Part shown: positions 1 through 64,000 of the stretch, piece by piece
Layout: each line of letters begins with the position of its first letter
How positions within the stretch are numbered: position 1 is the first letter of the stretch
Assembly (NCBI GenBank): GCA_016787045.1
Contig: JAEUVA010000034.1
Location: 1 to 64,000 of the forward strand
DNA: 64,000 nucleotides
Origin: Chitinophagales bacterium
GTDB lineage: Bacteria > Bacteroidota > Bacteroidia > Chitinophagales > LD1
Reading direction: 5' to 3'
Notes under the pieces: model-generated
Databases searched by the model: none
What the model was told of the DNA's origin: nothing
Seen by the model: the letters and a program-made list of their open reading frames with translations, nothing else
Made by a program: the position numbers and the translations under genes

Positions 1-267
1 GAGATATACATCGTTAATCAGCTTCAAATTAGATTCAACTTGCTCTGAAACTTGTAAACTGCTGTTCGTAGCGTTAGCAATATTTACAGCAACTTGTGTA
101 GCGGTGCGTCCTCCACTTTCAATAACTGCGGCAATGGCTTCATTAATAGAATTTTTAGCCCCTGTTGGTGTTCCTGCGATATGCCAGCCGAGACGTTGTT
201 GGGTGTTTTCACCAACAACAGAAGCATGGGGAAATAGCGTGTTACTTGAACAAAATATGGGGAACAT
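1..267 (-). CDS. Hypothetical protein, N-terminal 89 residues, runs off the left edge
   Basis: An uninterrupted minus-strand frame starts with ATG at 267 and is still open at base 1. It begins 8 bp after the TAA of the T9SS gene at 276-1826, so the two are probably co-transcribed. The visible part starts MFPIFCSS, has a short stretch with WHIAGTP, then a helix-prone segment rich in Ala, Glu and Asn (AAVIESGG, TQVAVNIANATNSS). I do not recognise the family. There is no clear signal peptide or membrane segment. The call rests on the open frame, the ATG and the tight spacing. Confidence 0.6.
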   Translation of the reverse strand, partial: MFPIFCSSNTLFPHASVVGENTQQRLGWHIAGTPTGAKNSINEAIAAVIESGGRTATQVAVNIANATNSSLQVSEQVESNLKLINDVYL

Positions 268-275
268 GATATTTA

Positions 276-1826
276 TTATTGCTTTACTACCCTGCCTGTG
301 GCTATTGTTGTTTCTCTGCGTTTGATGGTGGCTTGGTAAACTCCGCTGGGCCATTGGGTGCACGTAATTTTTTGGAAGCCGCTGTACATGGGCAATGGTT
401 GCTCGTGTATTACTGCGCCTTTGGTATCGTAAATAAACAAGTGCAACTCGCCTTTGCTCCAATCTGCTGCGGTGGCGTAATCTATGACTACAAACTCGGT
501 GGCGGGGTTGGGGAAAATGGTGAGTTGCGGGTTGCGAGTTGCGAGTTGTGAGATACTTGTACCCAATGTATCGCAGGGGGAGCCGGGCAATGCACCCAAG
601 CGGTAGTTGGGGAAGTTGGGGACGCCTAAACTTGGGCTGGGTAGTTGGATACCGTGTTGTACAAACTCGCAGCTATCGCCTTTTTTATCGGGTTGGTTAA
701 TAACGTGGTAAACGGTTTCACCGCCTCCGCAACTTTCATAAATCTTTCCATCGGGGCCAAGTTGCATAGTGTGAAAGAAGCTGCCGAAGGGTGCCTGAAA
801 GCCATCGTAAATAGCTACGGTATCTACACTGGCGGCTATATCTGCGGCTTGTAAATCATATTGCAAAACGTACTTTGTAATACCAATATAAAGGAAACGA
901 TTGTTAGGAGAAATTGCTGCGCCATTGGCTCCCCACCCTGAATCAATTAAGAATGGAATAGGAATAGATACAGGGTTTATTAGATCTCCATTGCAACGGT
1001 CAAAGTCAAAAATATTGATGCCATAGCCAATATTGAAGTGGGCTAATTTGCTGCCATCAGGCGATACCGCAAATGAACCTACCTCAAAAGGTACAGATGT
1101 ACCACTGCAATACTTGGGCAAGACATTGATTCCATTTGGTGCAAGCAAAAGGCGATAGTAGCAATTGCTGCTAACTTCGCGGGCAAGCACCCACCAATCA
1201 CGGCCATTACCGTGTTTAATAGCAGCCATTTCCCATGATGAAAGACTGCCATTCAACGCCACTTTATCGCGCTCAATCATTTGCCCATGCCCTGTATTGG
1301 CATTCATGTTCAACAAGTGGTAACGAATTTGTGGTATGTCAAGTATAAAGCCACTGTTGTTTGAGTCAACAAGAGTATTCAAAATGTAATACTCATTAGT
1401 TGTAGTAGGCGATGGCAGCACAAAGATACCCTGCGTGGTTCGATACCCGCCTTTTGAGATGCTTTGGTCAAAGTTGGTTATCAGCCATCCCCAGTTTAAG
1501 CTATCAGCATTTTCAATAATCTCGTCTAAACTGTTGCGAACCTGTATGCCATTGGTATAGAACAATAAATTGCCATCGGAGTTGCAATAGCTGGTGTTTG
1601 TTTTACTAAAGTTGATGCCTAAACTGTCGTAAGTTACAACCATTGGTGATTGGTTGAAGTTAAATTGAGAAATACCAAACAAATGTTGCCAACCACTATC
1701 ATAACCCGCATCACTTTGGTACCCTTGTAGCCATATATAGTCCTCTTTTTGGGCGTAGATGCAGGTAGCTAATAAACATATTAAGCATATTGCAATTACT
1801 CGTAACTGGTTTCTATAAGAACTCAT
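276..1826 (-). CDS. Secreted propeller-like protein with T9SS type A sorting domain
   Basis: The 516-residue product starts with a signal peptide (about residues 1-25, ending CIYAQ). The middle, to about residue 415, has repeated blade-like segments (VSPDGSKLAHF, ISPNNRFLYIG, LGPDGKIYES), which suggests a beta-propeller. The last 80 residues have the type A sorting-domain pattern: IFPNPAT, then YDTKGAVI, then WPSGVYQATI, ending in basic residues. Such domains send proteins through the outer membrane by the T9SS, after which they are cleaved or anchored to the surface. Between propeller and sorting domain lies SQLATRNPQL, encoded by a GCAACTC-type DNA repeat also found in other T9SS genes here. 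The start lies 2 bp after the stop of the remnant at 1829-2308. Substrate and role are unknown. Confidence 0.88.
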   Translation of the reverse strand: MSSYRNQLRVIAICLICLLATCIYAQKEDYIWLQGYQSDAGYDSGWQHLFGISQFNFNQSPMVVTYDSLGINFSKTNTSYCNSDGNLLFYTNGIQVRNSLDEIIENADSLNWGWLITNFDQSISKGGYRTTQGIFVLPSPTTTNEYYILNTLVDSNNSGFILDIPQIRYHLLNMNANTGHGQMIERDKVALNGSLSSWEMAAIKHGNGRDWWVLAREVSSNCYYRLLLAPNGINVLPKYCSGTSVPFEVGSFAVSPDGSKLAHFNIGYGINIFDFDRCNGDLINPVSIPIPFLIDSGWGANGAAISPNNRFLYIGITKYVLQYDLQAADIAASVDTVAIYDGFQAPFGSFFHTMQLGPDGKIYESCGGGETVYHVINQPDKKGDSCEFVQHGIQLPSPSLGVPNFPNYRLGALPGSPCDTLGTSISQLATRNPQLTIFPNPATEFVVIDYATAADWSKGELHLFIYDTKGAVIHEQPLPMYSGFQKITCTQWPSGVYQATIKRRETTIATGRVVKQ

Positions 1827-1828
1827 GC

Positions 1829-2308
1829 TTATTTGCTGATATTTAGTTTGTCGATAAATGCTGTGCTGCCATTTTGAGTCAAGCGCAGTAGATATGTACC
1901 GCTGCTTAGCTTATCAGAGTCTATTCGCAATCGCTTATTACTAAACGTTACATTTTTAGTTAATAATTCGCGGCCACTGTAGTCGGTAATCTGCAATTGC
2001 CATTCGCCATTTGCTACTTGGTTGCAATTTAGGTATGTATAATCAGCAGCAGGGTTGGGGTTGAGTTTAAAACTCATTACCTGTTGGCTAAGGTTGGGCT
2101 TCTGCTTGGCAGGTTCTTTTTTGTAATAGATGCCTGCCGCTGCGCATAACTCTTGGTCATTATACAACGTATCTTTAACGCCTGCGTACATGCCGCGAGC
2201 CCGATAGGTGGCTTCGCCACCTACTAAAGGGCAGGTGAAGGCGATGGATTCAACGGCACTTATTTGTGGAGGTGTAAAGTGTAGGTACATGGAACTACAT
2301 AGATACAT
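1829..2308 (-). pseudogene. 3' remnant of a T9SS cargo gene (sorting domain only)
   Basis: The frame ends in a recognisable type A sorting domain: LNPNPAADYTYL, then ITDYSGRELL, then LSSGTYLLRLTQ. It has no signal peptide. The first 20 or so residues look like translated non-coding DNA, and recognisable protein begins around ESIAFTCPLVGGEATYRA, typical of the region just before the sorting domain in long T9SS proteins. A T9SS protein without a signal peptide cannot reach the periplasm, so I read this as the 3' end of a larger gene cut at about 2290. The break is next to the repeat tract at 2376-2540 and the restriction-modification cassette, whose arrival may have removed the rest. A short functional gene starting at an internal codon cannot be excluded. 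Confidence 0.7.
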
Positions 2309-2375
2309 AGAAAATAATTATTGCTTGACACTACCTGTGGCTTTTGTGGCTGATTAGGGAACGGGGAATGCAAGT

Positions 2376-2419
2376 AATGACCACTAAGTACACTGAGGTC
2401 ATTAAGGTGCAAGAGCCGC
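2376..2419. repeat. 44-bp direct repeat, copy 1
   Basis: It matches copy 2 (2478-2521) at 40 of 44 positions. Each copy contains inverted arms AATGACC and GGTCATT around a CTAAGTACA core, so each can form a stem-loop. The core resembles the 'cactaagtacactaag' type of dispersed intergenic repeat seen in many bacterial genomes. That comparison is from memory and was not searched. Confidence 0.75.
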
Positions 2420-2477
2420 CTTGTGGTGTGGCTGTAGCGGGTGTTGGTTTGGTGGGTGGGACACCCACCAATAGGAA

Positions 2478-2521
2478 AATGACCGCTAAGTACAGTAAGG
2501 TCATTAAGGTGCAGGAGCCGC
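2478..2521. repeat. 44-bp direct repeat, copy 2
   Basis: Second copy of the repeat at 2376-2419, offset 102 bp, with four substitutions. It runs into the arm of a further hairpin at 2515-2536. Confidence 0.75.
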
Positions 2522-2631
2522 TTGGGAGGGCGGCTCTTTGGTATGTACGCGAGTGGGGGCAAAATAAATGCAACTGAGAATACTACCCATGCAAGAATTG
2601 AAAAGAAGCCAGCAAACCATGCTAAGCAAAA

Positions 2632-2664
2632 TCTATCGGCCGATAGAAATATTTTGTAAATTTG
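2632..2664 (+). promoter_or_regulatory. Putative operator palindrome and -7 element of the restriction-modification operon
   Basis: TCTATCGGCCGATAGA (2632-2647) is a perfect 16-bp palindrome. Ten bases downstream, TAAATTTG (2657-2664) matches the Bacteroidota -7 consensus TAnnTTTG. The ATG of the endonuclease is at 2669, so transcription should start at or within a few bases of the start codon, which would make the mRNA nearly leaderless. The palindrome sits where the upstream promoter element should be, a natural place for a repressor or activator. No separate control-protein gene is visible nearby. Confidence 0.5.
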
Positions 2665-2668
2665 CCCT

Positions 2669-3556
2669 ATGGCGACAGATAAGAAAAATAATAATCCATT
2701 AGCGGAAGTTTTTGGCTTCCCAATTATTAATGAGACGGCCAAAGCAAAACGTTACCGTGAAAAGAAGCTGTGCCCATTTAACAACAAGGTTCCAAATTGC
2801 ACAAAGGACAAGGCGAACGACCCATTAGGAGTTTGCAGTGTGTTTCATAATGAAAATCCTGTAATTACTTGCCCGACAAGATTTCGGGAAGAATGGTTGA
2901 TAATAGAAAATGCTGCAAAATTTGCTTTTGACGAAAAAACTAAGTGGACTTCACTTTCTGAAATTAAACTACTTGACAAGAACGGGCAATCGGCTGGAAA
3001 CATAGACTTTGTCTTAGTTGCTTACAATGATAAGGGACAACTTATAGACTTTGCTTCTCTTGAAGTTCAAGGTGTTTACATATCTGGCAATCTTCGTAAT
3101 CCGTTTGATAGTTACATAAACAAACCGACAAGCAAATTCTCTTGGACAACTGGATACAACTCACCAAAGCCGGACTATCTTTCTTCTTCAAGAAAGCGAC
3201 TAATCCCACAAATGCTTTACAAAGGCGGGATTTTCCAAACTTGGAAGAAGAAACAAACAGTTGCCTTACAAAAATCTTTCTTTGACACTTTACCAAAGCT
3301 ACCTACAGTCAGTAAAGAGAAAGCGGACATTGCTTGGTTTTTATATGACTTAGTTCTTGATAAGGAAACCAAGCAATACAACTTGACTTTGGTTGAAACA
3401 GTTTATACAGAATTTGAAGCCGCATTATTTAGGGTTACAACTCCTGAACCTGGAAAACTTGAAGATTTTATCAATATTCTTCAAGATAGGCTTGATGAAA
3501 GATTAGAAGGCAATTCGCCTGACACACCAAGTTTAACCGATATAATCAGCAGTTAA
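2669..3556 (+). CDS. NotI-family type II restriction endonuclease
   Basis: The 295-residue product matches what I know of the NotI family. Near the N-terminus, AEVFGFP is followed by four spaced cysteines (C35, C44, C56 and C68, the last in ITCPTRF), consistent with the tetra-cysteine metal site of NotI. The catalytic core is a PD-(D/E)XK-type fold with the variant E-x-Q motif: D113 in NIDFVLVA, then E132 and Q134 in SLEVQG. The partner methylase gene starts 1 bp after the stop, so this is a restriction-modification operon. The product would cut unmodified foreign DNA. The gene looks more AT-rich than the helicase gene nearby, which fits horizontal transfer. Recognition site: unknown; it need not be that of NotI. 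Confidence 0.85.
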   Translation: MATDKKNNNPLAEVFGFPIINETAKAKRYREKKLCPFNNKVPNCTKDKANDPLGVCSVFHNENPVITCPTRFREEWLIIENAAKFAFDEKTKWTSLSEIKLLDKNGQSAGNIDFVLVAYNDKGQLIDFASLEVQGVYISGNLRNPFDSYINKPTSKFSWTTGYNSPKPDYLSSSRKRLIPQMLYKGGIFQTWKKKQTVALQKSFFDTLPKLPTVSKEKADIAWFLYDLVLDKETKQYNLTLVETVYTEFEAALFRVTTPEPGKLEDFINILQDRLDERLEGNSPDTPSLTDIISS

Positions 3557-3557
3557 A

Positions 3558-4466
3558 ATGGGTGAACAATTAACGATATTTGAAAAAGCAGCAGTTAAAA
3601 AGCAGCAAACGCAAGTTGTCAATGTTGCATCTGTTCCGCAAAGAAGTCCTTTTCGTTATCCGGGTGGAAAGACTTGGCTAATACCGACTGTTAGAGAATG
3701 GCTTCGTCAAAACAACAACAAAAAGAGTTTAATTGAACCATTTGCTGGCGGTGGTATTGTTAGCTTAACAGCCGCATTTGAAAATCTTGCCGACCATATA
3801 ACAATGGTTGAGTTAGACGAAGAAGTTGCAGCAGTTTGGGAAATAATCCTTAACGGCAAAAATGAATGGCTTGCTGACAGAATTTTAAACTTTGAACTAT
3901 CACACGAAAACGTAAACAAGGAACTTAGTAATCCAAATAAAGAAATTAAAGACATTGCTTTCTGCACCATTCTTAAAAATAGAGTTTTTCACGGTGGTAT
4001 TATTGCCAAAGGTTCTGGAATGCTCAAAAACGGGGAGAATGGAAAAGGCATTGCTTCGAGATGGTATGCAAAAACGCTTGCCGACAGAATTAGAGCAATA
4101 AATTTCATCAAACATAAAATTCAATTCCTTCAGACAGACGCTTTCAAAGTAATTGAGCAAAATAGCGACAATAAAAACGCTTATTTTTTCATAGACCCAC
4201 CTTACACTATCGCAGGCAAACGGCTTTACACATATTTCGATATAGACCACGAACAACTGTTTTACTTGACATCTAAAATTCAAGGAAAGTTTATGTTGAC
4301 TTATGACGACACAGAAGAAATCAGAGCATTTGCAGACAAATACCATTTAGCATACCGAACAATACCAATGAAAACGACACATCATTTGGAGAAAAACGAG
4401 ATAATAATTTCCGACAACTTCGACTGGTGGACAAGAACAACTGGTACTAACAGCGGTTTGGTATAG
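3558..4466 (+). CDS. Dam-like DNA N6-adenine methyltransferase of the restriction-modification pair
   Basis: The 302-residue product has the order of motifs of the D12 class (Dam, DpnM): PFRYPGGKTW at 31-40, the S-adenosylmethionine-binding EPFAGGG at 60-66, and the catalytic DPPY at 213-216, which in this class means adenine N6 methylation. It starts 1 bp after the endonuclease stop, with no room for its own promoter. Its role is presumably to protect host DNA from the upstream enzyme. The family assignment is firm. That it shares a recognition site with the endonuclease is inferred from the operon. It is convergent with the M90 peptidase gene, 16 bp apart. Confidence 0.88.
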   Translation: MGEQLTIFEKAAVKKQQTQVVNVASVPQRSPFRYPGGKTWLIPTVREWLRQNNNKKSLIEPFAGGGIVSLTAAFENLADHITMVELDEEVAAVWEIILNGKNEWLADRILNFELSHENVNKELSNPNKEIKDIAFCTILKNRVFHGGIIAKGSGMLKNGENGKGIASRWYAKTLADRIRAINFIKHKIQFLQTDAFKVIEQNSDNKNAYFFIDPPYTIAGKRLYTYFDIDHEQLFYLTSKIQGKFMLTYDDTEEIRAFADKYHLAYRTIPMKTTHHLEKNEIIISDNFDWWTRTTGTNSGLV

Positions 4467-4482
4467 ATTGATTTTACGGAGT

Positions 4483-5277
4483 TCAAAGCAGTTGTTTCCA
4501 CCTTTTAGCCATATCTTGTTGCAATACCTGAGTGATGAGTTGATAAAGCTCTGCGTGCTGAGTTTGGAAATCTACAGGGGCTTCGAAAAAACTTTCTACG
4601 CAGCAGGCCCAAAATTCTTGTGTGTTGGCAAAGGCATAGGTTCTAAAATAGGAGGTTGGTTCACCAGCTAAGGCACTCAATTGTAGCTGATGTGCGGCTA
4701 ATTGATTTTCTATGTTTTGCATAAAGCTATTGTCTAACCCGTGCATGTAGCTCCAGAGGTTGTGTGCGAGTTCGTGCAGCCCCACGTTTAGTTTATCGGT
4801 AGGGTTAAAGTACCCTTGCTGAAAATGGTGCCACGAAAGCATGATTTGGCCACGGCCCATGCTTAGACCTTTTACTTGTGCATTAACTCTTTCTGAATAA
4901 AAAGTATCGGGGTACAGGTGCACTTCGCGCAACATAGGCAGCATGTAGTTGTTAAACCCAAAGGTGAGTTGGGTGAGTGATGCAGATAGCAGTACTTGCA
5001 TTTCGCGGGTAATATGTAAACCATTGCGACCGGTAATTTTTTTGGTGATGAGAATACGGTGCAGGCGTTGCAGAAAAATTTGTTGCTCGCGATGGCTGAG
5101 CATTTGGTAATACGCAAACCGCTGAAGCGGCACCGGGTAATAGCTAAAATGCTGGCGATAAACGAGCCGGTGATAAAGGTTTGCCGATTGATTAGTAAAC
5201 CATTTGAAACCAAATACAAGCACTCGCATAGCTATGAAAAACAGCATAGCGGCAATAAAAAAATACAGAAACTCCAC
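4483..5277 (-). CDS. M90-family (MtfA-like) zinc metallopeptidase with N-terminal membrane anchor
   Basis: The 264-residue product has one hydrophobic segment at residues 2-22, then a soluble domain. The zinc motif HELAH is at 168-172 in GLHELAHNLW, and the likely third ligand is E221 in NTQEFWACCVESFFE. This arrangement is that of the MtfA/M90 peptidases. In Escherichia coli MtfA acts on the glucose-uptake repressor Mlc; no such partner is visible here, so the substrate is unknown. It is divergent from the helicase gene and convergent with the adenine methylase gene. Confidence 0.85.
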   Translation of the reverse strand: MEFLYFFIAAMLFFIAMRVLVFGFKWFTNQSANLYHRLVYRQHFSYYPVPLQRFAYYQMLSHREQQIFLQRLHRILITKKITGRNGLHITREMQVLLSASLTQLTFGFNNYMLPMLREVHLYPDTFYSERVNAQVKGLSMGRGQIMLSWHHFQQGYFNPTDKLNVGLHELAHNLWSYMHGLDNSFMQNIENQLAAHQLQLSALAGEPTSYFRTYAFANTQEFWACCVESFFEAPVDFQTQHAELYQLITQVLQQDMAKRWKQLL

Positions 5278-5356
5278 TGCTCAATTTTTTGTCAATATAA
5301 ATACGTTGTGCATAAAAGCTGCATGAGGATGCGTGAGTGCAAATTATTTTAGCCCG

Positions 5357-7636
5357 ATGCAATATTTAGAGGAATTAAATGACGCGCAACGCGAAGCAGT
5401 GGTGAATAGCGATGGGCCAACGATGATTGTGGCCGGCCCCGGCTCGGGCAAAACGCGGGTGCTTACTTACCGTATTGCGCACTTGATTAACCAGGGGGCA
5501 GACCCTTTTGGCATATTGGCGCTTACGTTTACCAACAAGGCCGCTGAGAGCATGCGGCAGCGGATAGAAAAAATTTCGGGCAACCATGCGCGGAATTTGT
5601 ATATGGGTACTTTTCACTCGGTGTTTGCGCGAATACTGCGCGTGGAAGCCGTTAAGATTGGGTACCCTGCGAACTTTACGATTTATGATACGGACGATTC
5701 TAAATCGGTGATTAAGGCCATTATTAAAGAGCAGAATTTAGACGATAAGATTTACAAGCCCAACCAAGTGCAGTGGCGAATATCGGCTGCGAAAAATGCC
5801 CTGATTACCCCGGAGATGTATGCCGCAGACCCGGAAATGATTACCGAGGATACGAACCAACGCAGACCACAAACGGCAAAAATATATAAACTGTACTGCG
5901 ACCGTTGCTTTAAGAGTGGCGCTATGGACTTTGATGACTTGCTGTTGAACATCCACTTGATACTGGAGAAGTTTCCGGAAGTGCTATACAAGTATCAGCA
6001 CAAGTTTAAATATGTATTGATTGATGAGTTTCAGGATACCAATTTTTTGCAATACTCTATTGTGCGGAAGATTGCGGATGTTTTTCAAAACATCACGGTA
6101 GTGGGTGATGATGCGCAAAGTATTTATGCTTTTCGCGGAGCTACGATTGATAATATTTTGAATTTTGAAAAAGATTTTCCGGACTTGAAGGTGTATAAGT
6201 TAGAGCAAAACTACCGCAGTACACAAAACATAGTGAAGGCGGCCAATGAATTGATACACCGCAATAAAAATCAACTTAAAAAGGAAATATGGACGCAAAA
6301 CGGCAAAGGAGAGCCCATACAAATAGTACGCACACCCAGCGATAATGACGAAGGCCGATGGGTGGCAGACAGCATTATGGAACTGCGGATGCGGGAGCAT
6401 TTTCGCAATAGCGATTTTGCGATTTTGTATAGAACCAATGCGCAGAGCCGCGCATTTGAAGAAGCCCTGCGCAGGCAAAACATACCGTACCGGATTTATG
6501 GCGGCATGAGTTTTTATCAGCGCAAAGAGATTAAGGATTTGCTGGCTTACCTCAAGCTGACGGTGAACAATAACGATGAGGAAGCATTGAAACGGGTTAT
6601 CAATTATCCGGCCCGTGGTATTGGGCAAACTACTATGGATAAAATTGTAATAACGGCCACTAACGAAAACAAAAGTTTGTGGGATGTTATTGAAAACATT
6701 AAAGAGTACAATGTACCCACCCGTACGCAAACGGCTATTGAAGAATTTGTGCTGATGATTAAAAGTTTTAGCGCACAAATGCTGAAACTAAATGCCTACG
6801 ACTTGGCTGTACACATTGGCAAAATGACTAAACTGATTGCTGAGCTATATAGCGATAAAACAGTAGAGGGTGTAAGCCGTTTTGAGAACATACAAGAGTT
6901 GCTGAACTCTATTAAAGAATTTACTGAAGAAGATGAGGTGATAGGCGATGAGGTATTGACAACCGATAAAGGGCTGGGGTCGTTTTTGCAAAATGTAACC
7001 CTGCTAACCGGTGACGAAAAAGAAGCACAAAATGCCGATGCCGTAAAAATGATGACTATACATGCGGCCAAGGGCTTAGAGTTTGGAGCAGTGTATGTGG
7101 TGGGTATGGAAGAGAATCTTTTCCCGGGCACGCAATCGCTGTACAGTGTAGAAGATTTGGAGGAAGAGCGCAGGTTGTTTTATGTAGCTATTACCCGTGC
7201 AGAAAAAAAATTGTTTTTGACCTACGCCAATACCCGCTATAAATTTGGCCAGCTTAACTACTGTGACCCCAGCCGTTTTTTGAGTGAGGTACCAAATGAA
7301 CTCACCACACAAGTGGGCGATACGCGCAAAGTGGTACCTACAACTCCACAGGGTTTTCAGCGCAGCAGCTTTGCCTCACAGTTTGCCAGTAAGGTAAATA
7401 CCAACGCCCCAACTGTTACTTCTACACCGGCTCATGATGGGCCTTTTGTAGCCGATGATGTAAGCGGCTTGCAAACCGGTATGGAGGTGATGCATGAAAA
7501 ATTTGGCGAAGGTAAAGTAGTGGCTATTGATGGTATTGGTGCCAATAAAATTGCAGCTATACAATTTGCCGGTTTGGGGATTAAGAAAATAATGCTCAAG
7601 TTTGCCAAACTCAAGATACTCCACAGCGGAGTGTAA
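5357..7636 (+). CDS. uvrD: UvrD/PcrA-type ATP-dependent DNA helicase
   Basis: A 3'-5' superfamily 1 helicase acting in nucleotide excision repair and clearing of stalled replication. All motifs are present (numbering from the ATG): GPGSGKT at about 27-33, DEFQDT at about 223, then GDDAQSIYAFRG, EQNYRST, TIHAAKGLEF, and YVAITRAE near 613. The C-terminal GMEVMHEKFGEGKVV matches the Tudor-like RNA-polymerase-binding tail of PcrA/UvrD. The frame can also start at GTG 5333, adding eight residues. I prefer ATG 5357 because the family normally starts just before LNDAQREAV. At 759 residues the length is normal. Confidence 0.95.
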   Translation: MQYLEELNDAQREAVVNSDGPTMIVAGPGSGKTRVLTYRIAHLINQGADPFGILALTFTNKAAESMRQRIEKISGNHARNLYMGTFHSVFARILRVEAVKIGYPANFTIYDTDDSKSVIKAIIKEQNLDDKIYKPNQVQWRISAAKNALITPEMYAADPEMITEDTNQRRPQTAKIYKLYCDRCFKSGAMDFDDLLLNIHLILEKFPEVLYKYQHKFKYVLIDEFQDTNFLQYSIVRKIADVFQNITVVGDDAQSIYAFRGATIDNILNFEKDFPDLKVYKLEQNYRSTQNIVKAANELIHRNKNQLKKEIWTQNGKGEPIQIVRTPSDNDEGRWVADSIMELRMREHFRNSDFAILYRTNAQSRAFEEALRRQNIPYRIYGGMSFYQRKEIKDLLAYLKLTVNNNDEEALKRVINYPARGIGQTTMDKIVITATNENKSLWDVIENIKEYNVPTRTQTAIEEFVLMIKSFSAQMLKLNAYDLAVHIGKMTKLIAELYSDKTVEGVSRFENIQELLNSIKEFTEEDEVIGDEVLTTDKGLGSFLQNVTLLTGDEKEAQNADAVKMMTIHAAKGLEFGAVYVVGMEENLFPGTQSLYSVEDLEEERRLFYVAITRAEKKLFLTYANTRYKFGQLNYCDPSRFLSEVPNELTTQVGDTRKVVPTTPQGFQRSSFASQFASKVNTNAPTVTSTPAHDGPFVADDVSGLQTGMEVMHEKFGEGKVVAIDGIGANKIAAIQFAGLGIKKIMLKFAKLKILHSGV

Positions 7637-7744
7637 TGCCGGGCATTAGCCACCCTCCTGCTAATTTGCTTATCATTAAATCAAACACCGCTGTTTTACC
7701 GAATGGCTTACCCATTCATATTATTAACTATTTAAAACAACAGC

Positions 7745-8398
7745 ATGGAATATAACTCCGTACGACCGAAATTAGTATTGAAAGAATATGGCCGCCACGT
7801 ACAAAGCATAGTAGAAAACTGCCTGGCCGAAAAAGACCCTGAGCGCAGAAACCAGTTTGCCAAGGAGATAATAGAATTGATGGGGCAACTGAACCCACAC
7901 CTGCGCAATGTAGATGATTTTAAACACAAGTTATGGGATCACCTTTTTATTATGAGTGATTATCAGTTGCAGGTAGATTCTCCATATCCGATTAAAAAGC
8001 GCGAGGAAATAGAAAAGAAACCCGAGCGCCTGCCTTACCCGCAAAGCAGAATACGCTACAAACACTATGGCAAGAATGTAGAAAAATTAGTGGAAAAGTG
8101 TGTGGCTACCGAAGACCCTGAAAAGCAAGCTGCTTTTACGCAATGTATAGGCAACTTTATGAAACTGGTTTATCAAAACTGGAGCAAAGAAGAAGTGAAT
8201 GACCTGACGATTAAAAACGATGTGCGGTTAATTTCTAAAGGGCAATTGGAAATTACCGAAGACCAGGATATTGGCTCGCTGGCACGTGCCAATAAATTTA
8301 AACCCAGCAACAATAACAACATGATGGGTGGAAATGGCAACCGCAACAAAAACAAACATCGCAATAACCGCAACAAAAATTTTAAAAAACGCAGATAG
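7745..8398 (+). CDS. DUF4290 family protein
   Basis: The 217-residue protein begins MEYNSVRPKLVLKEYGR, has a helical core with conserved NPHLRNVDDFKHKLWDHLF, and ends in a very basic, Asn-rich tail (residues about 185-217) of Asn, Lys and Arg. This matches DUF4290, a Bacteroidota-restricted family of unknown function. The tail suggests nucleic-acid binding, which is inference only. The gene lies 108 bp after the helicase and ends in a strong terminator at 8407-8439. Confidence 0.85.
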   Translation: MEYNSVRPKLVLKEYGRHVQSIVENCLAEKDPERRNQFAKEIIELMGQLNPHLRNVDDFKHKLWDHLFIMSDYQLQVDSPYPIKKREEIEKKPERLPYPQSRIRYKHYGKNVEKLVEKCVATEDPEKQAAFTQCIGNFMKLVYQNWSKEEVNDLTIKNDVRLISKGQLEITEDQDIGSLARANKFKPSNNNNMMGGNGNRNKNKHRNNRNKNFKKRR

Positions 8399-8406
8399 TA
8401 CCTACA

Positions 8407-8439
8407 ACAAAAAAGCCACCTCATCGGTGGCTTTTTTGT
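8407..8439. terminator. Bidirectional intrinsic terminator
   Basis: A 14-bp perfect stem (8407-8420 with 8426-8439) around a 5-base loop, A-rich on one side and T-rich on the other, lies between convergent genes and should stop transcription in both directions. Confidence 0.92.
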
Positions 8440-8454
8440 TTGGCGAGAAGATTA

Positions 8455-9798
8455 TTAAAGTATTATGTCTTTGACCTTAACATCTTGTTTTAATTTTTTC
8501 ACTATAAAAGTGTCTTTATCCAATATGTTGCGAACCGCGCCATATTTTAAAAAGCGCTGACGGATAAATGTTTTGAGACTTTCGTTGTTGATTTTAGCAT
8601 AGTAAGCAGCTATATCGGTTATGTTCTTGAAAATCTGCTCTTTGATGCTTTTGTAATAGTCTTCTTGCATTTTTTGGTCAGATGCAGAGGGAGTGCTCTT
8701 ACCGGTTAAGCTATCTATATTGAGCGTTACATAAGGCGCATTCTTTTTTAAGTCGTCCATGTTTTCTGCTATGTCGCGCAATGGGTTGAGTGCTTTTTCG
8801 TTATCGGTAATCATTTTAGAAGCAGCTGCATCATTTACGTTAGCAAACAATCCTTTGGCTTCTTCTAAGCGGAAGTTGATGAGTGCATCATACGCGCGGC
8901 ACTTGTCGCCCAAATTCATGTTTCCGGCTTTATCGTATAGCTTTGAAGCCAATAGATAGCTGCCTTTGTTCATGATTTTGGCGGCTAATTTTTCTAACGC
9001 ATCTTCATCTTTTTTATCGCTGAGGGCATCGCCTAAGCGCATAATAAGGTTATCGGCCTCTTCAGCACGGTTTTCGGCATACAGGTAATCGGCATATTTC
9101 TGAATGCCCTCTTCATTGGCTCCGGCAATGTATGCTTCAATAGCTTTACCAAATTCGTGGCGGTTGTAGTAAATATCACCGGCTTTTTTGTAGCCATCGG
9201 CACTTTTCATTTTCAAATAAATTTCGGCTGCTTTGGCTTCGTTATCGCCACCTTTTCCAAAGTACTCTTGGGCTATTTGTTCAATTTTTACTTTGGCATC
9301 TCCTATCAGATAGTAGTCAAGTGCTTTGGTGTAAAAATCAAATCCTTTTTCATAGAACTTGTCGCCAATGGCGCGGGCGCCCTCTTTGGTGGCTTCGGCC
9401 TTGGCATAGTAGTCCATGGCTTTTTTAAGGTTCTTGGCTTCGTTTTTAGCATCTTCTCCGGCAAAAGCATCTTCAACGTATGCCTCAGCAATTTTTTTCA
9501 TCCCCTCTTTTTTCTCGGGCTTGGCGCAGCGGCTGTAGTTGTTAGAGGCGTTGGTATAGTCTTTCTTTTCTAAGAATGCATCGCCTACAAGCGCAAACAT
9601 TTCTTGTTTCATTCCGCCCTTTTGAAAACTCTCAATGGCCTTGTTGACTAATTCTTGGCGCTTGGCTGCATCGGTTTGCTGCATGGCTTTGGCTAAGATT
9701 TCTTTGCCTTTGTCAATATCTTTGTTTTGGGCGATGGCTGCGAACACGCTACAGCATAGTAAAAGAGCTGTAATTCCTCGGCTAATGGACTTTATCAT
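8455..9798 (-). CDS. Exported protein of TPR-like helical repeats
   Basis: The 447-residue product has a signal peptide (residues 1-23, ending AAIAQ) and then about ten degenerate helical hairpins of the tetratricopeptide kind, seen as recurring patterns such as ALVGDAFLEKKDYTNA, AIGDKFYEKGFDFYTKA, KAGDIYYNRHEFGKA and YADYLYAENRAEEA. The last 90 residues are a mixed helical domain ending KVKDIIL. There is no sorting domain, so it probably stays in the periplasm as a scaffold. The specific role is unknown. It is divergent from the PrsW-like gene and shares the terminator at 8407-8439. Confidence 0.75.
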   Translation of the reverse strand: MIKSISRGITALLLCCSVFAAIAQNKDIDKGKEILAKAMQQTDAAKRQELVNKAIESFQKGGMKQEMFALVGDAFLEKKDYTNASNNYSRCAKPEKKEGMKKIAEAYVEDAFAGEDAKNEAKNLKKAMDYYAKAEATKEGARAIGDKFYEKGFDFYTKALDYYLIGDAKVKIEQIAQEYFGKGGDNEAKAAEIYLKMKSADGYKKAGDIYYNRHEFGKAIEAYIAGANEEGIQKYADYLYAENRAEEADNLIMRLGDALSDKKDEDALEKLAAKIMNKGSYLLASKLYDKAGNMNLGDKCRAYDALINFRLEEAKGLFANVNDAAASKMITDNEKALNPLRDIAENMDDLKKNAPYVTLNIDSLTGKSTPSASDQKMQEDYYKSIKEQIFKNITDIAAYYAKINNESLKTFIRQRFLKYGAVRNILDKDTFIVKKLKQDVKVKDIIL

Positions 9799-9825
9799 AA
9801 CTTAACTGTTTATTGGTTTGAGAAT

Positions 9826-9855
9826 TAAATATAGAACAAGTTGCATTTGCGCAAA
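9826..9855 (-). promoter_or_regulatory. Possible promoter of the TPR protein gene
   Basis: On the minus strand, TTTG (9852-9855) is followed 18 bases later by TATATTTA (9826-9833), close to the Bacteroidota -33/-7 pattern TTTG-N19-21-TAnnTTTG. The -7 element is imperfect, so this is tentative. Confidence 0.35.
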
Positions 9856-9923
9856 CAAATTCGTACCAAACACTCTATTTTTTTTAAACGTTGCGTTAAA
9901 AAGTAAAAAAATACATTAGCCGG

Positions 9924-10622
9924 ATGAGTGTGAGCATACTAATAGCCCTGGCATTGGCACCGGCCATTTTTTTGTTGATTGTTATTTACGGAAAAGACAA
10001 ATACGACCGAGAACCAAAGATGGTGCTTTTGAAAGCGTTTATACTGGGGGTCATTAGCGTGATTCCGGCAGGGCTGATAGAAACTTGGATAGAGCCCATG
10101 CTTGGTGGCATTGCCGGAGGAATAACCGGTGTGGCAATTACCGCATTTATAGGCGTGGGATTGGTAGAAGAGTTGTGTAAATATTTTATGATACGAATAC
10201 ACGCGTACCGGCATCCCGCTTTTAATGAGCCGTTTGATGGTATTGTGTATGCCAGTTTTGTAGGGCTGGGTTTTGCTGCTGCCGAAAATGTAATGTATGT
10301 TTTGCAAGGGGGCTTAAGTGTAGCGGTTATCCGCATGTTTACCGCTGTGCCCGCTCATTATGCATTTGCGGTGGTGATGGGTTACTATGTGGGCAAAGCA
10401 AAGTTTGATGCCGCCAACAGCACGCTGCATTTGATACGCGGTATTTTTTATGCGACTTTCTTGCATGGCGCATACGATTTTTTTGTGATGCAGCAAGATT
10501 ATCCGGCATTGGGCATACTCACCGTTGGGGTATTGATAATGGCCTTGCGGATGTCGCGCAGGAGCATTGAAGAACTACATGCCGACTCTATGTTTCGGTT
10601 TCATGAGCGAGGAGGGGTATAG
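9924..10622 (+). CDS. PrsW-type intramembrane metalloprotease
   Basis: The 232-residue protein has about seven hydrophobic segments. It carries the conserved PrsW family motifs: EE at residues 82-83 in GLVEELCKYF, FNEPFDGIVYA (100-110), EN at 121-122 in AAAENVMY, H145 in VPAHYAFAVVMG, and HGAYDFF near the end. Family members are membrane proteases; PrsW of Bacillus subtilis cleaves an anti-sigma factor. No sigma or anti-sigma gene is adjacent here, so the substrate is unknown. Convergent with the giant adhesin gene, with tandem hairpins between them. Confidence 0.85.
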   Translation: MSVSILIALALAPAIFLLIVIYGKDKYDREPKMVLLKAFILGVISVIPAGLIETWIEPMLGGIAGGITGVAITAFIGVGLVEELCKYFMIRIHAYRHPAFNEPFDGIVYASFVGLGFAAAENVMYVLQGGLSVAVIRMFTAVPAHYAFAVVMGYYVGKAKFDAANSTLHLIRGIFYATFLHGAYDFFVMQQDYPALGILTVGVLIMALRMSRRSIEELHADSMFRFHERGGV

Positions 10623-10627
10623 AAAAA

Positions 10628-10681
10628 TCCCGCCCTCATTGCTGAAAGCGGGAGTAAAATCATCCCTGCTGCTACAGGGAT
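10628..10681. terminator. Tandem hairpins between convergent genes
   Basis: The first hairpin has arms TCCCGC/GCGGGA (10628-10633 and 10648-10653), and the second ATCCCTG/CAGGGAT (10662-10668 and 10675-10681). The first, with its loop and A-rich 5' flank, is identical to the terminator at 29278-29303 after another T9SS gene. Confidence 0.8.
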
Positions 10682-10699
10682 TGTTTTGTTATGAAAAAA

Positions 10700-13600
10700 T
10701 TACTGCTTCACAAAACTCTTCACGGCTGTTTTGCCGTTAGTGGTTGTTATGCGAATGAAGTAGGTGGCTTCAGCAAGAAAGTCTGTTGCGAGGTGCGAGG
10801 TGCGAGTTGCGAGGTTGGATTGAGTGATGATGATTCTGCCTGTAACATCTGCAACTTGTATGCTTTGAATTTCTTCATCGCTTTCAACATTCAATACACT
10901 TGAAGTTGGGTTTGGATAAATTACAGTTCTAAAATCTAAAATCTCACTTACAGTACTGATGGTTACATTCAACGCACTTGATGTGTTTGAACAACCATTG
11001 GCATCGGTAACTACCACTGCATAATTTCCACTTTGTGTAGCCGTGTAGTTTTGTGCTGTGGCATTGTTGATGTCATTTCCGCCAACTTGCCATTGATAAC
11101 TTGCAAATGATTGTGTAGAAAGTACATTACCATTTTGCGTAACGGTAGGTTGAGGTAATGTATTTACGGTGAGTGTAAGATTCACAATGCTATCGCAACT
11201 TGCTGTAGTGAGTGTATCGGCATACACTCCGCTTTGGGTAAGCGTTTTACCATTGAACACAAAGCTCTCGCCCGCGCAAATGGTTTTTGAAATATTGCTC
11301 ACAATAAAACTACCCACGGTTAAATTCAAAGTAACCGAGCTATCGCATCCTTGTGCCGATGCGCCTTGCAAGGTTTGTGTGTATGTGCCTGCGTTGGTAA
11401 GCATACTACCGTTAAAATTATAGCTGCCCCCTTGGCAAATACTTGCGTTTACGGTAGAAGCAATGGGCGCTAACACGGTTAAGTTTAACGTAACTGTACT
11501 ATCACAACCTGCTGCATTCACCAATACATCAGTGTAAGTACCGCTTTGTGTGAGTGTGTTTCCTCCAAAGTTGTAAGAGCCGCCAGAACAAATGGTTTGC
11601 GCCATTTGCGATGAAGTGGCTTGTGCAATATTTACTGTTTTAGAAGCAGTGGCTGTGCAGTTAGCACCAATGCTCACCGTTACGGTGTAAGTAGTAGCCG
11701 CTGTAGGCGACACGGTGATACTGGCGTTTGTGCCTAATCCGTTTGCCCAAGTGTAGGTATTGCCACCATTGGCAGTGAGCGTTACGCTGCTGCCCGCACA
11801 AACTGTGCTAGGTCCGTTTATCACGGCAGTAGGTTGGCTTTGTACACTCACCGTTTGCGATGCAGTGGCAGTGCAGTTGCCTGTGCCTGTTACCGTTACG
11901 GTGTAAGTGGTTGTTGAACTTGGTGAAACGGTTACACTCGCACTGGTGCCCAGCGAATTGCTCCACGCATAGCTATTGCCACCACTTGCGGTTAAGGTAG
12001 CTTGCAAACCACTGCAAATTGTTGTTGGTCCGTTAATGCTTGCATTCACTGTGTTTACGGTTATCGTGGCATTAGCGATGGCAGTGCAGTTGTTGGCGTT
12101 GCTCACCGTTACGGTGTAGGTAGTAGTTTGTGTGGGTGAAACCGATTTAGTGGCTCCGCTGCCCAAGCTATTGCTCCAAGTGTAGCCGTTGCCTCCGCTG
12201 GCTGTTAGCGATTGCGATGCACCTGCACAAATAGATGCAGAGGAAGGATTGATGGTAGCTGTTGGGTTGGCGTTTACTGTTACTAAACGAGTAGCCGTTG
12301 CCGAGCAGTTAGCTGCATTGGTTACAGTAACTGTGTAAGTAGTGTTAGATGTTGGAGAAAATGTAGCTGCCGCGCTGCTACCGCCACTATTGCTCCATGC
12401 ATAAAATGCTCCACCACTGGCAGTAAGAGTAGCGCTTGCACCTTCGCAAATTGCTACGGATGCCGGTGAAATGTTTGCCGTTGGATTGGCACTGGCAGTT
12501 ACGCTGAGTGTTTGCGCGGTGGAACTTCCACAGGAATTATTTGCCGTAACAGAAATGGTTCCACTATTAGCATTTACTGTTGGTGAAATGGTATTGGTAG
12601 TTGAATTTCCTGTCCAGCCATTAGGCAATGTCCATGTATATGAACTTGCTCCATTTACTGCTGCAACGCTATATGTTTGCAAGCTGCCTTGGCACACGGT
12701 GGCATTACCGGAGATAGTGCCGGGTTGTGTGGGTACGTTCAGTACCGATACATTTAATGTTTGTGCAATACCCGCACCACACAAATTTGCACCGGCTACA
12801 GATATAACTCCGCCACTAGATCCGGCTATAGCCGATATACTGCTATTTGTTGAAGAGTCGTTCCAACCGGCAGGCAATGTCCAAACATAAGCATTTGCAC
12901 CCGCTACCGGAGCTACAGAATATGTTTGCGATGAACCCACACATACGTTTGCATTTCCTGAAATAATACCAGGTTGAGGTGGTACCGTATTTACGGTTAC
13001 GCTCAACGTCTGTGCCGTACTGCTCCCGCAGCTATTATTTGCTACCACAGAAACAATTCCACTATTTGTTCCTACTGTTACCGGAATAAATGTTGAGGTT
13101 GAAGTACCTGTCCAGCCATTCGGCAAAGTCCAGGTGTAAGATGAAGCTCCACTTACTGCTGCAATATTGTAAGTGATTGACACTCCTGCACATGGATGGG
13201 TCAACCCACTAATTGCTCCAGGTTGCCCTAATGCCGTGCCGCTGTTTACGGTTACACTTAAAGTGCGAGCTGTGCCCGTGCCGCAACTGTTGCTTGGTGT
13301 TACAGTAATGGTTTGTGTGCCGGCTGTGTTCCATGTTATGCTTACCGAGTTGCCACTGCCGCTCACGGTTCCTCCTGTGGCATTCCATGCGTAGGTTACA
13401 CCATTTACATTGGTTACCGAATAGGTCTGTGTAGTACCAGCGCAAACTGTTGTGCTGCCGGTAATAACACTTGGTTGTGCAGGAGTATTATTCACGGTTA
13501 CTGCAAAAGTTTGCGTAGCTGAACTTCCGCACGAGTTAACTGCAAAAACAGTAATGTTTCCACTTGCTGCTCCTGCTGTGGCGGTGATACTGTTGAGCAC

Positions 13601-16600
13601 TGAATTTCCTATCCAACCTGCAGGTAATGTCCATGAGTATCCGCTTGCACCACTTACTAAGCTTATGCTATATGTCTGAGACGAACCTTCACAAACCGTT
13701 GAGTTGCCTGAAATAGCGCCTGGTTGTGCTGGCGCACTGGCAATGTTAATGTTTAACACTCTCGGTGTTCCGGTACCGCAAGTATTGCTGGGCGTAACAG
13801 TTATGGTTTGTGCACCAGCGGTGTTCCATGTAATGCTCACTGAGTTTCCGGTACCGCTTACCGTACCGCCCGTAACATTCCATGTATATGTTACTCCGCT
13901 TACATTAGTTACCGAATAGGTTTGAGTAACTCCTACACAGGAACTGTTTCCCCCTACAATTGTGCTTGGTTGTGCTGGTACTGTGTTTACAAACACACTC
14001 AGGTTGCGCGGAGCGCTCGCTCCGCAAGCATTGTTAGCTACTACCGATATGGTGCCATCTGCCGAACCTATGGTTGCATTGATGCTCGTGGTAGTTGATG
14101 TGCCGCTGTAACCGCTTGGCAATGTCCAAGTATAGCTGGTAGCTCCGCTTACTGCGGCTATTGAATACGTTTGTTGCGAACCCGCACATACTAAGTTGCT
14201 GCCGGTGATAGTGCCGGGTTGGACTGGGGCGCTACCAACCGAAACTGACAACGTGCGGGCTGTTCCCGTTCCGCAATTACTGCTTGGTGTAACGGTGATA
14301 GTTTGTATGCCTGCCGTGTTGAAATTGATGCTTACTGAGTTGCCGGAACCGGTAACCGTGCCTCCTGAAGCACTCCACGAATATGTTACTCCACTCACAT
14401 TGGTTACTGAATAAGTGTAAGCGGTATTGACACACGGTGAAGTGCTGCCTGTGATGGTGCTTGGCTGCGCTGGTACATTATTGACTGTTACGTTTAATGT
14501 TTGTGCAGTGCCGCTGCCACAACTGTTATTGGCAACCACCGAAACGGTGCCACTGTTGCTTCCCACTGTTGTTGGTATGCTGGTGGAGGTGGAAGTTCCT
14601 GTCCAGCCATTTGGCAAAGTCCATGTGTAACTTGTGGCTCCACTTACCGCAGCTATGCTGTAGGTTTGCGAAGTGCCGGAGCATACCGTAGTTGCCCCGC
14701 TAATTGCACCCGGTTGCCCTAATGCCGTGCCGCTATTTACGGTTACACTCAAAGTACGCGCTGTGCCTGAACCACAGCTATTACTTGGTGTAACAGTGAT
14801 GGTTTGAGTACCTGCTGTGTTCCATGTTATGCTTACAGAGTTGCCACTGCCACTTACTGTTCCGCCTGTGGCATTCCATGTATAAGTTACTCCGGCTACA
14901 CTACTTACAGAGTATGTTTGTGTAGTACCACTACATACCGTTGTGCTACCGGTGATGGTAGAGGGCTGGCTTGGGGTATTGGTAACTACCACCGTAGCCG
15001 TTTGCGCTGTGCTGCTTCCGCAAGCGTTGTTGGCGGTTACTGAAATAGTTCCACCATTGGCTCCCACTGTAGGGCTGATACTATTAGCAGTTGAGGTGCC
15101 GCTCCATCCGCTGGGCAATGTCCAAGTGTAAGAAGTAGCGCCACTTACTGCGGCTATAGAATAGGTTTGTGAAGAACCTTGACAAACTGTTAATAGGCCA
15201 CTAATCGTACCCGGTTGTGCAGGCACATCATTTACTGTTACGTTTAAGGTGCGCGCAGTGCCATTGCCGCAACTGTTGCTTGGTGTTACGGTAATGGTTT
15301 GTGCTCCGGCTGTATTCCATGTTATGTTTACTGAGTTTCCATTGCCGCTCACGGTGCCGCCCGGTGCATTCCATGCGTAAGTTACTCCGCTCACATTGGC
15401 TACCGAATAAGTTTGTGTAGCCCCTTTGCAAGCTGTGTTCCCTCCTGTAATGGTGCTGGGTTGTGCAGGTACTGTGTTTACAAACACACTCAGGTTGCGC
15501 GGTGCGCTCGCTCCGCAGGCATTGTTGGCTACTACCGATATGGTGCCATCTTGGGTGCCTACCGTTGCAATAATGCTGGTGGTTGAAGATGTTCCACTCC
15601 AGCCGCTGGGTAATGTCCATGTGTAGCTGGTGGCTCCGCTTACTGCGGCTATTGAATACGTTTGTTGCGAACCCGCACATACTAAGTTGCTGCCGGTGAT
15701 AGTGCCGGGTTGTGGAGGGGTGTTAGTTACATTTATGCTTAGCGTTTGCGCGGTTGAACTTCCACATGCGTTATTGGCAGTAACCGTAATGTTGCCACCG
15801 CTCGCACCCACAGTAGGTGTTATACTGTTGGTAGTAGAAGTTCCACTCCAACCGCTGGGTAAAGTCCATGTATAACTTGTTGCTCCACTTACTGCAGCTA
15901 TACTATAGGTTTGTGAAGAAGTTTGGCAAACTGTAGTGTTGCCGCTGATAGTGCCGGGTTGAGCGGGTGTAGGGCTAACGGTTACCGCCAGAGTTCTGGC
16001 CGTACCTGCGCCACAGTTATTATTTGCCACTACCGATATAGTGCCGCCATTAGCGCCTACTGTTGCCGGAATACTTGTAGAAGTGGAAGTTCCTGTCCAG
16101 CCGTTTGGTAAAGTCCAAGTGTAAGAATTAGCACCACTCACTGCTGCTATGCTGTAGGTTTGTGATGAACCTTGGCAAACTGTGGTAGCACCACTGATTA
16201 CCCCCGGCTGAGCCGGCACGGGATTTACGGTAACAGCTATTGTTCTTGCCGGACCCGAGCCGCAGGCATTGTTTGCTACTACCGACAAGTTTCCTCCGCT
16301 CGCTCCTACGGTGGCCGGAATACTTGTAGAAGTTGAAGTGCCACTCCATCCGCTTGGCAATGTCCAGGTGTAAGATGTTGCGCCACTCACTGCGGCTATG
16401 GTATAAGTTTGCGAACTTCCCTGGCAAACCGTTCCCGCACCGGTGATGGCTCCCGGTTGAGCCGGCAAAGCAGTAGATGTAACAGACAGCGTTCTAACGG
16501 GGCTTGAGCCGCAAGCATTATTGGCTGTAACAGAAATAGTGCCCCCTGTTGTGCCCGCAGTTGCTGTGATGCTGTTGGTAGCAGAAGTGCCACTCCATCC

Positions 16601-19084
16601 ACTCGGCAGTGTCCAGGTGTATGATGTAGCACCGGTTACTGCTGCTATGCTGTAAGTTTGCGATGATGATTGACACACCGAAGTGTTGCCCGTAATGGTA
16701 CCGGGCTGTGCCGGTAGCGCGGTTACGGTAACTGCTAGCGTACGCACCGGGCTGCTGCCACAAGCGTTGTTTGCAGTAACCGAAACAGTACCGCCTGCTG
16801 CACCCACGGTAGCGGTAATACTCGTGGTTGCTGAAGTGCCGCTCCATCCATTTGGCAAGGTCCAGGTATAGCCCGTTGCGCCACTCACTGCAGCTATGCT
16901 ATAGGTTTGCGAACTTCCCTGACAAGCTGTACCGGCTCCTGTAATTGGGCCGGGTTGTGCGGGTGCAATGCAATTCACAAATCGTACAATGAAGCCATCT
17001 ACGGCTCCACCCACACTGGCTTGATGAATGGGTGTGCCTCCGCTGATGCTGCCATTAAGATTAGAGGCAGTTTCGCCCACCATATAGTAAGCTAAGCTGC
17101 CGTTTTCGTAAGCTACATCATTTAACACCGTGTTGGCTGCACACTGTCTAAAAATATTTCCTACCCGCGCACCGGCCTGTGTAAACGTAGCCAAATAAGG
17201 CGCACCGGAAGGGCAATAAGAATTGACGTTAAACAAAGCCGCAGTTGCATCGGCTAAGTTTATACTGTTGCCTCCAATCAGTAACTCACTTCCGGCAAAC
17301 TGGATGCCGGTGGCTGTGGTACCTTCATCTCCATAAAAAGTACACCACTGACGAACGCCTGTGGCAAGTGTAAACTTACCTATAAAAGCAGATGTGTTTA
17401 CTGCCGGAACCGTTTGAAAAGCACCCGAAGAAGCAATACCGCTGGTGCTGGTTATGGAAGGAGTAGTACCTACAAAATACAAGTAAGGAGTAGTACCACC
17501 TTGTAGCACACAGTCATTGACAATGTCATTCACGTTTGCGCTACCATAATAAGTGCCCCATGTTCTTGTACCATTTGAACTATTAAACACTGCAATGTAC
17601 CCATCGGTTGCACCTGATATGGTGGTTTTAAATGCGCCCGTGCTGGCAATACCCGATGAAGACGCTGTCAAACCCACTACTGCAACATAACCAGCGGCAA
17701 AGTTTACGGCTAATCGTTTTGCTGTTTCTGCCCCTGTGCCACCATAGTAAGTTGCCCATACTTTTGAAGACCCTGTGTTTGCTACTTGCGACACAAATGC
17801 ATCATATTGACCGGTAGCAGCTAAGGCAGTTTGGTGTGTGCCTGTGGTGGCAATACCCGAAGCTGACTGAGTTCTTCCATGCACAAAAACATCGGTATCA
17901 AATCCAATGCCCGTAATTTCATCATCCCCCGTTCCACCAAAGTAGGTACACCAAGTGCGCACACCAGCAGTGGTGAATCGGGCAATTAATCCATCGCCAC
18001 TTCCATTGTTAGTGAGTTGAAAAACACCCGAAGTAGAAAGTCCTGTTGACATGGTTCTGCCACCCACAAAAATGCTGGTGCCACTATGTGCAATATCATT
18101 AAATTGGTCTGCTTGCGAACCACCCAAATAAGTAGCCCACTGCAACACTCCTCCTGCACTGATGCTTAATAGTATTCCATCATTATTGCCGGCAAGCGTG
18201 GTTTGATGGGCACCCGAAGTGGCAATGTTGTTGGTAGAATTAGAATATCCTGCATGATATAATCCGGTGGCAGAACAGGCATTGATTACATCTGTATTAG
18301 AGCCGCCATAGTATGTACCCCAACTAACAACTACTGGGTCTATGATGAGTGTTTTGCTTCTGTCAAAATTATTGGTGTGAAAAGAAATAACCGTGTTATT
18401 GCCTTCGGTGGCAGAGTAACTAACGGCTACTTCTTCGCCATTTTCAGCTAAGAATGATTTGGGAATAAACTCTTCTAAACTGCCATGTGCGAGTTTCAAA
18501 ATCAGTTTATCATTTGTAATTTTAGTGCTTAACGCCCCTATGTACTTCAACTTTATTTTTGATGCATCGGCTCCGGGATGAACAATAAAATCATACTCAA
18601 CAGATTTTCCGTTTACGTTGCTTGGTTTAAAAACCAGATCAATACCTTCATAAATGTTGCGATACAATACTTGCTTGTAATAGCGCACATTGGTTACGCC
18701 TTCTTCGGGTGTGCCGGTAGTGTAGAAATTGAAATATGTCGTTGATGGCTCTGATGCTTCAATTTTGGGATGAAGATTTGCGCCCACCAACTCTACATCT
18801 ATACGATGGAAATGGCGCGTGCCATCTTCGTCTTGTTTGTATGCATCGTAGCTAAAGGAGTTGGTTTTGAGTTGCACGTTCAATCCATTCAGCGCCATCA
18901 AAAATTTCACTTCGGTGTTGGGCATTTCGTTTTGGTCAATGATTTGCCCCTTGTTTTGCATGAAAAATTTTTCGGAAGAAATTCCATTACCATTATTGAT
19001 AAGAGATGTTTCCGTTTTTTGCGTGGCGGCAAAAAGTGTGGCGCTTAGCAGCAAAGCAACCAGCAGTGTGTTGGTGTGTTTCAT
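10700..19084 (-). CDS. Giant T9SS surface protein with SBBP propeller and 18 PKD-like repeats
   Basis: The real start is ATG 19084 (MKHTNTLLVALLLSATLFA, a signal peptide). The frame extends upstream but only through non-coding sequence. The product has 2794 residues. In order: an N-terminal domain with MQNKGQIIDQNE and YRNIYEGIDLVFK; an SBBP propeller with WGTYYGGS-type repeats; 18 PKD-like repeats of about 83 residues (PAQPGTI...C..SSQTYSIAAVSGATSYTWTLP); four repeats of about 72 residues (SINGPTTICSG); three of about 51 residues (TICSGGSYNF...GCDSTV); an Ig-like domain; and a type A sorting domain (IYPNPTSSVL...FVKQ). It is probably a surface adhesin or filament protein. It is divergent from 19236-20726. 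No ligand can be inferred. Confidence 0.93.
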   Translation of the reverse strand: MKHTNTLLVALLLSATLFAATQKTETSLINNGNGISSEKFFMQNKGQIIDQNEMPNTEVKFLMALNGLNVQLKTNSFSYDAYKQDEDGTRHFHRIDVELVGANLHPKIEASEPSTTYFNFYTTGTPEEGVTNVRYYKQVLYRNIYEGIDLVFKPSNVNGKSVEYDFIVHPGADASKIKLKYIGALSTKITNDKLILKLAHGSLEEFIPKSFLAENGEEVAVSYSATEGNNTVISFHTNNFDRSKTLIIDPVVVSWGTYYGGSNTDVINACSATGLYHAGYSNSTNNIATSGAHQTTLAGNNDGILLSISAGGVLQWATYLGGSQADQFNDIAHSGTSIFVGGRTMSTGLSTSGVFQLTNNGSGDGLIARFTTAGVRTWCTYFGGTGDDEITGIGFDTDVFVHGRTQSASGIATTGTHQTALAATGQYDAFVSQVANTGSSKVWATYYGGTGAETAKRLAVNFAAGYVAVVGLTASSSGIASTGAFKTTISGATDGYIAVFNSSNGTRTWGTYYGSANVNDIVNDCVLQGGTTPYLYFVGTTPSITSTSGIASSGAFQTVPAVNTSAFIGKFTLATGVRQWCTFYGDEGTTATGIQFAGSELLIGGNSINLADATAALFNVNSYCPSGAPYLATFTQAGARVGNIFRQCAANTVLNDVAYENGSLAYYMVGETASNLNGSISGGTPIHQASVGGAVDGFIVRFVNCIAPAQPGPITGAGTACQGSSQTYSIAAVSGATGYTWTLPNGWSGTSATTSITATVGAAGGTVSVTANNACGSSPVRTLAVTVTALPAQPGTITGNTSVCQSSSQTYSIAAVTGATSYTWTLPSGWSGTSATNSITATAGTTGGTISVTANNACGSSPVRTLSVTSTALPAQPGAITGAGTVCQGSSQTYTIAAVSGATSYTWTLPSGWSGTSTSTSIPATVGASGGNLSVVANNACGSGPARTIAVTVNPVPAQPGVISGATTVCQGSSQTYSIAAVSGANSYTWTLPNGWTGTSTSTSIPATVGANGGTISVVANNNCGAGTARTLAVTVSPTPAQPGTISGNTTVCQTSSQTYSIAAVSGATSYTWTLPSGWSGTSTTNSITPTVGASGGNITVTANNACGSSTAQTLSINVTNTPPQPGTITGSNLVCAGSQQTYSIAAVSGATSYTWTLPSGWSGTSSTTSIIATVGTQDGTISVVANNACGASAPRNLSVFVNTVPAQPSTITGGNTACKGATQTYSVANVSGVTYAWNAPGGTVSGNGNSVNITWNTAGAQTITVTPSNSCGNGTARTLNVTVNDVPAQPGTISGLLTVCQGSSQTYSIAAVSGATSYTWTLPSGWSGTSTANSISPTVGANGGTISVTANNACGSSTAQTATVVVTNTPSQPSTITGSTTVCSGTTQTYSVSSVAGVTYTWNATGGTVSGSGNSVSITWNTAGTQTITVTPSNSCGSGTARTLSVTVNSGTALGQPGAISGATTVCSGTSQTYSIAAVSGATSYTWTLPNGWTGTSTSTSIPTTVGSNSGTVSVVANNSCGSGTAQTLNVTVNNVPAQPSTITGSTSPCVNTAYTYSVTNVSGVTYSWSASGGTVTGSGNSVSINFNTAGIQTITVTPSSNCGTGTARTLSVSVGSAPVQPGTITGSNLVCAGSQQTYSIAAVSGATSYTWTLPSGYSGTSTTTSINATIGSADGTISVVANNACGASAPRNLSVFVNTVPAQPSTIVGGNSSCVGVTQTYSVTNVSGVTYTWNVTGGTVSGTGNSVSITWNTAGAQTITVTPSNTCGTGTPRVLNINIASAPAQPGAISGNSTVCEGSSQTYSISLVSGASGYSWTLPAGWIGNSVLNSITATAGAASGNITVFAVNSCGSSATQTFAVTVNNTPAQPSVITGSTTVCAGTTQTYSVTNVNGVTYAWNATGGTVSGSGNSVSITWNTAGTQTITVTPSNSCGTGTARTLSVTVNSGTALGQPGAISGLTHPCAGVSITYNIAAVSGASSYTWTLPNGWTGTSTSTFIPVTVGTNSGIVSVVANNSCGSSTAQTLSVTVNTVPPQPGIISGNANVCVGSSQTYSVAPVAGANAYVWTLPAGWNDSSTNSSISAIAGSSGGVISVAGANLCGAGIAQTLNVSVLNVPTQPGTISGNATVCQGSLQTYSVAAVNGASSYTWTLPNGWTGNSTTNTISPTVNANSGTISVTANNSCGSSTAQTLSVTASANPTANISPASVAICEGASATLTASGGAFYAWSNSGGSSAAATFSPTSNTTYTVTVTNAANCSATATRLVTVNANPTATINPSSASICAGASQSLTASGGNGYTWSNSLGSGATKSVSPTQTTTYTVTVSNANNCTAIANATITVNTVNASINGPTTICSGLQATLTASGGNSYAWSNSLGTSASVTVSPSSTTTYTVTVTGTGNCTATASQTVSVQSQPTAVINGPSTVCAGSSVTLTANGGNTYTWANGLGTNASITVSPTAATTYTVTVSIGANCTATASKTVNIAQATSSQMAQTICSGGSYNFGGNTLTQSGTYTDVLVNAAGCDSTVTLNLTVLAPIASTVNASICQGGSYNFNGSMLTNAGTYTQTLQGASAQGCDSSVTLNLTVGSFIVSNISKTICAGESFVFNGKTLTQSGVYADTLTTASCDSIVNLTLTVNTLPQPTVTQNGNVLSTQSFASYQWQVGGNDINNATAQNYTATQSGNYAVVVTDANGCSNTSSALNVTISTVSEILDFRTVIYPNPTSSVLNVESDEEIQSIQVADVTGRIIITQSNLATRTSHLATDFLAEATYFIRITTTNGKTAVKSFVKQ
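12500..16963 (-). repeat. Array of 18 tandem PKD-like repeats (about 248 bp each)
   Basis: Eighteen consecutive coding repeats lie within the giant gene. Two sub-types interleave: the TWTLP type (SYTWTLPSGWSGTS) and the TYxWNATGGTVSGSGNS type (YTWNATGG...ITWNTAG). The DNA is similar enough between copies for slippage or recombination to change copy number, and assemblies of this region may be collapsed or expanded. Confidence 0.85.
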
Positions 19085-19235
19085 AACATTTGATTTTACT
19101 GCTGCAAAAGAACCTTGGGCTATGCTTCTAAACCATTCAAAAAATTCGTAAAATTGAGTTCCTGAAAGCGCAATAGACAACATTAATCATTGGTTTTCAG
19201 CATTTTAATCTGAAACTTTGTAAATTTCTGACTGC

Positions 19236-20726
19236 ATGAAAAACGATGATGCTTCGCACCCGTTAAAAGATATTATCCAATCGCTCAGTAGTTCTGAAAA
19301 GAGGTATGTAAAAATTGAATTGCAAGCCAAAAAAGCCGAGCAAAGCGCGCTGCTTACCAAACTGTTTGACTTGGTAGAAAAACAAGAAAACTATGACGAT
19401 GCCAAAACCAAGCAGCAACTGAGCAAACAGTTTTCGTTCAGCAATTTTGCTGTGGTTAAAAACACGCTGTATGAAATTATTCTGGACTCTCTTCTCTCCT
19501 TTCATGCCGAAAACAATGTGGATGTGCTTTTGCAAAAGCAGCTTTCGTATGCAGAAATACTAAAACAAAAAAGCCAAGTAGAAGCTACTCAAAAACAATT
19601 GGACAAAGCAGCCACCTTAGCCCAAAAATACGAACGCTTTGGCATACTTGCTGACATTAAACAAAGACAAAGTTTAATGCAATTAGAATCGGGCGATATG
19701 AAAATAGTAGGTGAGTATTATGAAACAGGAAGTGAAGATGAACTACAAATTTCAGACTTCTTGCGTGAAATAAACACTGCTAAAAAATTAGCTGCTCAAA
19801 CCATATTGTTAGCCAAAAAATTTGGTGGATTATCGCAAGCAGAAAGCAGCAACGAGCTAAAAAAAATTCGGGAACATCCTACACTTGCCGCAATTGAAAA
19901 CCTGCAAACTTTTCATGGCAAAATGTATGCCCGCACTACTTTGGGCGTAATTACCAGTTTAGAAAAATCAATTCCTCACTCACTGGAAAACCGCCTGGCG
20001 CTGCACGAAATGTTTAAGCAGCATCCGCATTTTGTGCCCGATAAAATTCAACTGTACACCGGTAACCTCTACAATATTTGCGTTACTTTTCTTACACTTG
20101 AAAACATCAGCGATTGCGAAAAATTTTTGAACCTGTTGCAATCAGAAACCGAACGCCACAAACCAGCTTTTACAGAAGAAAACCGCGCTCTAACGCAATT
20201 GCGCATTTGCAATTTGCGCTTGCAACTTTGTGCACACACTGCAGATTACACAAGTGTAAAAAACATAGTAGATGAAGTGGCGGAAATTGAAAAGAAACAC
20301 GGTAATAAAAAATTGGAAGAGTTTATTTTGTCTTCTTACACCTATGCCGCTATGCTGTTTTACTTAGGTGGAAATTACGATGCATCGTTGCAGTATGTTA
20401 ACTTGCTATTAAATACCCGCGAAAAAGAATTGCGCAGAGATGTGATGCTCTACGCCAGGTTTTTAATCATTGCTCTGCACTACAAAATGGATAATCATGT
20501 GTTGATAGAATATGAGTTGAAAAACCTGCGCTATTTTCTGCAAAAAAATTTCAGCGATCAAGATTTGGGCAAACGCTTTGCCGATTTTTTTCACCTGCTG
20601 CTGCACGACAAAAATAAATTGCAAAAAAACCGCTCGCAATACCTTCCGCTATTTGCCCACACCGGCAACAAGCCAAACATTTATGAAAAAATGTTTGATG
20701 CTGTGGCAGAGAGTGTCGTTAGATAA
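19236..20726 (+). CDS. Uncharacterised helical protein, 'SLSxxEKxY' family, paralogue 1
   Basis: The 496-residue soluble protein, without signal peptide or membrane segment, is almost entirely helical. It starts with PLKDIIQSLSSSEKRYVKIEL, then LLTKLFDLVEKQENYD, and FAVVKNTLYEIILDSLLSFHAENNV. The gene at 57674-59125 has the same pattern in the same order (SLSQTEKTYFKKFA, LRLFDAIDAQEKYD, FSVLKNYLYSLILKSLRNYHAED), so the two are paralogues. The rest resembles TPR-like helical hairpins. I do not know a function. Both paralogues are divergently transcribed from a secreted-protein gene, here the giant adhesin with a 151-bp spacer. Confidence 0.75.
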   Translation: MKNDDASHPLKDIIQSLSSSEKRYVKIELQAKKAEQSALLTKLFDLVEKQENYDDAKTKQQLSKQFSFSNFAVVKNTLYEIILDSLLSFHAENNVDVLLQKQLSYAEILKQKSQVEATQKQLDKAATLAQKYERFGILADIKQRQSLMQLESGDMKIVGEYYETGSEDELQISDFLREINTAKKLAAQTILLAKKFGGLSQAESSNELKKIREHPTLAAIENLQTFHGKMYARTTLGVITSLEKSIPHSLENRLALHEMFKQHPHFVPDKIQLYTGNLYNICVTFLTLENISDCEKFLNLLQSETERHKPAFTEENRALTQLRICNLRLQLCAHTADYTSVKNIVDEVAEIEKKHGNKKLEEFILSSYTYAAMLFYLGGNYDASLQYVNLLLNTREKELRRDVMLYARFLIIALHYKMDNHVLIEYELKNLRYFLQKNFSDQDLGKRFADFFHLLLHDKNKLQKNRSQYLPLFAHTGNKPNIYEKMFDAVAESVVR

Positions 20727-20728
20727 AA

Positions 20729-20758
20729 AATCCCGCCCTCGTTGCCGAGGGGCGGGAT
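20729..20758. terminator. Bidirectional terminator between convergent genes
   Basis: A GC-rich hairpin (AATCCCGCC with GGCGGGATT, inner CTCG/CGAG) preceded by A-runs, between 20726 and 20806. Its sequence closely resembles the terminator at 23930-23959. Confidence 0.85.
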
Positions 20759-20805
20759 TCATTATCATCCTAGGTGTTAGTAAGGATATGCTGTTATGCA
20801 AAGAA

Positions 20806-23800
20806 CTACTGCTTCACAAAACTCTTCACTGCCGTTTTGCCGCTGGTGGTTTTGATGTGGATGAAGTAAGTGGCTTCAGCTAAAATGGAAGTAGCGAGTT
20901 GCAAGTTGCGAGTTGCGAGGTTGGATTGAGTGATGATGATTCTTCCCGTTACATCGGCAACTTGAATACTTTGAATTTCTTCCTCGCTTTCTATGTTTAT
21001 CACATTTGTGGTTGGGTTTGGATAAATCACCGTTCTGAAACTGGCAATCTCCCCTATTCCAACTATTGTAACATTCAAGGCACTTGAAGTGTTTGAACAT
21101 CCATTAGCATCGGTTACTAAAACGGTGTAGCTGCCGTTTTGTGTTGCTGTGTAGTTTTGTGCTGTTGCATTGTTGATGTTGCCGTTATTCAACTGCCATT
21201 GGTAGCTGCTGAATGATTGTGTACTCAATGTGTTGCCACTTTGTGTAATCGTTGGTTGCGGCAGTGCATTCACCGTTAATGTGAGTGTTACGATAGAATC
21301 GCAACCGCCTACGCTCACCAAAGTATCGAGGTATTGACCTGCCTGTGTAAGTTGCTGACCATTGAAGGTGTAGCTTTGCCCTTGGCAAATGGCTTGACTA
21401 ACACTTCCGGTTACAAAACTGTTTACGGTTAAGTTCAGCATGATGAAACTATCGCAACCCAAGGTGGTTTGCAGGGTATCAAAATACTGACCTGCTTGTG
21501 TGAGTTGTTGCCCTTTGAAGGTGTATGATTGACCTGTGCAGATTCCTGCATTGATGGTGTTTTCTATCTTGCTTAATACTGTAAGATCAAGTGTAATCAC
21601 AGAATCGCATCCTACACTGTTTGATTCAGTTCTGTTGTAACTACCGGATTGAGTAAGTGTTTGGTTACCAAAAACAAAACTCTCTCCAAAGCAAACTGTT
21701 GCAGCAAATGAACTTGCACTATTGAGTTTTATTGTAACCGTTTTGCTGGTGGTAGAAGAGCAGTTTCCGTTGCTCACAGTTACAGTGTAGGTGGTTGTTT
21801 GTGCAGGTGAAACTGTGATGGAAGCGTTGCTCCCTAATCCGTTTGCCCAAGCATAGCTATTGCCACCAGTAGCGGTGAGGGTAAAAGTATTGCCTTCACA
21901 AACAGAACTTACACCACTTATGCCTGCGGTAGGTGTGGTTTGCACACTAACTGTTTGCGATGCAGTAGCGGTGCAGTTGCCTGCGCCTGTTACCGTTACA
22001 GAATAAGTAGTGTTTGTGCTTGGCGAAACTGTTACACTCGCATTGGTGCCAAGTGAATTACTCCACACATAGCTGTTGCCACCGCTTGCTGTTAATGTTA
22101 TATTCAACCCTGAGCATACCGTAGTTGGTCCGCTGATTTGGGCATTTACAGTGTTTACCGTTACTGCTACTACCAACGAGGTATCTGCTCCGCAAGAGTT
22201 GGAAACAATACAACGGTAATTTCCTGCATCTACTGCTACTGATGAAGCGATACTGTAAGTAGCTGTATTAGAACCATTGCCCGATAAATTTACTCCACCT
22301 TTCTGCCACTGGTAGGTGATGTTGTTTCCGGTAGCTGTTACAGAAACACTAAACGGCTGACCTCCGCATACTGCAACGGCAGATGGCTCTTGTGTAATAT
22401 CCGGTGCAATACATGGTGCGGGTAAATTGATGCGGGCTGTGTAAACATCGTAGTTGACTGCATTATTAGTGAGTGCAGTTAAACCATCAAAATTGGTTTG
22501 TAAACTGTTGCCTGAACCTACCATATAAATGGTGTTACCAACCGCAAGCACATCGCTCGCATAATCATCCTGAAAGCCACCGGCACGCTGAAATTTATCC
22601 CAAGTTCCAGAGGTTTTGCTTAACCTGCCAATAAACATATCGTTGCCCCCGGCATTGGTGTAAGTGTTTCCGGCTACTGTAACTTGTGAGCCGGTCATAT
22701 AACCACACACCACCGGCAGGTTTGCAGAATCAAGCGTAACGTTATTGAAAAATATTTGGGTGTTGGTGTTGTAGAAAAAAACCGTATCGGCTGCGGCATT
22801 GTATTTAATCAATGCACCGGTGGTAGTGCCCTGTGTGCAAGCCAAATAAATACGATTATCAGTTTTATCTACTGCCAATCCATTTACCACACCACCAAAA
22901 AAGCCCGTAACAACCGGATGATTAAACGCATTTATCCCCAATAAAATGGCACCGTTTGTGGCAGAAACTCTTGCTAAAAATGCTTTTTTGGAATTAGCGC
23001 TTGTAATGCCGCCAGAAACTGCTGTGCTGCCGAGTGGTCCTTGCAACGACATGTTGCTTACAGTACCTGTCCATTCACCGGTGGCTACCACATTTCCCTG
23101 TCCGTCAAACTCCAGATTGTTGCAGGTGGCCGGTCCTTGCACCGTTCCTAATGGTTTCACTCTTACTGCCCACTGGTAATTTCCCAAGCTGTCATACTTG
23201 GCAATGTATCCGTCATTGATGTCGGTAGTAAACTTATTAGAGAAACCATCGGCATCGGTGAGGAATGAATTTGCATTTTGATGACAGCGACCACCTATAA
23301 AAATAGTAGCTCCATCGGGCGATACGAGTACGGCATCGCCTGTATTTTGAGAGGTGGGTCCTGCAGAATAGGTCAAGCGATAAGCCCATGCCCAGTTGCC
23401 ATCGCTTCGCATTTTGGCTATGAACATAGAGCGCGTTTGATCGCCTTGTATGGTTTTTGTGCCAAATGTAAGTGTGCCGTTAAAATAGCCGGTTACATAG
23501 GCATTGCCCTGCGCATCCACATCTAAAGATGTAAATGCACTTTCACCGGTTCCGGTCGGAACAATTGGCGGTGAATAAGTACCGTTGGTTTCATCTTGAA
23601 TAGCAATCCATCCGCGGCTACCTACCACACCACTAAAAGAGTGTGCACCAAATGTAGCCGATGGAGAAGTAACCCACCCACAGGTGTAAATAAAACCGCC
23701 CGAACCTTTTTTAATGCTCACTCCAAAGTCAGCAGAAGTGCCGCCTGCTTTGCGTGCCCATGCCCAGTTTTGAGCGGTAGTTTGTAAAGTTGTAATCAGT

Positions 23801-23829
23801 ACCGTAAGAAAAAGCAGAATGTACTTCAT
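20806..23829 (-). CDS. T9SS surface protein with propeller, Ig-like and PKD-like repeats
   Basis: The start chosen is ATG 23829 (MKYILLFLTVLITTLQTTAQ, a signal peptide). The frame also reaches TTG 23853, but that lies in the conserved leader. The 1007-residue product has a propeller-like first half with GNAYVTGYFNGTLTFG and similar blades, an Ig-like domain (ITYQWQKGGVNLSG...GNYRCIVSNSCG), two copies of the 72-residue repeat (SGPTTVCSGLNITLTASGG), three C-x-G-x-S repeats with GCDS (ICTGQSYTFKGQQLT), an Ig-like domain, and a type A sorting domain (IYPNPTTNVI...FVKQ). The promoter carries the family A direct repeats. It is probably controlled by the kinase/regulator pair at 25562-29257, and is a surface protein of unknown target. 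Confidence 0.92.
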   Translation of the reverse strand: MKYILLFLTVLITTLQTTAQNWAWARKAGGTSADFGVSIKKGSGGFIYTCGWVTSPSATFGAHSFSGVVGSRGWIAIQDETNGTYSPPIVPTGTGESAFTSLDVDAQGNAYVTGYFNGTLTFGTKTIQGDQTRSMFIAKMRSDGNWAWAYRLTYSAGPTSQNTGDAVLVSPDGATIFIGGRCHQNANSFLTDADGFSNKFTTDINDGYIAKYDSLGNYQWAVRVKPLGTVQGPATCNNLEFDGQGNVVATGEWTGTVSNMSLQGPLGSTAVSGGITSANSKKAFLARVSATNGAILLGINAFNHPVVTGFFGGVVNGLAVDKTDNRIYLACTQGTTTGALIKYNAAADTVFFYNTNTQIFFNNVTLDSANLPVVCGYMTGSQVTVAGNTYTNAGGNDMFIGRLSKTSGTWDKFQRAGGFQDDYASDVLAVGNTIYMVGSGNSLQTNFDGLTALTNNAVNYDVYTARINLPAPCIAPDITQEPSAVAVCGGQPFSVSVTATGNNITYQWQKGGVNLSGNGSNTATYSIASSVAVDAGNYRCIVSNSCGADTSLVVAVTVNTVNAQISGPTTVCSGLNITLTASGGNSYVWSNSLGTNASVTVSPSTNTTYSVTVTGAGNCTATASQTVSVQTTPTAGISGVSSVCEGNTFTLTATGGNSYAWANGLGSNASITVSPAQTTTYTVTVSNGNCSSTTSKTVTIKLNSASSFAATVCFGESFVFGNQTLTQSGSYNRTESNSVGCDSVITLDLTVLSKIENTINAGICTGQSYTFKGQQLTQAGQYFDTLQTTLGCDSFIMLNLTVNSFVTGSVSQAICQGQSYTFNGQQLTQAGQYLDTLVSVGGCDSIVTLTLTVNALPQPTITQSGNTLSTQSFSSYQWQLNNGNINNATAQNYTATQNGSYTVLVTDANGCSNTSSALNVTIVGIGEIASFRTVIYPNPTTNVINIESEEEIQSIQVADVTGRIIITQSNLATRNLQLATSILAEATYFIHIKTTSGKTAVKSFVKQ

Positions 23830-23850
23830 GTGTATGAATTTTGTTTGGCA

Positions 23851-23919
23851 CAAAACTCATACGCGCAGTTCTTAAAACAGTACACGATTTCACGAAACCC
23901 CTGTTTTGGTTTCATGAAC
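23851..23919 (-). promoter_or_regulatory. Family A direct-repeat operator and promoter of the 20806-23829 gene
   Basis: On the minus strand, GTTCATGAAA and TTTCGTGAAA (plus-strand 23910-23919 and 23888-23897) lie 22 bp apart. A TTTG -7 candidate is at 23851-23854, 46 bp from the proximal repeat, followed by the leader GCCAAACAAAATT and the ATG. The block 23883-23922 is nearly identical to 25501-25540. Paired direct repeats at two-turn spacing are typical of LytTR regulator sites; the binding itself is inferred. Confidence 0.6.
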
Positions 23920-23929
23920 AGAATAAAAA

Positions 23930-23959
23930 AACCCGCCCTCGTTGCCGAGGTGCGGGATT
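23930..23959 (-). terminator. Terminator of the 23984-25447 gene
   Basis: A hairpin with CCCGC/GCGGG outer arms and CTCG/CGAG inner arms ends in a U-run on the minus strand. Between it and the stop lies the tag GAGTTTTGTTTA, shared with other T9SS genes here. Confidence 0.85.
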
Positions 23960-23983
23960 AAACAAAACTCAACTCATCCTTTA

Positions 23984-25447
23984 TTACTGCTTCGCAAAAC
24001 TCTTTACTGCGGTTTTGCCGGTAGTGGTTTTGATGTGAATGAAATAAGTGGCTTCAGCTAAAATGGAAGTAGCGAGTTGCAAGTTGCGAGTTGATAGGTT
24101 ATTCTCAGCAATGATGATTCTTCCGGTTACATCAGCAACTTCAATGGCTTGAATATCTTCACTGCAATCTATGTGCAACACATTTGAAGTTGGGTTCGGA
24201 AATATCACACTGCTGAAATCTGCAACCTCACTTAAGCTACTTACTGTAACATTTACTGCAGCCGATGTGTTGCTGCACCCATTGGCATCGGTTACTCTTA
24301 CTGTGTAGCTGCCGTTTTGTGTGGCAGTGTAGTTTTGAGCAGTGGCTCCGTTAATGTCGTTGCCATTTAACCTCCACTGATAACTGCTGAATGTTTGGGT
24401 ATTGAGCGTGTTAGCATTTTGGACAATAGTAGGTAGAGGTAAATCATATACGGGAACTACTACACTTGCCATTGCACCATAGCACCCTGATGCATCAGTT
24501 ACTTTTACGGTATAAGTAGAGGAGAATGTCGGAGTAGCGGTTGCTGTTGCAGTGGTGGAGGTAATAGCCGGATTACCGTTACCTGCATCCCAGCTATAGT
24601 TGGCTACAGCGCCAGAAGGTGTGGCTGTTAGTGTTACCGGGTTTCCAACGCAAACACTCGTTGGAGATGCGCTAAGCGTTACGCCCAGTGTAACTGGTGA
24701 AGTTGTAGTAGGATCGGGTTCATTATACAGGCAAGTAACTTCTGCATCGGTTAACGCCTTGTTGTAAATATTAATATCGTCTATTGCACCTAAAAAGCCG
24801 TTGAAGCCATTTGACCGCAATCCGATAAGAAATGGAGTGTTTGAAGAAGAATTTGCATAAACGCCAGTGAATGTCTGGTTATATTTTAGCGCACCATTCA
24901 CATATATTTTGTGTCGGTTATTATCATTTTTGTTGTAAGTAAACACAATATGATGCCACTGCCCGGTTGCATAGGATGTAGTGTCATAGTCACCGTTAGC
25001 GTTTACAACGCGAATGGCAACAAGGGTATTGGCGCTGTTTGTTAGTTCTAACAAAAACTGCTCCTTAAAGGGGTCGGAATTCCACCGAGCCAAAATGCAC
25101 CGGTTTGATGTAAGACTATTGGCATCGGGTTTTACCCACACCGAAAAGCTAACGGCATCCATGTTGTTCAAATCAAAAAAATCGGGAGTTTGAGGAGAAC
25201 TGGTGTTGTAATAATAAAACGCTGCGCTACCATTAAAGTAATAGGCATGATTGGCGTTGCCAAAACGGTCGGCAGTTGGTGTAGGATTTGAAAAACCAGT
25301 TAAGCCATCATACAATGAGTGGTCAATGTTTACTTCATTGTCTTTGCTTCCGAGGGTAAAATAAAATTTACCCACCAAGCCAAGATTAATTTGAGCTTGA
25401 GCAACAAAAACGATAGCCGAGAATAAAAGTGTAAATAGTTTTTTCAT
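23984..25447 (-). CDS. T9SS surface protein with LamG-like and PKD/Ig-like domains
   Basis: The 487-residue product has a signal peptide (MKKLFTLLFSAIVFVAQAQ), then a LamG/concanavalin-like jelly roll at about residues 25-235, with WVKPDANSLTSN, WHHIVFTYNKND and LGAIDDINIYNKALTDAEV as typical strands. After it come a PKD-like domain (CVGNPVTLTATPSG), an Ig-like domain (SSYQWRLNGNDINGA) and a type A sorting domain (IFPNPTSNVL...FAKQ). LamG domains often bind carbohydrate, but the ligand is unknown. The gene lies 114 bp downstream of the LytTR regulator and has family A repeats in its promoter. Confidence 0.92.
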   Translation of the reverse strand: MKKLFTLLFSAIVFVAQAQINLGLVGKFYFTLGSKDNEVNIDHSLYDGLTGFSNPTPTADRFGNANHAYYFNGSAAFYYYNTSSPQTPDFFDLNNMDAVSFSVWVKPDANSLTSNRCILARWNSDPFKEQFLLELTNSANTLVAIRVVNANGDYDTTSYATGQWHHIVFTYNKNDNNRHKIYVNGALKYNQTFTGVYANSSSNTPFLIGLRSNGFNGFLGAIDDINIYNKALTDAEVTCLYNEPDPTTTSPVTLGVTLSASPTSVCVGNPVTLTATPSGAVANYSWDAGNGNPAITSTTATATATPTFSSTYTVKVTDASGCYGAMASVVVPVYDLPLPTIVQNANTLNTQTFSSYQWRLNGNDINGATAQNYTATQNGSYTVRVTDANGCSNTSAAVNVTVSSLSEVADFSSVIFPNPTSNVLHIDCSEDIQAIEVADVTGRIIIAENNLSTRNLQLATSILAEATYFIHIKTTTGKTAVKSFAKQ

Positions 25448-25468
25448 GTGTTAGAATTTTGTTTGGCT

Positions 25469-25537
25469 CAAAAAACAGCTACAAATTTCTTCCAACAACA
25501 CACGATTTCACGAAGACCCTGTTTTGGTTTCATGAAC
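25469..25537 (-). promoter_or_regulatory. Family A direct-repeat operator and promoter of the 23984-25447 gene
   Basis: On the minus strand, GTTCATGAAA (25528-25537) and CTTCGTGAAA (25506-25515) lie 22 bp apart, and TTTG (25469-25472) is 46 bp from the proximal repeat, the same geometry as at 23851-23919. The leader GCCAAACAAAATTC precedes the ATG. The operator lies directly downstream of the regulator gene 25562-26347, its likely ligand. Confidence 0.6.
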
Positions 25538-25561
25538 GGAAGAAAACTACGCTTTTGAAAA

Positions 25562-26347
25562 CTAAATGATTGACGACTTACCGCCTGCTATACGTATTTC
25601 AGCAAAGCTGTCTTCAAAATCTTTTTTGCGCTCTTTAGATACAGGTAAAGCAGTTTCATCTTCCATCAATATGAAGCTCTCCATTCTGTTGTACTTGCGC
25701 ACATAGTTCAAATTCACCAAGTGCGAACGATGAATACGGAAAAAGTTTTTACGCTTAGTAAGCATTTCTTCAAAGAATTTAATCTTTCGGCTTACCAATA
25801 GTTTTGAACCATTGCTTAAACACACATTAGTATAGGCACCCTCTGCCTGAAGCAGCACAATTTCAGAAACCTCTACAAACAAAACCCCATCACTAACAGG
25901 TAAAGCAATGCGCGAAAATTCATCGGTTTGCAAGTTGCTTTGCAACAACTCCAAACGTTGCTTCATACTATGTGCAGAAAGTTTACCCCGTAGTTTTTCT
26001 ACTGCGGTTTTCAGCTTTTCTACCTGCAAAGGTTTTAGCAAATAATCTACTGCCGAAAGCTCGAATGCCTTAACAGCATAATCGCTATAAGCCGTAACAA
26101 ACACTATTTCAAAACTCACTTCATCAAAAAATTTCAACAACTCAAAGCCATTAAACTCCAGCATTTCAATATCCAAAAAAACCACATTGGGTTGATGCTC
26201 CTTTATGGCTAACACTGCTTTGGGAACATTTGAACATTGCGCTACTACTTTTACATTGTTTACTGAAGTTTCCAGCAATGTTTCCAAAGTACGTCTTGCA
26301 TGTGCCTCATCATCCACTATTATCGCATTGATAATTTCTTCTTTCAT
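25562..26347 (-). CDS. LytTR-family response regulator (pair 1)
   Basis: The 261-residue product has an N-terminal receiver domain with acidic pocket VDDE (11-14), phospho-acceptor D59 in VVFLDIEM, T85 in FVTAYSD and K105 in DYLLKPLQ. The C-terminal half (about 150-245) is a LytTR DNA-binding domain: VLLQAEGAYTNV, FEEMLTKRKNFFRIHRSHLVNLNYV, and LPVSKERKKDF. The upstream gene on the same strand, 15 bp away, is the cognate sensor kinase, so phosphotransfer between them is expected. LytTR domains bind paired direct repeats. Such repeats occur before the next two T9SS genes downstream. Confidence 0.93.
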   Translation of the reverse strand: MKEEIINAIIVDDEAHARRTLETLLETSVNNVKVVAQCSNVPKAVLAIKEHQPNVVFLDIEMLEFNGFELLKFFDEVSFEIVFVTAYSDYAVKAFELSAVDYLLKPLQVEKLKTAVEKLRGKLSAHSMKQRLELLQSNLQTDEFSRIALPVSDGVLFVEVSEIVLLQAEGAYTNVCLSNGSKLLVSRKIKFFEEMLTKRKNFFRIHRSHLVNLNYVRKYNRMESFILMEDETALPVSKERKKDFEDSFAEIRIAGGKSSII

Positions 26348-26362
26348 ACGTCAATAATATTA

Positions 26363-29257
26363 TTAGCTGTTGAATTGAAAAATCTTCAAAATCACCTTTG
26401 TTCCTGAGGCAACATCAGCGACTGTCTTATCTTCAATTCTCATTTCAATTTTTATATGGTAATAATCACGGAGCAAACTTAATCGCTCTTCGGTGGCGCG
26501 TGTGGCAAACGACTGATGTTGTTTTCGTTTTTTGATTTCGGCTGAGGCGGCTCTGCCAATTCCATTGTCTTCAATTTCGCAAAGCAAATAGTCGGGCATT
26601 TTTGTAAATGATACAATCAGTTGCTTTTTGCCTTGTTGATGCAACAGTCCATGCTTTAGCGCATTTTCTACAAATGGCTGAATCACCATTGAAGGAATTT
26701 TCATCTCCTCGGGCTCTAAGTTTTCATCAATATTTAAGCTATAAACTAACTCACCTTCAAATCGTAGTGACTCCAATTCAAGGTAAAGCGAAAGCATTTC
26801 AATTTCAGCATCTAAGGTGATAAACTCATTGCCCGAGGCGTTTAAAACTTTACGGGTTAAATCGCTGAACTTGCCTAAATACAATTGCGCTTTTTCTGAT
26901 TTTTGTTGTATCACCAAATCCTGAATAGAGCTGAGCGCATTAAACATAAAATGCGGATTCATTTGTGCCTTTAAAGTTGAAAGCTGTGAGTTTGCCAACT
27001 TCTTTTCCAAAGCATTTCTCTTTTTGAGTGCGCGAATTCGCAAATAGAAAACTGTTGAAAGCACGCTGCCGAAAAGTAAAAACGCCAACAGATAAAACCA
27101 CCACTGCTGCCAATAGGGTTTCAGAATGGTTAGTTGCAAAGTTTCGGGTTTCATGCTTTCCACTCCGTCTTCGTTTATGGCCACAACTTCAAAAGTATAG
27201 TTGCCCGCAGGCAGCGATGGATAGCGCGCAAAGTTGCTGCTGCTGTTGGTTTCAATCCAATTGGTATCTAAACCCAACAAGCGATATTTAAAAGTAAACT
27301 CACCACGCGAACGAAATGCAATACCTCTGAAATCAATTTTTATATTATTGGATGAATATGCCAGTTCGTAATTGGCATGAAGTGTAGTGTCATGATTATT
27401 GATGTTGACATTGGTAATTGCCACAACCGGTGGAACCTTGTTTTCGGCAAGCATATTCAACGGCAGCGACACCAATCCTTTTGGCGTTGCCAGAAATATC
27501 TTGCCATCCATTATTTCAATGTCTGCAATTTCTAAAGACGGTAATCCATCAAAATGATTGAAGAGCGATGTTTGCTTTGATAGTGTGTTGTATCGGATTA
27601 AATGATGCTCGGCTGTCATCCAAAGTTCATCGGCTTTGCTTGCCAGCTTCCTTACATATCCATTGGTTATTCCAACCACCTCATTCAGCTTTTCTACTAC
27701 TTGCTTTTGATTGAATGCAATAACACCCTGGCTCATGGTGCTTACCCAAACTTTCTTATCCTCAGTCAGCAAAATATCTGTGGCAAAAATTGGTTTCCTC
27801 TCAAGCCGCAGCTCTTCTGAATTTCCATTTTCATAAACAAACAAACCGTCTGAATAGCCCACCCACAAACGTTGCATTGACTCTTCATACTTGGCGCATC
27901 GCACTCTTTTCTTTCTGAAATTACTGATGCGATCTATCTCATTATTGCGGACAACAGCTATCGTTGCATCATTCACTGTTCCGGCAAAAAAATACTGTTT
28001 ATCTATTCTAAAAAATGACTTGATGTTATCGCCATTTTTTAGAAATGATGTGCTGAGATTTTCCACGTTTACATTCCAAAAATTGTTTTGTGCCACATAA
28101 AGTTGTTGGGTTGTTGAATCAAAGTACAACTCCTGAATTTCAAAATGCGAATTGGGGAAAGCAATCGTTTTTAGCTCGCTTGTGCGCTGGTTATACTTGG
28201 ATACTTTACCATTTTGGAAACCAATAAACAAATTGGAGTTGCCATCTTTAGTAAGTTGTCTAATTCGTGTATCAGGCAATTCAGAATTCTCAGCCGTGTG
28301 TATCCACACATTCAAACTTGGCACTATGAATATACCATCCTGCAAAGTGCTGAACCAATAGTTGCCTTCGGCATCAGCCACTACATCGCTGATGCTTTTA
28401 CTTGAAAAAAACAATGTGCCGCCATACAAATCATTCAGATTCTCATCTAAGCATAATGCGCCATTACTGCTGCCTACCCAAATGTGTCCTGCATTATCCT
28501 TATGCAGCGCAAAAACTCTATCGAGCTTTGCGGGCAAATCTCTGAGCCATAGCAGAGAGTCATTGCTGAATTGCCAAATGGAATTTTTGTTTGCTCCATG
28601 TGCCAGCACCACTACTTTACCATCTACAACTTCAAAAAAAGATTGCTTGTATAAATCGCTGAATTGAGCAGGGCGATTTGACTTAATAATTGTTGACAGC
28701 TTACCGTTTTCAAAATATCCAATGCGCTCGCGTGCTGCATAATACACCCTACCATTGTTACATAAAACATCTGTGATAAAACTTAATTTACCATCTTGAT
28801 TGGCAAGTGATAAAAATTGCTTTTTACTTTTTTTAAAAACATAAATTCCCGAATCGGATGAGATATAGAAATCACCATTTTCGTCAACTGTGTAAACAGG
28901 ATAATTTGATTGTGCAATACTACGCTCAGAAGCATAGTGAAGTGAATCTCCATCCACATAAAAAAGCTGACCCGAAAAATTCTGGCACCAAACTTTTCCA
29001 TCAACGTCAATCCTAATATTAGATACTGCTCTGCTATTTTGATTTGAATTTTTGAAACTTTTGAATTCGCTGCCATCGTAATTAAACAGCCCTGCACTTG
29101 TGCCTATCCACACTAATCTATTACTATCTTGAAGCAAGTAATATACTTCATTAGAAGGTAGCCCTGCTCTATCATCTATTTGATAATAATGTGGATGCTG
29201 AGCAAAAATTAAAGCTGCAGAGAGCAGTGATAAAAAGATTAGATATAGTCGCAACAC
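26363..29257 (-). CDS. Sensor histidine kinase with extracytoplasmic propeller and Y_Y_Y domain (pair 1)
   Basis: The frame is open to 29311, but the first 18 codons are the terminator of the gene before it. GTG 29257 gives a clean signal peptide (MLRLYLIFLSLLSAALIFAQ). The product (964 residues) has two-component-regulator propeller blades (LPSNEVYYLLQDS, LVWIGTSAGLFNYDG) to about residue 620, a Y_Y_Y domain at about 650-710, one membrane segment near 725, a LytS-like His_kinase domain with NPHFMFNALSSIQ near 769, and an ATPase domain with QPFVENALKHGL. It senses an unknown periplasmic signal and should phosphorylate the regulator 15 bp downstream. No ATG is available near the start. Confidence 0.9.
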   Translation of the reverse strand: MLRLYLIFLSLLSAALIFAQHPHYYQIDDRAGLPSNEVYYLLQDSNRLVWIGTSAGLFNYDGSEFKSFKNSNQNSRAVSNIRIDVDGKVWCQNFSGQLFYVDGDSLHYASERSIAQSNYPVYTVDENGDFYISSDSGIYVFKKSKKQFLSLANQDGKLSFITDVLCNNGRVYYAARERIGYFENGKLSTIIKSNRPAQFSDLYKQSFFEVVDGKVVVLAHGANKNSIWQFSNDSLLWLRDLPAKLDRVFALHKDNAGHIWVGSSNGALCLDENLNDLYGGTLFFSSKSISDVVADAEGNYWFSTLQDGIFIVPSLNVWIHTAENSELPDTRIRQLTKDGNSNLFIGFQNGKVSKYNQRTSELKTIAFPNSHFEIQELYFDSTTQQLYVAQNNFWNVNVENLSTSFLKNGDNIKSFFRIDKQYFFAGTVNDATIAVVRNNEIDRISNFRKKRVRCAKYEESMQRLWVGYSDGLFVYENGNSEELRLERKPIFATDILLTEDKKVWVSTMSQGVIAFNQKQVVEKLNEVVGITNGYVRKLASKADELWMTAEHHLIRYNTLSKQTSLFNHFDGLPSLEIADIEIMDGKIFLATPKGLVSLPLNMLAENKVPPVVAITNVNINNHDTTLHANYELAYSSNNIKIDFRGIAFRSRGEFTFKYRLLGLDTNWIETNSSSNFARYPSLPAGNYTFEVVAINEDGVESMKPETLQLTILKPYWQQWWFYLLAFLLFGSVLSTVFYLRIRALKKRNALEKKLANSQLSTLKAQMNPHFMFNALSSIQDLVIQQKSEKAQLYLGKFSDLTRKVLNASGNEFITLDAEIEMLSLYLELESLRFEGELVYSLNIDENLEPEEMKIPSMVIQPFVENALKHGLLHQQGKKQLIVSFTKMPDYLLCEIEDNGIGRAASAEIKKRKQHQSFATRATEERLSLLRDYYHIKIEMRIEDKTVADVASGTKVILKIFQFNS

Positions 29258-29277
29258 AAAAGCAAAAAAAGAAAAAA

Positions 29278-29303
29278 TCCCGCCCTCATTGCTGAAAGCG
29301 GGA
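29278..29303 (-). terminator. Terminator of the chimeric gene 29327-29821
   Basis: Arms TCCCGC/GCGGGA followed by a U-run on the minus strand, with the GAGTTTTGTTTA tag between stop and hairpin. The hairpin and flank are identical to those at 10628-10653. The kinase frame 26363-29311 reads through it, which argues that the kinase starts downstream. Confidence 0.8.
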
Positions 29304-29326
29304 GTAAACAAAACTCAGATACTTAA

Positions 29327-29821
29327 CTACTGCTTCACAAAACTCTTCACCGCGGTTTTTCCGTTGGTGGTTTTGATATGAATGAAGTAGGTGGCTTCTG
29401 CTAGTATGTCGGTTGCCAGTTGCGAGTTGTGAGTTGCAAGATTAGTTTGAGTGATGATGATTCTGCCGGTAACATCTGCAATTTCAATTGATTGAATTTC
29501 TTCATCACATTCAACATTCAATACACTTGAAGTTGGGTTTGGATAAATTACCGTTCTGAAACTGGCAATCTCCCCTATTCCAACTATTGTAACATTCAAG
29601 GCACTTGAAGTGTTTGAACATCCATTAGCATCGGTTACCAAAACGGTGTAGCTGCCTTTTGTGTTGCTGTGTAGTTTTGTGAAATTGCTTGGCAAATCTT
29701 TATCATCACTAATACTGTAGAAGTAAGAATGCTGGCTTTCTACATCAACAAAAAAAATAAGAAAGAAGAACAACAGTGGCAGCTTTCGCACAAAAACGAA
29801 GGAAACAAAAAACCGCACCAA
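29327..29821 (-). CDS. Chimeric gene: sensor-kinase N-terminus fused to a T9SS sorting cassette
   Basis: The 164-residue frame starts at TTG 29821 (or GTG 29818); there is no ATG. Residues 1-50 are a signal peptide (VRKLPLLFFFLIFFVDVESQ) and HSYFYSISDDKDLPSN, which matches the start of propeller kinases such as pair 1 (HYYQIDDRAGLPSN). From about residue 56 it is the Ig-like end and sorting domain of a T9SS protein (GSYTVLVTDANGCSNTSS...FVKQ), nearly identical in DNA to the 3' end of 20806-23829. DNA homology extends to 29681. A one-base deletion after the junction puts the sorting domain back in frame, so residues TKLHSNTK are old cassette DNA read in another frame. This may be a recombination relic; expression is uncertain. 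Confidence 0.65.
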   Translation of the reverse strand: MVRFFVSFVFVRKLPLLFFFLIFFVDVESQHSYFYSISDDKDLPSNFTKLHSNTKGSYTVLVTDANGCSNTSSALNVTIVGIGEIASFRTVIYPNPTSSVLNVECDEEIQSIEIADVTGRIIITQTNLATHNSQLATDILAEATYFIHIKTTNGKTAVKSFVKQ

Positions 29822-29872
29822 TTACTTACTGTGGACCTAAAGCGTACAGTTAATAACAGCTTCAAAAAAAAA

Positions 29873-29900
29873 TCCCCCGCCCGAATAAACGAACGAGGGA
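29873..29900 (-). terminator. Terminator of the 29936-34519 gene
   Basis: An imperfect hairpin (TCCC...GGGA with inner CG pairs) with a long U-run on the minus strand, preceded by the GAGTTTTGTTTA tag after the stop codon. Confidence 0.75.
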
Positions 29901-29935
29901 CTAAACAAAACTCAACTCTCTAAATGAGTTTGATG

Positions 29936-32900
29936 CTATTGCTTGATAAACATTTTCTGTGCGTTTCCTTTAGCAGTTTTGGCATTGAGCATATATGTGC
30001 CTTCCGCCAAATCAGATACTCTAATCTTTGTAATTTCTCCGCTTACAAATATCACTTGCTCTCCGGCTACATTGTAAACCTCTACGCTTTCTACCAGTTC
30101 ATCACAAACTATCACGAGTATTTCTGATGTAGGGTTAGGGTAAACATTGAAGTTCATTTCGGCAGATACATTTTCAATACCCACTACTGTTACACTAAGT
30201 GCTGCTGATGTGTTGCTGCACCCGTTCGCATCGGTTACTCGTACTGCATAGCTTCCGCTTTGTGTAGCAGTAAAGTTTTGTGTAGTTGCACCGCTAATAT
30301 CGCTACCATTTAGTTGCCATTGGTAACTGTTGAATGTTTGTGTGCTCAAGGTATTTCCGCTTTGCGTAATGGTTGGGGCAGGTAAGGCATTTACGGTTAT
30401 TGTAATATCATTTGATGTTTCGCTGCCGCACGCATTGCTTGCTGCCACTGTGTATGTTTTGGTACCTGGTGTAAGGTTGGTGGCCGTGTAGCTATTGCTG
30501 TTGGTGCCCACATTTGCATTGCCATCTTTCCACTGGTAGCTTAAGTTATCACCGGTAGCAGTTACGTTGAGCGTTACGCTTTCTCCGGCACATACACTGG
30601 TACTGCTGGCGGTTGGCTGCTGGGTAATTTGCAATGGCTGCTCAACACCAAGTGTAAGCGTTACGGTGCTGTCGCAACCGTTTATACTGATAAATACTTC
30701 ATTATATGTACCGGCTGTGGTTAGCGTTTGGTTGCCAAAAGTATAAGCGCTGCCATCGCAGATACTTACATTAAACGAAGATGTCAATTCTGGCAATACA
30801 GTCAATTGCAGTGTTATTACACTATCGCAACCCGCGCTGTTTACTTCTATCTTGGTGTAGTTGCCGCTTTGGGTCAGTGTTTGGGCATCAAAAGTGTAGC
30901 TACCGCCAAAGCAAATGGTTTCGCTAAAGCTAAATGAAGTTGGTTGTTTTACCGCTACCGTTTGCGAAGCAGTGGCCGAGCAGTTAGCGCCTATGCTTAC
31001 AGTTACAGTGTATGTAGTGTTTGTTGTTGGCGAAACGGTGATAGCTGAAACAGTTACGCTGTTACTCCATTCGTAGGTATTTCCTCCGTTGGCGGTTAAT
31101 GTTACGCTGCTTCCTAAACAAACTTCTGTTGGGCCTGAAATACTTGCTGTTGGTGCAGATTGAACACTCACTGATTGTGATGCAGTAGCACTACAACCGT
31201 TGGCATCGGTTACTGTTACTGTGTAAGTAGTGTTTGCAGTTGGTGTGAATGTGGCTTGTGCATTAGTTCCACCTGAGTTACTCCAGGCATAAGATGTGCC
31301 TCCACTTGCAGTTAGCGTTGCTGATAATCCCGAGCAAATTGTTGTAGGTCCGTTGATGCTTGCGGTAACTGTGTTTACGGTAACTAATCTTGATGCTGTT
31401 GCCGAGCAGTTGTTTGCCGCAGTAACAGTAACCGTGTAGGTTGTGCTTGTTGTTGGAGCGAAGGTTGCTTGTGCGTTGCTGCCTCCGCTATTACTCCACA
31501 CATAAGTTCCACCACCGCTGGCAGTAAGTGCTTGCGATGCACCATTGCAGATACTTGCGGTTGCAGGTGTGATTGCCGCAGTAGGATTTGTATTTACAGT
31601 AACCAACCGTGAAGCTGTTGCCGAGCAGTTGTTTGCACTTGTAACAGTTACAGTGTAAGTAGTGCTTGTAGTTGGAGTAACTGTTTTTGCTGCTCCGCTT
31701 CCTAAGCTGTTGCTCCATGCGTAAGTGCCTCCGCCACTTGCTGTGAGGTTTGCACTTGCTCCTTCGCAAATAGTAACTGTGGCAGGGGTGATGGCTGCGG
31801 TTGGAGTTGCGTTTACAGTTATTGCAATGGGCAATCTTGTTGATTCACAACCGGTGCTTACAAATCTTACTACTGCATAATAAGTTGAATCTGCATTTAA
31901 AACAGGTGTGGTAAAACTTGTTCCGGTGAATATTGAAGTGCCGCCTGTGGCAACATTGTACCACACTATAGCGGCTGCGGCTGTAGTGCTTGCAGAAAGC
32001 GTAGTGGTTTGTCCGCTGCAACGGGTAAGGTTTGCAGTGGGTGTGGTGTTGGTTGGAGCATTTGGCACAACATTTACAGTGATGCCTATTTGAGTGCGTG
32101 TAGATGAACAATTGCCAACTTTACTTGCAACAAAATATGCAGCTCCGTTTTGCAACACAGGGGTTGTGTAACTATTGCCGGTTGCAAGTGGGCTTCCGCC
32201 TGTTGGGTCGGCAAACCATTCCAATGTGCCGCTTCCTGATGCCGTAAGCACGGTAGAATTACCTTGACACACACTCAAATTCGCGCTTGGTGTGGTATTG
32301 GTTGGTGCAGCAGGTGGAGCAACTACAGTAACCGCAATGGGCAATCTTGTTGCTGAAACACAGCCAGTAGTCAAGTTTTGCATATCCACATAAAAAGTGG
32401 CATTTGAACTCAAACTGCTTGTAGGTATGTTTATGGATGTGCCGCTTCCCAACAAGTTTGGTGTGGCGGTTCCTGTTGGAACGTTCCACCAATTCACTTG
32501 AAAACCTGCTCCGGGATTAACTACCGAAAGCGTGGTACCACTACCTTGGCATACCGTTAAATTTGCCGATGGAGTGTTGCTGGTTGGCACTGCCGGCAAA
32601 GGCAATACAGTAACAAGTATTGCTGTGCGGCTTGACAAACATCCATTGTTGTTTGACCTTACATAAAAAGTTGAATCTTGATTTAGCGAAGGTGTAATGA
32701 AAGTTGAACCGGTGCCTAATACAGTTCCTCCGGTGGCTACATTAAACCACTCTAAAATTCCTGTTCCCGATGCTGAAAGAAAAGCCGATTGCCCAACGCA
32801 AGTTTGTTGGTTTTGTGTAGTAGTGGTATTGGTTGGTGCAGATGGTGGTGTTGAAACATTAACAGTTAAAGTTAATGGAGGCAAAGAGCCACATCCATTT

Positions 32901-34519
32901 TCATAGGCAAACACTTCGTAAGAAGTGGCTTGACTCAAAGCATTCGTAGTGTATGTGCTCGAAGTGCTGATAGGTTGAGGAAACTGCCCCACTTCATACC
33001 ATTCTAAAGCAAGTGGTGTGGAAGCAACACTTAACACAGTAGTGGCACCGCTGCAAATATTCAAATTGGCAGAAGGTGTTGTACTTGTTGGTGCAGCAGG
33101 ACGTTTTTTTACTGTTATAGTAAAAGTTGTTCTTGCCGAAGTGCCGCAAGGCGTTGTGCGCTCGGCATAGTAATTTAATGTGTAAGATGCCGCTGGTGCA
33201 GGGTCGGCAAATGTAGGCGTGGTAAAGCTGTTGCCGGTGCCAAGCACCGAACCGCCCGTAGGCAAACTATACCAAGACACTGTTCCCGGACCGGCAGCTA
33301 CCTGTAAAATTGTAAGGTTGTTGCCACCAACAATGTAACAGTAGTTTACGTTGCTGTTGGTAGCTGTAGGTGCCGGGTTGGTTACGGTTACTGCCACTGC
33401 TGTTCGTGCCGAAACACAAGAACCCGAGCTTGCCTGCACATAATAGGTGGTATTTGTGGTTAGCGCAGGAGTGGTAAAACTACCGCCTGTGCCTAATTGA
33501 TTGCCGCCTGTCGGTGCGTCATGCCAAGTAAGGTTTGTGCCTGTTGCGGTAAGTGTGGTGGTGGCTCCGCAAACTATATTTTGATTAGCGGTTGTTGTGG
33601 TATTTACAGGTGAATTTGCCACCGTTACGTTTACGATAATTCCTAACCTGTTTGAGCAGTTTCCGGTTTGCGCATAGTAAGTAGTGTTAGCGTTCAACAC
33701 CGGAGTTGTAAATGGCGCACCTGTTCCCACCACATTTCCGCCAGTTAAAGCATCATACCAGATAACATTTGTGGTAGTAGATAAACTAAGCGTGGTTGAA
33801 TTGCCTGAGCATATATTCAAATTTGCAGATGGAGTGGTGCTGGATGGTGCATTACAAAACTCATAGAGTGTGGTAACTTCTTGTGCGGTTAACACACGGT
33901 TGTAAAAAAACAAATCATCTATTTGGTAATTGCCAAAGTATGTTCCAAATGGTGAGTAACCCAGTCTTGAAGTTGAAGGCGTGATGTTAAACAAACCAAA
34001 GTTAGCGGTGTTGGTAAGCGCACCGTTTACGTATAAAGCCAGTTGTGTTCCGCTGTATGTTACAGCAACATGTGTCCAATTGCCGGTGTAAGTAATGTTG
34101 TGGGTAATAGGAGCAATTGAACCTCCACTGCCGTTACCCGAAACTACCTGAATTTGACCGGCATCATACACAGCGCCAAAAAAATTGTTTGCCCCCCCAT
34201 AGTTAAACAAAGAGTGGGTGCTGTTGGAATTGCTTTTGTACCAAAAACAAAATGAGCGAGGCGAAGCCGAAGCAGTGGGCAACGATGGAATACCCGCACT
34301 CGAAAAAGCATTGGCAGCAGCCGCCAGATTGTGTGCGCGATTAGAGTTACCGAATCGGTCGTTGGTATAATTAGCTGTTCCACCGGCTAAAGTATGCCCA
34401 CCAGAGCCTGTAAGTGTATTGTCAAAGGAGTAATAGTGCAAGAGGCCGTTAGACGGTGCCTGAGCAAAACTAAATGCCGATACTGCACAAGCCAGAAGAA
34501 AAATAAAAAACTGTTTCAT
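29936..34519 (-). CDS. Large T9SS surface protein with LamG-like domain and 8 Ig-like repeats
   Basis: The start is ATG 34519 (MKQFFIFLLACAVSAFSFAQ, a signal peptide); the frame upstream to 34561 is leader. The product has 1527 residues: a LamG-like domain (FCFWYKSNSNSTHS, WTHVAVTYSGTQLALYVNGA, YQIDDLFFYNRVLTAQEV), eight Ig_7-like repeats (TTPSANLNICSGNSTTL...TTYYAQ), four 72-residue repeats (ITPATVTICEGASANLTAS), two GCDS repeats, two Ig-like domains and a type A sorting domain (VYPNPTSEIL...FIKQ). Its sorting domain differs from the nearly identical group in 10700, 20806, 23984 and 29327. The promoter carries family B direct repeats. It is probably a surface adhesin controlled by pair 2. 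Confidence 0.92.
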   Translation of the reverse strand: MKQFFIFLLACAVSAFSFAQAPSNGLLHYYSFDNTLTGSGGHTLAGGTANYTNDRFGNSNRAHNLAAAANAFSSAGIPSLPTASASPRSFCFWYKSNSNSTHSLFNYGGANNFFGAVYDAGQIQVVSGNGSGGSIAPITHNITYTGNWTHVAVTYSGTQLALYVNGALTNTANFGLFNITPSTSRLGYSPFGTYFGNYQIDDLFFYNRVLTAQEVTTLYEFCNAPSSTTPSANLNICSGNSTTLSLSTTTNVIWYDALTGGNVVGTGAPFTTPVLNANTTYYAQTGNCSNRLGIIVNVTVANSPVNTTTTANQNIVCGATTTLTATGTNLTWHDAPTGGNQLGTGGSFTTPALTTNTTYYVQASSGSCVSARTAVAVTVTNPAPTATNSNVNYCYIVGGNNLTILQVAAGPGTVSWYSLPTGGSVLGTGNSFTTPTFADPAPAASYTLNYYAERTTPCGTSARTTFTITVKKRPAAPTSTTPSANLNICSGATTVLSVASTPLALEWYEVGQFPQPISTSSTYTTNALSQATSYEVFAYENGCGSLPPLTLTVNVSTPPSAPTNTTTTQNQQTCVGQSAFLSASGTGILEWFNVATGGTVLGTGSTFITPSLNQDSTFYVRSNNNGCLSSRTAILVTVLPLPAVPTSNTPSANLTVCQGSGTTLSVVNPGAGFQVNWWNVPTGTATPNLLGSGTSINIPTSSLSSNATFYVDMQNLTTGCVSATRLPIAVTVVAPPAAPTNTTPSANLSVCQGNSTVLTASGSGTLEWFADPTGGSPLATGNSYTTPVLQNGAAYFVASKVGNCSSTRTQIGITVNVVPNAPTNTTPTANLTRCSGQTTTLSASTTAAAAIVWYNVATGGTSIFTGTSFTTPVLNADSTYYAVVRFVSTGCESTRLPIAITVNATPTAAITPATVTICEGASANLTASGGGTYAWSNSLGSGAAKTVTPTTSTTYTVTVTSANNCSATASRLVTVNTNPTAAITPATASICNGASQALTASGGGTYVWSNSGGSNAQATFAPTTSTTYTVTVTAANNCSATASRLVTVNTVTASINGPTTICSGLSATLTASGGTSYAWSNSGGTNAQATFTPTANTTYTVTVTDANGCSATASQSVSVQSAPTASISGPTEVCLGSSVTLTANGGNTYEWSNSVTVSAITVSPTTNTTYTVTVSIGANCSATASQTVAVKQPTSFSFSETICFGGSYTFDAQTLTQSGNYTKIEVNSAGCDSVITLQLTVLPELTSSFNVSICDGSAYTFGNQTLTTAGTYNEVFISINGCDSTVTLTLGVEQPLQITQQPTASSTSVCAGESVTLNVTATGDNLSYQWKDGNANVGTNSNSYTATNLTPGTKTYTVAASNACGSETSNDITITVNALPAPTITQSGNTLSTQTFNSYQWQLNGSDISGATTQNFTATQSGSYAVRVTDANGCSNTSAALSVTVVGIENVSAEMNFNVYPNPTSEILVIVCDELVESVEVYNVAGEQVIFVSGEITKIRVSDLAEGTYMLNAKTAKGNAQKMFIKQ

Positions 34520-34537
34520 ATAAATTTTGTTTGAGCG

Positions 34538-34604
34538 CAAAACTGTTCTTCGCTCATTCAAAATCTGCTTCCGCTTTACGAAATACTGTATCTGTTTTAC
34601 GAAA
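34538..34604 (-). promoter_or_regulatory. Family B direct-repeat operator and promoter of the 29936-34519 gene
   Basis: On the minus strand, two copies of TTTCGTAAA (34596-34604 and 34575-34583) lie exactly 21 bp apart. TTTG at 34538-34541 is 45 bp from the proximal repeat, then the leader TCAAACAAAATTT and the ATG. The same box type at the same 21-bp spacing lies between the kinase and regulator of pair 2 (37523-37553). Confidence 0.6.
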
Positions 34605-34620
34605 CTGGCTAATGGCGAAC

Positions 34621-37482
34621 TTAATCTTCCACCACTGCAATCATCAACACTACGGTGGTGCCTGTAGGTTGCCCATCAGATGATACTTTGTCAACGTAGT
34701 GCACATTCACCGCTCCGGCATGACCATGGTTGAGCGCATTTAAGCGCTTTTCATTGGCTTGTGTAGCAAAAGATTGATGCTGCTTGTTCTTAATCTTGTT
34801 TAGTTCTTGCGAGCGCATTCTGCCGACACCATTATCATCAATCGTTACTTTCAAGAAATTATCTCTTAACTCAAACGAACACTTCAACCAACGTTCCCCT
34901 TTTTTATGGAGTAATCCATGCTTTACGGCATTTTCTATATATGGCTGAATTATCATAGATGGTATATGAATGTCGGTAGTGTTGATGTAGGGGGCAACCT
35001 CAATCAAAAAACTCATTGCATCATCAAAGCGTGTTTTTTCTAATTCCAGATAAAGTAAGATAGCGTCCACTTCTTCTTGCAGTGTTACAGAGTTCTTATT
35101 ACTCATGTCTAATATGGTACGGGTGAGTTGCGAAAACTTACCGAGATATGAAGTGGCGTTTTGCTTATCGTTGAGATAAATAAATGATTGGATAGTGTTG
35201 AGCGCATTGAATATAAAATGCGGATTCATTTGTGCTTTTACAGAGGCCAAAATGCTTTCGCGCAATTTGTTTTCTAACTCAATTTTTTGTCGCTCTAAGG
35301 TGTTTTGCTGTTGTATCAGTTTTACACGATAGCTATAAAGTGCGTAGCCGGTACCTGCTACCGCTGCCATAGATAACAAGTAAAACCACCATGTTTTCCA
35401 AAATGGGGGTTTTATGCTAAAGTTCAGCTCTTGTATGTGTGAAAGCTGCCCCAAACTGTTCTCTGCTTTTAGCTGAATCGCATAATCTCCGGGCTCCAGT
35501 GAAATCAACTTCAATTCCCGCTGACCGCTTTCTGTTTGCTGCCAATCGCCATTGTTTACTTTGTAAAACACCTGCAAATCTTCGGCAGTACCATAATAAG
35601 GGATACTGTACTTTATCTCTATGTTGTTGTTATCGTGTGATAAGGCAGCATGCCTCATCAAAGATTGTTTCCCATCTGTAAATTTATCAATATGAAAAAG
35701 CAACTCGTGCTTATCGGTTTGTACCGCATCCAACGGTACCTGTACAATGCCTTGGTCGCTACCTATACACAATTGATTGCCGAATACACTAAAATCATTG
35801 ATTTCAAAACTATTGTTCCACTCATAAGCTACAGGGGCAGAGTCCATATCGGTGAGCCGGTATAGTTTGGCTCCGGCAGAAAACCACACGGCATCTGTTG
35901 AAGGCCGGATGTTTTTTATGTTATTTTCTGCCAGCATAAATACTTTTGTTTTTAACGTGTTAGCTTGTACATCTATTTCAGAAATAGTGGTGCCAGACGT
36001 GCCGTAGATTTTACCTCTGAAAAATGCGATATCGTTTAGTTGCAGATGTTTACCATCCGGTTTTAGCTCCATGTATGTATTTGCTGTTACCCTGAGCAAA
36101 CCCATTGTGGTTGCTGCATAGCATACCGAATCGGTACCGTCTGACACCATCGCCTTCACTCGCACATTTCCACCATTGATTACAAATGGATTGGCGATTG
36201 CCCAATGTCTACCCTCATACATCACTGCAGATTTATCTCCGGATATTACACCTTGGAGATACAGTAGTGAAAATCCACCTGTACGTCCGAGCAAAAATGA
36301 ATTGTGCTGTAAAGGTAGTACTTTTTTAACTGCTAAGTTGACATACTCAGCCTGCTCATTTTTGTGCTGTAGTATAAAATTGTCTGCTGCTACTAGATTT
36401 ACCTCCTTAGCGGTTTGTAGCATGCTAATAATCTGCTGCCTTTCTATTGTTTTATACACCAGCTTGAGTTGGTATTGGCCATTACGCTCATAAACTTCTC
36501 CCGCTACTGTCCCCACCTGTAGTTTTCCTGTTGCCGCTGAATAGCTGACACAACTTACGGGCTCAGCCAAAGGCCAAAGCGTACCTTCCCAAAAATCATA
36601 CTTAAAAATACCATTATCTAAAGTAGTTACCCAAATTCTTCCTTCTATGTCCTCAAAAACATCTGACAAATTTTTATTTTGCAATAATGGCTGCGAGATA
36701 TTTAACCGCTTCAATTGTTTGTCTAATACATACAAACCGCTATTGGTGCAAATAAATAACAAGGAGTCTCGCACTACTCTAACAGATTGTACAAACATGT
36801 TATTTAAAGGTACTGACATAGAAGCGTTTCCCGGAAACAACTCAAACACCTCAGCGTTGTTGATTTTCTTTGGAAACAATAAAATCCTACCCTGAAAGTC
36901 TGCCACAAAAAACACCGTTTGCTTTCCTACGTCCACAGACACCTTTTTCGCATGTATTCTTCCGAGTAAATCGTAGAGACTATCCCCATCAAATACCCAC
37001 ATTATTCCTTGGTACTTAAACACAGAAAAAATTTCACGTGGAAACGGTATAGTATCGGCACCACCAACTTTATGCATATACACAAAGTTTCTGCTGTATT
37101 GATAGCTAGTATCTTTGTTGTGGTAAATCACCGGAGCAAAGTTTCCGATCCGGGGCCAAGTTTTGTCTTGCAGCAAAGTATCGCCACTGATGTAATAGTG
37201 ATTGTTAGAAAAAGTTTGACACCGGAGTAACCCTAAATCGTCTATCCGTAAATCGCTCACTCCGTTGAGGTCGGCATTAGAATAGTTTTTGTAGTGCAAG
37301 CCATCATACCGAATTAGTCCTTTATCTGTACCCAACCAAATGTAATGCTGCTTATCTTGTACAATGTTGTACACTGTATTGGCAGGCAACCCAGCTTGCT
37401 TAGATATACTGCGGTAAGCTGGTTGCTGCGCAATCAGTAGAATTACATTGGCAATAAAAGGTAGTACTAAAATCTTTTTCAA
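34621..37482 (-). CDS. Sensor histidine kinase with extracytoplasmic propeller and Y_Y_Y domain (pair 2)
   Basis: The 953-residue product has a signal peptide (MKKILVLPFIANVILLIAQQ), propeller blades (LPANTVYNIVQDKQHYIWLG and similar) to about residue 600, a Y_Y_Y domain at about 625-695, a membrane segment near 704, a LytS-like His_kinase domain with NPHFIFNALNTIQSF near 752, and an ATPase domain with QPYIENAVKHGL. The start is TTG; no in-frame ATG exists. A TAAGTTTG -7 match at 37488-37495 lies so close that the mRNA may begin at or near the start codon. The regulator partner (37560) is divergent, with paired boxes between them. Confidence 0.9.
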   Translation of the reverse strand: MKKILVLPFIANVILLIAQQPAYRSISKQAGLPANTVYNIVQDKQHYIWLGTDKGLIRYDGLHYKNYSNADLNGVSDLRIDDLGLLRCQTFSNNHYYISGDTLLQDKTWPRIGNFAPVIYHNKDTSYQYSRNFVYMHKVGGADTIPFPREIFSVFKYQGIMWVFDGDSLYDLLGRIHAKKVSVDVGKQTVFFVADFQGRILLFPKKINNAEVFELFPGNASMSVPLNNMFVQSVRVVRDSLLFICTNSGLYVLDKQLKRLNISQPLLQNKNLSDVFEDIEGRIWVTTLDNGIFKYDFWEGTLWPLAEPVSCVSYSAATGKLQVGTVAGEVYERNGQYQLKLVYKTIERQQIISMLQTAKEVNLVAADNFILQHKNEQAEYVNLAVKKVLPLQHNSFLLGRTGGFSLLYLQGVISGDKSAVMYEGRHWAIANPFVINGGNVRVKAMVSDGTDSVCYAATTMGLLRVTANTYMELKPDGKHLQLNDIAFFRGKIYGTSGTTISEIDVQANTLKTKVFMLAENNIKNIRPSTDAVWFSAGAKLYRLTDMDSAPVAYEWNNSFEINDFSVFGNQLCIGSDQGIVQVPLDAVQTDKHELLFHIDKFTDGKQSLMRHAALSHDNNNIEIKYSIPYYGTAEDLQVFYKVNNGDWQQTESGQRELKLISLEPGDYAIQLKAENSLGQLSHIQELNFSIKPPFWKTWWFYLLSMAAVAGTGYALYSYRVKLIQQQNTLERQKIELENKLRESILASVKAQMNPHFIFNALNTIQSFIYLNDKQNATSYLGKFSQLTRTILDMSNKNSVTLQEEVDAILLYLELEKTRFDDAMSFLIEVAPYINTTDIHIPSMIIQPYIENAVKHGLLHKKGERWLKCSFELRDNFLKVTIDDNGVGRMRSQELNKIKNKQHQSFATQANEKRLNALNHGHAGAVNVHYVDKVSSDGQPTGTTVVLMIAVVED

Positions 37483-37487
37483 CCGCC

Positions 37488-37553
37488 CAAACTTACATGA
37501 TGAGTTACAATATGCGGCTCAATTTTGTAAAACAAATTGGCTATTTGGTAAAA
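37488..37553. promoter_or_regulatory. Family B direct repeats and kinase promoter in the divergent spacer
   Basis: TTTTGTAAAA (37523-37532) and TTTGGTAAAA (37544-37553) are direct repeats 21 bp apart, like those before 34519. Toward the kinase, TAAGTTTG (37488-37495, minus) matches the -7 consensus, about 44 bp from the proximal box. This suggests that the regulator controls its own pair. Confidence 0.55.
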
Positions 37554-37559
37554 TAGCAG

Positions 37560-38327
37560 ATGACTAGGAGTGAAATAAACAACAAAATCGCACTTGTGAA
37601 GGCCATAATAATTGACGATGAGAGCAAAGCCCGGTTGTTGCTCAGTGCTATGCTGCGCGAACATTGCCCTCAGGTAAATGTGGTAGCCACTTGCGAAGAT
37701 TTGCCGTCTGGCATTAAAGCTATACGAAAAGAACAACCTGCATTAATTTTTTTAGACATAGAAATGCCCGGACACAGTGGGCTTGAATTACTTGATTTTT
37801 TTGCAGAGGACGAGATTAATTTTGATATCATATTTACTACAGCTTACAGTGAATATGCTATTCGTGCTTTTAAAATGAGCGCTATTGATTATCTGCTAAA
37901 ACCCATACAACCTGCAGAGTTAATCAAGGCCGTGGAGCGCGCTGAAAAAAAACAAACACAGTTGCTCTCCTACCAAATGCTGAAAGAAAACCTTTCCGGC
38001 AAAACGAAAAAAATTGTGCTGAACCAAACCAAAGGAGTGGAGTTTTTTAACACTGCCGATGTACTTTTTATGAAAGGCGATGGCGCTTATACCGAGATAT
38101 ATAAGCGCGATGGCAGTAAAATTGTGGCTAGCAAAAATCTGAAACAGTTTGAAGAAATGCTGGACGACCAACCCCAGTTTATGCGCGCCCAAAAATCATA
38201 TATCATCAACACCGAACACGTAAGTTCCCTCAGCAAAGTAGATGGTGGATTGCATGCTGTAATACAAGACCACAGCGTACCCGTATCGCCCGACAAGGCA
38301 AATCTGCTACTGGAAAAACTTCAATAA
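37560..38327 (+). CDS. LytTR-family response regulator (pair 2)
   Basis: The 255-residue product has a receiver domain with acidic IDDE, phospho-acceptor D66 in LIFLDIEM, TAYSEYA, and K in DYLLKPIQ, then a LytTR domain (VLFMKGDGAYTEIY, FEEMLDDQPQFMRAQKSYIINTEHV). The start is uncertain. ATG 37560 lies only 6 bp from a regulatory box, and GTG 37596 gives MKAIIIDDESK, a more typical regulator start. It is divergent from its kinase, unlike pairs 1 and 3. Its likely targets are the family B sites. It is convergent with the beta-helix gene and shares its terminator. Confidence 0.92.
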   Translation: MTRSEINNKIALVKAIIIDDESKARLLLSAMLREHCPQVNVVATCEDLPSGIKAIRKEQPALIFLDIEMPGHSGLELLDFFAEDEINFDIIFTTAYSEYAIRAFKMSAIDYLLKPIQPAELIKAVERAEKKQTQLLSYQMLKENLSGKTKKIVLNQTKGVEFFNTADVLFMKGDGAYTEIYKRDGSKIVASKNLKQFEEMLDDQPQFMRAQKSYIINTEHVSSLSKVDGGLHAVIQDHSVPVSPDKANLLLEKLQ

Positions 38328-38330
38328 AAA

Positions 38331-38359
38331 ATCCCCTCACGGATAAACCGAGAAGGGAT
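38331..38359. terminator. Shared terminator between convergent genes
   Basis: An imperfect hairpin (ATCCC...GGGAT with inner CTC/GAG) with A-runs upstream, lying between the regulator (ends 38327) and the T9SS gene (ends 38411). The minus-strand side carries the GAGTTTTGTTT tag. Confidence 0.7.
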
Positions 38360-38410
38360 AAAACAAAACTCAAAAACTCAATTCTGTTTCGGGCAATTGC
38401 TATGTGTAAA

Positions 38411-41299
38411 TTATTGTTTCAAGAATCTTTCGCTCGCCACATTTCCATTGCTGGCTTTTAACTGAATAGTGTAAACGCCCTCTGAAAAATTGCCGACATT
38501 AAGTTGCATTTTACCTGTTGACAAGGTATTTATTTCCGCTACGGTTCTTCCGTGCATATCAAACACTTTGATGCTTGCAATTTCATCCCGGCTTTCAATA
38601 TAAAGCACACCGCTTGTAGGGTTTGGGTAAATACTCATCTGTGTGTTGGCTATTTCTTCTAACCCAATACATAATTCCGCTACTATAATAGAGGAACTAA
38701 CTGCCGTACATCCCACATTATCAGTAGCAGTTACTATGTACATTGTTGTACTGGATGGAGATGCAGTAATAGTTGAAGTAGTAGCTCCTGTGCTCCAGGC
38801 ATAGCTTGCTGCACCGTTGGCAATAAGCGTAATACTTTCTCCGGCACAAATGGTATCTGTACTTACATTTAGGGTAAGTGGAATTGCCGGTGGATTAGGC
38901 ACATTGATATTGCCCGATACTGTACAACCACCTTGTGAAACAGATATGGGCAACACAGCTCCGGCATTAACGGTGATAGTTACAGAATCGGCACTTGGTT
39001 TCACTAATCCTACTGCATCATACTCTACCCAATCAGTAGCTATGTCATTGGCAATAGCCCAACGCACTTGGTCAACAGTCATAACTGATGGCAGGTTCAC
39101 CGCAAAAATAGTTGCTACCTCTGGGCCTGCTGCTGCTGTGCCGGTATATACTGTAGTCCAGTTTCCCGAAGGGTATTCACGCACATACACCGTATCAATG
39201 TACCCGGGGGCGTTTGTTTCGTAAATCAACAACTGGCTGGCGGTAACAGGTGTGGTATAGCCCACTACTAAAAACTCGCGTTGATTACCGTAATCGTCCG
39301 ATGTCCAAGCGGTAACTATATCTCCATAATCCGGATAGGTGTTTGGCTCGCCAAGCAGTTGGTATGCTGACCAATTGCCGGGTGATGTGTTGTATTCTGT
39401 ACTGAATGCAATTACGGTATCTGCCCAAGCAGTATCACCTCCAAAACTGTAATTGTTTCCACCTATCGTAAAATCTATAGCCGTGTTGGCGGTGAGTGTA
39501 ATGGTGCCGTTGGTGGCATTGTTGCAAAGCAGAGTGGTAGAGGATATGGTGGGAAAAGTAACTTGCGGTTGTACTGTAAGCGAAGTATTCACAACACTAT
39601 CGCAGCCAAAATAGTTGGTATAGTTACCACTTACGGTGTATGTGCTTGCTCCAACGGTATAGGACTCGCCAAAACAAATGACTACGGTATTATTCCGCAC
39701 AGGCACATTCACATCATTTATCAATATCTCCACCGTACTATCGCAACCAAAATACTGTGTGTAATAGCCGCTGCTGTTGTAAACAATGCCATTGATGCTT
39801 ACGGTACTATCAGGGCATATTGAATAGTAGCTATATGTAACAGGCGCAGCGAAAAGCGAAACAGCTATCTGTATAATGCTATCGCAATTGTAATTGATGG
39901 TGTAGTTTCCGGCTTGTGTATATATGGAGTCGTTGTAGGTTACCGTATCGCCATAGCAGATGGTAAAATTTTTATTGATAACAGGTGCGCTGTTATTAAT
40001 CACAATAGTATCTTTTGCTACACATTCTTCGCTATCAAATGCCGTGGCAATAAAAGTGTAGTTACCAAAGTAACTCAACGCAGCACCGCATATCCACTCA
40101 TTTTCCCCCTGTACAAACCAATTGCCGGTAGTGGGTGCAGTACCGCCTGTAATTACATAACTCAGGTTATTGAGTTGCGCTTGACACGCTACAGCCGGTG
40201 TATTTATAGATATGGAAAATCCGGCACATGGATTTACTCCATTATACTCATGCGAGCCAATGTCGGCCGTATTACTACGCGTGTAATTGCGCTGATCGGT
40301 AGCCGGTGCAGCACTAGCATCCGCAGCATCAATAGCAGGGCTGTTAGCAACTAATGCGTGAGTAAAGGTGTAATGGCCGTTATCGCTCAGTGTGGTATTT
40401 ATCACACCCGATGCAGCTGCGCCATACACGTTTCCGGTGGTTACTCCGCCAATAGTTGCGCCCACGGTATCAGTAAAGATATTGTGGCCGTATGTAGAGG
40501 TAAAATTGCCAAACACGTTGTTCCCGATAAGTGCTGCAGAGTTACCTACAAAAATACAATTGCTGATATCACAAAAATTTCCGCCCTGTGTGCTTATAGC
40601 ACCACCACGGCTCGCACTATTATTATTGTAAAAGGTAGAATTTCTCACCACCATTTTTCCTCCTTGATGGTTTTTTACCGCGCCACCACCACCGCTACCA
40701 CTGGCACTCACGCTGGTATTGCCGCTAAAGGTGCAATTGACAATGCTCATAAAGCCACCATTGTTGAATGCTGCAGCACCACCTTCGCCTCCGGCATCTG
40801 TAGTAATGTTGCCGTCAAATGTACATCCGTACAAATACACAGAATCAAAATTGTTAAACACACCGCCTGCCTGATAAGAAGCGCTACCGTTGGTAAATCG
40901 GCAGTTATTCAAAATACTGGTGCCACCGCCATTGCTGCTCATCCATGCTGCTCCAAAAGAACTGTTTAACTGACTAACAAACGTAAGATTATTGAATGTA
41001 AAATGCTTGCCCACCAACGATTGCCCAAAGTTGAAATAGTAGCCGCTAAATCTTGCGCTATGATCTGCCGGTGCGTTTAGCACCAATGGCTCAAGAATAG
41101 TGGGCAGGTAATACTGCCCTCCGGTACAAAGATTAATAACATGTGGATTACTGTTGCTACTCGGAGTTGCATTGGCATCTGAAATAGCTGCGTCCAATTC
41201 TGCCTGATTACTTACCGTATAAGTATTGGCCCGCATACCTGCTGAGCAAAAACACAGCAGGAGCAAAAGCAGTTGTTTAGTAAAAGTTTGATTCATCAT
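38411..41299 (-). CDS. T9SS surface protein with parallel beta-helix domain
   Basis: The 962-residue product has a signal peptide (MNQTFTKQLLLLLLCFCSAGMRA), then a right-handed beta-helix at about residues 28-345 with typical rungs (ILNNCRFTNGSA, VYLYGCTFDGN, MSIVNCTFSGN, MVVRNSTFYNN, DISNCIFVGN) and the closing segment SPAIDAADASAAPATDQR...ADIGSHEYNG. Three GCDS/NCDS repeats follow (TICYGDTVTYNDSIYTQAGN), then a region with strand-rich EWxVxxY patterns, a PKD-like domain (CAGESITLIANGAASYAWSTG), and a type A sorting domain (IYPNPTSGVL...FLKQ). Beta-helix domains often handle polysaccharide, but no catalytic residues can be named. The promoter carries family C repeats. Confidence 0.9.
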   Translation of the reverse strand: MMNQTFTKQLLLLLLCFCSAGMRANTYTVSNQAELDAAISDANATPSSNSNPHVINLCTGGQYYLPTILEPLVLNAPADHSARFSGYYFNFGQSLVGKHFTFNNLTFVSQLNSSFGAAWMSSNGGGTSILNNCRFTNGSASYQAGGVFNNFDSVYLYGCTFDGNITTDAGGEGGAAAFNNGGFMSIVNCTFSGNTSVSASGSGGGGAVKNHQGGKMVVRNSTFYNNNSASRGGAISTQGGNFCDISNCIFVGNSAALIGNNVFGNFTSTYGHNIFTDTVGATIGGVTTGNVYGAAASGVINTTLSDNGHYTFTHALVANSPAIDAADASAAPATDQRNYTRSNTADIGSHEYNGVNPCAGFSISINTPAVACQAQLNNLSYVITGGTAPTTGNWFVQGENEWICGAALSYFGNYTFIATAFDSEECVAKDTIVINNSAPVINKNFTICYGDTVTYNDSIYTQAGNYTINYNCDSIIQIAVSLFAAPVTYSYYSICPDSTVSINGIVYNSSGYYTQYFGCDSTVEILINDVNVPVRNNTVVICFGESYTVGASTYTVSGNYTNYFGCDSVVNTSLTVQPQVTFPTISSTTLLCNNATNGTITLTANTAIDFTIGGNNYSFGGDTAWADTVIAFSTEYNTSPGNWSAYQLLGEPNTYPDYGDIVTAWTSDDYGNQREFLVVGYTTPVTASQLLIYETNAPGYIDTVYVREYPSGNWTTVYTGTAAAGPEVATIFAVNLPSVMTVDQVRWAIANDIATDWVEYDAVGLVKPSADSVTITVNAGAVLPISVSQGGCTVSGNINVPNPPAIPLTLNVSTDTICAGESITLIANGAASYAWSTGATTSTITASPSSTTMYIVTATDNVGCTAVSSSIIVAELCIGLEEIANTQMSIYPNPTSGVLYIESRDEIASIKVFDMHGRTVAEINTLSTGKMQLNVGNFSEGVYTIQLKASNGNVASERFLKQ

Positions 41300-41325
41300 A
41301 ATGTTTTGTTTTTTGATTGATGCAT

Positions 41326-41391
41326 CAAATCTACCGGTACCGGCTACGCTAACCGCATTTATGTGACGAAATACAACTGTAGAGTGATAAG
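41326..41391 (-). promoter_or_regulatory. Family C direct-repeat operator and promoter of the beta-helix gene
   Basis: TAGATTTG (41326-41333, minus) is an exact -7 match. The proximal box GTGACGAAA (41363-41371 on the plus strand) is 45 bp away and the distal box GTGATAAG (41384-41391) is 21 bp further. The stretch TTTATGTGACGAAATAC (41358-41374) recurs with two changes before the pair 3 kinase (43369-43385). Confidence 0.6.
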
Positions 41392-41400
41392 ATGCAGCAG

Positions 41401-43188
41401 CTATTTCTTTAGCGGAAAAACCAACTTAAACTGAGTACCGGCATCGGATGTAACACTAAGCACACCACGCATTTGCCTGGAAAGCTCGCTAACAATACGC
41501 ATACCCAATGAGGTTGAACTTTTAATATCGAAACCGTCTGGCAGACCCACTCCATTATCAGAATAGCAAAGCGAGCATTGACCATTCAATAAGTCGGTAA
41601 TCACAATTCGAATTTGCCCCCCGGATTTGTTGATTTGAGCATACTTGATAGAGTTAGTAATCAGTTCATTCAAAATAACACCCAGCGGAATAGAATGATC
41701 CATACTTAATTTGAAATGTGGCGGATACGCACTGCATTGAAAATCTATATGCGTTGCATTAAAAACTTGTTTCAGATGTGTATAGAGCTGCTCGATATAC
41801 TCTTCCAGATAAATGGCCGACAACGCTTCTTGCGAGTACAATTTTTGATGGATAAGTGAAATACTCTTTACCCGGTTGTGGCTTTCGCGGAGCGCAGCTA
41901 TGGCCTTTTCATCGGTAAGTGTGTTGGCCTGCAAATTGAGCAGTGATGAAACGATTTGCAAATTGTTTTTTACCCGGTGATGAATCTCCAACATCAAGGT
42001 GTCTTTTTCTTGTGCCTGCCTGTCTATCAAGGCATTTTTCTCTTGCAACTCGCGGTTGGCGTGCTCTTGCTTTTTGTGTGCGCGGATTATCAACCAAAGC
42101 AGTATTATCAAAAGCAAAAGCACAACAGATGCAGCAGCTACTATAAGACGCAGCCACCGGTTCTCGCTTGCTTTTTCGTTAGTTTCATACTTCACTTCTA
42201 ACTCGCGTTGTGCCAATTCTGCGCGTGCCTGCACATTGGCAATACTTTGCTGCCGGGTTTCATTAAAGATAGAATCGTTCCATCTATCCTGCTGTTGTTT
42301 AAACTCCAATGCTTTCTCCAACTGCTTTTTTTCTTTTGCCATATCGCTGAGCAGCCGGTATGCTTCGCAGATATATATCTTTGTTTCATACTTTGTAGCG
42401 TCTTGCAATAATCGGTAAACCAACAGTTCTGCTTCGCTCCATCGCTTTTGTTTGACCAATAATGCACACAAACTACTCAGCGGCCCCATGGCATTGATGG
42501 GCCGCTTTAGCGAATCTTGCACAGATAGGCCATCGCGCAAAAAAGATTCTGCCGTTTGGTACCGACCCAATTCTTCATAAATGTTTCCGGCACCTGTCAT
42601 CACCACTGCATATTCATAGCCGCGCTGCGCACTTTGGCCGGCATAGTTGAGCGCGCTTTGCAACATCTTCTCCGTAGAGTCTCTTTTGTTCGCATGCATA
42701 TACTCTGCAGCTAAATTGATAGCCACTAATCCTGCAAATGCAAAATTTTTCATTTGCAATGCTGCGTGTAATGCACGATGGTAATAGTGTAAGGTTTGCC
42801 TTCTATCACGACTAGCCGCAGCATACACAGTGGCAATGTTGTTGCAGGTAGATGCCGTTAGCTTGGTTTCTTTCCCTAGTTCTGCAACTCGCAACGCATC
42901 AAAATAGTACTGCAACGAGCGGTCGTAATCGCCCATATCCTGATAAAAACCGGCTATCAAAGCCAAGCAACTGGCTTGGTAGTAAGCACTTTTAGCTTTT
43001 ATAGCAAATGCAATAGCTGTATCGTAGTGCGCTAATCCTTGTATGCGTTTATTGTGAATGATGTAAAGCAACGCTTTGCTCCGATACGCATCGGCTAACA
43101 ACAAGGCAGAGCCACCGGATAGCTGTATCTCATCAATAATTAAGCGCTCTGCCTCGGCACTATCGGTAAACAAAAGTTTATACGCCAA
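41401..43188 (-). CDS. HisKA_2-type sensor histidine kinase with TPR domain (pair 3), 5' end interrupted
   Basis: The open frame (595 residues from TTG 43188) has TPR-like hairpins to about residue 330, a coiled coil, one membrane segment (LRLIVAAASVVLLLLIILLW), a HisKA_2 phospho-acceptor region (LEIHHRVKNNLQIVSSLLN) and an ATPase domain (GVILNELITNSIKYA, DNGVGLPDG). The natural gene almost certainly starts at ATG 43323, but an in-frame TGA at 43243-43245 separates a good signal peptide from the rest, and no ATG follows before the TPR region. The ORF as it stands would give a protein without export signal, placing the sensor domain on the wrong side. The partner regulator is encoded upstream (43449-44183). 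The kinase may be inactive in this strain, or the TGA may be a sequencing error. Confidence 0.8.
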   Translation of the reverse strand: MAYKLLFTDSAEAERLIIDEIQLSGGSALLLADAYRSKALLYIIHNKRIQGLAHYDTAIAFAIKAKSAYYQASCLALIAGFYQDMGDYDRSLQYYFDALRVAELGKETKLTASTCNNIATVYAAASRDRRQTLHYYHRALHAALQMKNFAFAGLVAINLAAEYMHANKRDSTEKMLQSALNYAGQSAQRGYEYAVVMTGAGNIYEELGRYQTAESFLRDGLSVQDSLKRPINAMGPLSSLCALLVKQKRWSEAELLVYRLLQDATKYETKIYICEAYRLLSDMAKEKKQLEKALEFKQQQDRWNDSIFNETRQQSIANVQARAELAQRELEVKYETNEKASENRWLRLIVAAASVVLLLLIILLWLIIRAHKKQEHANRELQEKNALIDRQAQEKDTLMLEIHHRVKNNLQIVSSLLNLQANTLTDEKAIAALRESHNRVKSISLIHQKLYSQEALSAIYLEEYIEQLYTHLKQVFNATHIDFQCSAYPPHFKLSMDHSIPLGVILNELITNSIKYAQINKSGGQIRIVITDLLNGQCSLCYSDNGVGLPDGFDIKSSTSLGMRIVSELSRQMRGVLSVTSDAGTQFKLVFPLKK

Positions 43189-43323
43189 TGCACCACTAAT
43201 GCGGGCTTTTGCGGTATCTGAGTTTGCAGCAATGAGTTGTACTCATAAATCCTCTACCGTTTGTGCATTAGAGGCACAAAACAGACAAAGCATAAAAACG
43301 GTAAGTATTTTACGGGCAGTCAT
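43189..43323 (-). pseudogene. 5' end of the pair 3 kinase gene, cut off by an in-frame TGA
   Basis: From ATG 43323 the frame reads MTARKILTVFMLCLFCASNA, a textbook signal peptide, then QTVEDL, TGA (43243-43245), and continues in the same frame with VQLIAANSDTAKAR into the TPR domain without any other break. One base substitution (for example CGA or AGA to TGA) explains it. This is the start of 41401-43188. Confidence 0.8.
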
Positions 43324-43373
43324 TTCCTAAACGTATGCAACATGCAAAAACCCAGTTGTGGTAGTTTGTTTAT

Positions 43374-43403
43374 GTGATGAAATGCAATTTGGTAGTGATG
43401 ACA
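43374..43403 (-). promoter_or_regulatory. Family C direct repeats upstream of the pair 3 kinase
   Basis: GTGATGAAA (43374-43382) and GTGATGACA (43395-43403) lie 21 bp apart, in the 125-bp spacer between regulator and kinase. A TTTG (43345-43348, minus) is 37 bp from the proximal box, a few bases short of the spacing at the other promoters. This suggests autoregulation of the pair. Confidence 0.5.
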
Positions 43404-43448
43404 TGTGAAGTGTATTCGGTATAGAAACTATGTAAAAACCTAACTCGC

Positions 43449-44183
43449 TTATTGCAGCCGCTTAATTTTATCAAAGAGTTCATCTTTAAAATTTCTACTA
43501 AGAGGTAAATTGTGTTTTGCCAGTTTGACTTCGGTATGGCTTAGCTCGTCTATTTTAGAGAGTTGTATAATGTAACTTTTGTGTATCTGCATAAACTGCC
43601 CTTGCGGTAGATTTATCATCATTTCGCGAAATGTGGAGCGAATGATATGCTTGGCGTTTTCTGTATAAATGAAAATGTAGTTGCCATCGCTCTCTAAAAA
43701 CAGAATGTCTGCCAAACGTACTTTTACAAACCGAGTATCAGTTTTTACAAATATGCTATCCGTTAACGGCAAATTAGATTTATCGGTTTCCGCATTAACC
43801 GATGTGTTACCTGCAAAATTTGCAAGTGCTACTTCTATACTGGTAAACAAATCTTCTTGCTCAAATGGCTTTACCAAATAGCCGTTAGGTTTCAATGCAG
43901 CAGCTTGGGCAACTGTATTTTTATCGCTATGCGAAGTGATAAACACAAATGGCAATTTGTACTTCTCCAGCAATAACTTTCCTAAATCCAAACCGGTATT
44001 TGGCCCATTCAAATTGATATCTGCCAGCACTATATCTGGCAACTGTTCATCCAAAATTTTTACTGCTTCATCATAACTGTACGCTGCGGGCAATACTTGA
44101 TAACCAATGCGGCTGAGCATATCAGCCATATCCATGGCTACCAACGATTCGTCTTCTACAATCAGTATTTTAACTTCCGTCAT
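43449..44183 (-). CDS. LytTR-family response regulator (pair 3)
   Basis: The start chosen is ATG 44183 (MTEVKILIVEDESLVAMDMADML). The frame upstream to 44264 reads through the terminator of the gene before it. The 244-residue product has a receiver domain (acidic VEDE, phospho-acceptor Asp in DIVLADINLNG, VFITSHSD, and Lys in GYLVKPFEQ) of a type usually paired with HisKA_2 kinases, and a C-terminal LytTR domain (ILFLESDGNYIFIYT, FMQIHKSYIIQLSKI, LPLSRNFKDEL). The kinase follows on the same strand. Its likely targets are the family C sites at 41363-41391 and 43374-43403. Confidence 0.92.
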   Translation of the reverse strand: MTEVKILIVEDESLVAMDMADMLSRIGYQVLPAAYSYDEAVKILDEQLPDIVLADINLNGPNTGLDLGKLLLEKYKLPFVFITSHSDKNTVAQAAALKPNGYLVKPFEQEDLFTSIEVALANFAGNTSVNAETDKSNLPLTDSIFVKTDTRFVKVRLADILFLESDGNYIFIYTENAKHIIRSTFREMMINLPQGQFMQIHKSYIIQLSKIDELSHTEVKLAKHNLPLSRNFKDELFDKIKRLQ

Positions 44184-44220
44184 CACTGCAAGTAAATGAA
44201 TGATTGCCGTAAATAAAAAA

Positions 44221-44247
44221 TCCCCTGCTGCTTGCAGCAACAGGGGA
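44221..44247 (-). terminator. Terminator of the 44271-48137 gene
   Basis: TCCCCTG...CAGGGGA with inner TGC/GCA pairs, U-run on the minus strand, 23 bp after the stop. The tag here is shortened to GAGTTTTG. Confidence 0.85.
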
Positions 44248-44270
44248 TCAAAACTCAAGACCAAACTTAC

Positions 44271-47200
44271 TTATTCCTTTAAAAATCTTTTTACTACCAC
44301 TCCTTGCGGTGAGGTGAACTTCACTTGATAAACACCGTTTGATAGTGTACTCACATCCATACTCTTTTTGCTCCATACATCATCACGCTTCACTACCCTT
44401 CCCTGCAAATCTATCAACTCAACACTTACTTGCTCGGTAGTGTTGGTTTGTAATGTAAGTTGACTTTGAGCCGGATTAGGGTAAATGCTAAACTCTAACT
44501 CAGAAACTATTGGAATAGAGATGGGAGATTGTTGTAAAGTGATTACTGCATCCGGATTTGCCGCTGCATCTTCGCGATTACCTGCAAAGTCAGTTGCAAT
44601 AGAGAAAAACTTGTAAGTGCTTCCATAATTTCCTACAAAATATCCTGAATCTAACGGGGTGTGGTTAAAGAGAATGTATGTTGCAGTGTCATTTTCGGTA
44701 TAGTAAATGTCATAATGTTTAACACCGGAATGCGCATCATTTCCAGTCCATGTAAGCAGTAGCAATGTGTCAGGGTAAGTTGCCGGAAGCGGATTTACAT
44801 TGCTGCTTGGCTTAAGTTTATCTACGGTGTTCAACCAATAATCAGTAAAAATTGGTGCGTTTTCATCAAACACAATTTTTGCTCTATTGCTTACTTGTTG
44901 TAAATGCGGTCTGTTTGGTTTTGGCAATATACTAAACGAAACATACCCTTCCCCTTCGGGTGAGTTGGCATTTGGGTTCAAAAAACCATCATTGACATTT
45001 AACACTAACTCGCGCGTTTGCGGGTTATAGGAGTTAAATTTCCAGATTAAAGAATTGCTTGCAGAATCAAGTTTCGCTTCAAAACGAACAATGGTGTTTT
45101 TTGCCGGGCGCAAATCAATTTCCTGAGCGTATGAGTTTGTTGCATGCAATATCTGATATCGTATCGTGTCGAAACCAAATCCGGTAAACTGAAGCGTTGA
45201 TACATCAAAGAATGAGGCGTCAAGGGTGTCGTAAATTTCAACTACCGAAGCCGGAGCAGTTGCAGTATCTATGTTTTCAAAATAGATGGTGTAATTCACC
45301 CTTTCTTGTCCGTAGAAGTAATTTTCGGGCTTGGTGCCCAATGGCCCTATTTTTATGTTAGGGTCTAAGGAAGAAACGTCTTTAATAAAAAATCTTTGGT
45401 TCGTAAATTCATCTAATGATTTCAAGCCACCGGTAAATCCTTTCTTTCCAAAAGCATCGCCACAAGAACCCGGTATGTTGAAGCCGCCAGGGAGCGGAAT
45501 ACTGGGGGTTTGTAATGCTGCCATGTTTGCAGCAGTTCCAAAAACCAGGTTTGTAATGTTTGCCGCAAGTTTATTTTCTAAAAAGTCTGATACACCAAAA
45601 ACATCTTTTGCCTCGCAGGTTAGAATACCTGATATATCTGCCACCAAGTTGAAAACATCACTTACATATCTGTTTATCTCTCCTTTTTTGTTTCGCTTGC
45701 CTGCAACATCGCGCAATAAATTACCAATAGCACAGCCGGCACTAAGTGCATTGGTAACACAGCTTACACCGGGTATTTGACCCAATAAATCAAAAACACA
45801 TGCAGCAGGGTCGGCTAAAAAGTCACATGAGGTGCGCAATCCTAACAGGTTAAGTTGTGTAGAGTCATACATGGGTTTTCCGGCAACGGCAAACAAGCCC
45901 TTATCGCCTAAGGTGGTGCCTTTGATGTAAAAATCAATTACTTCAGACGAGCCGGGGTATATAAAAGGAATAACGAATATGCCCAACCAAATCGAGTCGT
46001 TGGAAAGGGAGTCGTAAGCCATAATAAAATCATGTGTAAAATGGTCTTGCCTTTCAATGTTTGCTAATGAATCAGCTACCACTCTGTTTGAGAATCTGAG
46101 TATTTGATTGTCTTTGTGCAATGCAACATATACCGGCACGCCAAACTGAATTACATTACTTGGGTTGGTAACTATAACTTGGTAGGGATAAATGCGGTTT
46201 ACCAATCTTCTTTCCAAACCTACTATTTGCACTTCTGGTAAAAAGATTCTTTCAGGTTCCATTTCTATCCCATTAAACAATGTGTCGGTAAATCCATTAG
46301 GACCATTCACTATTACATCATAAAAACCAAGTGGCTCATTTGACAGCATAAAATTTGCCTGAATGGTTCCACTATCTGATACTGCTACACTAATATCGTT
46401 CAACACAGTATTACCCCGTTTCAACTTTACTGTTACACCCACAGAATCGGCAAAAGGAAAACCGCCTTTAATGAATAAAATCTGCAATTGGTTGTTGGCA
46501 ATTTGTTTGGGTGTAACACTTTGTATGCCTTTAAACAACAGCTTGATAGTATCCTTGCGCACAAAGCAATCAAACTTTGTGGTGAGAACTGCCGTATAGA
46601 ACCCTTTAGAATAAACATGCGTTGGGTTTACTTGTGTGGTAGTGGAGGTGCCATCGCCAAAATCAATAGACACAAACTCACCGCTGCTGATGTTTGAACT
46701 GAAGAAAACACTATTCTGCTCGCGGATGAAAGTAAAGTTGGTTTTGGGGAGGGGTTGAGCAGTGTCATTAAAGCAAGTAAGGTACTGTCTATTTCGTGTT
46801 TGATTGAAGCATCCATAGCTAGCTCCTAAGTTTGGGTCATATTCATTTGAGCCATATGATACTCCGGTTATATAATATTTATTGCCAACTATGGTTGCGC
46901 AAACCGGGTGGCCCGAGCCGCCAAATCCACCCGTTAAAACACCAAAATTTTTTGCGTATAAAATATCTCCGGTGCTATTATCTAACTGCGCTAAATAACC
47001 GGAGTTTGCTGGCGGGAAAGTGAAGTTTCCGAAAGTAGTATTGCCCGAGTAGTTGCCCAGTAACATTACTTTGCCTGATGGATGCACCACAATATCAAAC
47101 GCCTGCTCATCAAAGTTGCTTGAAAACTCTTTTACCCAAAGGGGCACTAAATCGGGCGATAACTTCGCCACAAATACATCTCTGCCGTTGGGTGAAATAC

Positions 47201-48137
47201 TTAAGGTAAAACTGCCTACCTGAAGCAACTGAATGTCGTAAGTAGTGGCTACAAATACATTGCCTGCCAAATCGGTAGTGAGGCGCAGCGCAAATATGTA
47301 GTAGGAAGCCTGAGTAAGATAAGCCCCCTGTATAACATTACCCGCTGTATCAATTTTAAAAATCCCAACCTGATTGAGGTTGCCTGCCGAAGGCGCAACA
47401 ACAGTTTTTCCGCCCATAGAAACTGTAGTGCCATTGATGTAACCAATAACGAAAATCGTGTCGTTATTGCTTACAGCCAAATCTGTTATATGAAAGTTTG
47501 ATATGGCAGGAGTAATGCTCCAAAGCACATTGCCGGCTGTATCAGTTTTAGAAACAGTGCTATTGTAGCCCTGTGCCGCATATAAAAAGCCATCTTTAAC
47601 TGCTGAAGGAGTTCCATAAGAAGTGCCACCGGGTAAATCTTTTGTTGATACAAAACTCAAATCGGTTTTTAAGCGCAATACCGCGCCTTGCGCCAGTGTA
47701 AGTAGCGTGTCAGTCTCCACCCCATTGGAAAGCAATGTTACCTGCATTCCAAAATAGTAAGAGGATATGGTCAGAAGAATTTCATTGCGAAGTTCATCAT
47801 ACATAATCACCTGAGGTTCGGGATTGCCATTGCCTGACCAGTTGGCAATATGGCGGTAGCTGATAACCTCTCCTTGAGGATTCCACTTGGTAATCAGAAT
47901 ATCGGGACGGTTAACATTGCCAACATGATACAGCGTATCAGTGCCTACAATGATTGGGTCGTTAAATACTGCCACCGTATAGATATTGCCTTGATTATCG
48001 GTGGTAACGCTTATTCCACCACTGCCACCGAATGATGTTGCGTTGATAAGCGGAGTAAACGAAACCCAATCAAATTTTTGGGCATTTAAACACATACACA
48101 TCCATATTAATGACATAGCGACAACTAACTTTCTCAT
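44271..48137 (-). CDS. T9SS surface protein with SBBP-like propeller, PKD and fibronectin-like domains
   Basis: The 1288-residue product has a signal peptide (MRKLVVAMSLIWMCMCLNAQ) and a propeller-like first third with blades such as TTDNQGNIYTVAVFNDP and HPSGKVMLLGNYSG. A PKD domain follows (SIDFGDGTSTTTQVNPTHVY), then a long mid region containing a cysteine-bearing segment (SCDFLADPAACVFDLLGQIPG), a domain with VNYTIYFENIDTATAPASVV typical of proteins before the sorting domain in Bacteroidota, a fibronectin-like segment (VKHYDIYYTENDTATY) and a type A sorting domain (IYPNPAQSQL...FLKE). The sorting domain is diverged from the repeat-rich group. I found no paired boxes in its upstream region. 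Role unknown, on the cell surface. Confidence 0.88.
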   Translation of the reverse strand: MRKLVVAMSLIWMCMCLNAQKFDWVSFTPLINATSFGGSGGISVTTDNQGNIYTVAVFNDPIIVGTDTLYHVGNVNRPDILITKWNPQGEVISYRHIANWSGNGNPEPQVIMYDELRNEILLTISSYYFGMQVTLLSNGVETDTLLTLAQGAVLRLKTDLSFVSTKDLPGGTSYGTPSAVKDGFLYAAQGYNSTVSKTDTAGNVLWSITPAISNFHITDLAVSNNDTIFVIGYINGTTVSMGGKTVVAPSAGNLNQVGIFKIDTAGNVIQGAYLTQASYYIFALRLTTDLAGNVFVATTYDIQLLQVGSFTLSISPNGRDVFVAKLSPDLVPLWVKEFSSNFDEQAFDIVVHPSGKVMLLGNYSGNTTFGNFTFPPANSGYLAQLDNSTGDILYAKNFGVLTGGFGGSGHPVCATIVGNKYYITGVSYGSNEYDPNLGASYGCFNQTRNRQYLTCFNDTAQPLPKTNFTFIREQNSVFFSSNISSGEFVSIDFGDGTSTTTQVNPTHVYSKGFYTAVLTTKFDCFVRKDTIKLLFKGIQSVTPKQIANNQLQILFIKGGFPFADSVGVTVKLKRGNTVLNDISVAVSDSGTIQANFMLSNEPLGFYDVIVNGPNGFTDTLFNGIEMEPERIFLPEVQIVGLERRLVNRIYPYQVIVTNPSNVIQFGVPVYVALHKDNQILRFSNRVVADSLANIERQDHFTHDFIMAYDSLSNDSIWLGIFVIPFIYPGSSEVIDFYIKGTTLGDKGLFAVAGKPMYDSTQLNLLGLRTSCDFLADPAACVFDLLGQIPGVSCVTNALSAGCAIGNLLRDVAGKRNKKGEINRYVSDVFNLVADISGILTCEAKDVFGVSDFLENKLAANITNLVFGTAANMAALQTPSIPLPGGFNIPGSCGDAFGKKGFTGGLKSLDEFTNQRFFIKDVSSLDPNIKIGPLGTKPENYFYGQERVNYTIYFENIDTATAPASVVEIYDTLDASFFDVSTLQFTGFGFDTIRYQILHATNSYAQEIDLRPAKNTIVRFEAKLDSASNSLIWKFNSYNPQTRELVLNVNDGFLNPNANSPEGEGYVSFSILPKPNRPHLQQVSNRAKIVFDENAPIFTDYWLNTVDKLKPSSNVNPLPATYPDTLLLLTWTGNDAHSGVKHYDIYYTENDTATYILFNHTPLDSGYFVGNYGSTYKFFSIATDFAGNREDAAANPDAVITLQQSPISIPIVSELEFSIYPNPAQSQLTLQTNTTEQVSVELIDLQGRVVKRDDVWSKKSMDVSTLSNGVYQVKFTSPQGVVVKRFLKE

Positions 48138-48320
48138 AATAAAATTTTGAGGTAAAGAAACCCATCTGCCGCCAAAAAAACCATCACTAATATTAGGGAT
48201 GAACTACTACATGAGATGCTGAAGAAACCCAACACCAGCTTTGTTGCCATTAAGTGAAACTGTAAAAATCTTCTGCTTCTAAAAACGAATATTTCATCTG
48301 TAAGTGAGAAGCGGATAACA

Positions 48321-49046
48321 CTAATCTTGCTCCGCCAAAATAACCGTCTGCGCACCAAAATATTTACCCAAAAATGGTATTTGCTCCAATAATGGCTGAA
48401 AGAAATAAATAATGCGTGCAGGAATTTCGGGGAAGAAAAAAGGAACAAAACCAATAAAACTGAGTGAGCGAATTTTCATACCGTGTTCTTTGCAGATATT
48501 TTGCAAAAAGTCGGAAGTAAACGATTGCTCCTCGTGCTGTACATGGTACTCGCTGTTTTTTTCAATCCACTTTAATATGGGATTATTACCATTGGGTTCT
48601 ATAATCAATATTCTATCGCTAAGTAATTTTGCATATTTGATGGCATCGCTTTGAGTGGGCAAGTGATGAATAACCCCGCGAATAACAGCCACATCGTATT
48701 TTTCTTTTGGAAAAGTATCGGGATTCAATACATCGCCCACCAAAAACTTACATTGAGGATACTTTTTCGCAGCAAGATCTATGGCTTGTGCTGCCGGGTC
48801 AAAACCGGTGAAAGCAACTTGAGGCAAATTGGTTTTCAAATCTGCGGTGTATGTGCCATCACCACACCCAATATCAATCACCGATTTTACGTTAGATAAC
48901 TGCGTAATTACTCGTACGGTTTCATCGGTAATTCGCTGATTGGAAACCACAGAAGAATAAGGTGCATTGCTGGTATAGCGATAGCCGCCATTTTCTGCCA
49001 CATCAGCATTAAATTCACTTACATTTTTCTTGACGGTTGTTTGCAT
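48321..49046 (-). CDS. Class I SAM-dependent methyltransferase
   Basis: The 241-residue protein has the AdoMet-binding motif I VIDIGCGDGTY (56-66), an acidic end of strand 2 (FTGFDPAA), motif for strand 4 (YDVAVIRGVIHHL) and strand 5 (DRILIIEPNGNNP). Small-molecule methyltransferases of this class act on lipids, quinones or sugars. Nothing here identifies the acceptor. It is divergent from another, distantly similar methyltransferase gene 64 bp away. No signal peptide. Confidence 0.85.
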   Translation of the reverse strand: MQTTVKKNVSEFNADVAENGGYRYTSNAPYSSVVSNQRITDETVRVITQLSNVKSVIDIGCGDGTYTADLKTNLPQVAFTGFDPAAQAIDLAAKKYPQCKFLVGDVLNPDTFPKEKYDVAVIRGVIHHLPTQSDAIKYAKLLSDRILIIEPNGNNPILKWIEKNSEYHVQHEEQSFTSDFLQNICKEHGMKIRSLSFIGFVPFFFPEIPARIIYFFQPLLEQIPFLGKYFGAQTVILAEQD

Positions 49047-49110
49047 TCATTTTTGATTTAGAGAAAACTAACGAATATTACCAAGCACAAATAAAGTAGA
49101 AAAGATACGC

Positions 49111-49812
49111 ATGGCAAGTATTGTGGATGACCGTGGTTTTAATCAAGGTTTTGAACTCGTAAAAAGCACAGAAGTGCGCATGCGCAGGCGTGCCGCATGG
49201 ATGTTACAAGAGATGGATAAAACTGTGCCGGGGCAGGTGTTAGAAATTGGCTGTGGTACCGGTGAGGTGAGTTACTGGATGGCTCAACAATCACCACATC
49301 ATGTTTTGGGTACCGATTTATGTGTGCCGTTTATAGAAAATGCCAAAAAAAAATTCTTGTTACCCAACCTCAGTTATGAGGTACTTGACTTCAACCAACC
49401 GGAGCAAGTGCAAGGCCGTACGTTTGATTACATTGTGGGCAATGGCATTTTGCATCACTTGTACTACCATTTAGATGACGCGTTGCGCACGCTGCACCAA
49501 TTGCTCAAACCCAAAGGCAAAATTATTTTTATGGAGCCAAACATATACAACCCGTATTGCGCATTTATATTCAACTATGCGCGTAAGTGGGCTAACCTAG
49601 AGCCCGATGAAATGGCCTTCAGCAAATCATTTATTGAAAATAAATTGCATGTTACAGGGTTTAGTCAGGTAAATGTGCAATACAAAGATTTTTTGTTGCC
49701 CGGCATACCCGATTTTTTGATACAGCCATCTATTGCCGCTGGAGATGTATTAGAAAAAATGCCATTAGTAAAAATGGTGAGCCAGAGTTTGTTTATAGTG
49801 GCTACTAAATAA
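49111..49812 (+). CDS. Class I SAM-dependent methyltransferase
   Basis: The 233-residue protein has motif I QVLEIGCGTGEVSY (42-55), an acidic strand-2 end (VLGTDLC), FDYIVGNGILHHLYYHLDDAL and GKIIFMEPN for strands 4 and 5. The pattern is that of methyltransferase domain 11/25 families. The acceptor is unknown. It is the first gene of a plus-strand operon: the next start is 1 bp after its stop. Confidence 0.86.
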   Translation: MASIVDDRGFNQGFELVKSTEVRMRRRAAWMLQEMDKTVPGQVLEIGCGTGEVSYWMAQQSPHHVLGTDLCVPFIENAKKKFLLPNLSYEVLDFNQPEQVQGRTFDYIVGNGILHHLYYHLDDALRTLHQLLKPKGKIIFMEPNIYNPYCAFIFNYARKWANLEPDEMAFSKSFIENKLHVTGFSQVNVQYKDFLLPGIPDFLIQPSIAAGDVLEKMPLVKMVSQSLFIVATK

Positions 49813-49813
49813 A

Positions 49814-50605
49814 ATGAATCGGGAAAAAGTTTACGATTTACTGGAGCGCAAGTACCGCGAGTTTAACAACCGGTCTTTTATAGAAACTGACCCCATCTCT
49901 ATCCCACATCGTTTTACTAAACAACAGGATATTGAAATTATTGGCTTTTGGATAGCTATGCTGGCCTGGGGCAACCGCAAATCCATTATTGCCTCAGGCA
50001 ACAGATTGGTAGAACTGATGGACGGGGCTCCATACGATTTTGTGCTACATCATCAACCAAAAGACCTGAAACAATTTTTGGATTTCAAGCACCGCACGTT
50101 TAATGCTACTGATGCATTGTACTTCATTGAGTTTTTCAAACAGCATTACAAACAGCATGATAGTTTGGAAAACGCATTTTTGAAATCAGATTTTAGAGGT
50201 AAAAAACCAGATTCAAATACAGAACATGCTATTGCCATTTTTCATGAAAACTTTTTCTCCCTTCAAGATTTTCCACAACGTACGCGCAAACACATTGCTA
50301 CCCCCGAAAGAAACTCTACCTGCAAGCGGCTAAACATGTTTTTGCGTTGGATGGTGCGCAAAGACAAAAGCGGAGTTGATTTCGGCATTTGGAAAAAGAT
50401 AAAGACGGCTCAACTTTTAATTCCGCTGGATGTGCATGTGGACAGAACCGCCAGAAAACTAGGATTGATTAAACGCAAACAAACCGATTGGCAAACAGTA
50501 TTGGAATTAACGGAAGCACTAAAACAGTATGACCCAAAAGACCCTGTGAAATACGACTATGCATTGTTTGGGTTAAGTGTGTTAGATAAAATGAAAATAC
50601 ATTAG
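49814..50605 (+). CDS. TIGR02757 family protein (DUF2400)
   Basis: The 263-residue protein matches the TIGR02757 family, common in Bacteroidota. Marks are FWIAMLAWGNRKSI near residue 46, TCKRLNMFLRWMVRKD, GIWKKI, and IPLDVHVDRTARKLGL followed by YALFGLSVLDK. The LDVHVDR segment resembles the catalytic region of archaeal AGOG DNA glycosylases, so base-excision activity is possible but unproven. Spacing to both neighbours is under 10 bp. Confidence 0.85.
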   Translation: MNREKVYDLLERKYREFNNRSFIETDPISIPHRFTKQQDIEIIGFWIAMLAWGNRKSIIASGNRLVELMDGAPYDFVLHHQPKDLKQFLDFKHRTFNATDALYFIEFFKQHYKQHDSLENAFLKSDFRGKKPDSNTEHAIAIFHENFFSLQDFPQRTRKHIATPERNSTCKRLNMFLRWMVRKDKSGVDFGIWKKIKTAQLLIPLDVHVDRTARKLGLIKRKQTDWQTVLELTEALKQYDPKDPVKYDYALFGLSVLDKMKIH

Positions 50606-50611
50606 CGTCCT

Positions 50612-50938
50612 ATGGAGTTTCCTATATATCTGTTCATCTCTTTTGAAATTGATGAACGGCTCCTTCCCGTTACAAGCTGTGGGGAAGATAAGCTTCGCGC
50701 CTTCCGTCAGGTTTTGATACAGCGGATTGATGAACTCATTCATCGCGACTTGGAAAAATTAAAGTGGATACTCTACCGCATAGATGTAAACGAGAAAAAG
50801 TTGCACGAGATGCTCAAAAATTCTGAAACGGATGCAGCTACAATAATTGCAGATATGGTTATTCAACGCCAAATCGAAAAAGCCGAAAGCCGAAAGAAAT
50901 TTGGAGAACAAGAAAATGATTGGAATTTTGATGTATGA
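50612..50938 (+). CDS. Small hypothetical protein in the fumarylacetoacetase operon
   Basis: The 108-residue protein begins MEFPIYLFISFEIDERLLPV and is mainly helical after residue 25, with many charged residues. It has no signal peptide or membrane segment. I do not recognise it. It starts 6 bp after the previous stop and overlaps the start of the fah gene by 4 bp (ATGA), so translation is likely coupled. Confidence 0.75.
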   Translation: MEFPIYLFISFEIDERLLPVTSCGEDKLRAFRQVLIQRIDELIHRDLEKLKWILYRIDVNEKKLHEMLKNSETDAATIIADMVIQRQIEKAESRKKFGEQENDWNFDV

Positions 50939-52206
50939 GCAGAGCCAATAACCCTAACTTAAAATCGTGGGTAGAAGTAAAACCCGGCAGCGATTTCCCA
51001 ATTCAGAATTTGCCGTTTGGCATGTTTATGACCAGCCAAATGACCTCGCGTGCAGGTGTGGCTATAGGCGAATATATTTTGGATTTAGCCGTGATAGCCG
51101 AAGCCGGATTGTTCGATGGAATTAAGTTCGACAAAAAAGATTTATCGCGGCCGCTCCTTAACTGGTTTATAGGCAGCGGCAAAAAAGTAACCACTGCTGT
51201 GCGCGAAAGGGTTTCAGATTTGCTGAATGCAGACAATGATGAACTACGCGATAATGCTGAATTGAAAGCTAAAGCATTGGTTAAGCAAAGTGAAGCACAA
51301 ATGCTGATGCCGGTTCGCATTCCTAACTACACCGATTTTTACAGCAGTAAAGAACACGCTACCAACGTGGGTATTATGTTCCGCGACCCAGCAAATGCCT
51401 TGCTGCCCAATTGGAAACATTTACCCGTGGGCTATCATGGTCGTGCCTCTTCCATTGTAGTTTCAGGCACGCCCATTCACCGACCCAAAGGACAAACCAA
51501 AGCTGATGATGCTACTGCTCCATCTTTTGGGCCATCTAAGCTTTTAGATTTTGAGTTGGAGATGGCCTTCATTACCGGCAAGGACATCGAATTAGGCGAA
51601 AGCATTTCTACTGCCAAAGCCGAAGATTACATTTTCGGCATGGTATTGTTCAACGATTGGAGCGCCCGCGATATTCAAAAATGGGAATACGTTCCGCTAG
51701 GTCCTTTTCTCGCAAAAAATTTCGGCTCAACCATTTCGCCCTGGATTGTAACGCTCGAAGCCTTAGAACCGTTCCGCGTTGAAACGCCAATGCAAGAACC
51801 CGAAGTTCTTCCCTACTTAAAGTTTGAAGGCAAAAAGAATTTTGACATCAACTTAGAAGTGGAAATAATTCCTAAAAATGGAAAAGGCAAAGTGGTTTCG
51901 CGCAGCAATTTCAAATACATGTATTGGAACATGGCGCAGCAACTCGCGCACCACACGGTAAACGGCTGCAACATTTGTGTTGGCGATTTATATGCCAGCG
52001 GCACCATCAGCGGACCAACACCCGATAGTTACGGTTCTATGCTGGAAATTAGCTGGCAAGGCAAAAAGCCGATTCAAATGCCCGATGGAACTGAACGAAA
52101 ATTCATTTTGGATAACGATACAGTTACTATGCGTGGATGGTGCGAGAAAGACGGAGTGCGTATTGGCTTTGGTGAATGTTCAGGTAAAATTTTACCTGCA
52201 ATATGA
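50935..52206 (+). CDS. fahA: Fumarylacetoacetase
   Basis: The 423-residue protein hydrolyses 4-fumarylacetoacetate to fumarate and acetoacetate, the last step of tyrosine breakdown. The length fits the family. Visible active-site residues, by comparison with the mouse enzyme: D134 (metal) and H141 (catalytic) in YTDFYSSKEHATNVG, Y168 in GYHGR, E207 and E209 in LDFELEMAF, and the metal Asp in FNDWSARDIQ. It overlaps the small genes on each side by 4 bp. No other tyrosine-degradation gene is in the window. Confidence 0.96.
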   Translation: MSRANNPNLKSWVEVKPGSDFPIQNLPFGMFMTSQMTSRAGVAIGEYILDLAVIAEAGLFDGIKFDKKDLSRPLLNWFIGSGKKVTTAVRERVSDLLNADNDELRDNAELKAKALVKQSEAQMLMPVRIPNYTDFYSSKEHATNVGIMFRDPANALLPNWKHLPVGYHGRASSIVVSGTPIHRPKGQTKADDATAPSFGPSKLLDFELEMAFITGKDIELGESISTAKAEDYIFGMVLFNDWSARDIQKWEYVPLGPFLAKNFGSTISPWIVTLEALEPFRVETPMQEPEVLPYLKFEGKKNFDINLEVEIIPKNGKGKVVSRSNFKYMYWNMAQQLAHHTVNGCNICVGDLYASGTISGPTPDSYGSMLEISWQGKKPIQMPDGTERKFILDNDTVTMRGWCEKDGVRIGFGECSGKILPAI

Positions 52207-52478
52207 AAGTCTATCTGCTCGCACTACTCTTCATAATAATGGGTGCAGGCGCACGAACTATGTTCGAGATTGCTTACCACGGAGCAGGCCGCGAACACGA
52301 CTTTGCCCCTGCCGAGGATACAACTCGTCTCATTTTATTGGCGCTGTGGTATGTGGCTATGATGGTGGCAGATGTAATACTGCAAAACCACCGCGAAATT
52401 CGCCACCATAAAATTCTTGTAGGGTTGCTCACACTTGGAATATTCTCACCCACCATTTACATGTTTTTAACGCACTAA
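52203..52478 (+). CDS. Small three-helix membrane protein
   Basis: The 91-residue protein has three hydrophobic segments (VYLLALLFIIMGAG, LILLALWYVAMMVA, ILVGLLTLGIFSPTIYMFL). It overlaps the fumarylacetoacetase gene by 4 bp. Family unknown to me. Confidence 0.7.
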   Translation: MKVYLLALLFIIMGAGARTMFEIAYHGAGREHDFAPAEDTTRLILLALWYVAMMVADVILQNHREIRHHKILVGLLTLGIFSPTIYMFLTH

Positions 52479-52903
52479 TGACTTCCCTCATACATGAAGT
52501 GGATTTGCTTGCTTACATTCGTAGCGTGAAAAAAGCGGCAGTAGTATTTCTTACGGCTTTGTTTTTTATCAGTAACACCGAGTTTCATGAGTTGCTGAAA
52601 GTTCCTGTTTTAGTTGCTCACTATCTGGAGCACAAGTGTGAAACACCAGATTTAACATTGGCAGAATTCTTCACTAAACATTATAGCGGAAACAATACTA
52701 AGGATGAAGATTATGCCCGCGACTCACAACTTCCTTTTAAAACAGCCGAGCATTTATCGTCTTCCCTAACAGTGTTTTTATCTCACTTTGATGTTAAGTT
52801 GCCTGTTCCGTATTTCAATACTAATGCAGAACTTCCTTTCTACAGTACATCTTTCATCTCCTTTCAATTGCTTTCCAACATTTGGCAGCCGCCTAAGTTT
52901 TAA
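52478..52903 (+). CDS. Small exported protein of the 'HYxEHK / LPFK' type
   Basis: The start overlaps the previous stop (TAATG). GTG 52526 (MKKAAVVFLTALFFIS) gives a better signal peptide and is a plausible true start. The body has LVAHYLEHKCETPDLTLAEFFTKHY, then DEDYARDSQLPFKT. I recall this pattern in small uncharacterised exported proteins of Bacteroidota, some of them near metal-efflux genes. The region around it here has no efflux gene. Conserved His and Asp residues could bind metal, which is inference. Confidence 0.65.
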   Translation: MTSLIHEVDLLAYIRSVKKAAVVFLTALFFISNTEFHELLKVPVLVAHYLEHKCETPDLTLAEFFTKHYSGNNTKDEDYARDSQLPFKTAEHLSSSLTVFLSHFDVKLPVPYFNTNAELPFYSTSFISFQLLSNIWQPPKF

Positions 52904-52994
52904 GGCCTAACTCTTTCTCATTTTATCGGCATACGTATATCCGCAGGGTGCGTGTGAAATATATCTACCTGTGGTCATTTCAAAATCTAATTTT

Positions 52995-53501
52995 ATGAAT
53001 ACCGCACACTGGCATTTAATACTTAACCACTTCCCCATTATAGGAACATTGGGAGGAGTAGTGGTTCTTTTTTACGGCTTACTGAGAAAAAATAACGACA
53101 CCAAAGTGTTGGGTGCTTTTCTTATTCTGGCTATGGCAATTATTTCAGTCATTGTAATGGAAACAGGCGAAGCTGCTGAAGAAGTGGTAGAGAAAATCCC
53201 CGGAATTAGCGAAGCTGCTATGGAAGCACATGAAGATGCTGCGAAAATCGCTAATGGTATACTAATAGCTTCCGGTGTTTTAGCAATCATCAGTTTGACG
53301 TTACACTTCTTTAAAAAGAATGCAGTAACCATCGCTATGAGCGCTACACTTCTACTCTCATCTGTTGCGTTTGGCTTTATGGGTTATACCGGATACCTCG
53401 GTGGTAAAATTCGCCATACCGAAATTACCCAGGGAGGTAGTTTCCCGAACTCAGAAAGCCCCCCGGCACAAACCACCAATAGCGAAGAAGAAGATGATTA
53501 A
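52995..53501 (+). CDS. Four-helix membrane protein, DUF2231-like
   Basis: ATG 52995 (MNTAHWHLILNHFPIIGTLGG) is preferred over GTG 52971. The 168-residue protein has four membrane segments and starts with a conserved HxHLxxNHFPIxG pattern like that of DUF2231 proteins, in which the His residues may bind heme. Between segments 2 and 3 is a helix with many Glu residues (ETGEAAEEVVEKI). The acidic tail ends EEEDD. It is the last gene before the terminator at 53509-53539. Confidence 0.75.
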   Translation: MNTAHWHLILNHFPIIGTLGGVVVLFYGLLRKNNDTKVLGAFLILAMAIISVIVMETGEAAEEVVEKIPGISEAAMEAHEDAAKIANGILIASGVLAIISLTLHFFKKNAVTIAMSATLLLSSVAFGFMGYTGYLGGKIRHTEITQGGSFPNSESPPAQTTNSEEEDD

Positions 53502-53508
53502 CCGAACC

Positions 53509-53539
53509 ACATGCCCCGCACTTTTATGGCGGGGCATGT
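53509..53539 (+). terminator. Terminator of the fahA operon
   Basis: An 11-bp perfect stem (ACATGCCCCGC with GCGGGGCATGT, 53509-53519 and 53529-53539) with a 9-base loop and a T-run downstream. Confidence 0.9.
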
Positions 53540-53563
53540 TATTTTTGATTTCTATTATTGAAC

Positions 53564-54469
53564 ATGCTTTCTATCAACCCATCTGCACTTACACCTGCAA
53601 AATTGCACGAGTATTTACTCAGCGCCATTGCACCCCGCCCCATAGCTTTTGTTTCTACCATTGATAAAAACGGCACAGCCAATCTGGCTCCGTTTTCATT
53701 TTTCAATTGCTTTGGCTCCAATCCTCCTACACTTGTTTTTTCTCCTGCCCGAAGCGGAAGAACAGGGGCTACCAAACATACCCACGATAATGTTCTAGAA
53801 ATAAAAGAATGTGTGGTGAACATCCCGCATTACGATATGCTGTATCAAATGAATTTGGCGGCACACATGTACGAAAAAGGCGTGAATGAGTTTTCAAAAT
53901 CAGGATTAACTCCCGTTGCTTCGGTAGTAGTAAAACCACCGCGTGTGGGCGAGTGTTTTGTGCAGTTTGAATGCGAAGTGAAAGATGTAATAGAAACCGG
54001 ACAAGGTGGTGGCGCAGGAAACTTAGTAGTGTGCGAAGTGAAGATGATTCACCTCAACGAAAAAGTGCTGAATGAGGAAGGCAGCATTGACCCGACTAAG
54101 ATGAATTATATCGCCCGCATGGGCAAACAGTTTTGGGCGCGGGTGGGTGCAGAGAACATTATTTCAGTTCCCGGCTTTAAAATGGCAAACGAGTTAGGTG
54201 TGGGTTGGGATCTACTGCCACCAAGTATTACACACTCAAAATATCTTTCTGCCAACGATGTGGCCCAAGTGGCATCGCTACATACCTTTCCAACAAAAGA
54301 AGAACTAGACGAATTGATTAAAGCAGAATTTGTGCAGGAGATTATTGAAGCGCATAAAAATGATAAAGAAGCATTAACGAAGGCGATTCACCTTCGCGCA
54401 AAAATTGAAATTGAAAGAGGTAGCTTGCCACTGGCGTTTCAGTTGTTGATGATTGCAGATAAAATATAA
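53564..54469 (+). CDS. Flavin reductase-like FMN-binding split-barrel protein
   Basis: ATG 53564 (MLSINPSALTPAKLHEYL) is preferred over TTG 53558. The first 200 residues match the flavin reductase-like domain: IAPRPIAFVSTIDKNGTANLAPFSFFN, TLVFSPAR, and KHTHDNVLEIKECVVN. FMN or FAD binding is expected. The C-terminal helical extension (about 210-301) is not standard for the short reductases. No monooxygenase partner is nearby, so the substrate is unknown. The next gene starts 8 bp downstream. Confidence 0.85.
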   Translation: MLSINPSALTPAKLHEYLLSAIAPRPIAFVSTIDKNGTANLAPFSFFNCFGSNPPTLVFSPARSGRTGATKHTHDNVLEIKECVVNIPHYDMLYQMNLAAHMYEKGVNEFSKSGLTPVASVVVKPPRVGECFVQFECEVKDVIETGQGGGAGNLVVCEVKMIHLNEKVLNEEGSIDPTKMNYIARMGKQFWARVGAENIISVPGFKMANELGVGWDLLPPSITHSKYLSANDVAQVASLHTFPTKEELDELIKAEFVQEIIEAHKNDKEALTKAIHLRAKIEIERGSLPLAFQLLMIADKI

Positions 54470-54477
54470 TTAAACAC

Positions 54478-55383
54478 ATGCCTTACATTCCCTTGTTTCT
54501 GATTAAGACCATGCTGCGCAGAGTAAAAAGGCGTGGTGATGTAACTAACCCCCAGCGCTCGCGCAGGGGCTTTGAAAAAATGGTTGGTAAATGGAACAAG
54601 CCACTCATGGGTTTTACCTACCAACAAGAAATAGCGGATGGTGTGGAAGGCGAGTGGGTTTTTCCGGATGGTTGTGATAAAACAAAAGTACTGTTGTACT
54701 TTCATGGTGGCGGGTATTTTGTAGGCAGTTATGTTACGCATCGCGCACTCGTATCACAAATTGCAAAAAATGCAGGTATATCCGCATTCAGCATTAATTA
54801 TCGTTTGGCTCCTGAGCATCCGTACCCGGCTGCCATAGAAGATTGCGCCAAGGTGTATCAGTGGCTACAGCGCGAGAAAAAATTTAGCCCAAATCAAATT
54901 GCTTTTGGTGGCGATAGTGCAGGTGGTGGTTGCGTTGTAGGTACCCTCACTTATTTGCGCGACAACAATATGCCACTTCCGAAGTGTGCTATTGCATTAT
55001 CTCCATGGTTAGACCACACGTTCAGCGGTGAATCATTTCCCACAAAAGATAAAATTGACCCCATGCTGGTAGCCGATGGTTTCCCTATTGTTCGCGATTA
55101 CTACATGGCGGGCCAAGACCCAAAGGCACCTTACGCTTCGCCCATTTTTCATTCTTTGGCCGGCTTGCCTCCGGTGTATGTGCAAGTGGGCGAAGAAGAG
55201 TTGTTGCTTAGCGACTCCACCCGTTTTGCGGACAAAGCAAAAGCAGATGGTTCAGTTGTACAGTTAGAAATTTTTCCTAAAATGTTTCATGTGTTCAACT
55301 CGTTTTGGAGTGTTATACCAAAGGCAAGAGAAGCGAATAAAAAGCTGGGGGCGTTTTTAAAGCAACAACTTGCAGAGATTTAA
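54478..55383 (+). CDS. Alpha/beta hydrolase, hormone-sensitive-lipase type esterase
   Basis: The 301-residue enzyme has the oxyanion motif HGGG at 76-79 (LYFHGGGYFVG), the nucleophile S147 in GGDSAGGG, YRLAPEHPYPAA (109-119), and the catalytic His 271 in FPKMFHVF; the acidic partner lies near VGEEELLLSDS (237-247). These are marks of the HSL family of esterases on short acyl chains. Substrate unknown. It probably shares a transcript with the flavoprotein upstream. Its end overlaps the convergent gene by 4 bp. Confidence 0.9.
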   Translation: MPYIPLFLIKTMLRRVKRRGDVTNPQRSRRGFEKMVGKWNKPLMGFTYQQEIADGVEGEWVFPDGCDKTKVLLYFHGGGYFVGSYVTHRALVSQIAKNAGISAFSINYRLAPEHPYPAAIEDCAKVYQWLQREKKFSPNQIAFGGDSAGGGCVVGTLTYLRDNNMPLPKCAIALSPWLDHTFSGESFPTKDKIDPMLVADGFPIVRDYYMAGQDPKAPYASPIFHSLAGLPPVYVQVGEEELLLSDSTRFADKAKADGSVVQLEIFPKMFHVFNSFWSVIPKAREANKKLGAFLKQQLAEI

Positions 55384-57545
55384 AACTTCACCTCAACACC
55401 CAAATTCACTCCCGGGCTTGCCACAAATTTTTTCTCCACGGCCGTAAACCTTCCTTCCATAGTTGCTCTGATACTCCATGCTTTCGCTATCGGAATTTGT
55501 ACGCCAATGTTGATGTAGCCACCCACATTTGGCACTACTCTCAGATGCTTCACTTCAAACGATTTTTCGCCTGCGGTGTATTCAATTTTACTGATGGCGG
55601 TGAAGCCGGTGCTAAGTCCGGCACCCGCAAATCCCTTCACATTATTTCCAAAACTGGCTTGCGGACCAACCTGCACACGCAAAAATCCGGTAGAAGAAGC
55701 AGCATAAAGTTGCTCCGTAAATTGTTGCGTGCTTGGTGGCTGCGAAGGCGAAGTGGGAATAACCAATCGTGCTACACGCACATCTGTTTCAGCCATAATT
55801 TTTTGCCAGCCGCCAACAATCTCTGCGCAAACACCCCAAGTGTGATTTACCGCACATCCAAAACCTAAACCCGCTTCTGCTGAAGGCATAATACGAATGC
55901 GAATAGCATCGCCTTTTGCAAAAGTTATTCCCTTGAAATCGGTATTTAACTCTGTTTGATGTTGCTGCACAAAATCGGCAGTATTCATATCGCTGAATAG
56001 TGGCATGGCTGCATTGTCTGTACTCCAACCTGTGCCACAAATAAATCCTCCACTCCAAACTGGTTTCTGTTTTGGGTCTGGTGTAACTTCTGCTTTTGGA
56101 GTTGATTTGTATTTGCCGCAAAAGAATTTGCCAAACACAAAAACTACTTGCTTGCCATTGGGCAATTGAACGGTGTATTGATTTCCCAGCAATGTTGCTT
56201 TCAAATCTTTTGAACCGAACATGGAAGAAATTTTTTGCTGCGCTTCTTCGGCTGTCAATTCATTCATTTCTTCTAATGGAATAACTGCATTTGGAAAAAA
56301 TGAATGCACTTTTTGCATTGCATTTTTCATGCTGTTAAGTGCTGCAGCATTGGTTAACACCGATTGCATGGTGTAGTAATAATATTGTGCGGCAACGCAC
56401 CACAATTCGTTCTGTGTTTTGATTACAAATGAGTTTCCACCCAACTTCATAAATGTGTCAAAAAAAACATTTACAGATGCCTCGGCAATGGAAACCAAAT
56501 TCATAAAACTGCTCAGCCATGCTGCGCCTTTGAGCGGACCTCTCAAACCCTGCAACGCTTTCATCTTTGTGGGATTGTTCTTGATGACATCACCAAAGTT
56601 TCCAAGCAAATCGGAAGCAGTATAATTCTCTACCAGAAACTGCGCCAACTGTGCAACATCTTCACCCAAGGCGGCTTTCACGGCTCCATGCAAACTGAGT
56701 ATATCATTGGTTTCGTAATACTGTTTAATCTGACTATTCAGAAAAGCAGCATCCTTTGCGCTCATAGCTCCTGACTGCGAAAGCATATTGGTAATTACAT
56801 GGCAAAAACTTTGGTTCGTCAATTGCTCCATTTTTTTCTTTGACTCCGAATCATATTTCTGAAATTGAAACACCGCCATCTGCACCGCATTTATCTGAAT
56901 CATGTGCATGAGTTTAAAATCTTCAAACATTTTTTTGAACTGCACAAAATCATTGTGAAGTTGTTGTGTGCTGTTGATGAGTATGTCGTTTGGTTGCCAG
57001 CGCGGATTCTCGCAGCAATCAAAAGTGGGCTGTGCAGCGCCTTGATAATTTGGAAACGTTAGGTTTCTGATTGAAGATGTTGCATTGCTGCTCACAGTTT
57101 GCAACCCTCCTGTGCTTACCCCTTCGCTGCGGGTGTCAAACGCTTGCCCTTTTTTATTGCAACCGGCTTTTTCTAACACCCCTTCCATCCAGCTAATTAG
57201 TTCCATGGCGCGTTGAGGATTGTCCTTTGCCTCTTCATATCTCTTTTTAAGGTTCATGTCTAACTCATCAAAACCTTTTTGCTTTAGGTTGCCAAAAGTT
57301 TTGTAAACGGCATCCATCATATCCACCATTTTGTTCAATTCTTCCTCCATGCGGTACACCTCATTTACCTCCAGCAGGTTCTGCACAATGATGTTGTATT
57401 TGGTATTGAGCGAACAAGGTGCGCAATCGTTTTCGGGCAAGTTTTTCCCCTGCAGTATGCAGTTGGATTGCTGCGCTGAAAGTGTTGCTGTAGCAATGAG
57501 TACAATCATGATTGCATTCATCCATTGGTTTGCAGTGCGTTTCAT
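55380..57545 (-). CDS. Hypothetical exported protein, divergent from a helical paralogue
   Basis: ATG 57545 (MKRTANQWMNAIMIVLIATATLSAQQ, a signal peptide) is preferred; the frame upstream to 57590 is leader. The 721-residue product is helical from about 50 to 430, then has strand-rich segments to the end. The last 110 residues alternate hydrophobic and polar residues (FGNNVKGFAGAGLSTGFTA, GGYINIGVQIPIAKAWSI) and end in Phe (GVEVKF), which suggests an outer-membrane beta-sheet domain. There is no T9SS domain. The leader before the ATG (TTTGTGCC, then AACAAAAACA) resembles those of T9SS genes at 23829 and 25447. Family unknown to me. Confidence 0.75.
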   Translation of the reverse strand: MKRTANQWMNAIMIVLIATATLSAQQSNCILQGKNLPENDCAPCSLNTKYNIIVQNLLEVNEVYRMEEELNKMVDMMDAVYKTFGNLKQKGFDELDMNLKKRYEEAKDNPQRAMELISWMEGVLEKAGCNKKGQAFDTRSEGVSTGGLQTVSSNATSSIRNLTFPNYQGAAQPTFDCCENPRWQPNDILINSTQQLHNDFVQFKKMFEDFKLMHMIQINAVQMAVFQFQKYDSESKKKMEQLTNQSFCHVITNMLSQSGAMSAKDAAFLNSQIKQYYETNDILSLHGAVKAALGEDVAQLAQFLVENYTASDLLGNFGDVIKNNPTKMKALQGLRGPLKGAAWLSSFMNLVSIAEASVNVFFDTFMKLGGNSFVIKTQNELWCVAAQYYYYTMQSVLTNAAALNSMKNAMQKVHSFFPNAVIPLEEMNELTAEEAQQKISSMFGSKDLKATLLGNQYTVQLPNGKQVVFVFGKFFCGKYKSTPKAEVTPDPKQKPVWSGGFICGTGWSTDNAAMPLFSDMNTADFVQQHQTELNTDFKGITFAKGDAIRIRIMPSAEAGLGFGCAVNHTWGVCAEIVGGWQKIMAETDVRVARLVIPTSPSQPPSTQQFTEQLYAASSTGFLRVQVGPQASFGNNVKGFAGAGLSTGFTAISKIEYTAGEKSFEVKHLRVVPNVGGYINIGVQIPIAKAWSIRATMEGRFTAVEKKFVASPGVNLGVEVKF

Positions 57546-57673
57546 AACTATTGTTTTTGTTGGCACAAAGGTCTGCTGAATGGCACGCATGGGTTAATCA
57601 ACTTTGATTCATTTTTAGGAGTCAAAAAATGGTGTTGAGGAACGAGTAATTCTATTTTGTATATTGGATACAA

Positions 57674-59125
57674 ATGACAGTTTCAGAAGATATTTTTCAA
57701 CTGATAAAATCGCTCTCGCAAACCGAGAAAACGTATTTCAAAAAGTTTGCGCAGTTGCATGTGCTGCATGAAGAGAATGTTTATCTGCGTTTGTTTGACG
57801 CCATTGATGCGCAGGAGAAGTATGATGAAAAGTTGCTGACAGAAATTTTTTCTAAGGGAAAATCTGCATCGCAGTTTTCAGTGCTCAAAAACTACCTCTA
57901 CAGTTTAATTCTGAAATCACTCCGTAATTATCATGCAGAAGATACCGTTCGTGCGGAGCTGCGGCAACAGTTGCAGAACACTTCTCTTTTGTTTGAAAGA
58001 GGGCTACACACGCAGGCAGAAAAATTGCTGCGCAGATGCCGAAAAACGGCAGAGCAATGCGAATTGTTTCGGGAGCTGATTGAGATTTCGGCACTGGAGC
58101 AGGTCATACTTCTATTCGGTAAATCGTATGATGCTTCAACCATTAAAACAATGAATGCCGTGTTGGATGAACGCACCTTGTTATTGCAAAAAATGCAGAA
58201 CACTTATGATTATGACCGCTTGGAGTATAACCTCACTCATTTGTTTCAATCCGGTAATAAAACAGACTTAGTCAAAGCCGGCAAGTTGATGAAAAACGAA
58301 CTGCTGAAAAATGAGAAGCAGGCATTATGCGTGGTGTCGCGATTAAAATTTCATCACATTCACTCTACTTATTCCTACTACAGCCGAAAGCCAAAGGAGT
58401 GCATTGTTCACTTGCAGAAGGAATTACAAATTCTGGAAACACATCCGGAAATTATGCAACTGCGCATGCAAGATTATGTGCTGCTCACCAACAATGTGTT
58501 ACTGCTGTTGCTAGAGATGAATGACTATAAAAAGTTTGATACCCGATTAACCCAGTTCAGGAAACAGTTGGCGCAACAAACCATTTCGGTGCGCTTGTGG
58601 GAACAGGCAGTACTGCATAATTGGATTATTGAAATGCAGTGGCATTATCATGTGTTTGATTACCCTAAATTTTGTGCAGTGGCTTATGAATTGCAAAAGA
58701 CTATGAAGCAGCACAAAGCGGAATTGAAACTGAATGACCGATTGGTGTTTCTTGATTTGCAAACCCGCGCTGCCTTTCGGGCAAAAAAATTCAATGAAGC
58801 GCTTTCGCACTCAGTGGAGTTGCTCAATCATTCTGAAGCACCCCGAAAGTTTCAACAATACAACAGCGCCCGCTTCTTTAATCTGCTTATCCATTTTGAA
58901 TTAGGGAATTACGATTTGTTGGATTATCAAATTCAGTCGTTTAACCGGCAGGTGATGAAAGCAGAAAAGAGCAATGCGCTATACAACGCTATCATTCCTT
59001 TCCTAAAAAAGTATCCATCTACCATTGATAAAAAACAGCGGCAGGCATTGGTTGAAAAAACAGCAAAAGAAGTTTCCGAATCCGGTTACTATGATTTTAA
59101 AGAATGGATTAGCTCAAAAACGTAA
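57674..59125 (+). CDS. Uncharacterised helical protein, 'SLSxxEKxY' family, paralogue 2
   Basis: The 483-residue soluble protein is the paralogue of 19236-20726, with the same opening (IFQLIKSLSQTEKTYFKKFA), LRLFDAIDAQEKYD and FSVLKNYLYSLILKSLRNYHAED in the same order, then TPR-like helices (QLQNTSLLFERGLHTQAEKLLRR is longer than needed, so only its start QLQNTSLLFERG is cited as typical). No signal peptide. It is divergent from an exported-protein gene, like its paralogue. Function unknown; a cytoplasmic regulator or adaptor is possible. Confidence 0.75.
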   Translation: MTVSEDIFQLIKSLSQTEKTYFKKFAQLHVLHEENVYLRLFDAIDAQEKYDEKLLTEIFSKGKSASQFSVLKNYLYSLILKSLRNYHAEDTVRAELRQQLQNTSLLFERGLHTQAEKLLRRCRKTAEQCELFRELIEISALEQVILLFGKSYDASTIKTMNAVLDERTLLLQKMQNTYDYDRLEYNLTHLFQSGNKTDLVKAGKLMKNELLKNEKQALCVVSRLKFHHIHSTYSYYSRKPKECIVHLQKELQILETHPEIMQLRMQDYVLLTNNVLLLLLEMNDYKKFDTRLTQFRKQLAQQTISVRLWEQAVLHNWIIEMQWHYHVFDYPKFCAVAYELQKTMKQHKAELKLNDRLVFLDLQTRAAFRAKKFNEALSHSVELLNHSEAPRKFQQYNSARFFNLLIHFELGNYDLLDYQIQSFNRQVMKAEKSNALYNAIIPFLKKYPSTIDKKQRQALVEKTAKEVSESGYYDFKEWISSKT

Positions 59126-59174
59126 TGCAACCAAAACCACATTCGTTTTATCTTCATCACACAATTAACTGCTC

Positions 59175-59525
59175 ATGAAAATTTATTTACTTGTACTTTG
59201 TTTGTGTGTTATCGGCATTACTTCTTGCACCAAAGAATCTGCTGCCACCTACAAAATTGAATACGCTATCGGCTGCACCGATTGCATGGTAGCTTACACC
59301 GCCAATCAAAATGGCGATCAGGCATCGGAGTTTCACCAATCTACGGGTTGGTCGTACACTTTTAACGCCAAAAAAAATCAGGAAGTACTACTGATGGCCT
59401 ACAATACTTCTTCTGCACCTCAAGGGGTAACCGCAACCATAAAGCTAAATGGTGCAGTGCTGAAAACCCGTACTACCTATTGCCCCATAAGTGGTGTTTC
59501 GTTTTGTGTAGATACCATCCGATAA
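59175..59525 (+). CDS. Small lipoprotein
   Basis: The 116-residue protein has a lipobox (GITSC, Cys at residue 18) after a hydrophobic segment, so it should be anchored in a membrane. The mature part has four further cysteines (GCTDCMV, TYCPISGVSFCV) and a strand-rich pattern with TGWSYTFNAKKNQEVLLMAY. I do not know the family. Confidence 0.78.
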   Translation: MKIYLLVLCLCVIGITSCTKESAATYKIEYAIGCTDCMVAYTANQNGDQASEFHQSTGWSYTFNAKKNQEVLLMAYNTSSAPQGVTATIKLNGAVLKTRTTYCPISGVSFCVDTIR

Positions 59526-59574
59526 TCGCTCACCTAAGCGGTTTTATTATTTTCGCCCACTCAAAATTTGAAAC

Positions 59575-61104
59575 ATGAGTGAGCATCTGAGCGAACAAGA
59601 AATAGTACGAAGAGAAAAACTTAAAGAGTTTGAACGCCTGGGCATAGACCCCTACCCGGCTGCGTTGTTTGAAGTAAACTGCAATAGCAAACAAATTCTT
59701 TCGGAGTACAACGATGAACAAAAAAACTTTCAGGAAGTAAGTATTGCCGGCAGATTGATGGCTATACGGCTGATGGGCAAAGCTGCGTTTGCGGTAATTG
59801 AAGACCAGCACGGCAGAATTCAGCTCTACGTTTCGCGCAATGATTTGACCAATGGTGAAGACGCTACCCTATTTGATGAGGTAGTAAAAAAACTTTTGGA
59901 CATTGGCGACTTTATTGGCGTAAAAGGTTTTGTATTCAAAACCAAAACAGGCGAAACCACCATACATGTAAAAGAGTTTAAATTTTTAGGCAAGTCGCTT
60001 CGGCCGCTACCCATTGTAAAAGAAACTAAAGACGAGCAAGGCAACATAACCGTGCACGATGCATTTACCGACCCCGAGTTGCGTTACCGCCAGCGATATG
60101 TGGACTTGGTAGTAAACTCCGGTGTGCGCGAAACATTTTTAAAGCGCACTAAAATGATTCAAACCATCCGCGACTTTTTGAACGAACATGGCGGTATAGA
60201 AGTAGATACTCCGGTGCTGCAAAACATTCCTGGCGGAGCAGCCGCTCGTCCGTTTGTTACTCACCATAATGCATTGGATGTACCGTTTTATTTGCGCATC
60301 GCCAATGAGCTTTACCTAAAAAGATTAATTGTTGGGGGCTTTGATTTTGTGTATGAGTTCAGTCGCAATTTCCGCAACGAAGGCATGGATCGAACACATA
60401 ACCCTGAGTTTACAGTTTTGGAGTATTACGTGGCTTACAAAGATTATTTCTGGATGATGGATTTCACCGAAAAACTCTTTGAAAAAATTGCCCTTGCGCT
60501 ACATGGCACTACCGAAGTAAAAGTGGGTGATAACATCATCAGTTTTAAAGCCCCGTTTAAACGCATTGGTATTCTGGAAGCTATACAAGAAGCTACCGGT
60601 GAAGATGCAGGCAGCATGAATGAAGAGCAACTTCGCTCGCTTTGCAAGAAACATCGCATTGAAGTAGAAAACTCTATGGGACACGGCAAGTTGATTGATG
60701 AGTTATTTAGCGAACTCTGCGAAAAGAAATTTGTACAACCTACTTTCATTATGGACTATCCGGTAGAGATGAGCCCACTCACTAAAAAGCACCGTAGCAA
60801 ACCCGGTTTGGTAGAGCGCTTTGAGTTGATGATAAACGGTAAAGAATTAGCCAATGCATACAGTGAGTTGAATGACCCTATTGACCAACGCGCCCGTTTT
60901 GAAGAGCAAGTGAAACTGATGGAGCGTGGCGATGATGAAGCCATGTTTATTGACCACGACTTTTTGCGTGCACTGGAATACGGCATGCCCCCGGTATCGG
61001 GCATTGGTATAGGTATAGACCGACTGGCCATGCTCATGACCAACCAACCGAGTATTCAGGAAGTGTTGTTCTTTCCGCAAATGCGACCCGAAAAAGCAGA
61101 GTAA
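59575..61104 (+). CDS. lysS: Lysyl-tRNA synthetase, class II
   Basis: The 509-residue protein has an N-terminal OB-fold anticodon-binding domain (VSIAGRLMAIRLMGKAAFAV), then a class II core. Motif 1 is near TKMIQTIRDFLNEHGGIEVD, motif 2 is FRNEGMDRTHNPEFTVLEYY, and motif 3 is GIGIGIDRLAML. The length is that of bacterial LysS. It charges tRNA-Lys. The gene seems to have its own promoter region of 49 bp after the lipoprotein. Confidence 0.98.
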   Translation: MSEHLSEQEIVRREKLKEFERLGIDPYPAALFEVNCNSKQILSEYNDEQKNFQEVSIAGRLMAIRLMGKAAFAVIEDQHGRIQLYVSRNDLTNGEDATLFDEVVKKLLDIGDFIGVKGFVFKTKTGETTIHVKEFKFLGKSLRPLPIVKETKDEQGNITVHDAFTDPELRYRQRYVDLVVNSGVRETFLKRTKMIQTIRDFLNEHGGIEVDTPVLQNIPGGAAARPFVTHHNALDVPFYLRIANELYLKRLIVGGFDFVYEFSRNFRNEGMDRTHNPEFTVLEYYVAYKDYFWMMDFTEKLFEKIALALHGTTEVKVGDNIISFKAPFKRIGILEAIQEATGEDAGSMNEEQLRSLCKKHRIEVENSMGHGKLIDELFSELCEKKFVQPTFIMDYPVEMSPLTKKHRSKPGLVERFELMINGKELANAYSELNDPIDQRARFEEQVKLMERGDDEAMFIDHDFLRALEYGMPPVSGIGIGIDRLAMLMTNQPSIQEVLFFPQMRPEKAE

Positions 61105-61115
61105 ATATTTATCTG

Positions 61116-61123
61116 TAAATTTG
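61116..61123 (+). promoter_or_regulatory. -7 promoter element of the toxin-antitoxin operon
   Basis: TAAATTTG matches the TAnnTTTG consensus exactly, 20 bp before the antitoxin ATG at 61143. No clear -33 TTTG is seen. Confidence 0.5.
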
Positions 61124-61142
61124 CAACGTAAATCTCGTTTAT

Positions 61143-61382
61143 ATGCAGATAGAAATATCAAATGAAATGCTACAACAAGCGGGTATTGCGGAGCATGATC
61201 TAAAAATTGAAGTGGCAGTGCTATTGTTTGAGAAAAATGTCTTCTCGCTTGGCAAAGCGGCAGAATTTTGTGGATTGCACAAATTTGAAATGCAACATTT
61301 ATTAGCAGAAAGGAATATCCCGCTACATTACACCCTAGAGATGCTGAATGAAGACTTAAAAACAATTGAAATTGGTTCATGA
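61143..61382 (+). CDS. UPF0175-type antitoxin
   Basis: The 79-residue protein has the UPF0175 pattern: KIEVAVLLFEKNVFSLGKAAEFCGL, then LLAERNIPLHYTLEMLNEDL. The middle forms a helix-turn-helix, so it probably represses its own operon as well as neutralising the toxin. It overlaps the toxin start by 4 bp (ATGA). Confidence 0.85.
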   Translation: MQIEISNEMLQQAGIAEHDLKIEVAVLLFEKNVFSLGKAAEFCGLHKFEMQHLLAERNIPLHYTLEMLNEDLKTIEIGS

Positions 61383-61867
61383 AAGTAGTGGTCAGCGACA
61401 CTTCATGTATTAGCAATTTGTTAGTTGTTGGCCATATACATCTCCTTCAACAAACCTATCACCAAGTTATCATTCCACCGGCTGTATTCTTTGAATTGAG
61501 AGCGCTGGAAAAATTTGACATAGACCTTAATCCACTTTTAGATGCGGAATGGATTGAGGTTCGTGCTGCTGATGAAAAAATGATTCGTGCCATTGAATCA
61601 TTCAACCTAGATGAAGGAGAAACCGAAGCCATTGCTCTGGCTCGCGAAATAAAAGCAGATATATTAATCATTGATGAGGCGAAGGGGCGAGAGGTAGCCA
61701 GAAAATTTGGATTACAAACCACCGGACTATTAGGGATACTCATTAAAGCCAAAAAAGATGGCATAATCTTTTCAGTTAAACCGATATTAGACAACCTGAT
61801 TGCTGAAGCAAATTTCAGAATCAGTAAAGAACTATACGAACAAGTATTAAATATGATCAATGAGTAA
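61379..61867 (+). CDS. PIN-domain toxin (DUF3368)
   Basis: The 162-residue protein has the PIN ribonuclease pattern: D7 in VVSDTSCISNL, E39 in PPAVFFELR, acidic DEGETEAIALA (78-88) and D99 in ILIIDEAKGRE. Such toxins cleave RNA when free of antitoxin. Pairing with a UPF0175 antitoxin is common. Its end overlaps the following leucine-rich-repeat gene by 8 bp. Confidence 0.87.
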   Translation: MKVVVSDTSCISNLLVVGHIHLLQQTYHQVIIPPAVFFELRALEKFDIDLNPLLDAEWIEVRAADEKMIRAIESFNLDEGETEAIALAREIKADILIIDEAKGREVARKFGLQTTGLLGILIKAKKDGIIFSVKPILDNLIAEANFRISKELYEQVLNMINE

Positions 61868-63635
61868 TAGAGCTAAAATCTTGTGTTCAGTTTTATTGTT
61901 GACATTACATCTTTTGTCAATTGCACAAACCACCAAAACATTTTCCGAAGACGATTGGAATAAGCTTTCGCCACAGCAAAAGGACTCTATCAACAAAGAA
62001 ATTTTCAAAAAATTTGAGGCCGCCAAAAAAGCAGCCGAAAACGAAGATGAAATACGCGCTAATCAACAAATTGATGAGGCACTCAAAAACATATCAGGCA
62101 CTACAACCCTGCGTATTGTTGGTTTTCCAAAATCACAGCTACGCGATGACATCAACAAACTCAAAAATCTAGAATCGTTTACCTGCGAAAAATGCAAGCA
62201 ATTAGACTTGCAACAGTTGTTTGAGCAATTGGCTAATTTACCTCAGCTAACAACCCTCAATTTGCAAGATGGCGCACTAAAAGTATTGCCCAACAACATC
62301 AAAAAACTGAATGGGCTACAAGAACTAAACCTCAAAAACAACAACTTTACTACGCTGCCAGATTCATTTGTTTACCTCAAAAACTTACGAGTTCTAAATC
62401 TTGAACACAACAGCTATTTGTATGATGATGTAGTTTTTGAGCGATTGAAAACCATGAATGTAGAGGAGCTAACTTTCTCTTTCAGCGGATTGCTGGAACT
62501 AAATGCAAAAGTGGGTGATGTAAAAAGTTTAAAGCGATTAGACCTTTCCGTAAACGACATTCGTCAACTGCCCACTTCTTTTTCGCAGCTAAATAGTTTA
62601 GAGTATTTAAACCTGTCGCAAAACATTGCGCTCAACATGAGCAGTGTAGTAAGTACATTAAGTACCCTCACTAATTTACAAGAATTGATATTGCAGCAAT
62701 GTTTGATTGAAAACCTGCCTGCTGACTTTGGAAAACTAACCTCTCTAAAAAAACTAAACCTAAAGGCCAACCGACTAACTGCTTTGCCCGTGTCATTCAG
62801 CTCATTAACTAACTTAGAAGAATTGGATCTTGGTTATTTTGAAATGGGTGTACGCATGAATAAAATCAGCGACCTTGGCCCGGGTTTCGGCAATCTTAAA
62901 AAACTGAAAGCACTCAATCTTGCCGGTAACCAACTAAGTAGTGTGCCTGAGTACTTTACTGCACTCAGTCAGTTAGAAACACTCAACATCAACTTAAACA
63001 AACTAACCGTGTTTCCGAATGCGATTACCAAAATCACCTCTCTCAAACACTTGGATTTGGGGATGAATAGCATCAACAGTGTTTCAAATGAGATTGGCAA
63101 ACTATCTAACCTTGAATACCTGAATCTTGACAATAACTTTTTCAACAAAAAAGAAAGTAAAATAAAAACAATTCCTGCTGAAATTTGCAACCTAACTAAA
63201 CTCAAAACGCTCTCTCTACGAGATAATGTAATAGAACAAATTCCTGATTGCATTGCTCAACTATCGCTGTTAGAAAAATTAGACCTGCGCGATAATCTGG
63301 TGGCTACGTTACCAACATCGTTTACACAACTAAAAAATCTGCAGTATTTAGATTTAAAAACGAATGAGTTTGAAAAACTTCCCGAAGGTTTTGAACAGCT
63401 TAAAAACCTCACTTATCTCAACTTGGCTATGAACCTGCGTTGGGCGTTTGAAACCGACAAGTTGAAGTTGTATCAAATGAAGCAACTTAAAGAAGTGGAT
63501 ATTAGTTTCAACAACATTTCTGAGAGCGCTACTACTACGCTAAGCAAAAACCTGCCCGGTTGCAAAGTGATAAACCAAGATTATTCCAACAAATCGCTCT
63601 TGGATAATCAAAAGAGAGTGCCGGGAGGTAAGTAG
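61860..63635 (+). CDS. Secreted leucine-rich-repeat protein
   Basis: The 591-residue protein has a signal peptide (AKILCSVLLLTLHLLSIAQ). Residues about 100-570 are LRR repeats of about 23 residues of the LPxxF type (LNLKNNNFTTLPDSFVYL, LNLKANRLTALPVSFSSL, LDLRDNLVATLPTSF). There is no T9SS sorting domain at the end. It is probably a ligand-binding surface or periplasmic protein; partner unknown. It starts inside the end of the toxin gene (8-bp overlap). Confidence 0.87.
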   Translation: MSNRAKILCSVLLLTLHLLSIAQTTKTFSEDDWNKLSPQQKDSINKEIFKKFEAAKKAAENEDEIRANQQIDEALKNISGTTTLRIVGFPKSQLRDDINKLKNLESFTCEKCKQLDLQQLFEQLANLPQLTTLNLQDGALKVLPNNIKKLNGLQELNLKNNNFTTLPDSFVYLKNLRVLNLEHNSYLYDDVVFERLKTMNVEELTFSFSGLLELNAKVGDVKSLKRLDLSVNDIRQLPTSFSQLNSLEYLNLSQNIALNMSSVVSTLSTLTNLQELILQQCLIENLPADFGKLTSLKKLNLKANRLTALPVSFSSLTNLEELDLGYFEMGVRMNKISDLGPGFGNLKKLKALNLAGNQLSSVPEYFTALSQLETLNINLNKLTVFPNAITKITSLKHLDLGMNSINSVSNEIGKLSNLEYLNLDNNFFNKKESKIKTIPAEICNLTKLKTLSLRDNVIEQIPDCIAQLSLLEKLDLRDNLVATLPTSFTQLKNLQYLDLKTNEFEKLPEGFEQLKNLTYLNLAMNLRWAFETDKLKLYQMKQLKEVDISFNNISESATTTLSKNLPGCKVINQDYSNKSLLDNQKRVPGGK

Positions 63636-63962
63636 TTACTTTAATTTTTCATTATTCAAATGCCGGTTTGCATCGCGGGCATTTTTCTTGGCTAAGTTTT
63701 TATGCAAGGCATCTGTGAGATCCACACCGGTTTGGTTAGCTAAGCAAATGAGCACCCAAAGCACGTCCGCTAACTCATCGCTCAACTCTTTGTTCATATC
63801 ACTTTCTTTAAAACTCTGTTCACCGTATTGGCGGGCAATGAGGCGTGCCACCTCACCTACTTCTTCGGTGAGTATGGCCATGTTGGTCAGTTCGCTAAAG
63901 TAGCGCACTCCGCGCTGCTTTATCCATTGGTCAACAGTTTGCTGGGCTTCTTGTATGGTCAT
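63636..63962 (-). CDS. MazG-like nucleotide pyrophosphohydrolase
   Basis: The 108-residue protein has the MazG-fold motif pairs: LTEEVGEVARLI (EExxE) and LSDELADVLWVLICLAN (ExxD). These bind magnesium and hydrolyse nucleoside triphosphates to monophosphates. ATG 63962 (MTIQEAQQTVDQWI) is the usual family start; a further ATG at 63992 adds ten residues. It is convergent with the leucine-rich-repeat gene with no gap. Housecleaning of nucleotides is likely; the exact substrate is unknown. Confidence 0.88.
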   Translation of the reverse strand: MTIQEAQQTVDQWIKQRGVRYFSELTNMAILTEEVGEVARLIARQYGEQSFKESDMNKELSDELADVLWVLICLANQTGVDLTDALHKNLAKKNARDANRHLNNEKLK

Positions 63963-64000
63963 ATTTTTTTGATTTTTGAACACTAATAGCATGAATGACT

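Follow-up and report, generated by a model that had tools for sequence, protein, structure and literature searches.

The 3.6-Mb genome of an uncultured Bacteroidota carries three LytTR sensor/regulator pairs side by side, with genes for secreted surface proteins adjoining each. We consider it very likely that these are three locally wired two-component circuits that, acting from a position like that of AgrA, activate the adjacent type IX secretion system (T9SS) cargo genes. The two-box operator differs from pair to pair, and because each version stays with its regulator in related species, each sensor probably governs a single surface protein. The window analysed is a stretch of 64,000 nucleotides, and the genes and boxes placed in it by a first-pass annotation were all confirmed at their positions.

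The four cargo genes, all on the minus strand, encode proteins with a C-terminal Por_Secre_tail above the Pfam cut-off, which identifies them as T9SS cargo. The predicted targets of circuit 1 are cargo1a (20806..23826; Ig domains, with a box pair upstream) and cargo1b (23984..25447; LamG and PKD); those of circuits 2 and 3 are cargo2 (29936..34519; LamG and Ig_7 repeats) and cargo3 (38411..41299), respectively. The place of cargo3 next to RR3 and HK3 is kept in four genomes. Boxes are absent from two more CTD genes that adjoin the cluster, a kinase-cargo chimera at 29327-29788 and the gene at 44271-48137. At least 150 sorting-domain matches in the same genome make it likely that the T9SS machinery genes are present as well. 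Since about 150 CTD genes occur there, mostly with no tie to LytTR genes, adjacency of cargo and LytTR genes is by itself little proof of control.

All three regulators have Response_reg and LytTR matches over the Pfam cut-off, with the receiver at the N-terminus and LytTR at the C-terminus. RR1 (25562..26347, minus strand), with orthologues in the related genomes G008 (69%) and G018 (67%), is paired with HK1 (26363..29251, minus strand), in which Pfam recognises a periplasmic Reg_prop propeller, Y_Y_Y and a LytS-type His_kinase. HK2 (34621..37482, minus strand) likewise has Reg_prop, Y_Y_Y and His_kinase, and RR2 (37560..38327, plus strand) is divergent from it. The partner of RR3 (43449..44183, minus strand) is HK3 (41401..43188, minus strand), a kinase with TPR, HisKA_2 and HATPase domains. 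The HK3 reading frame would start at the ATG at 43320; it has an in-frame TGA at 43243-43245, downstream of the signal peptide, so that in the present assembly circuit 3 may either be disrupted or rely on a restart farther downstream. The FhRhHRS motif of the LytTR DNA-binding domain (PMC4227749) is matched exactly by RR1 (FFRIHRS); RR2 (FMRAQKS) and RR3 (FMQIHKS) fit it partially and diverge at contact positions.

Upstream of the cargo genes, and predicted from sequence on the minus strand, are operator 1 of cargo1a (23888..23918), which reads TTCATGAAA-N13-TTCGTGAAA ahead of a TTTG -7 element at 23851-23854, and operator 1 of cargo1b (25506..25536), with TTCATGAAA/TTCGTGAAA and TTTG at 25469-25472. 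Operator 2 of cargo2 (34575..34604) is TTTCGTAAA-N12-TTTCGTAAA with TTTG at 34538-34541, and operator 3 of cargo3 (41363..41392) is TCTTATCAC-N12-TTTCGTCAC, of which the distal box is degenerate, with a -7 element TAGATTTG (TTTG at 41326-41329). A scan for sigma-70 -35/-10 elements was uninformative, as expected for Bacteroidota. The boxes lie 22 bp apart at cargo1a and cargo1b and 21 bp apart at cargo2 and cargo3, in keeping with the 21 or 22 bp given by the first-pass annotation. Its 45-46 bp from the proximal box to TTTG holds if counted to the end of that element; from the first base of the proximal box to the start of TTTG the distance is 43, 43, 42 and 42 bp (cargo1a, 1b, 2 and 3, in a common register), with the box ending about 33 bp before TTTG and 12 or 13 bp between the boxes. 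That annotation had counted four cargo promoters with boxes, and all four do bear them, but those of cargo1a and cargo1b are near-duplicates, which leaves three independent cases. Circuit-1 promoters are conserved in blocks, which comprise the boxes, a portion of the spacer, the TTT of the -7 element and the early part of the leader. Two direct repeats of about 9 bp, separated by 11-13 bp and immediately upstream of the promoter, are the layout of tested LytTR sites (PMC6193735), and the position matches that of AgrA, whose site is centred near -60 (PMC4227749).

Box pairs are also present at the signalling genes, where they had been overlooked in the earlier annotation. The HK3 promoter holds an operator 3 predicted from sequence (43374..43403, minus strand; TGTCATCAC-N12-TTTCATCAC), found in all four RR3-bearing relatives, with no TTTG at 42/43 bp. 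An operator-2-like pair lies beside the RR2 start in the RR2/HK2 intergenic region (37523..37552, plus strand; TTTTGTAAA-N12-TTTGGTAAA), and G008 has a matching pair at the equivalent position. These pairs suggest self-regulation of circuits 2 and 3, likely autoregulation in the case of RR2; no operator of their own was found for the HK1-RR1 genes.

The genome-wide statements rest on pattern searches. In the 3.6-Mb genome the exact box pairs of patterns 1, 2 and 3 occur at 2, 1 and 2 sites, each pair being restricted to the cargo promoters adjacent to its own regulator, plus HK3 for pattern 3, a distribution beyond what chance would give. A loose pattern (two TTCRNNAA boxes and TTTG) matches exactly three sites in this genome, the cargo1a, cargo1b and cargo2 promoters. 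As a census of 396 genomes of the order the same pattern gave many chance matches and frequent hits in controls; it was rejected for that use and is informative for this genome only.

In relatives the boxes go with the regulator orthologue rather than with the genome. RR1 and operator 1 co-occur in G000, G008 and G018, and RR2 and operator 2 in G000, G008, G018 and G049. RR3 and operator 3 do so in G000, G020, G023, G025 and G028, with exactly two operator sites each and none in the other 56 genomes searched. Save for a few one-off matches, the box pairs are absent from genomes that lack the RR orthologue. Circuits 1 and 2 are both present in G000 and G018 with identical two box types, and the gene order recurs in G018 as cargo-RR1-HK1-cargo-cargo-cargo-HK2-RR2. 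Where RR2 is present as well (three genomes), RR1-type circuits have the 22-bp spacing; their outgroups have 21 bp.

Near LytTR regulators across the Bacteroidota, the spacing of intergenic box pairs peaks sharply at 21 bp, with 40 hits where other spacings average about 1.5, and TTTG lies at +42/+43 in 30 of 37 promoters. The box orientation in some of the distant loci is ambiguous, TTCATGAA being a palindrome, and was set by the A-tract that follows the distal box. On the regulator tree the box class requires 9 changes, compared with a mean of 21 after shuffling, and none of 1000 shuffles gave as few. Because the boxes follow the orthologous regulator and their classes cluster on this tree, the link between each operator and the adjacent LytTR regulator, as proposed in the first-pass annotation, is strongly supported. 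Of the regulators with G at box position 7, 12 of 12 have Arg where RR1 has residue 240. The corresponding recognition code (R240 reads G7, K240 reads A7) is a lead and not a result, since six Arg regulators have other bases and there are only about three phylogenetically independent contrasts.

The first-pass annotation had suggested that the three circuits are insulated. Boxes 1 and 2 are essentially one core base apart (TTCRTGAA versus TTCGTAAA), and their spacing differs by 1 bp; degeneracy is a general trait of LytTR sites, and LytTR paralogues can share sites, as reported for PlnC and PlnD (PMC2714321). RR1 and RR2 might accordingly cross-bind near-identical boxes, so that the adjacent boxes are recognised but not insulated and the cluster forms one overlapping network. 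We regard this as unlikely, given that RR1 and RR2 are only 36% identical and differ in their DNA-contact loops, and that G000, G008 and G018, which carry both circuits, maintain the difference in box sequence as well as that in spacing (22 versus 21 bp).

It is far less probable that the boxes are promoter cassettes copied along with duplicated cargo genes and owe their likeness to common descent rather than to the adjacent regulators. CTD duplication and recombination are visible in the cluster, the cargo1a and cargo1b promoters are near-duplicates and in G018 the three cargo promoters of circuit 2 hardly differ from one another, as such copying would predict; however, boxes and spacing persist where the flanks have diverged, the same geometry, with other boxes, recurs throughout the phylum near cargo genes and lipoprotein genes that are unrelated, and the promoters of HK3 and RR2, which are not cargo, bear the same boxes. 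Nor does it seem at all probable that the boxes are read by some other conserved factor, or by an alternative sigma factor, and that the LytTR neighbours are coincidental. Some adjacency of cargo and LytTR genes is to be expected, as CTD genes are common in the genome, but chance neighbours would not explain why box pairs are nearly confined to genomes with the RR orthologue, why box class tracks the LytTR tree, or why repeat length and spacing are those of the tested LytTR sites.

In the three-circuit model that we favour, a membrane kinase would respond to a putative signal through its periplasmic sensor (the Reg_prop propeller and Y_Y_Y of HK1 and HK2; TPR in HK3) and phosphorylate the adjacent LytTR regulator. 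A dimer of the latter would bind the two direct-repeat boxes, which lie at about -50 and -72, a separation of 21-22 bp or two turns of the helix. Bound there, it would bring RNA polymerase to the adjoining cargo gene at its TTTG -7 promoter, activating rather than repressing that gene, so that the surface protein of each circuit would be turned on by its own sensor. Control of surface-protein genes, as the earlier annotation had suggested, is supported as far as position and conserved promoter geometry can speak to it. Circuits 2 and 3 would place boxes at their own signalling genes too: those of HK3 lie upstream of the kinase start, and those of RR2 overlap the translation start region, which makes damping of expression more likely. 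We propose tentatively, and with less than even confidence, that 'one sensor, one surface protein' is a general wiring in Bacteroidota, in which LytTR circuits lie next to the secreted proteins under their control. Their promoters would share a fixed geometry (box, 12-13 bp, box, about 33 bp, TTTG), and paralogous circuits within a cell would be kept distinct by concerted changes in the DNA-contact loop, in a single core base of the box and in the repeat spacing (21 or 22 bp).

Several known systems are related. AgrA, HdrR/BrsR of S. mutans and PlnC/PlnD are likewise REC-LytTR regulators (the HdrR type lacks REC) that use two direct repeats of about 9 bp with an 11-13 bp gap immediately upstream of the promoter, and autoregulation is common among them; the present circuits differ in the Bacteroidota TTTG -7 promoter, in their adjacent T9SS cargo targets and in the side-by-side arrangement of three paralogous circuits with different boxes. 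LytTR Regulatory Systems (PMC6193735) share the LytTR regulator, direct repeats and self-regulation, but their partner is a membrane inhibitor without a kinase, whereas the partners here are histidine kinases (His_kinase or HisKA_2) and the regulators have a receiver domain. PorXY-SigP of Porphyromonas gingivalis (PMC4800418, PMC8050853) is also a two-component system tied to type IX secretion; PorX, however, is not a LytTR protein and acts on machinery genes via SigP, whereas our three regulators end in a LytTR domain and adjoin single cargo genes. The hybrid two-component systems (HTCS) of Bacteroidetes have the same periplasmic Reg_prop and Y_Y_Y sensor with a kinase, and local control of neighbours, but combine these with receiver and AraC-type domains in one protein; HK1 and HK2 stop after the kinase, and the LytTR regulators are separate genes. 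The operator geometry is already known, and its dedication to T9SS cargo appears to be undescribed in the literature searched, where the work consulted on LytTR together with type IX secretion only lists LytTR proteins.

Bacteroidota have very many T9SS cargo proteins, yet the regulation known so far is that of the secretion machinery (PorXY-SigP). A conserved operator grammar would allow dedicated sensors to be assigned to single surface proteins from sequence, and would yield a list of promoters that depend on activators in a phylum with little-studied transcription factors. It would also supply naturally occurring LytTR paralogues, with operators that match and operators that do not, for the study of how two-component circuits are kept separate.

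Judged from its named relatives, the genome (3.6 Mb, 99.6% complete) is probably that of a Chitinophagales-type Bacteroidota; it encodes six LytTR proteins, three of which lie within the window. Domain and coordinate assignments bear out the earlier proposal of three LytTR kinase/regulator pairs, each beside its own T9SS cargo. In circuit 1, the regulator RR1 (25562-26347) is paired with the kinase HK1 (26363-29251) and followed by cargo1b (23984-25447) and cargo1a (20806-23826). HK2 (34621-37482) is divergent from its regulator RR2 (37560-38327) and followed by cargo2 (29936-34519), and RR3 (43449-44183) is found with HK3 (41401-43188), followed by cargo3 (38411-41299). The kinase domains assigned are Reg_prop, Y_Y_Y and His_kinase in HK1 and HK2, and TPR, HisKA_2 and HATPase in HK3. 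An in-frame TGA in HK3 (43243-43245, minus strand), directly behind the signal peptide, may be a real defect (mutation) or an assembly error; this region is read through without a stop in relatives (L053-L056). All four cargos have a Por_Secre_tail type IX sorting domain at the C-terminal end. Because such domains are frequent in the genome (150 matches listed in a genome search), the adjacency of cargo and regulator alone is weak evidence.

Read on the cargo strand, the promoters of cargo1a and cargo1b carry the box pair TTCATGAAA-N13-TTCGTGAAA (operator 1), that of cargo2 carries TTTCGTAAA-N12-TTTCGTAAA (operator 2), and that of cargo3 carries TCTTATCAC-N12-TTTCGTCAC (operator 3), with a degenerate distal box. 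In a common register the TTTG of the -7 element starts 43 (1a), 43 (1b), 42 (2) and 42 bp (3) from the proximal box; the 45-46 bp of the first-pass annotation measures this distance as far as the end of TTTG. The constant geometry described there holds in all four promoters, but those of cargo1a and cargo1b are near-copies, so the independent cases are three. The cargo leaders at 23826-23850, 25448-25468 and 34520-34537 (minus strand) have in common a CCAAACAAAATTC-like sequence right behind the -7 element. It recurs in several further genera within the family and is possibly an initial-transcribed or translation-enhancing sequence.

Pattern searches of the whole genome confined each exact pair to its own circuit's locus, with two sites for operator 1 (both at cargo1), one for operator 2 (at cargo2) and two for operator 3 (cargo3 and the HK3 promoter). 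Relaxing the pattern to two TTCRNNAA boxes at a spacing of 21-22 bp, with TTTG at the fixed distance, yielded exactly three matches, at the cargo1a, cargo1b and cargo2 promoters. Immediately upstream of RR3, a gene for a 1288-aa T9SS cargo (44271-48137, minus strand) is without a box pair; nearness to a circuit therefore does not by itself imply membership. The ORF at 29327-29788 (minus strand, 153 aa) is chimeric, an HK1-like kinase N-terminus fused in frame to a cargo-gene 3' end that is 87% identical in nucleotides to the end of cargo1a, and is apparently what remains of a fourth kinase-to-cargo module after its collapse. The gene at 10700-19183 (minus strand) encodes a cargo of 2827 aa composed of extended internal repeats. 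The 3' end of this gene shares 73-82% identity with the 3' ends of the genes at 20806, 23984 and 29327, which suggests that the sorting domains were duplicated or gene-converted.

The operators were also searched for in 60 relatives together with the own genome. Of the 61 genomes, exactly the five with RR3 orthologues have operator 3, and the remaining 56 lack it; each of the five carries it twice, once at cargo3 and once at the HK3 promoter. RR2 orthologues are accompanied by operator 2 in G008, G018 and G049, and two isolated single matches lie outside these loci. RR1 orthologues are accompanied by operator 1 in G008 and G018, and a few further matches, palindromic or single, occur in other places. 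The gene order cargo-RR1-HK1-cargo-cargo-cargo-HK2-RR2 recurs in G018, of a different genus, where the RR1 cargo carries operator 1 and each of the three circuit-2 cargos carries operator 2. Since the operators stand beside orthologous regulators in relatives, both types in G018 included, box type tracks the regulator rather than the genome. Alignment with orthologous loci, proposed earlier as a check, showed the boxes to be conserved in relatives with the orthologous regulator: the fixed blocks are the two boxes, mid-spacer, -7 TTT and leader CCAAACAAAAT in circuit 1, and for circuit 3 they take in a large part of each box, along with CATAAA at the proximal box end and TAG-TTTG. Circuit 3 stands alone in other genera (L053-L056), behind a DnaJ-like gene, and therefore joined this cluster separately. 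The G008 orthologue of RR2 is frameshifted in a T-run (L048, 9519-10290) with its operators retained, either a sequencing error or a recent pseudogene.

A wider set comprised LytTR regulators of this type and their surroundings, from named genomes and from the order. Over spacings of 15 to 30, hits to intergenic box pairs near these regulators peaked at 21 with 40; a spacing of 22 gave 4, and the remaining spacings averaged about 1.5 each. The loci include a few that share a genome. In 30 of 37 such promoters TTTG, which played no part in their selection, starts 42 or 43 bp downstream of the proximal box. T9SS cargos lie downstream in this family and several others; elsewhere the genes in that position encode secreted lipoproteins or small secreted proteins, or belong to the signalling circuit itself. 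CTD (sorting-domain) genes are enriched beside the regulators in the named genomes (18/154 vs 12/494, p = 1.4e-5). Box class, defined by two variable core bases, changes 9 times on a regulator tree built without the contact-loop columns, compared with a mean of 21 in 1000 shuffles, none as low, and regulator distance correlates with box distance (Mantel r = 0.39, p = 0.001, near-copies removed). The proposed link of each box type to the adjacent LytTR regulator is thus supported by orthologue co-occurrence and by clustering of box class on the tree. At L059 (13836-14242) a stand-alone LytTR-domain protein of ~110 aa, without a receiver domain, is preceded by a 21-bp box pair of its own and adjoins a complete circuit whose boxes are of that same type.

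Contact positions vary among the three regulators, being HRS + KERK in RR1, QKS + PDKA in RR2 and HKS + RNFK in RR3. Arg occupies the position of RR1 residue 240 in 12 of 12 regulators whose box position 7 is G; six further Arg regulators have other bases there, and with these exceptions and too few independent contrasts we do not claim a recognition code. As LytTR sites are degenerate, RR1 and RR2 may cross-bind operators 1 and 2. Against this, the box and spacing differences are maintained in genomes holding both circuits, which makes insulation plausible.

The LytTR proteins that have been tested bind a pair of 9-bp direct repeats, separated by 11-13 bp and placed immediately upstream of the -35 element (PMC6193735), and the AgrA repeats are centred near -60 (PMC4227749). 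TAnnTTTG lies at -12 to -5 in flavobacteria (PMC9723704), so the boxes here would lie near -50 and -72, the position of a LytTR activator. Each kinase would activate its own regulator, which in turn would switch on the promoter of the neighbouring cargo. Self-regulation is suggested by the additional operator at the HK3 promoter. A pair resembling operator 2 at the start of RR2 (37523-37552), some 37 bp ahead of the ATG, is also present in G008 and, more degenerate, in G018; by its placement it would more likely damp RR2.

Neither LytTR circuits nor the geometry of their repeats is new. A literature search that covered few subscription papers found no LytTR regulators tied to T9SS cargo genes. 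What appears new is a conserved, locally wired architecture that would lead from LytTR regulators to surface proteins through regulator-specific putative operators.

Follow-up and report, generated by a model that had tools for sequence, protein, structure and literature searches.

A probable species-private fusion of a propeller-kinase start with a T9SS sorting tail in a kinase-adhesin cluster of a Chitinophagales bacterium

The locus and its neighbours

The window, by which we mean the whole 64,000-nucleotide stretch of DNA analysed (Chitinophagales bacterium, assembly GCA_016787045.1, contig JAEUVA010000034.1, positions 1 to 64,000), contains a cluster of propeller kinases, regulators and T9SS adhesins, within which a short chimeric ORF lies between an adhesin gene and the kinase gene kinB. 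The genes of the cluster are as follows, where G008 is a congener genome and G018 belongs to another genus of the same family:

37560-38327, plus strand: regulator, the first gene of the cluster as read
34621-37482, minus strand: kinA, a propeller kinase of the cluster
29936-34561, minus strand: T9SS adhesin with Ig_7 repeats, upstream of the chimera, 58% to the G018 gene directly before kinB
29327-29821, minus strand: the chimeric ORF, 164 codons from TTG or 154 from the GTG at 29791
26363-29257, minus strand: kinB, the intact kinase beside the chimera, with propeller, Y_Y_Y and His_kinase domains and orthologues in G008 (52%) and G018 (48%)
25562-26347, minus strand: LytTR response regulator, partner of kinB (domain search)
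23984-25447, minus strand: T9SS gene following the LytTR regulator
20806-23853, minus strand: adhesin whose cassette is 20806-21161, the last gene of the cluster as read

The gene order in G018 is regulator, kinA, three T9SS genes of which the third is the adhesin, kinB and regulator. Its 1551-residue adhesin (58% to the one at 29936) ends 48 bp before kinB with no chimera between them, suggesting that the chimera is either an addition or a remnant between genes that are adjacent in the sister genus. The order in G008 is kinB, regulator and T9SS adhesin.

Two propeller-kinase/LytTR pairs beside Ig_7-type T9SS adhesins are kept in three genomes of the family, and this grouping (20806-38327 in the window; loci L118-L121) is a possible regulatory unit for adhesin expression. 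As a separate observation, the tail of the adhesin at 29936-34561 (30300-29936, ending KMFIKQ) is of another type than that of the G018 adhesin to which it is 58% similar, and the G018 tail (ending TAVKSFVKQ) resembles the tail of the chimera more than the 29936 tail does. It looks as if the old tail of adhesin 29936 stayed behind in the chimera.

Reading frame, joint and sorting cassette

The codon directly ahead of the TTG is a stop, and the chimeric ORF is genuine as a reading frame. The GTG at 29791 is probably the true start, since a gap-free alignment places it opposite the start codon of kinB, also a GTG. Read by eye, the predicted protein begins with a basic n-region, a hydrophobic stretch and a Gln after a plausible cleavage point, and the last of these fits the Bacteroidetes Q-rule, in which Gln follows the signal-peptide cleavage point (PMC5837995). 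The parts of the ORF and the cassettes related to it at the DNA level, all on the minus strand, are as follows:

29735-29791: signal-peptide-like start VRKLPLLFFFLIFFVDVES, with Gln next
29684-29734: kinB-type propeller-kinase start QHSYFYSISDDKDLPSN
29657-29681: first 25 cassette bases, the same as in the 20806 copy, read in another frame
29656-29657: point at which one C of the 20806 copy is absent, a loss that returns the cassette frame
29532-29681: tract nearly identical to the 20806 cassette
29342-29548: T9SS type A sorting domain, residues 92-160
20806-21161: cassette sharing the near-identical tract (DNA alignment)
10700-11055: cassette nearest to the chimera over 29540-29491 and the terminator region (DNA alignment)
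23954-24337: third DNA-level cassette relative, 76% (DNA search)

An earlier note on this DNA had assigned the first 50 residues to a propeller kinase. That assignment holds for residues 11-46, which read VRKLPLLFFFLIFFVDVES-QHSYFYSISDDKDLPSN, whereas residues 48-55 are cassette DNA in the wrong frame. Outside the window, a search covering 30 genomes of the family gave its best match to the start of G008 kinB (58% identity over 34 residues, signal part included, E 7.5e-6). The window's own kinB gave 38% (E 0.038) and G018 kinB 46% over 26 residues (E 0.084), and beyond these three the 30 genomes yielded no match at E <0.05. The scores against G008 kinB and the window's own kinB were reached by 0 of 1000 shuffles. 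The bases shared with G008 kinB numbered 15, 13 and 8 at the first, second and third positions of 17 codons, which reads as the pattern of a conserved peptide. At E 0.01, the 164 residues held no propeller repeats, Y_Y_Y or kinase domain, and the kinase contribution is a start only.

The cassette DNA homologous to 20806-21161 starts at 29681, and alignment to the 20806 copy reproduced the wrong-frame stretch and missing C that the note had described: 25 exact bases are followed by the absence of one C between 29657 and 29656. Were the base not lost, the 20806 cassette in the chimera's entry frame would meet a stop 55 bases beyond the joint, for 65 codons in total. The tetranucleotide GCAA (29688-29685) is common to the chimera and the 20806 cassette immediately ahead of the joint; as possible microhomology it is only a hint, because the next three bases of the chimera (TTT) differ from the cassette. 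The two parts thus have separate, different relatives and meet at a sharp joint, as in a gene fusion, which bears out the proposal that the ORF combines a kinase start with a sorting cassette.

The cassette had also been called nearly identical to that at 20806, a description that is accurate for the 150 nt from 29681 to 29532 but not for the rest, where similarity falls to about 80% and part of the sequence is closer to the cassette at 10700. The clean tract carries two substitutions, both synonymous, and the missing base, with zero nonsynonymous differences from 20806 in its in-frame part, and the remaining 205 nt carry the other 42 of the 44 mismatches (313 of 358 columns are identical over the whole length). 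A stretch this clean arose in none of 100,000 random placements of 44 mismatches (permutation). Over the 50 positions 29540-29491, the chimera agrees with the cassette at 10700 at 47 and with that at 20806 at 37, and the two types meet near 29541, within the conserved YPNPT codons. This partial likeness to 10700, together with the merely local near-identity to 20806, indicates that two types of cassette are combined in the chimera's tail as a mosaic, for which gene conversion or template switching is the natural reading. The near-identical tract stops at the joint because the homology stops there, and either copy may have been the donor in the exchange between 20806 and the chimera.

The C-terminal 73 residues of the chimera belong to the T9SS type A sorting domains (TIGR04183 and PF18962, judged by their curated cut-offs) both by score and by fold. 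Pfam Por_Secre_tail scored 48.1 bits against a cut-off of 27, and TIGR04183 scored 41.3 bits against 23 over residues 92-164 of 164, at the extreme C-terminus. In models built on shallow alignments of window rows, the tail had a pLDDT of 71-90 in ten-residue blocks from residue 91 on and formed an Ig-like beta-sandwich, the fold of T9SS type A cargo tails, with RemA-CTD (8gl6, E 3.7e-4) as its best Foldseek match, followed by RemZ (8gl8) and the mirolase CTD (8qb1). The roughly 60 residues ahead of the tail were modelled as disordered (ten-residue mean pLDDT 24-48). The control model of the 20806 end, built in the same way, had an ordered Ig-like part before its tail (pLDDT 64-85, residues 31 to 80). 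Elsewhere in the window, the tail of each cassette follows a larger folded part, whereas the chimera keeps a broken half-domain only. With a folded tail and disorder ahead of it, the modelled fusion is a sound sorting tag without folded cargo. A small exported, T9SS-tagged product is nevertheless plausible from the sequence, given the signal-peptide-like start, the Gln after the cleavage point and a tail above both cut-offs. The changes private to the chimera's tail comprise 8 synonymous and 2 nonsynonymous ones, compared with a random expectation of 225:738 (P 0.00025; P = 0.0016 were 30% of changes silent), suggesting constraint in the tail's recent past that may predate the fusion.

An independent family with the same full-length architecture, which the note had raised as the counter-case, was sought and was absent from 60 relatives (matches listed) and from 57 loci. 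In the 60 relatives, 59 of which gave a match, none of the matches listed other than the window's own ORF starts before query residue 20. Among the 57 loci, only L062 starts earlier (6-164), and there the match lies at the C-terminal end of an adhesin of 1177 residues. For 56 of these loci, the stop-to-stop frame beneath the match is 480 codons or longer, the exception (L064, 194 codons) being interrupted by a contig end. We therefore rejected a full-length homologue family, and likewise a family of small tail-only ORFs: of seven short ones picked from the matches in the relatives, six run into a contig end, and the remaining one (G004:C84, L140:6934-7272) is an orphan T9SS tail of 112 codons without a signal peptide. 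Short repeats lie ahead of this orphan, and its cassette, too, begins near the ATQSGSY point.

Origin of the chimera and competing explanations

We consider it probable that the chimera is a species-private fusion ORF produced by rearrangement inside the propeller-kinase/T9SS-adhesin cluster. A second kinase of the kinB type, kinX, would once have lain after adhesin 29936, and a deletion or unequal duplication would have joined its codon 46 or thereabouts to a T9SS cassette, of which the 3' half remains, perhaps at GCAA. Exchange with the 20806 cassette would then have overwritten the DNA as far as the joint, and one base would have been lost, either during exchange or repair of the joining region or later, returning the cassette frame. 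The history given in the earlier note, recombination followed by a compensating deletion, survives in its fusion and its frame-restoring loss, but it needs a conversion-like exchange with the 20806 copy in addition. The search for an ancestral intact kinase in relatives, which the note had advised, did not find one: G008 and G018 have kinB orthologues, G018 has no chimera, no relative with the second kinB-type kinase was found, and the proposed lost kinase plus adhesin body was seen nowhere. Within the window, tblastn with five kinase proteins (E <0.01) returned only kinA, kinB and the start of the chimera; no kinase remnants lie beyond that start, the hits at E >=0.04 being short and located in other genes or in the chimera's start.

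If the protein is made, a 154-residue preprotein would pass through Sec and be cleaved before Gln30, and its tail would be recognised at the T9SS and removed, leaving about 60 unfolded residues outside. On balance, we favour a young or dying by-product over a gene with its own job, at roughly two chances to one. The silent bias of the private changes argues against long neutral decay, unless these changes are older than the fusion or were carried in by conversion. It also counts against a by-product that the frame is still open and that the peptide taken from the kinase and the Gln behind the cleavage point are intact.

A simpler route, which we regard as unlikely though not negligible, is a one-step unequal tandem duplication running from the adhesin cassette to about codon 46 of kinB, with no large deletion. 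The chimera lies precisely between two genes that adjoin each other in G018, the adhesin and kinB, and it is composed of the 3' end of an adhesin gene and a start of the kinB type. Fewer steps would be needed. Such a duplication predicts a cassette like that of 29936, whereas the actual one is of the 20806/10700 type and 29936 aligns over only 113 columns at 69%; it also predicts a start like that of the neighbouring kinB, whereas the actual start is nearer to the G008 gene. Later gene conversion could mask the cassette mismatch, but less easily the mismatch at the start.

Somewhat less likely again is a small functional T9SS cargo maintained by selection, for example a reporter or competitor at the surface through which the kinase and regulator next door would be informed about secretion. 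The start, the Q-rule residue and the tail are intact, the silent-biased private changes would agree with selection, the first 150 nt differ from 20806 at just three points, one being the frame-restoring base, and a kinase and a regulator lie directly downstream. Precedent for a surface reporter comes from Porphyromonas gingivalis PorA, which is reported to act on PorXY-SigP (PMC7712824), but PorA has a folded FimH-like domain, which the chimera lacks. Its half Ig-like domain and 17 kinase residues, modelled as disordered, speak against a working cargo, as does the lack of a conserved homologue among the matches listed for the 60 relatives and at the 57 loci.

We consider an assembly or sequencing artefact, whether a false contig join or a wrong base call that mimics frame repair, to be improbable. 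Misassembly is a well-known consequence of cassette repeats, but the TTT before 29681, the missing base and a single-base change at 29639 make the sequence of the joint unique to this place. Within the tract, no exact run shared with 20806 exceeds 89 bases (29638-29550), and any false join must therefore have formed without a long repeat at the joint. In addition, the missing base shortens no homopolymer (AAAACGG to AAAAGG), and the genome is 99.6% complete with 0.22% contamination. Finally, we rejected a PorZ-like gene with an internal deletion as the least probable origin by far: PorZ has the same order of parts, with a propeller-type start and a T9SS tail in one protein (PMC5121618), but it keeps both propellers where the chimera has no propeller match, the genome's PorZ gene lies on another contig (C4:55092-55565), and its start is unrelated to that of the chimera (the strongest local alignment covers 9 residues at E 0.2 and lies away from the protein start, against E 7.5e-6 for G008 kinB).

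The proposed fusion within the cluster resembles fusions in Mycobacterium tuberculosis, in which multigene deletions fuse genes, with deletions seen in isolate genomes and one product by mass spectrometry (PMC7671302). As described there, rearrangement at a locus likewise joins a 5' part to the 3' part of another gene with the frame open; unlike in those fusions, a base whose loss restores the frame is missing at the joint of the chimera, next to a tract of conversion, and the chimera is known here from genome sequence.

Sorting tails and terminators as a candidate 3' unit

The mosaic tail is followed by a terminator, and related sequences recur before other terminators of the cluster and in G018:

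29272-29316, minus strand: terminator-like hairpin (by eye) and T run, with GAGTTTTGTTTACTCCC, common to other cassettes of the cluster, ahead of it
23954-23970, 29300-29316, 29897-29913 and 38355-38371: copies of GAGTTTTGTTTNNTCCC before the terminators of four genes
L120 (G018:C4) 5886-6174 and 10750-11031, and G018:C3:452119-452403 and 443181-443459: tail and terminator copies in G018

The genome holds four copies of GAGTTTTGTTTNNTCCC before terminators, all within the cluster, and the reversed control held 0; a similar sequence occurs at the equivalent place in G008 and G018. At the protein level, there are at least 48 tail matches in the genome. DNA relatives of the cassette longer than 300 bases were found only in this cluster (10698, 20804 and 23954), which with the chimera's own gives four DNA-similar cassettes, all in one cluster. 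Four tail-plus-terminator stretches of G018, located at two places in its genome, share 88-100% identity across about 285 bases. One pair (5948/10808) is identical in 278 of 288 columns, and the gene at 10808-12442 has a 544-residue body that matches the adhesins of the window solely through its tail, the body itself being unrelated. The near-identical tails of G018, taken with the cluster-limited cassettes and motif, indicate at the level of sequence that the cassette and terminator are exchanged as a 3' unit in both genera.

We offer more tentatively the idea, possible but less likely than the alternative, that the family's sorting tail and terminator form a copy-and-paste 3' unit, passed from gene to neighbouring gene by recombination, and that the chimera is a new exported protein caught early, its frame mended by one lost base and its tail then coming under selection. 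Recombination among surface proteins with T9SS tails is described in P. gingivalis, where it takes the form of domain rearrangement and allelic exchange (PMC5266723). As reported there, adhesin domains vary among whole proteins, whereas here the tail and terminator appear to be exchanged, in one case onto a kinase start. Literature searches on T9SS tails, recombination, fusion and concerted evolution, at the level of titles and abstract openings, turned up no report of tails spreading with their terminators.

Alone, the chimera would be the rearrangement scar of one bacterium, a local accident. As a dissected case of the way in which a new reading frame for an exported protein can come about, it packs into a few hundred bases a signal-peptide-like start, a ready sorting tail with its terminator and the mending of the frame. 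If the idea of a copied 3' unit is true, a tail unit landing behind a start that bears a signal peptide could mint an exported protein in one step. The copying of tails with their terminators is what a specialist may care about: tails and terminators homogenised within each genome, in two genera and in one instance on a body of unrelated sequence, would go some way towards explaining the growth of T9SS cargo repertoires.

Follow-up and report, generated by a model that had tools for sequence, protein, structure and literature searches.

The locus described here raises the question of what a stop codon is doing directly behind the signal peptide of an otherwise complete histidine kinase gene. 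The gene lies on the minus strand of a 64,000-nucleotide stretch of DNA from a Chitinophagales bacterium, and this whole stretch is referred to below as the window. It is present as a single copy in its genome, a 3.6-Mb draft of 51 contigs that is 99.6% complete. A sequence-only reading of the window proposed that the kinase is newly inactivated, read through, mis-sequenced, or under phase-variable selection for loss.

The interrupted kinase gene and its relatives

From the ATG at 43323, 26 codons are followed by a TGA at 43243-43245. This 5' part of the gene (43243-43323, minus strand), which reads MTARKILTVFMLCLFCASNAQTVEDL up to the TGA, consists of the signal peptide MTARKILTVFMLCLFCASNA and six further residues (QTVEDL), and in this respect the translation bears out the sequence-only reading. 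The uninterrupted continuation in the same frame is also present, and it spans 613 codons rather than the 600 that had been given (41401-43242, minus strand), ending in a TAG at 41403-41401. It encodes a TPR region, one transmembrane helix read from the sequence at about 42159-42082, and the HisKA_2 and HATPase_c domains. The HisKA_2 domain (41764-41988, minus strand; Pfam E 2.9e-26), which is the dimerisation and phosphoacceptor domain (EIHHRVKNNLQIVSSLL), is intact, and its motif columns are invariant among the six aligned relatives. The HATPase_c domain (41407-41691, minus strand; Pfam E 8.3e-12) is intact as well, and its N box (NELITNSIKYA) and G boxes (DNGVGLP and SLGMRIV), together with the phosphoacceptor His domain, identify the protein as a HisKA_2 kinase. 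The statement that no ATG exists before the TPR domain holds because the first in-frame ATG past the TGA, codon 130 at 42936, sits inside the TPR_12 match, which starts at residue 93 of the post-stop frame (~42966 in the window). In-frame TTG codons are present earlier than this ATG, the first of them at 43188.

A full-length kinase orthologue was not found in any of the 17 other genomes of the genus. Four species of the sister genus in the same family carry an orthologue with 50-52% identity, and a fifth relative was found in the wider order. Additionally, an alignment-based scan of genome contigs recovered two further full-length relatives (L097 and L108, 38-41% identity); a scan of the contigs with the single kinase protein as the query gave no match. 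The four closest orthologues have a homologous ATG, a similar signal peptide, which opens with MTAR in two of them as it does here, and matching residues downstream. Because these features are shared by the four sister-genus orthologues, the ATG at 43323 is not a chance upstream ATG with the true start elsewhere, and this possibility was ruled out.

The check that the earlier reading had suggested, inspection of the same codon in relatives, gave a sense codon in all seven. The codons aligned to the TGA are AGA (three relatives), GGT (two), CGG and AAG, so that the residue at this position is Arg, Lys or Gly, that is, basic or glycine. The frame is disrupted relative to seven open relatives, as in a nonsense pseudogene, and because all seven are open at the site the stop is, on this alignment, private to the source genome among the genomes compared. 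The TGA splits the signal peptide from the kinase here, whereas the two are continuous in the four close relatives; this continuity is a trait of the orthologous group and not of all HisKA_2 kinases.

Decoding of the TGA and age of the lesion

TGA is an ordinary stop in this genome. It terminates 12 of 102 ORFs in the region covered by the count (164 kb of the same contig) and RF2 is encoded above the curated cut-off, and a change of the code to TGA as a sense codon was rejected. A search of the genome for SelB returned only translation-factor relatives below the cut-off. ARAGORN, applied to the loci of 38 tRNA matches, gave no anticodon reading UGA and no UCA-anticodon tRNA, and a suppressor tRNA is unsupported among the tRNAs found. 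RNA folding around the TGA was no better than that of shuffled sequences (z of 0.10, -0.70 and -0.01) and gives no sign of a programmed readthrough structure. As the searches yielded neither SelB nor a tRNA that reads UGA, and no structure was seen behind the TGA, a selenoprotein was also rejected. A repeat search gave one 11-bp two-copy repeat, which does not lie at the TGA, and no inverted repeats, and repeat-mediated switching of the TGA was discarded. The mechanism behind the proposed phase-variable loss is thus unsupported, because there is no repeat tract or invertible element at the TGA; repeated loss of the circuit is at most weakly suggested, by a different lesion in a sister-genus species that is described below.

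Several further features were observed apart from the kinase. ARAGORN reported a 'tRNA-Stop (tta)' at G000:C36:3597-3684 (L065:1178-1265) that would read UAA and not UGA; it looks like a damaged copy of the adjoining tRNA-Leu (UAA), and its acceptor stem looks broken. At G000:C1:54147-54444 (L080, L060), two tRNA-like copies lie beside a tRNA-Ala (GGC), and ARAGORN gives them a four-base anticodon, 'agca'. Two distinct TPR adenylate/guanylate cyclase genes of G006, a genome from this genus, carry one in-frame TAA each (L016:1963-1965 and L026:1936-1938); in both, the stop lies in the TPR region and the cyclase domain follows it in the same frame.

No second stop is found in the kinase frame, though 5.0% of the one-step substitutions there would create one. 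Tajima relative-rate tests with four close orthologues and three outgroups were all non-significant (chi-square <= 1.4), and all of the catalytic motifs are kept, as judged from Pfam and from the alignment of six relatives. The gene shows neither relaxed constraint nor further lesions, which are expected of old pseudogenes and are not required of new ones. Since there is no rise in rate and no second stop, the lesion is therefore a very recent event, a base-call error, or one behind which protein is still made.

Protein would still be made if the TGA were leaky. In such functional readthrough, decoding by near-cognate tRNA-Trp would throttle the kinase, the full-length protein would be produced at a low level, and the arrangement would be under selection. 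The fully conserved downstream frame is consistent with this. UGA is leaky in several bacteria, and in-frame stops under purifying selection have been described (PMC7918605). However, a gene inactivated only recently would show such a conserved frame too. A study by Belinky et al. in 2021 (PMC7918605) relied on in-frame stops in constrained prokaryotic genes that at least two genomes share at one position, whereas the kinase stop is kept in none of the seven relatives, unlike that of a conserved stop-codon readthrough gene. With Sec machinery, suppressor tRNA and recoding structure missing as well, the proposal of readthrough found no positive support and we regard it as improbable. Protein could also arise by restart at a downstream TTG such as that at 43188, which opens a 595-aa ORF containing every recognised domain and would yield a cytoplasmic kinase that lacks the signal peptide. 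The relatives, however, start with an ATG and an N terminus that resembles an export signal, and a TPR sensor without the signal peptide would not leave the cytoplasm; a further ATG, which overlaps the TGA, belongs to a different frame and soon runs into a stop. We regard restart as very improbable.

A base-call or consensus error, or the base of a minority strain if the assembly is metagenome-derived, would leave the true gene intact. In favor of such an error, only one codon is affected, the gene is otherwise free of decay, and the genome is a draft of 51 contigs. The site is outside any homopolymer or repeat, however. In addition, 164 kb of this contig were scanned for genes split by in-frame stops, and no further case was recognised; the scan needs coding-like pieces of at least 20 codons and is blind to frameshifts. 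Those split pairs from the scan that were tested by Pfam are distinct neighbouring genes. These results suggest that the contig is not error-prone. In drafts with good coverage, substitution errors in the consensus are also less common than true nonsense alleles, and an error is considered rather unlikely.

Regulator, secreted protein and LytTR-like element

Everything at the locus except the kinase frame is intact. The locus has a conserved gene order, in which the response regulator is followed by the kinase and the kinase by the type IX-secreted protein, and the regulator and the kinase are adjacent in this order in all seven relatives. The partner response regulator (43449-44183, minus strand), which has receiver and LytTR domains according to Pfam, lies directly upstream of the kinase; its ORF extends over 43449-44264 and the start was set at the ATG at 44183 by homology. 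The putative target (38411-41299, minus strand) is a 962-aa protein with a signal peptide and a type IX secretion C-terminal domain (Por_Secre_tail in Pfam). Orthologues are found in the same place in the sister-genus genomes, and the identity to the counterparts in G023 and G024 is 38%.

A 33-bp LytTR-like element, TCATCACTACCAAATTGCATTTCATCACATAAA, is located between the regulator and the kinase (43369-43401, minus strand), 45 bp upstream of the kinase ATG. A second copy (41358-41390, minus strand) lies past the end of the kinase gene, where it precedes the secreted-protein gene by 58 bp, and is followed by TAGATTTG, a TAnnTTTG-like box. LytTR sites have been described as 9-bp direct repeats with 12-bp spacers and a 21-bp period (PMC6193735). 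The half-sites of the element are likewise direct repeats at 21 bp, so that it has the spacing of a LytTR-regulated promoter, in which two direct repeats ~21 bp apart lie on the same helix face upstream of a gene. The copies were located with the pattern TYRTCAC-N8-TGYANTTSRTNMCATAAA, allowing up to two mismatches. Exactly two matches per genome were obtained, both at the locus, in all five genomes that carry it; the pattern was derived from these loci, and its presence there is by construction while the absence of further copies in each genome is not. The reversed-pattern control gave no matches and neither did three other genomes of the family. In three more distant relatives (L036, L097 and L108) no element was found at up to four mismatches. 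The sister-genus genomes have similar distances from element to start codon, and all of those with the locus carry the TAnnTTTG-like box in the secreted-protein promoter. From its spacing and distribution, the element appears to be a putative site of the LytTR regulator and to form a seemingly private regulon of one locus. A looser pattern, TCAC-N17-TCACATAAA with one mismatch, was not enriched genome-wide (11 matches versus 14 in the reversed control) and was dropped.

Another TAnnTTTG-like box (TACGTTTA, window positions 43323-43340) stops about four bases short of the kinase ATG, and the kinase mRNA may therefore have almost no leader. Looser TAnnTTTG-like matches occur at similar places before the kinase start in relatives.

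In G020, a member of the sister genus, the secreted-protein gene is frameshifted inside the signal peptide (L191 / L189, G020:C8, minus strand, near 191650); behind the frameshift, ~1,250 codons are open. The regulator, the kinase and both elements of this genome are intact, and the secreted-protein gene is intact in the other three sister-genus species. Parts of the circuit are thus broken in two of five species, or two among fifteen genes. These two broken parts may hint at repeated loss of the secreted output, although the numbers are too few and draft errors could give both.

Proposed circuit and known systems

The most probable reading is that a real nonsense substitution has recently hit the gene of an ordinary histidine kinase that senses in the periplasm. 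The lesion lies in the sole copy of the gene at a codon that is sense in seven relatives, and this counts in favor of a recent nonsense allele, as do the intact motifs, the unaccelerated rate, and the intact regulator, elements and target. Against it, a single assembled base compared with relatives that are only ~50% identical does not tell mutation from error, and an intact downstream frame is also expected from functional low-level readthrough. Among the earlier proposals, new inactivation fits best with a private TGA, the lack of a second lesion or acceleration, and a regulator and two cis sites that are intact.

From the gene order, domains and sites, we infer how the circuit would normally work, including the direction of the regulatory effect. 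The exported TPR domain would sense something in the periplasm and the kinase would phosphorylate the LytTR regulator, which would act at both elements and thereby control the kinase gene and the secreted protein. With the TGA in place, translation from the ATG at 43323 would yield a 26-residue signal-peptide fragment and stop. No downstream start would restore export of the TPR sensor, so that a normally placed kinase is presumably not made. The other parts, namely the LytTR regulator with its two putative sites and the gene for the secreted target protein, are still in place, and the circuit is probably without phosphorylation input in this strain. We give little credence to a different view, in which the TGA throttles a LytTR circuit confined to one locus and is tolerated or selected for, either because rare readthrough supplies a little kinase or because loss is repeatedly favored owing to the cost of the secreted surface protein. 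If this were true, the kinase stop and the target frameshift in G020 would be parallel ways to silence the same output.

As a recent nonsense allele, the lesion is ordinary and is relevant mainly to annotation, as automatic callers will either miss the kinase gene or place its start at a TTG and so leave out the signal peptide. The locus itself seems to encode a two-component circuit of the LytTR type, whose single dedicated element is used exactly twice per genome, apparently at the kinase gene and at the gene for the type IX-secreted protein. It lends itself as a compact model for testing how Bacteroidota control a surface protein, together with what is probably a natural kinase-off variant, and the conserved single-locus LytTR-like element is the part worth following.

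Our literature searches on natural nonsense alleles of sensor kinases and on circuits of LytTR regulators, TPR kinases and type IX secretion found no paper on this type of locus. The kinase gene resembles natural nonsense alleles of two-component sensor kinases (strain-level pseudogenes) in having one early stop in an otherwise intact gene, in that the stop is private to one genome, and in that the partner regulator is kept. Unlike those, it is known from the sequence of a draft genome from the Bacteroidota. As in the cases of Belinky et al. 2021 (PMC7918605), the in-frame stop is flanked by conserved coding sequence, but it is found in one genome only. The regulatory part of the locus is comparable to HdrRM/BrsRM autoregulation in S. 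mutans (PMC6193735), where a LytTR regulator is likewise found beside a direct repeat with a 21-bp period at its own locus. In contrast to HdrRM/BrsRM, the locus has a TPR/HisKA_2 histidine kinase instead of the membrane inhibitor, the sequence of the repeat differs, and a second putative site precedes the gene for a type IX-secreted protein.
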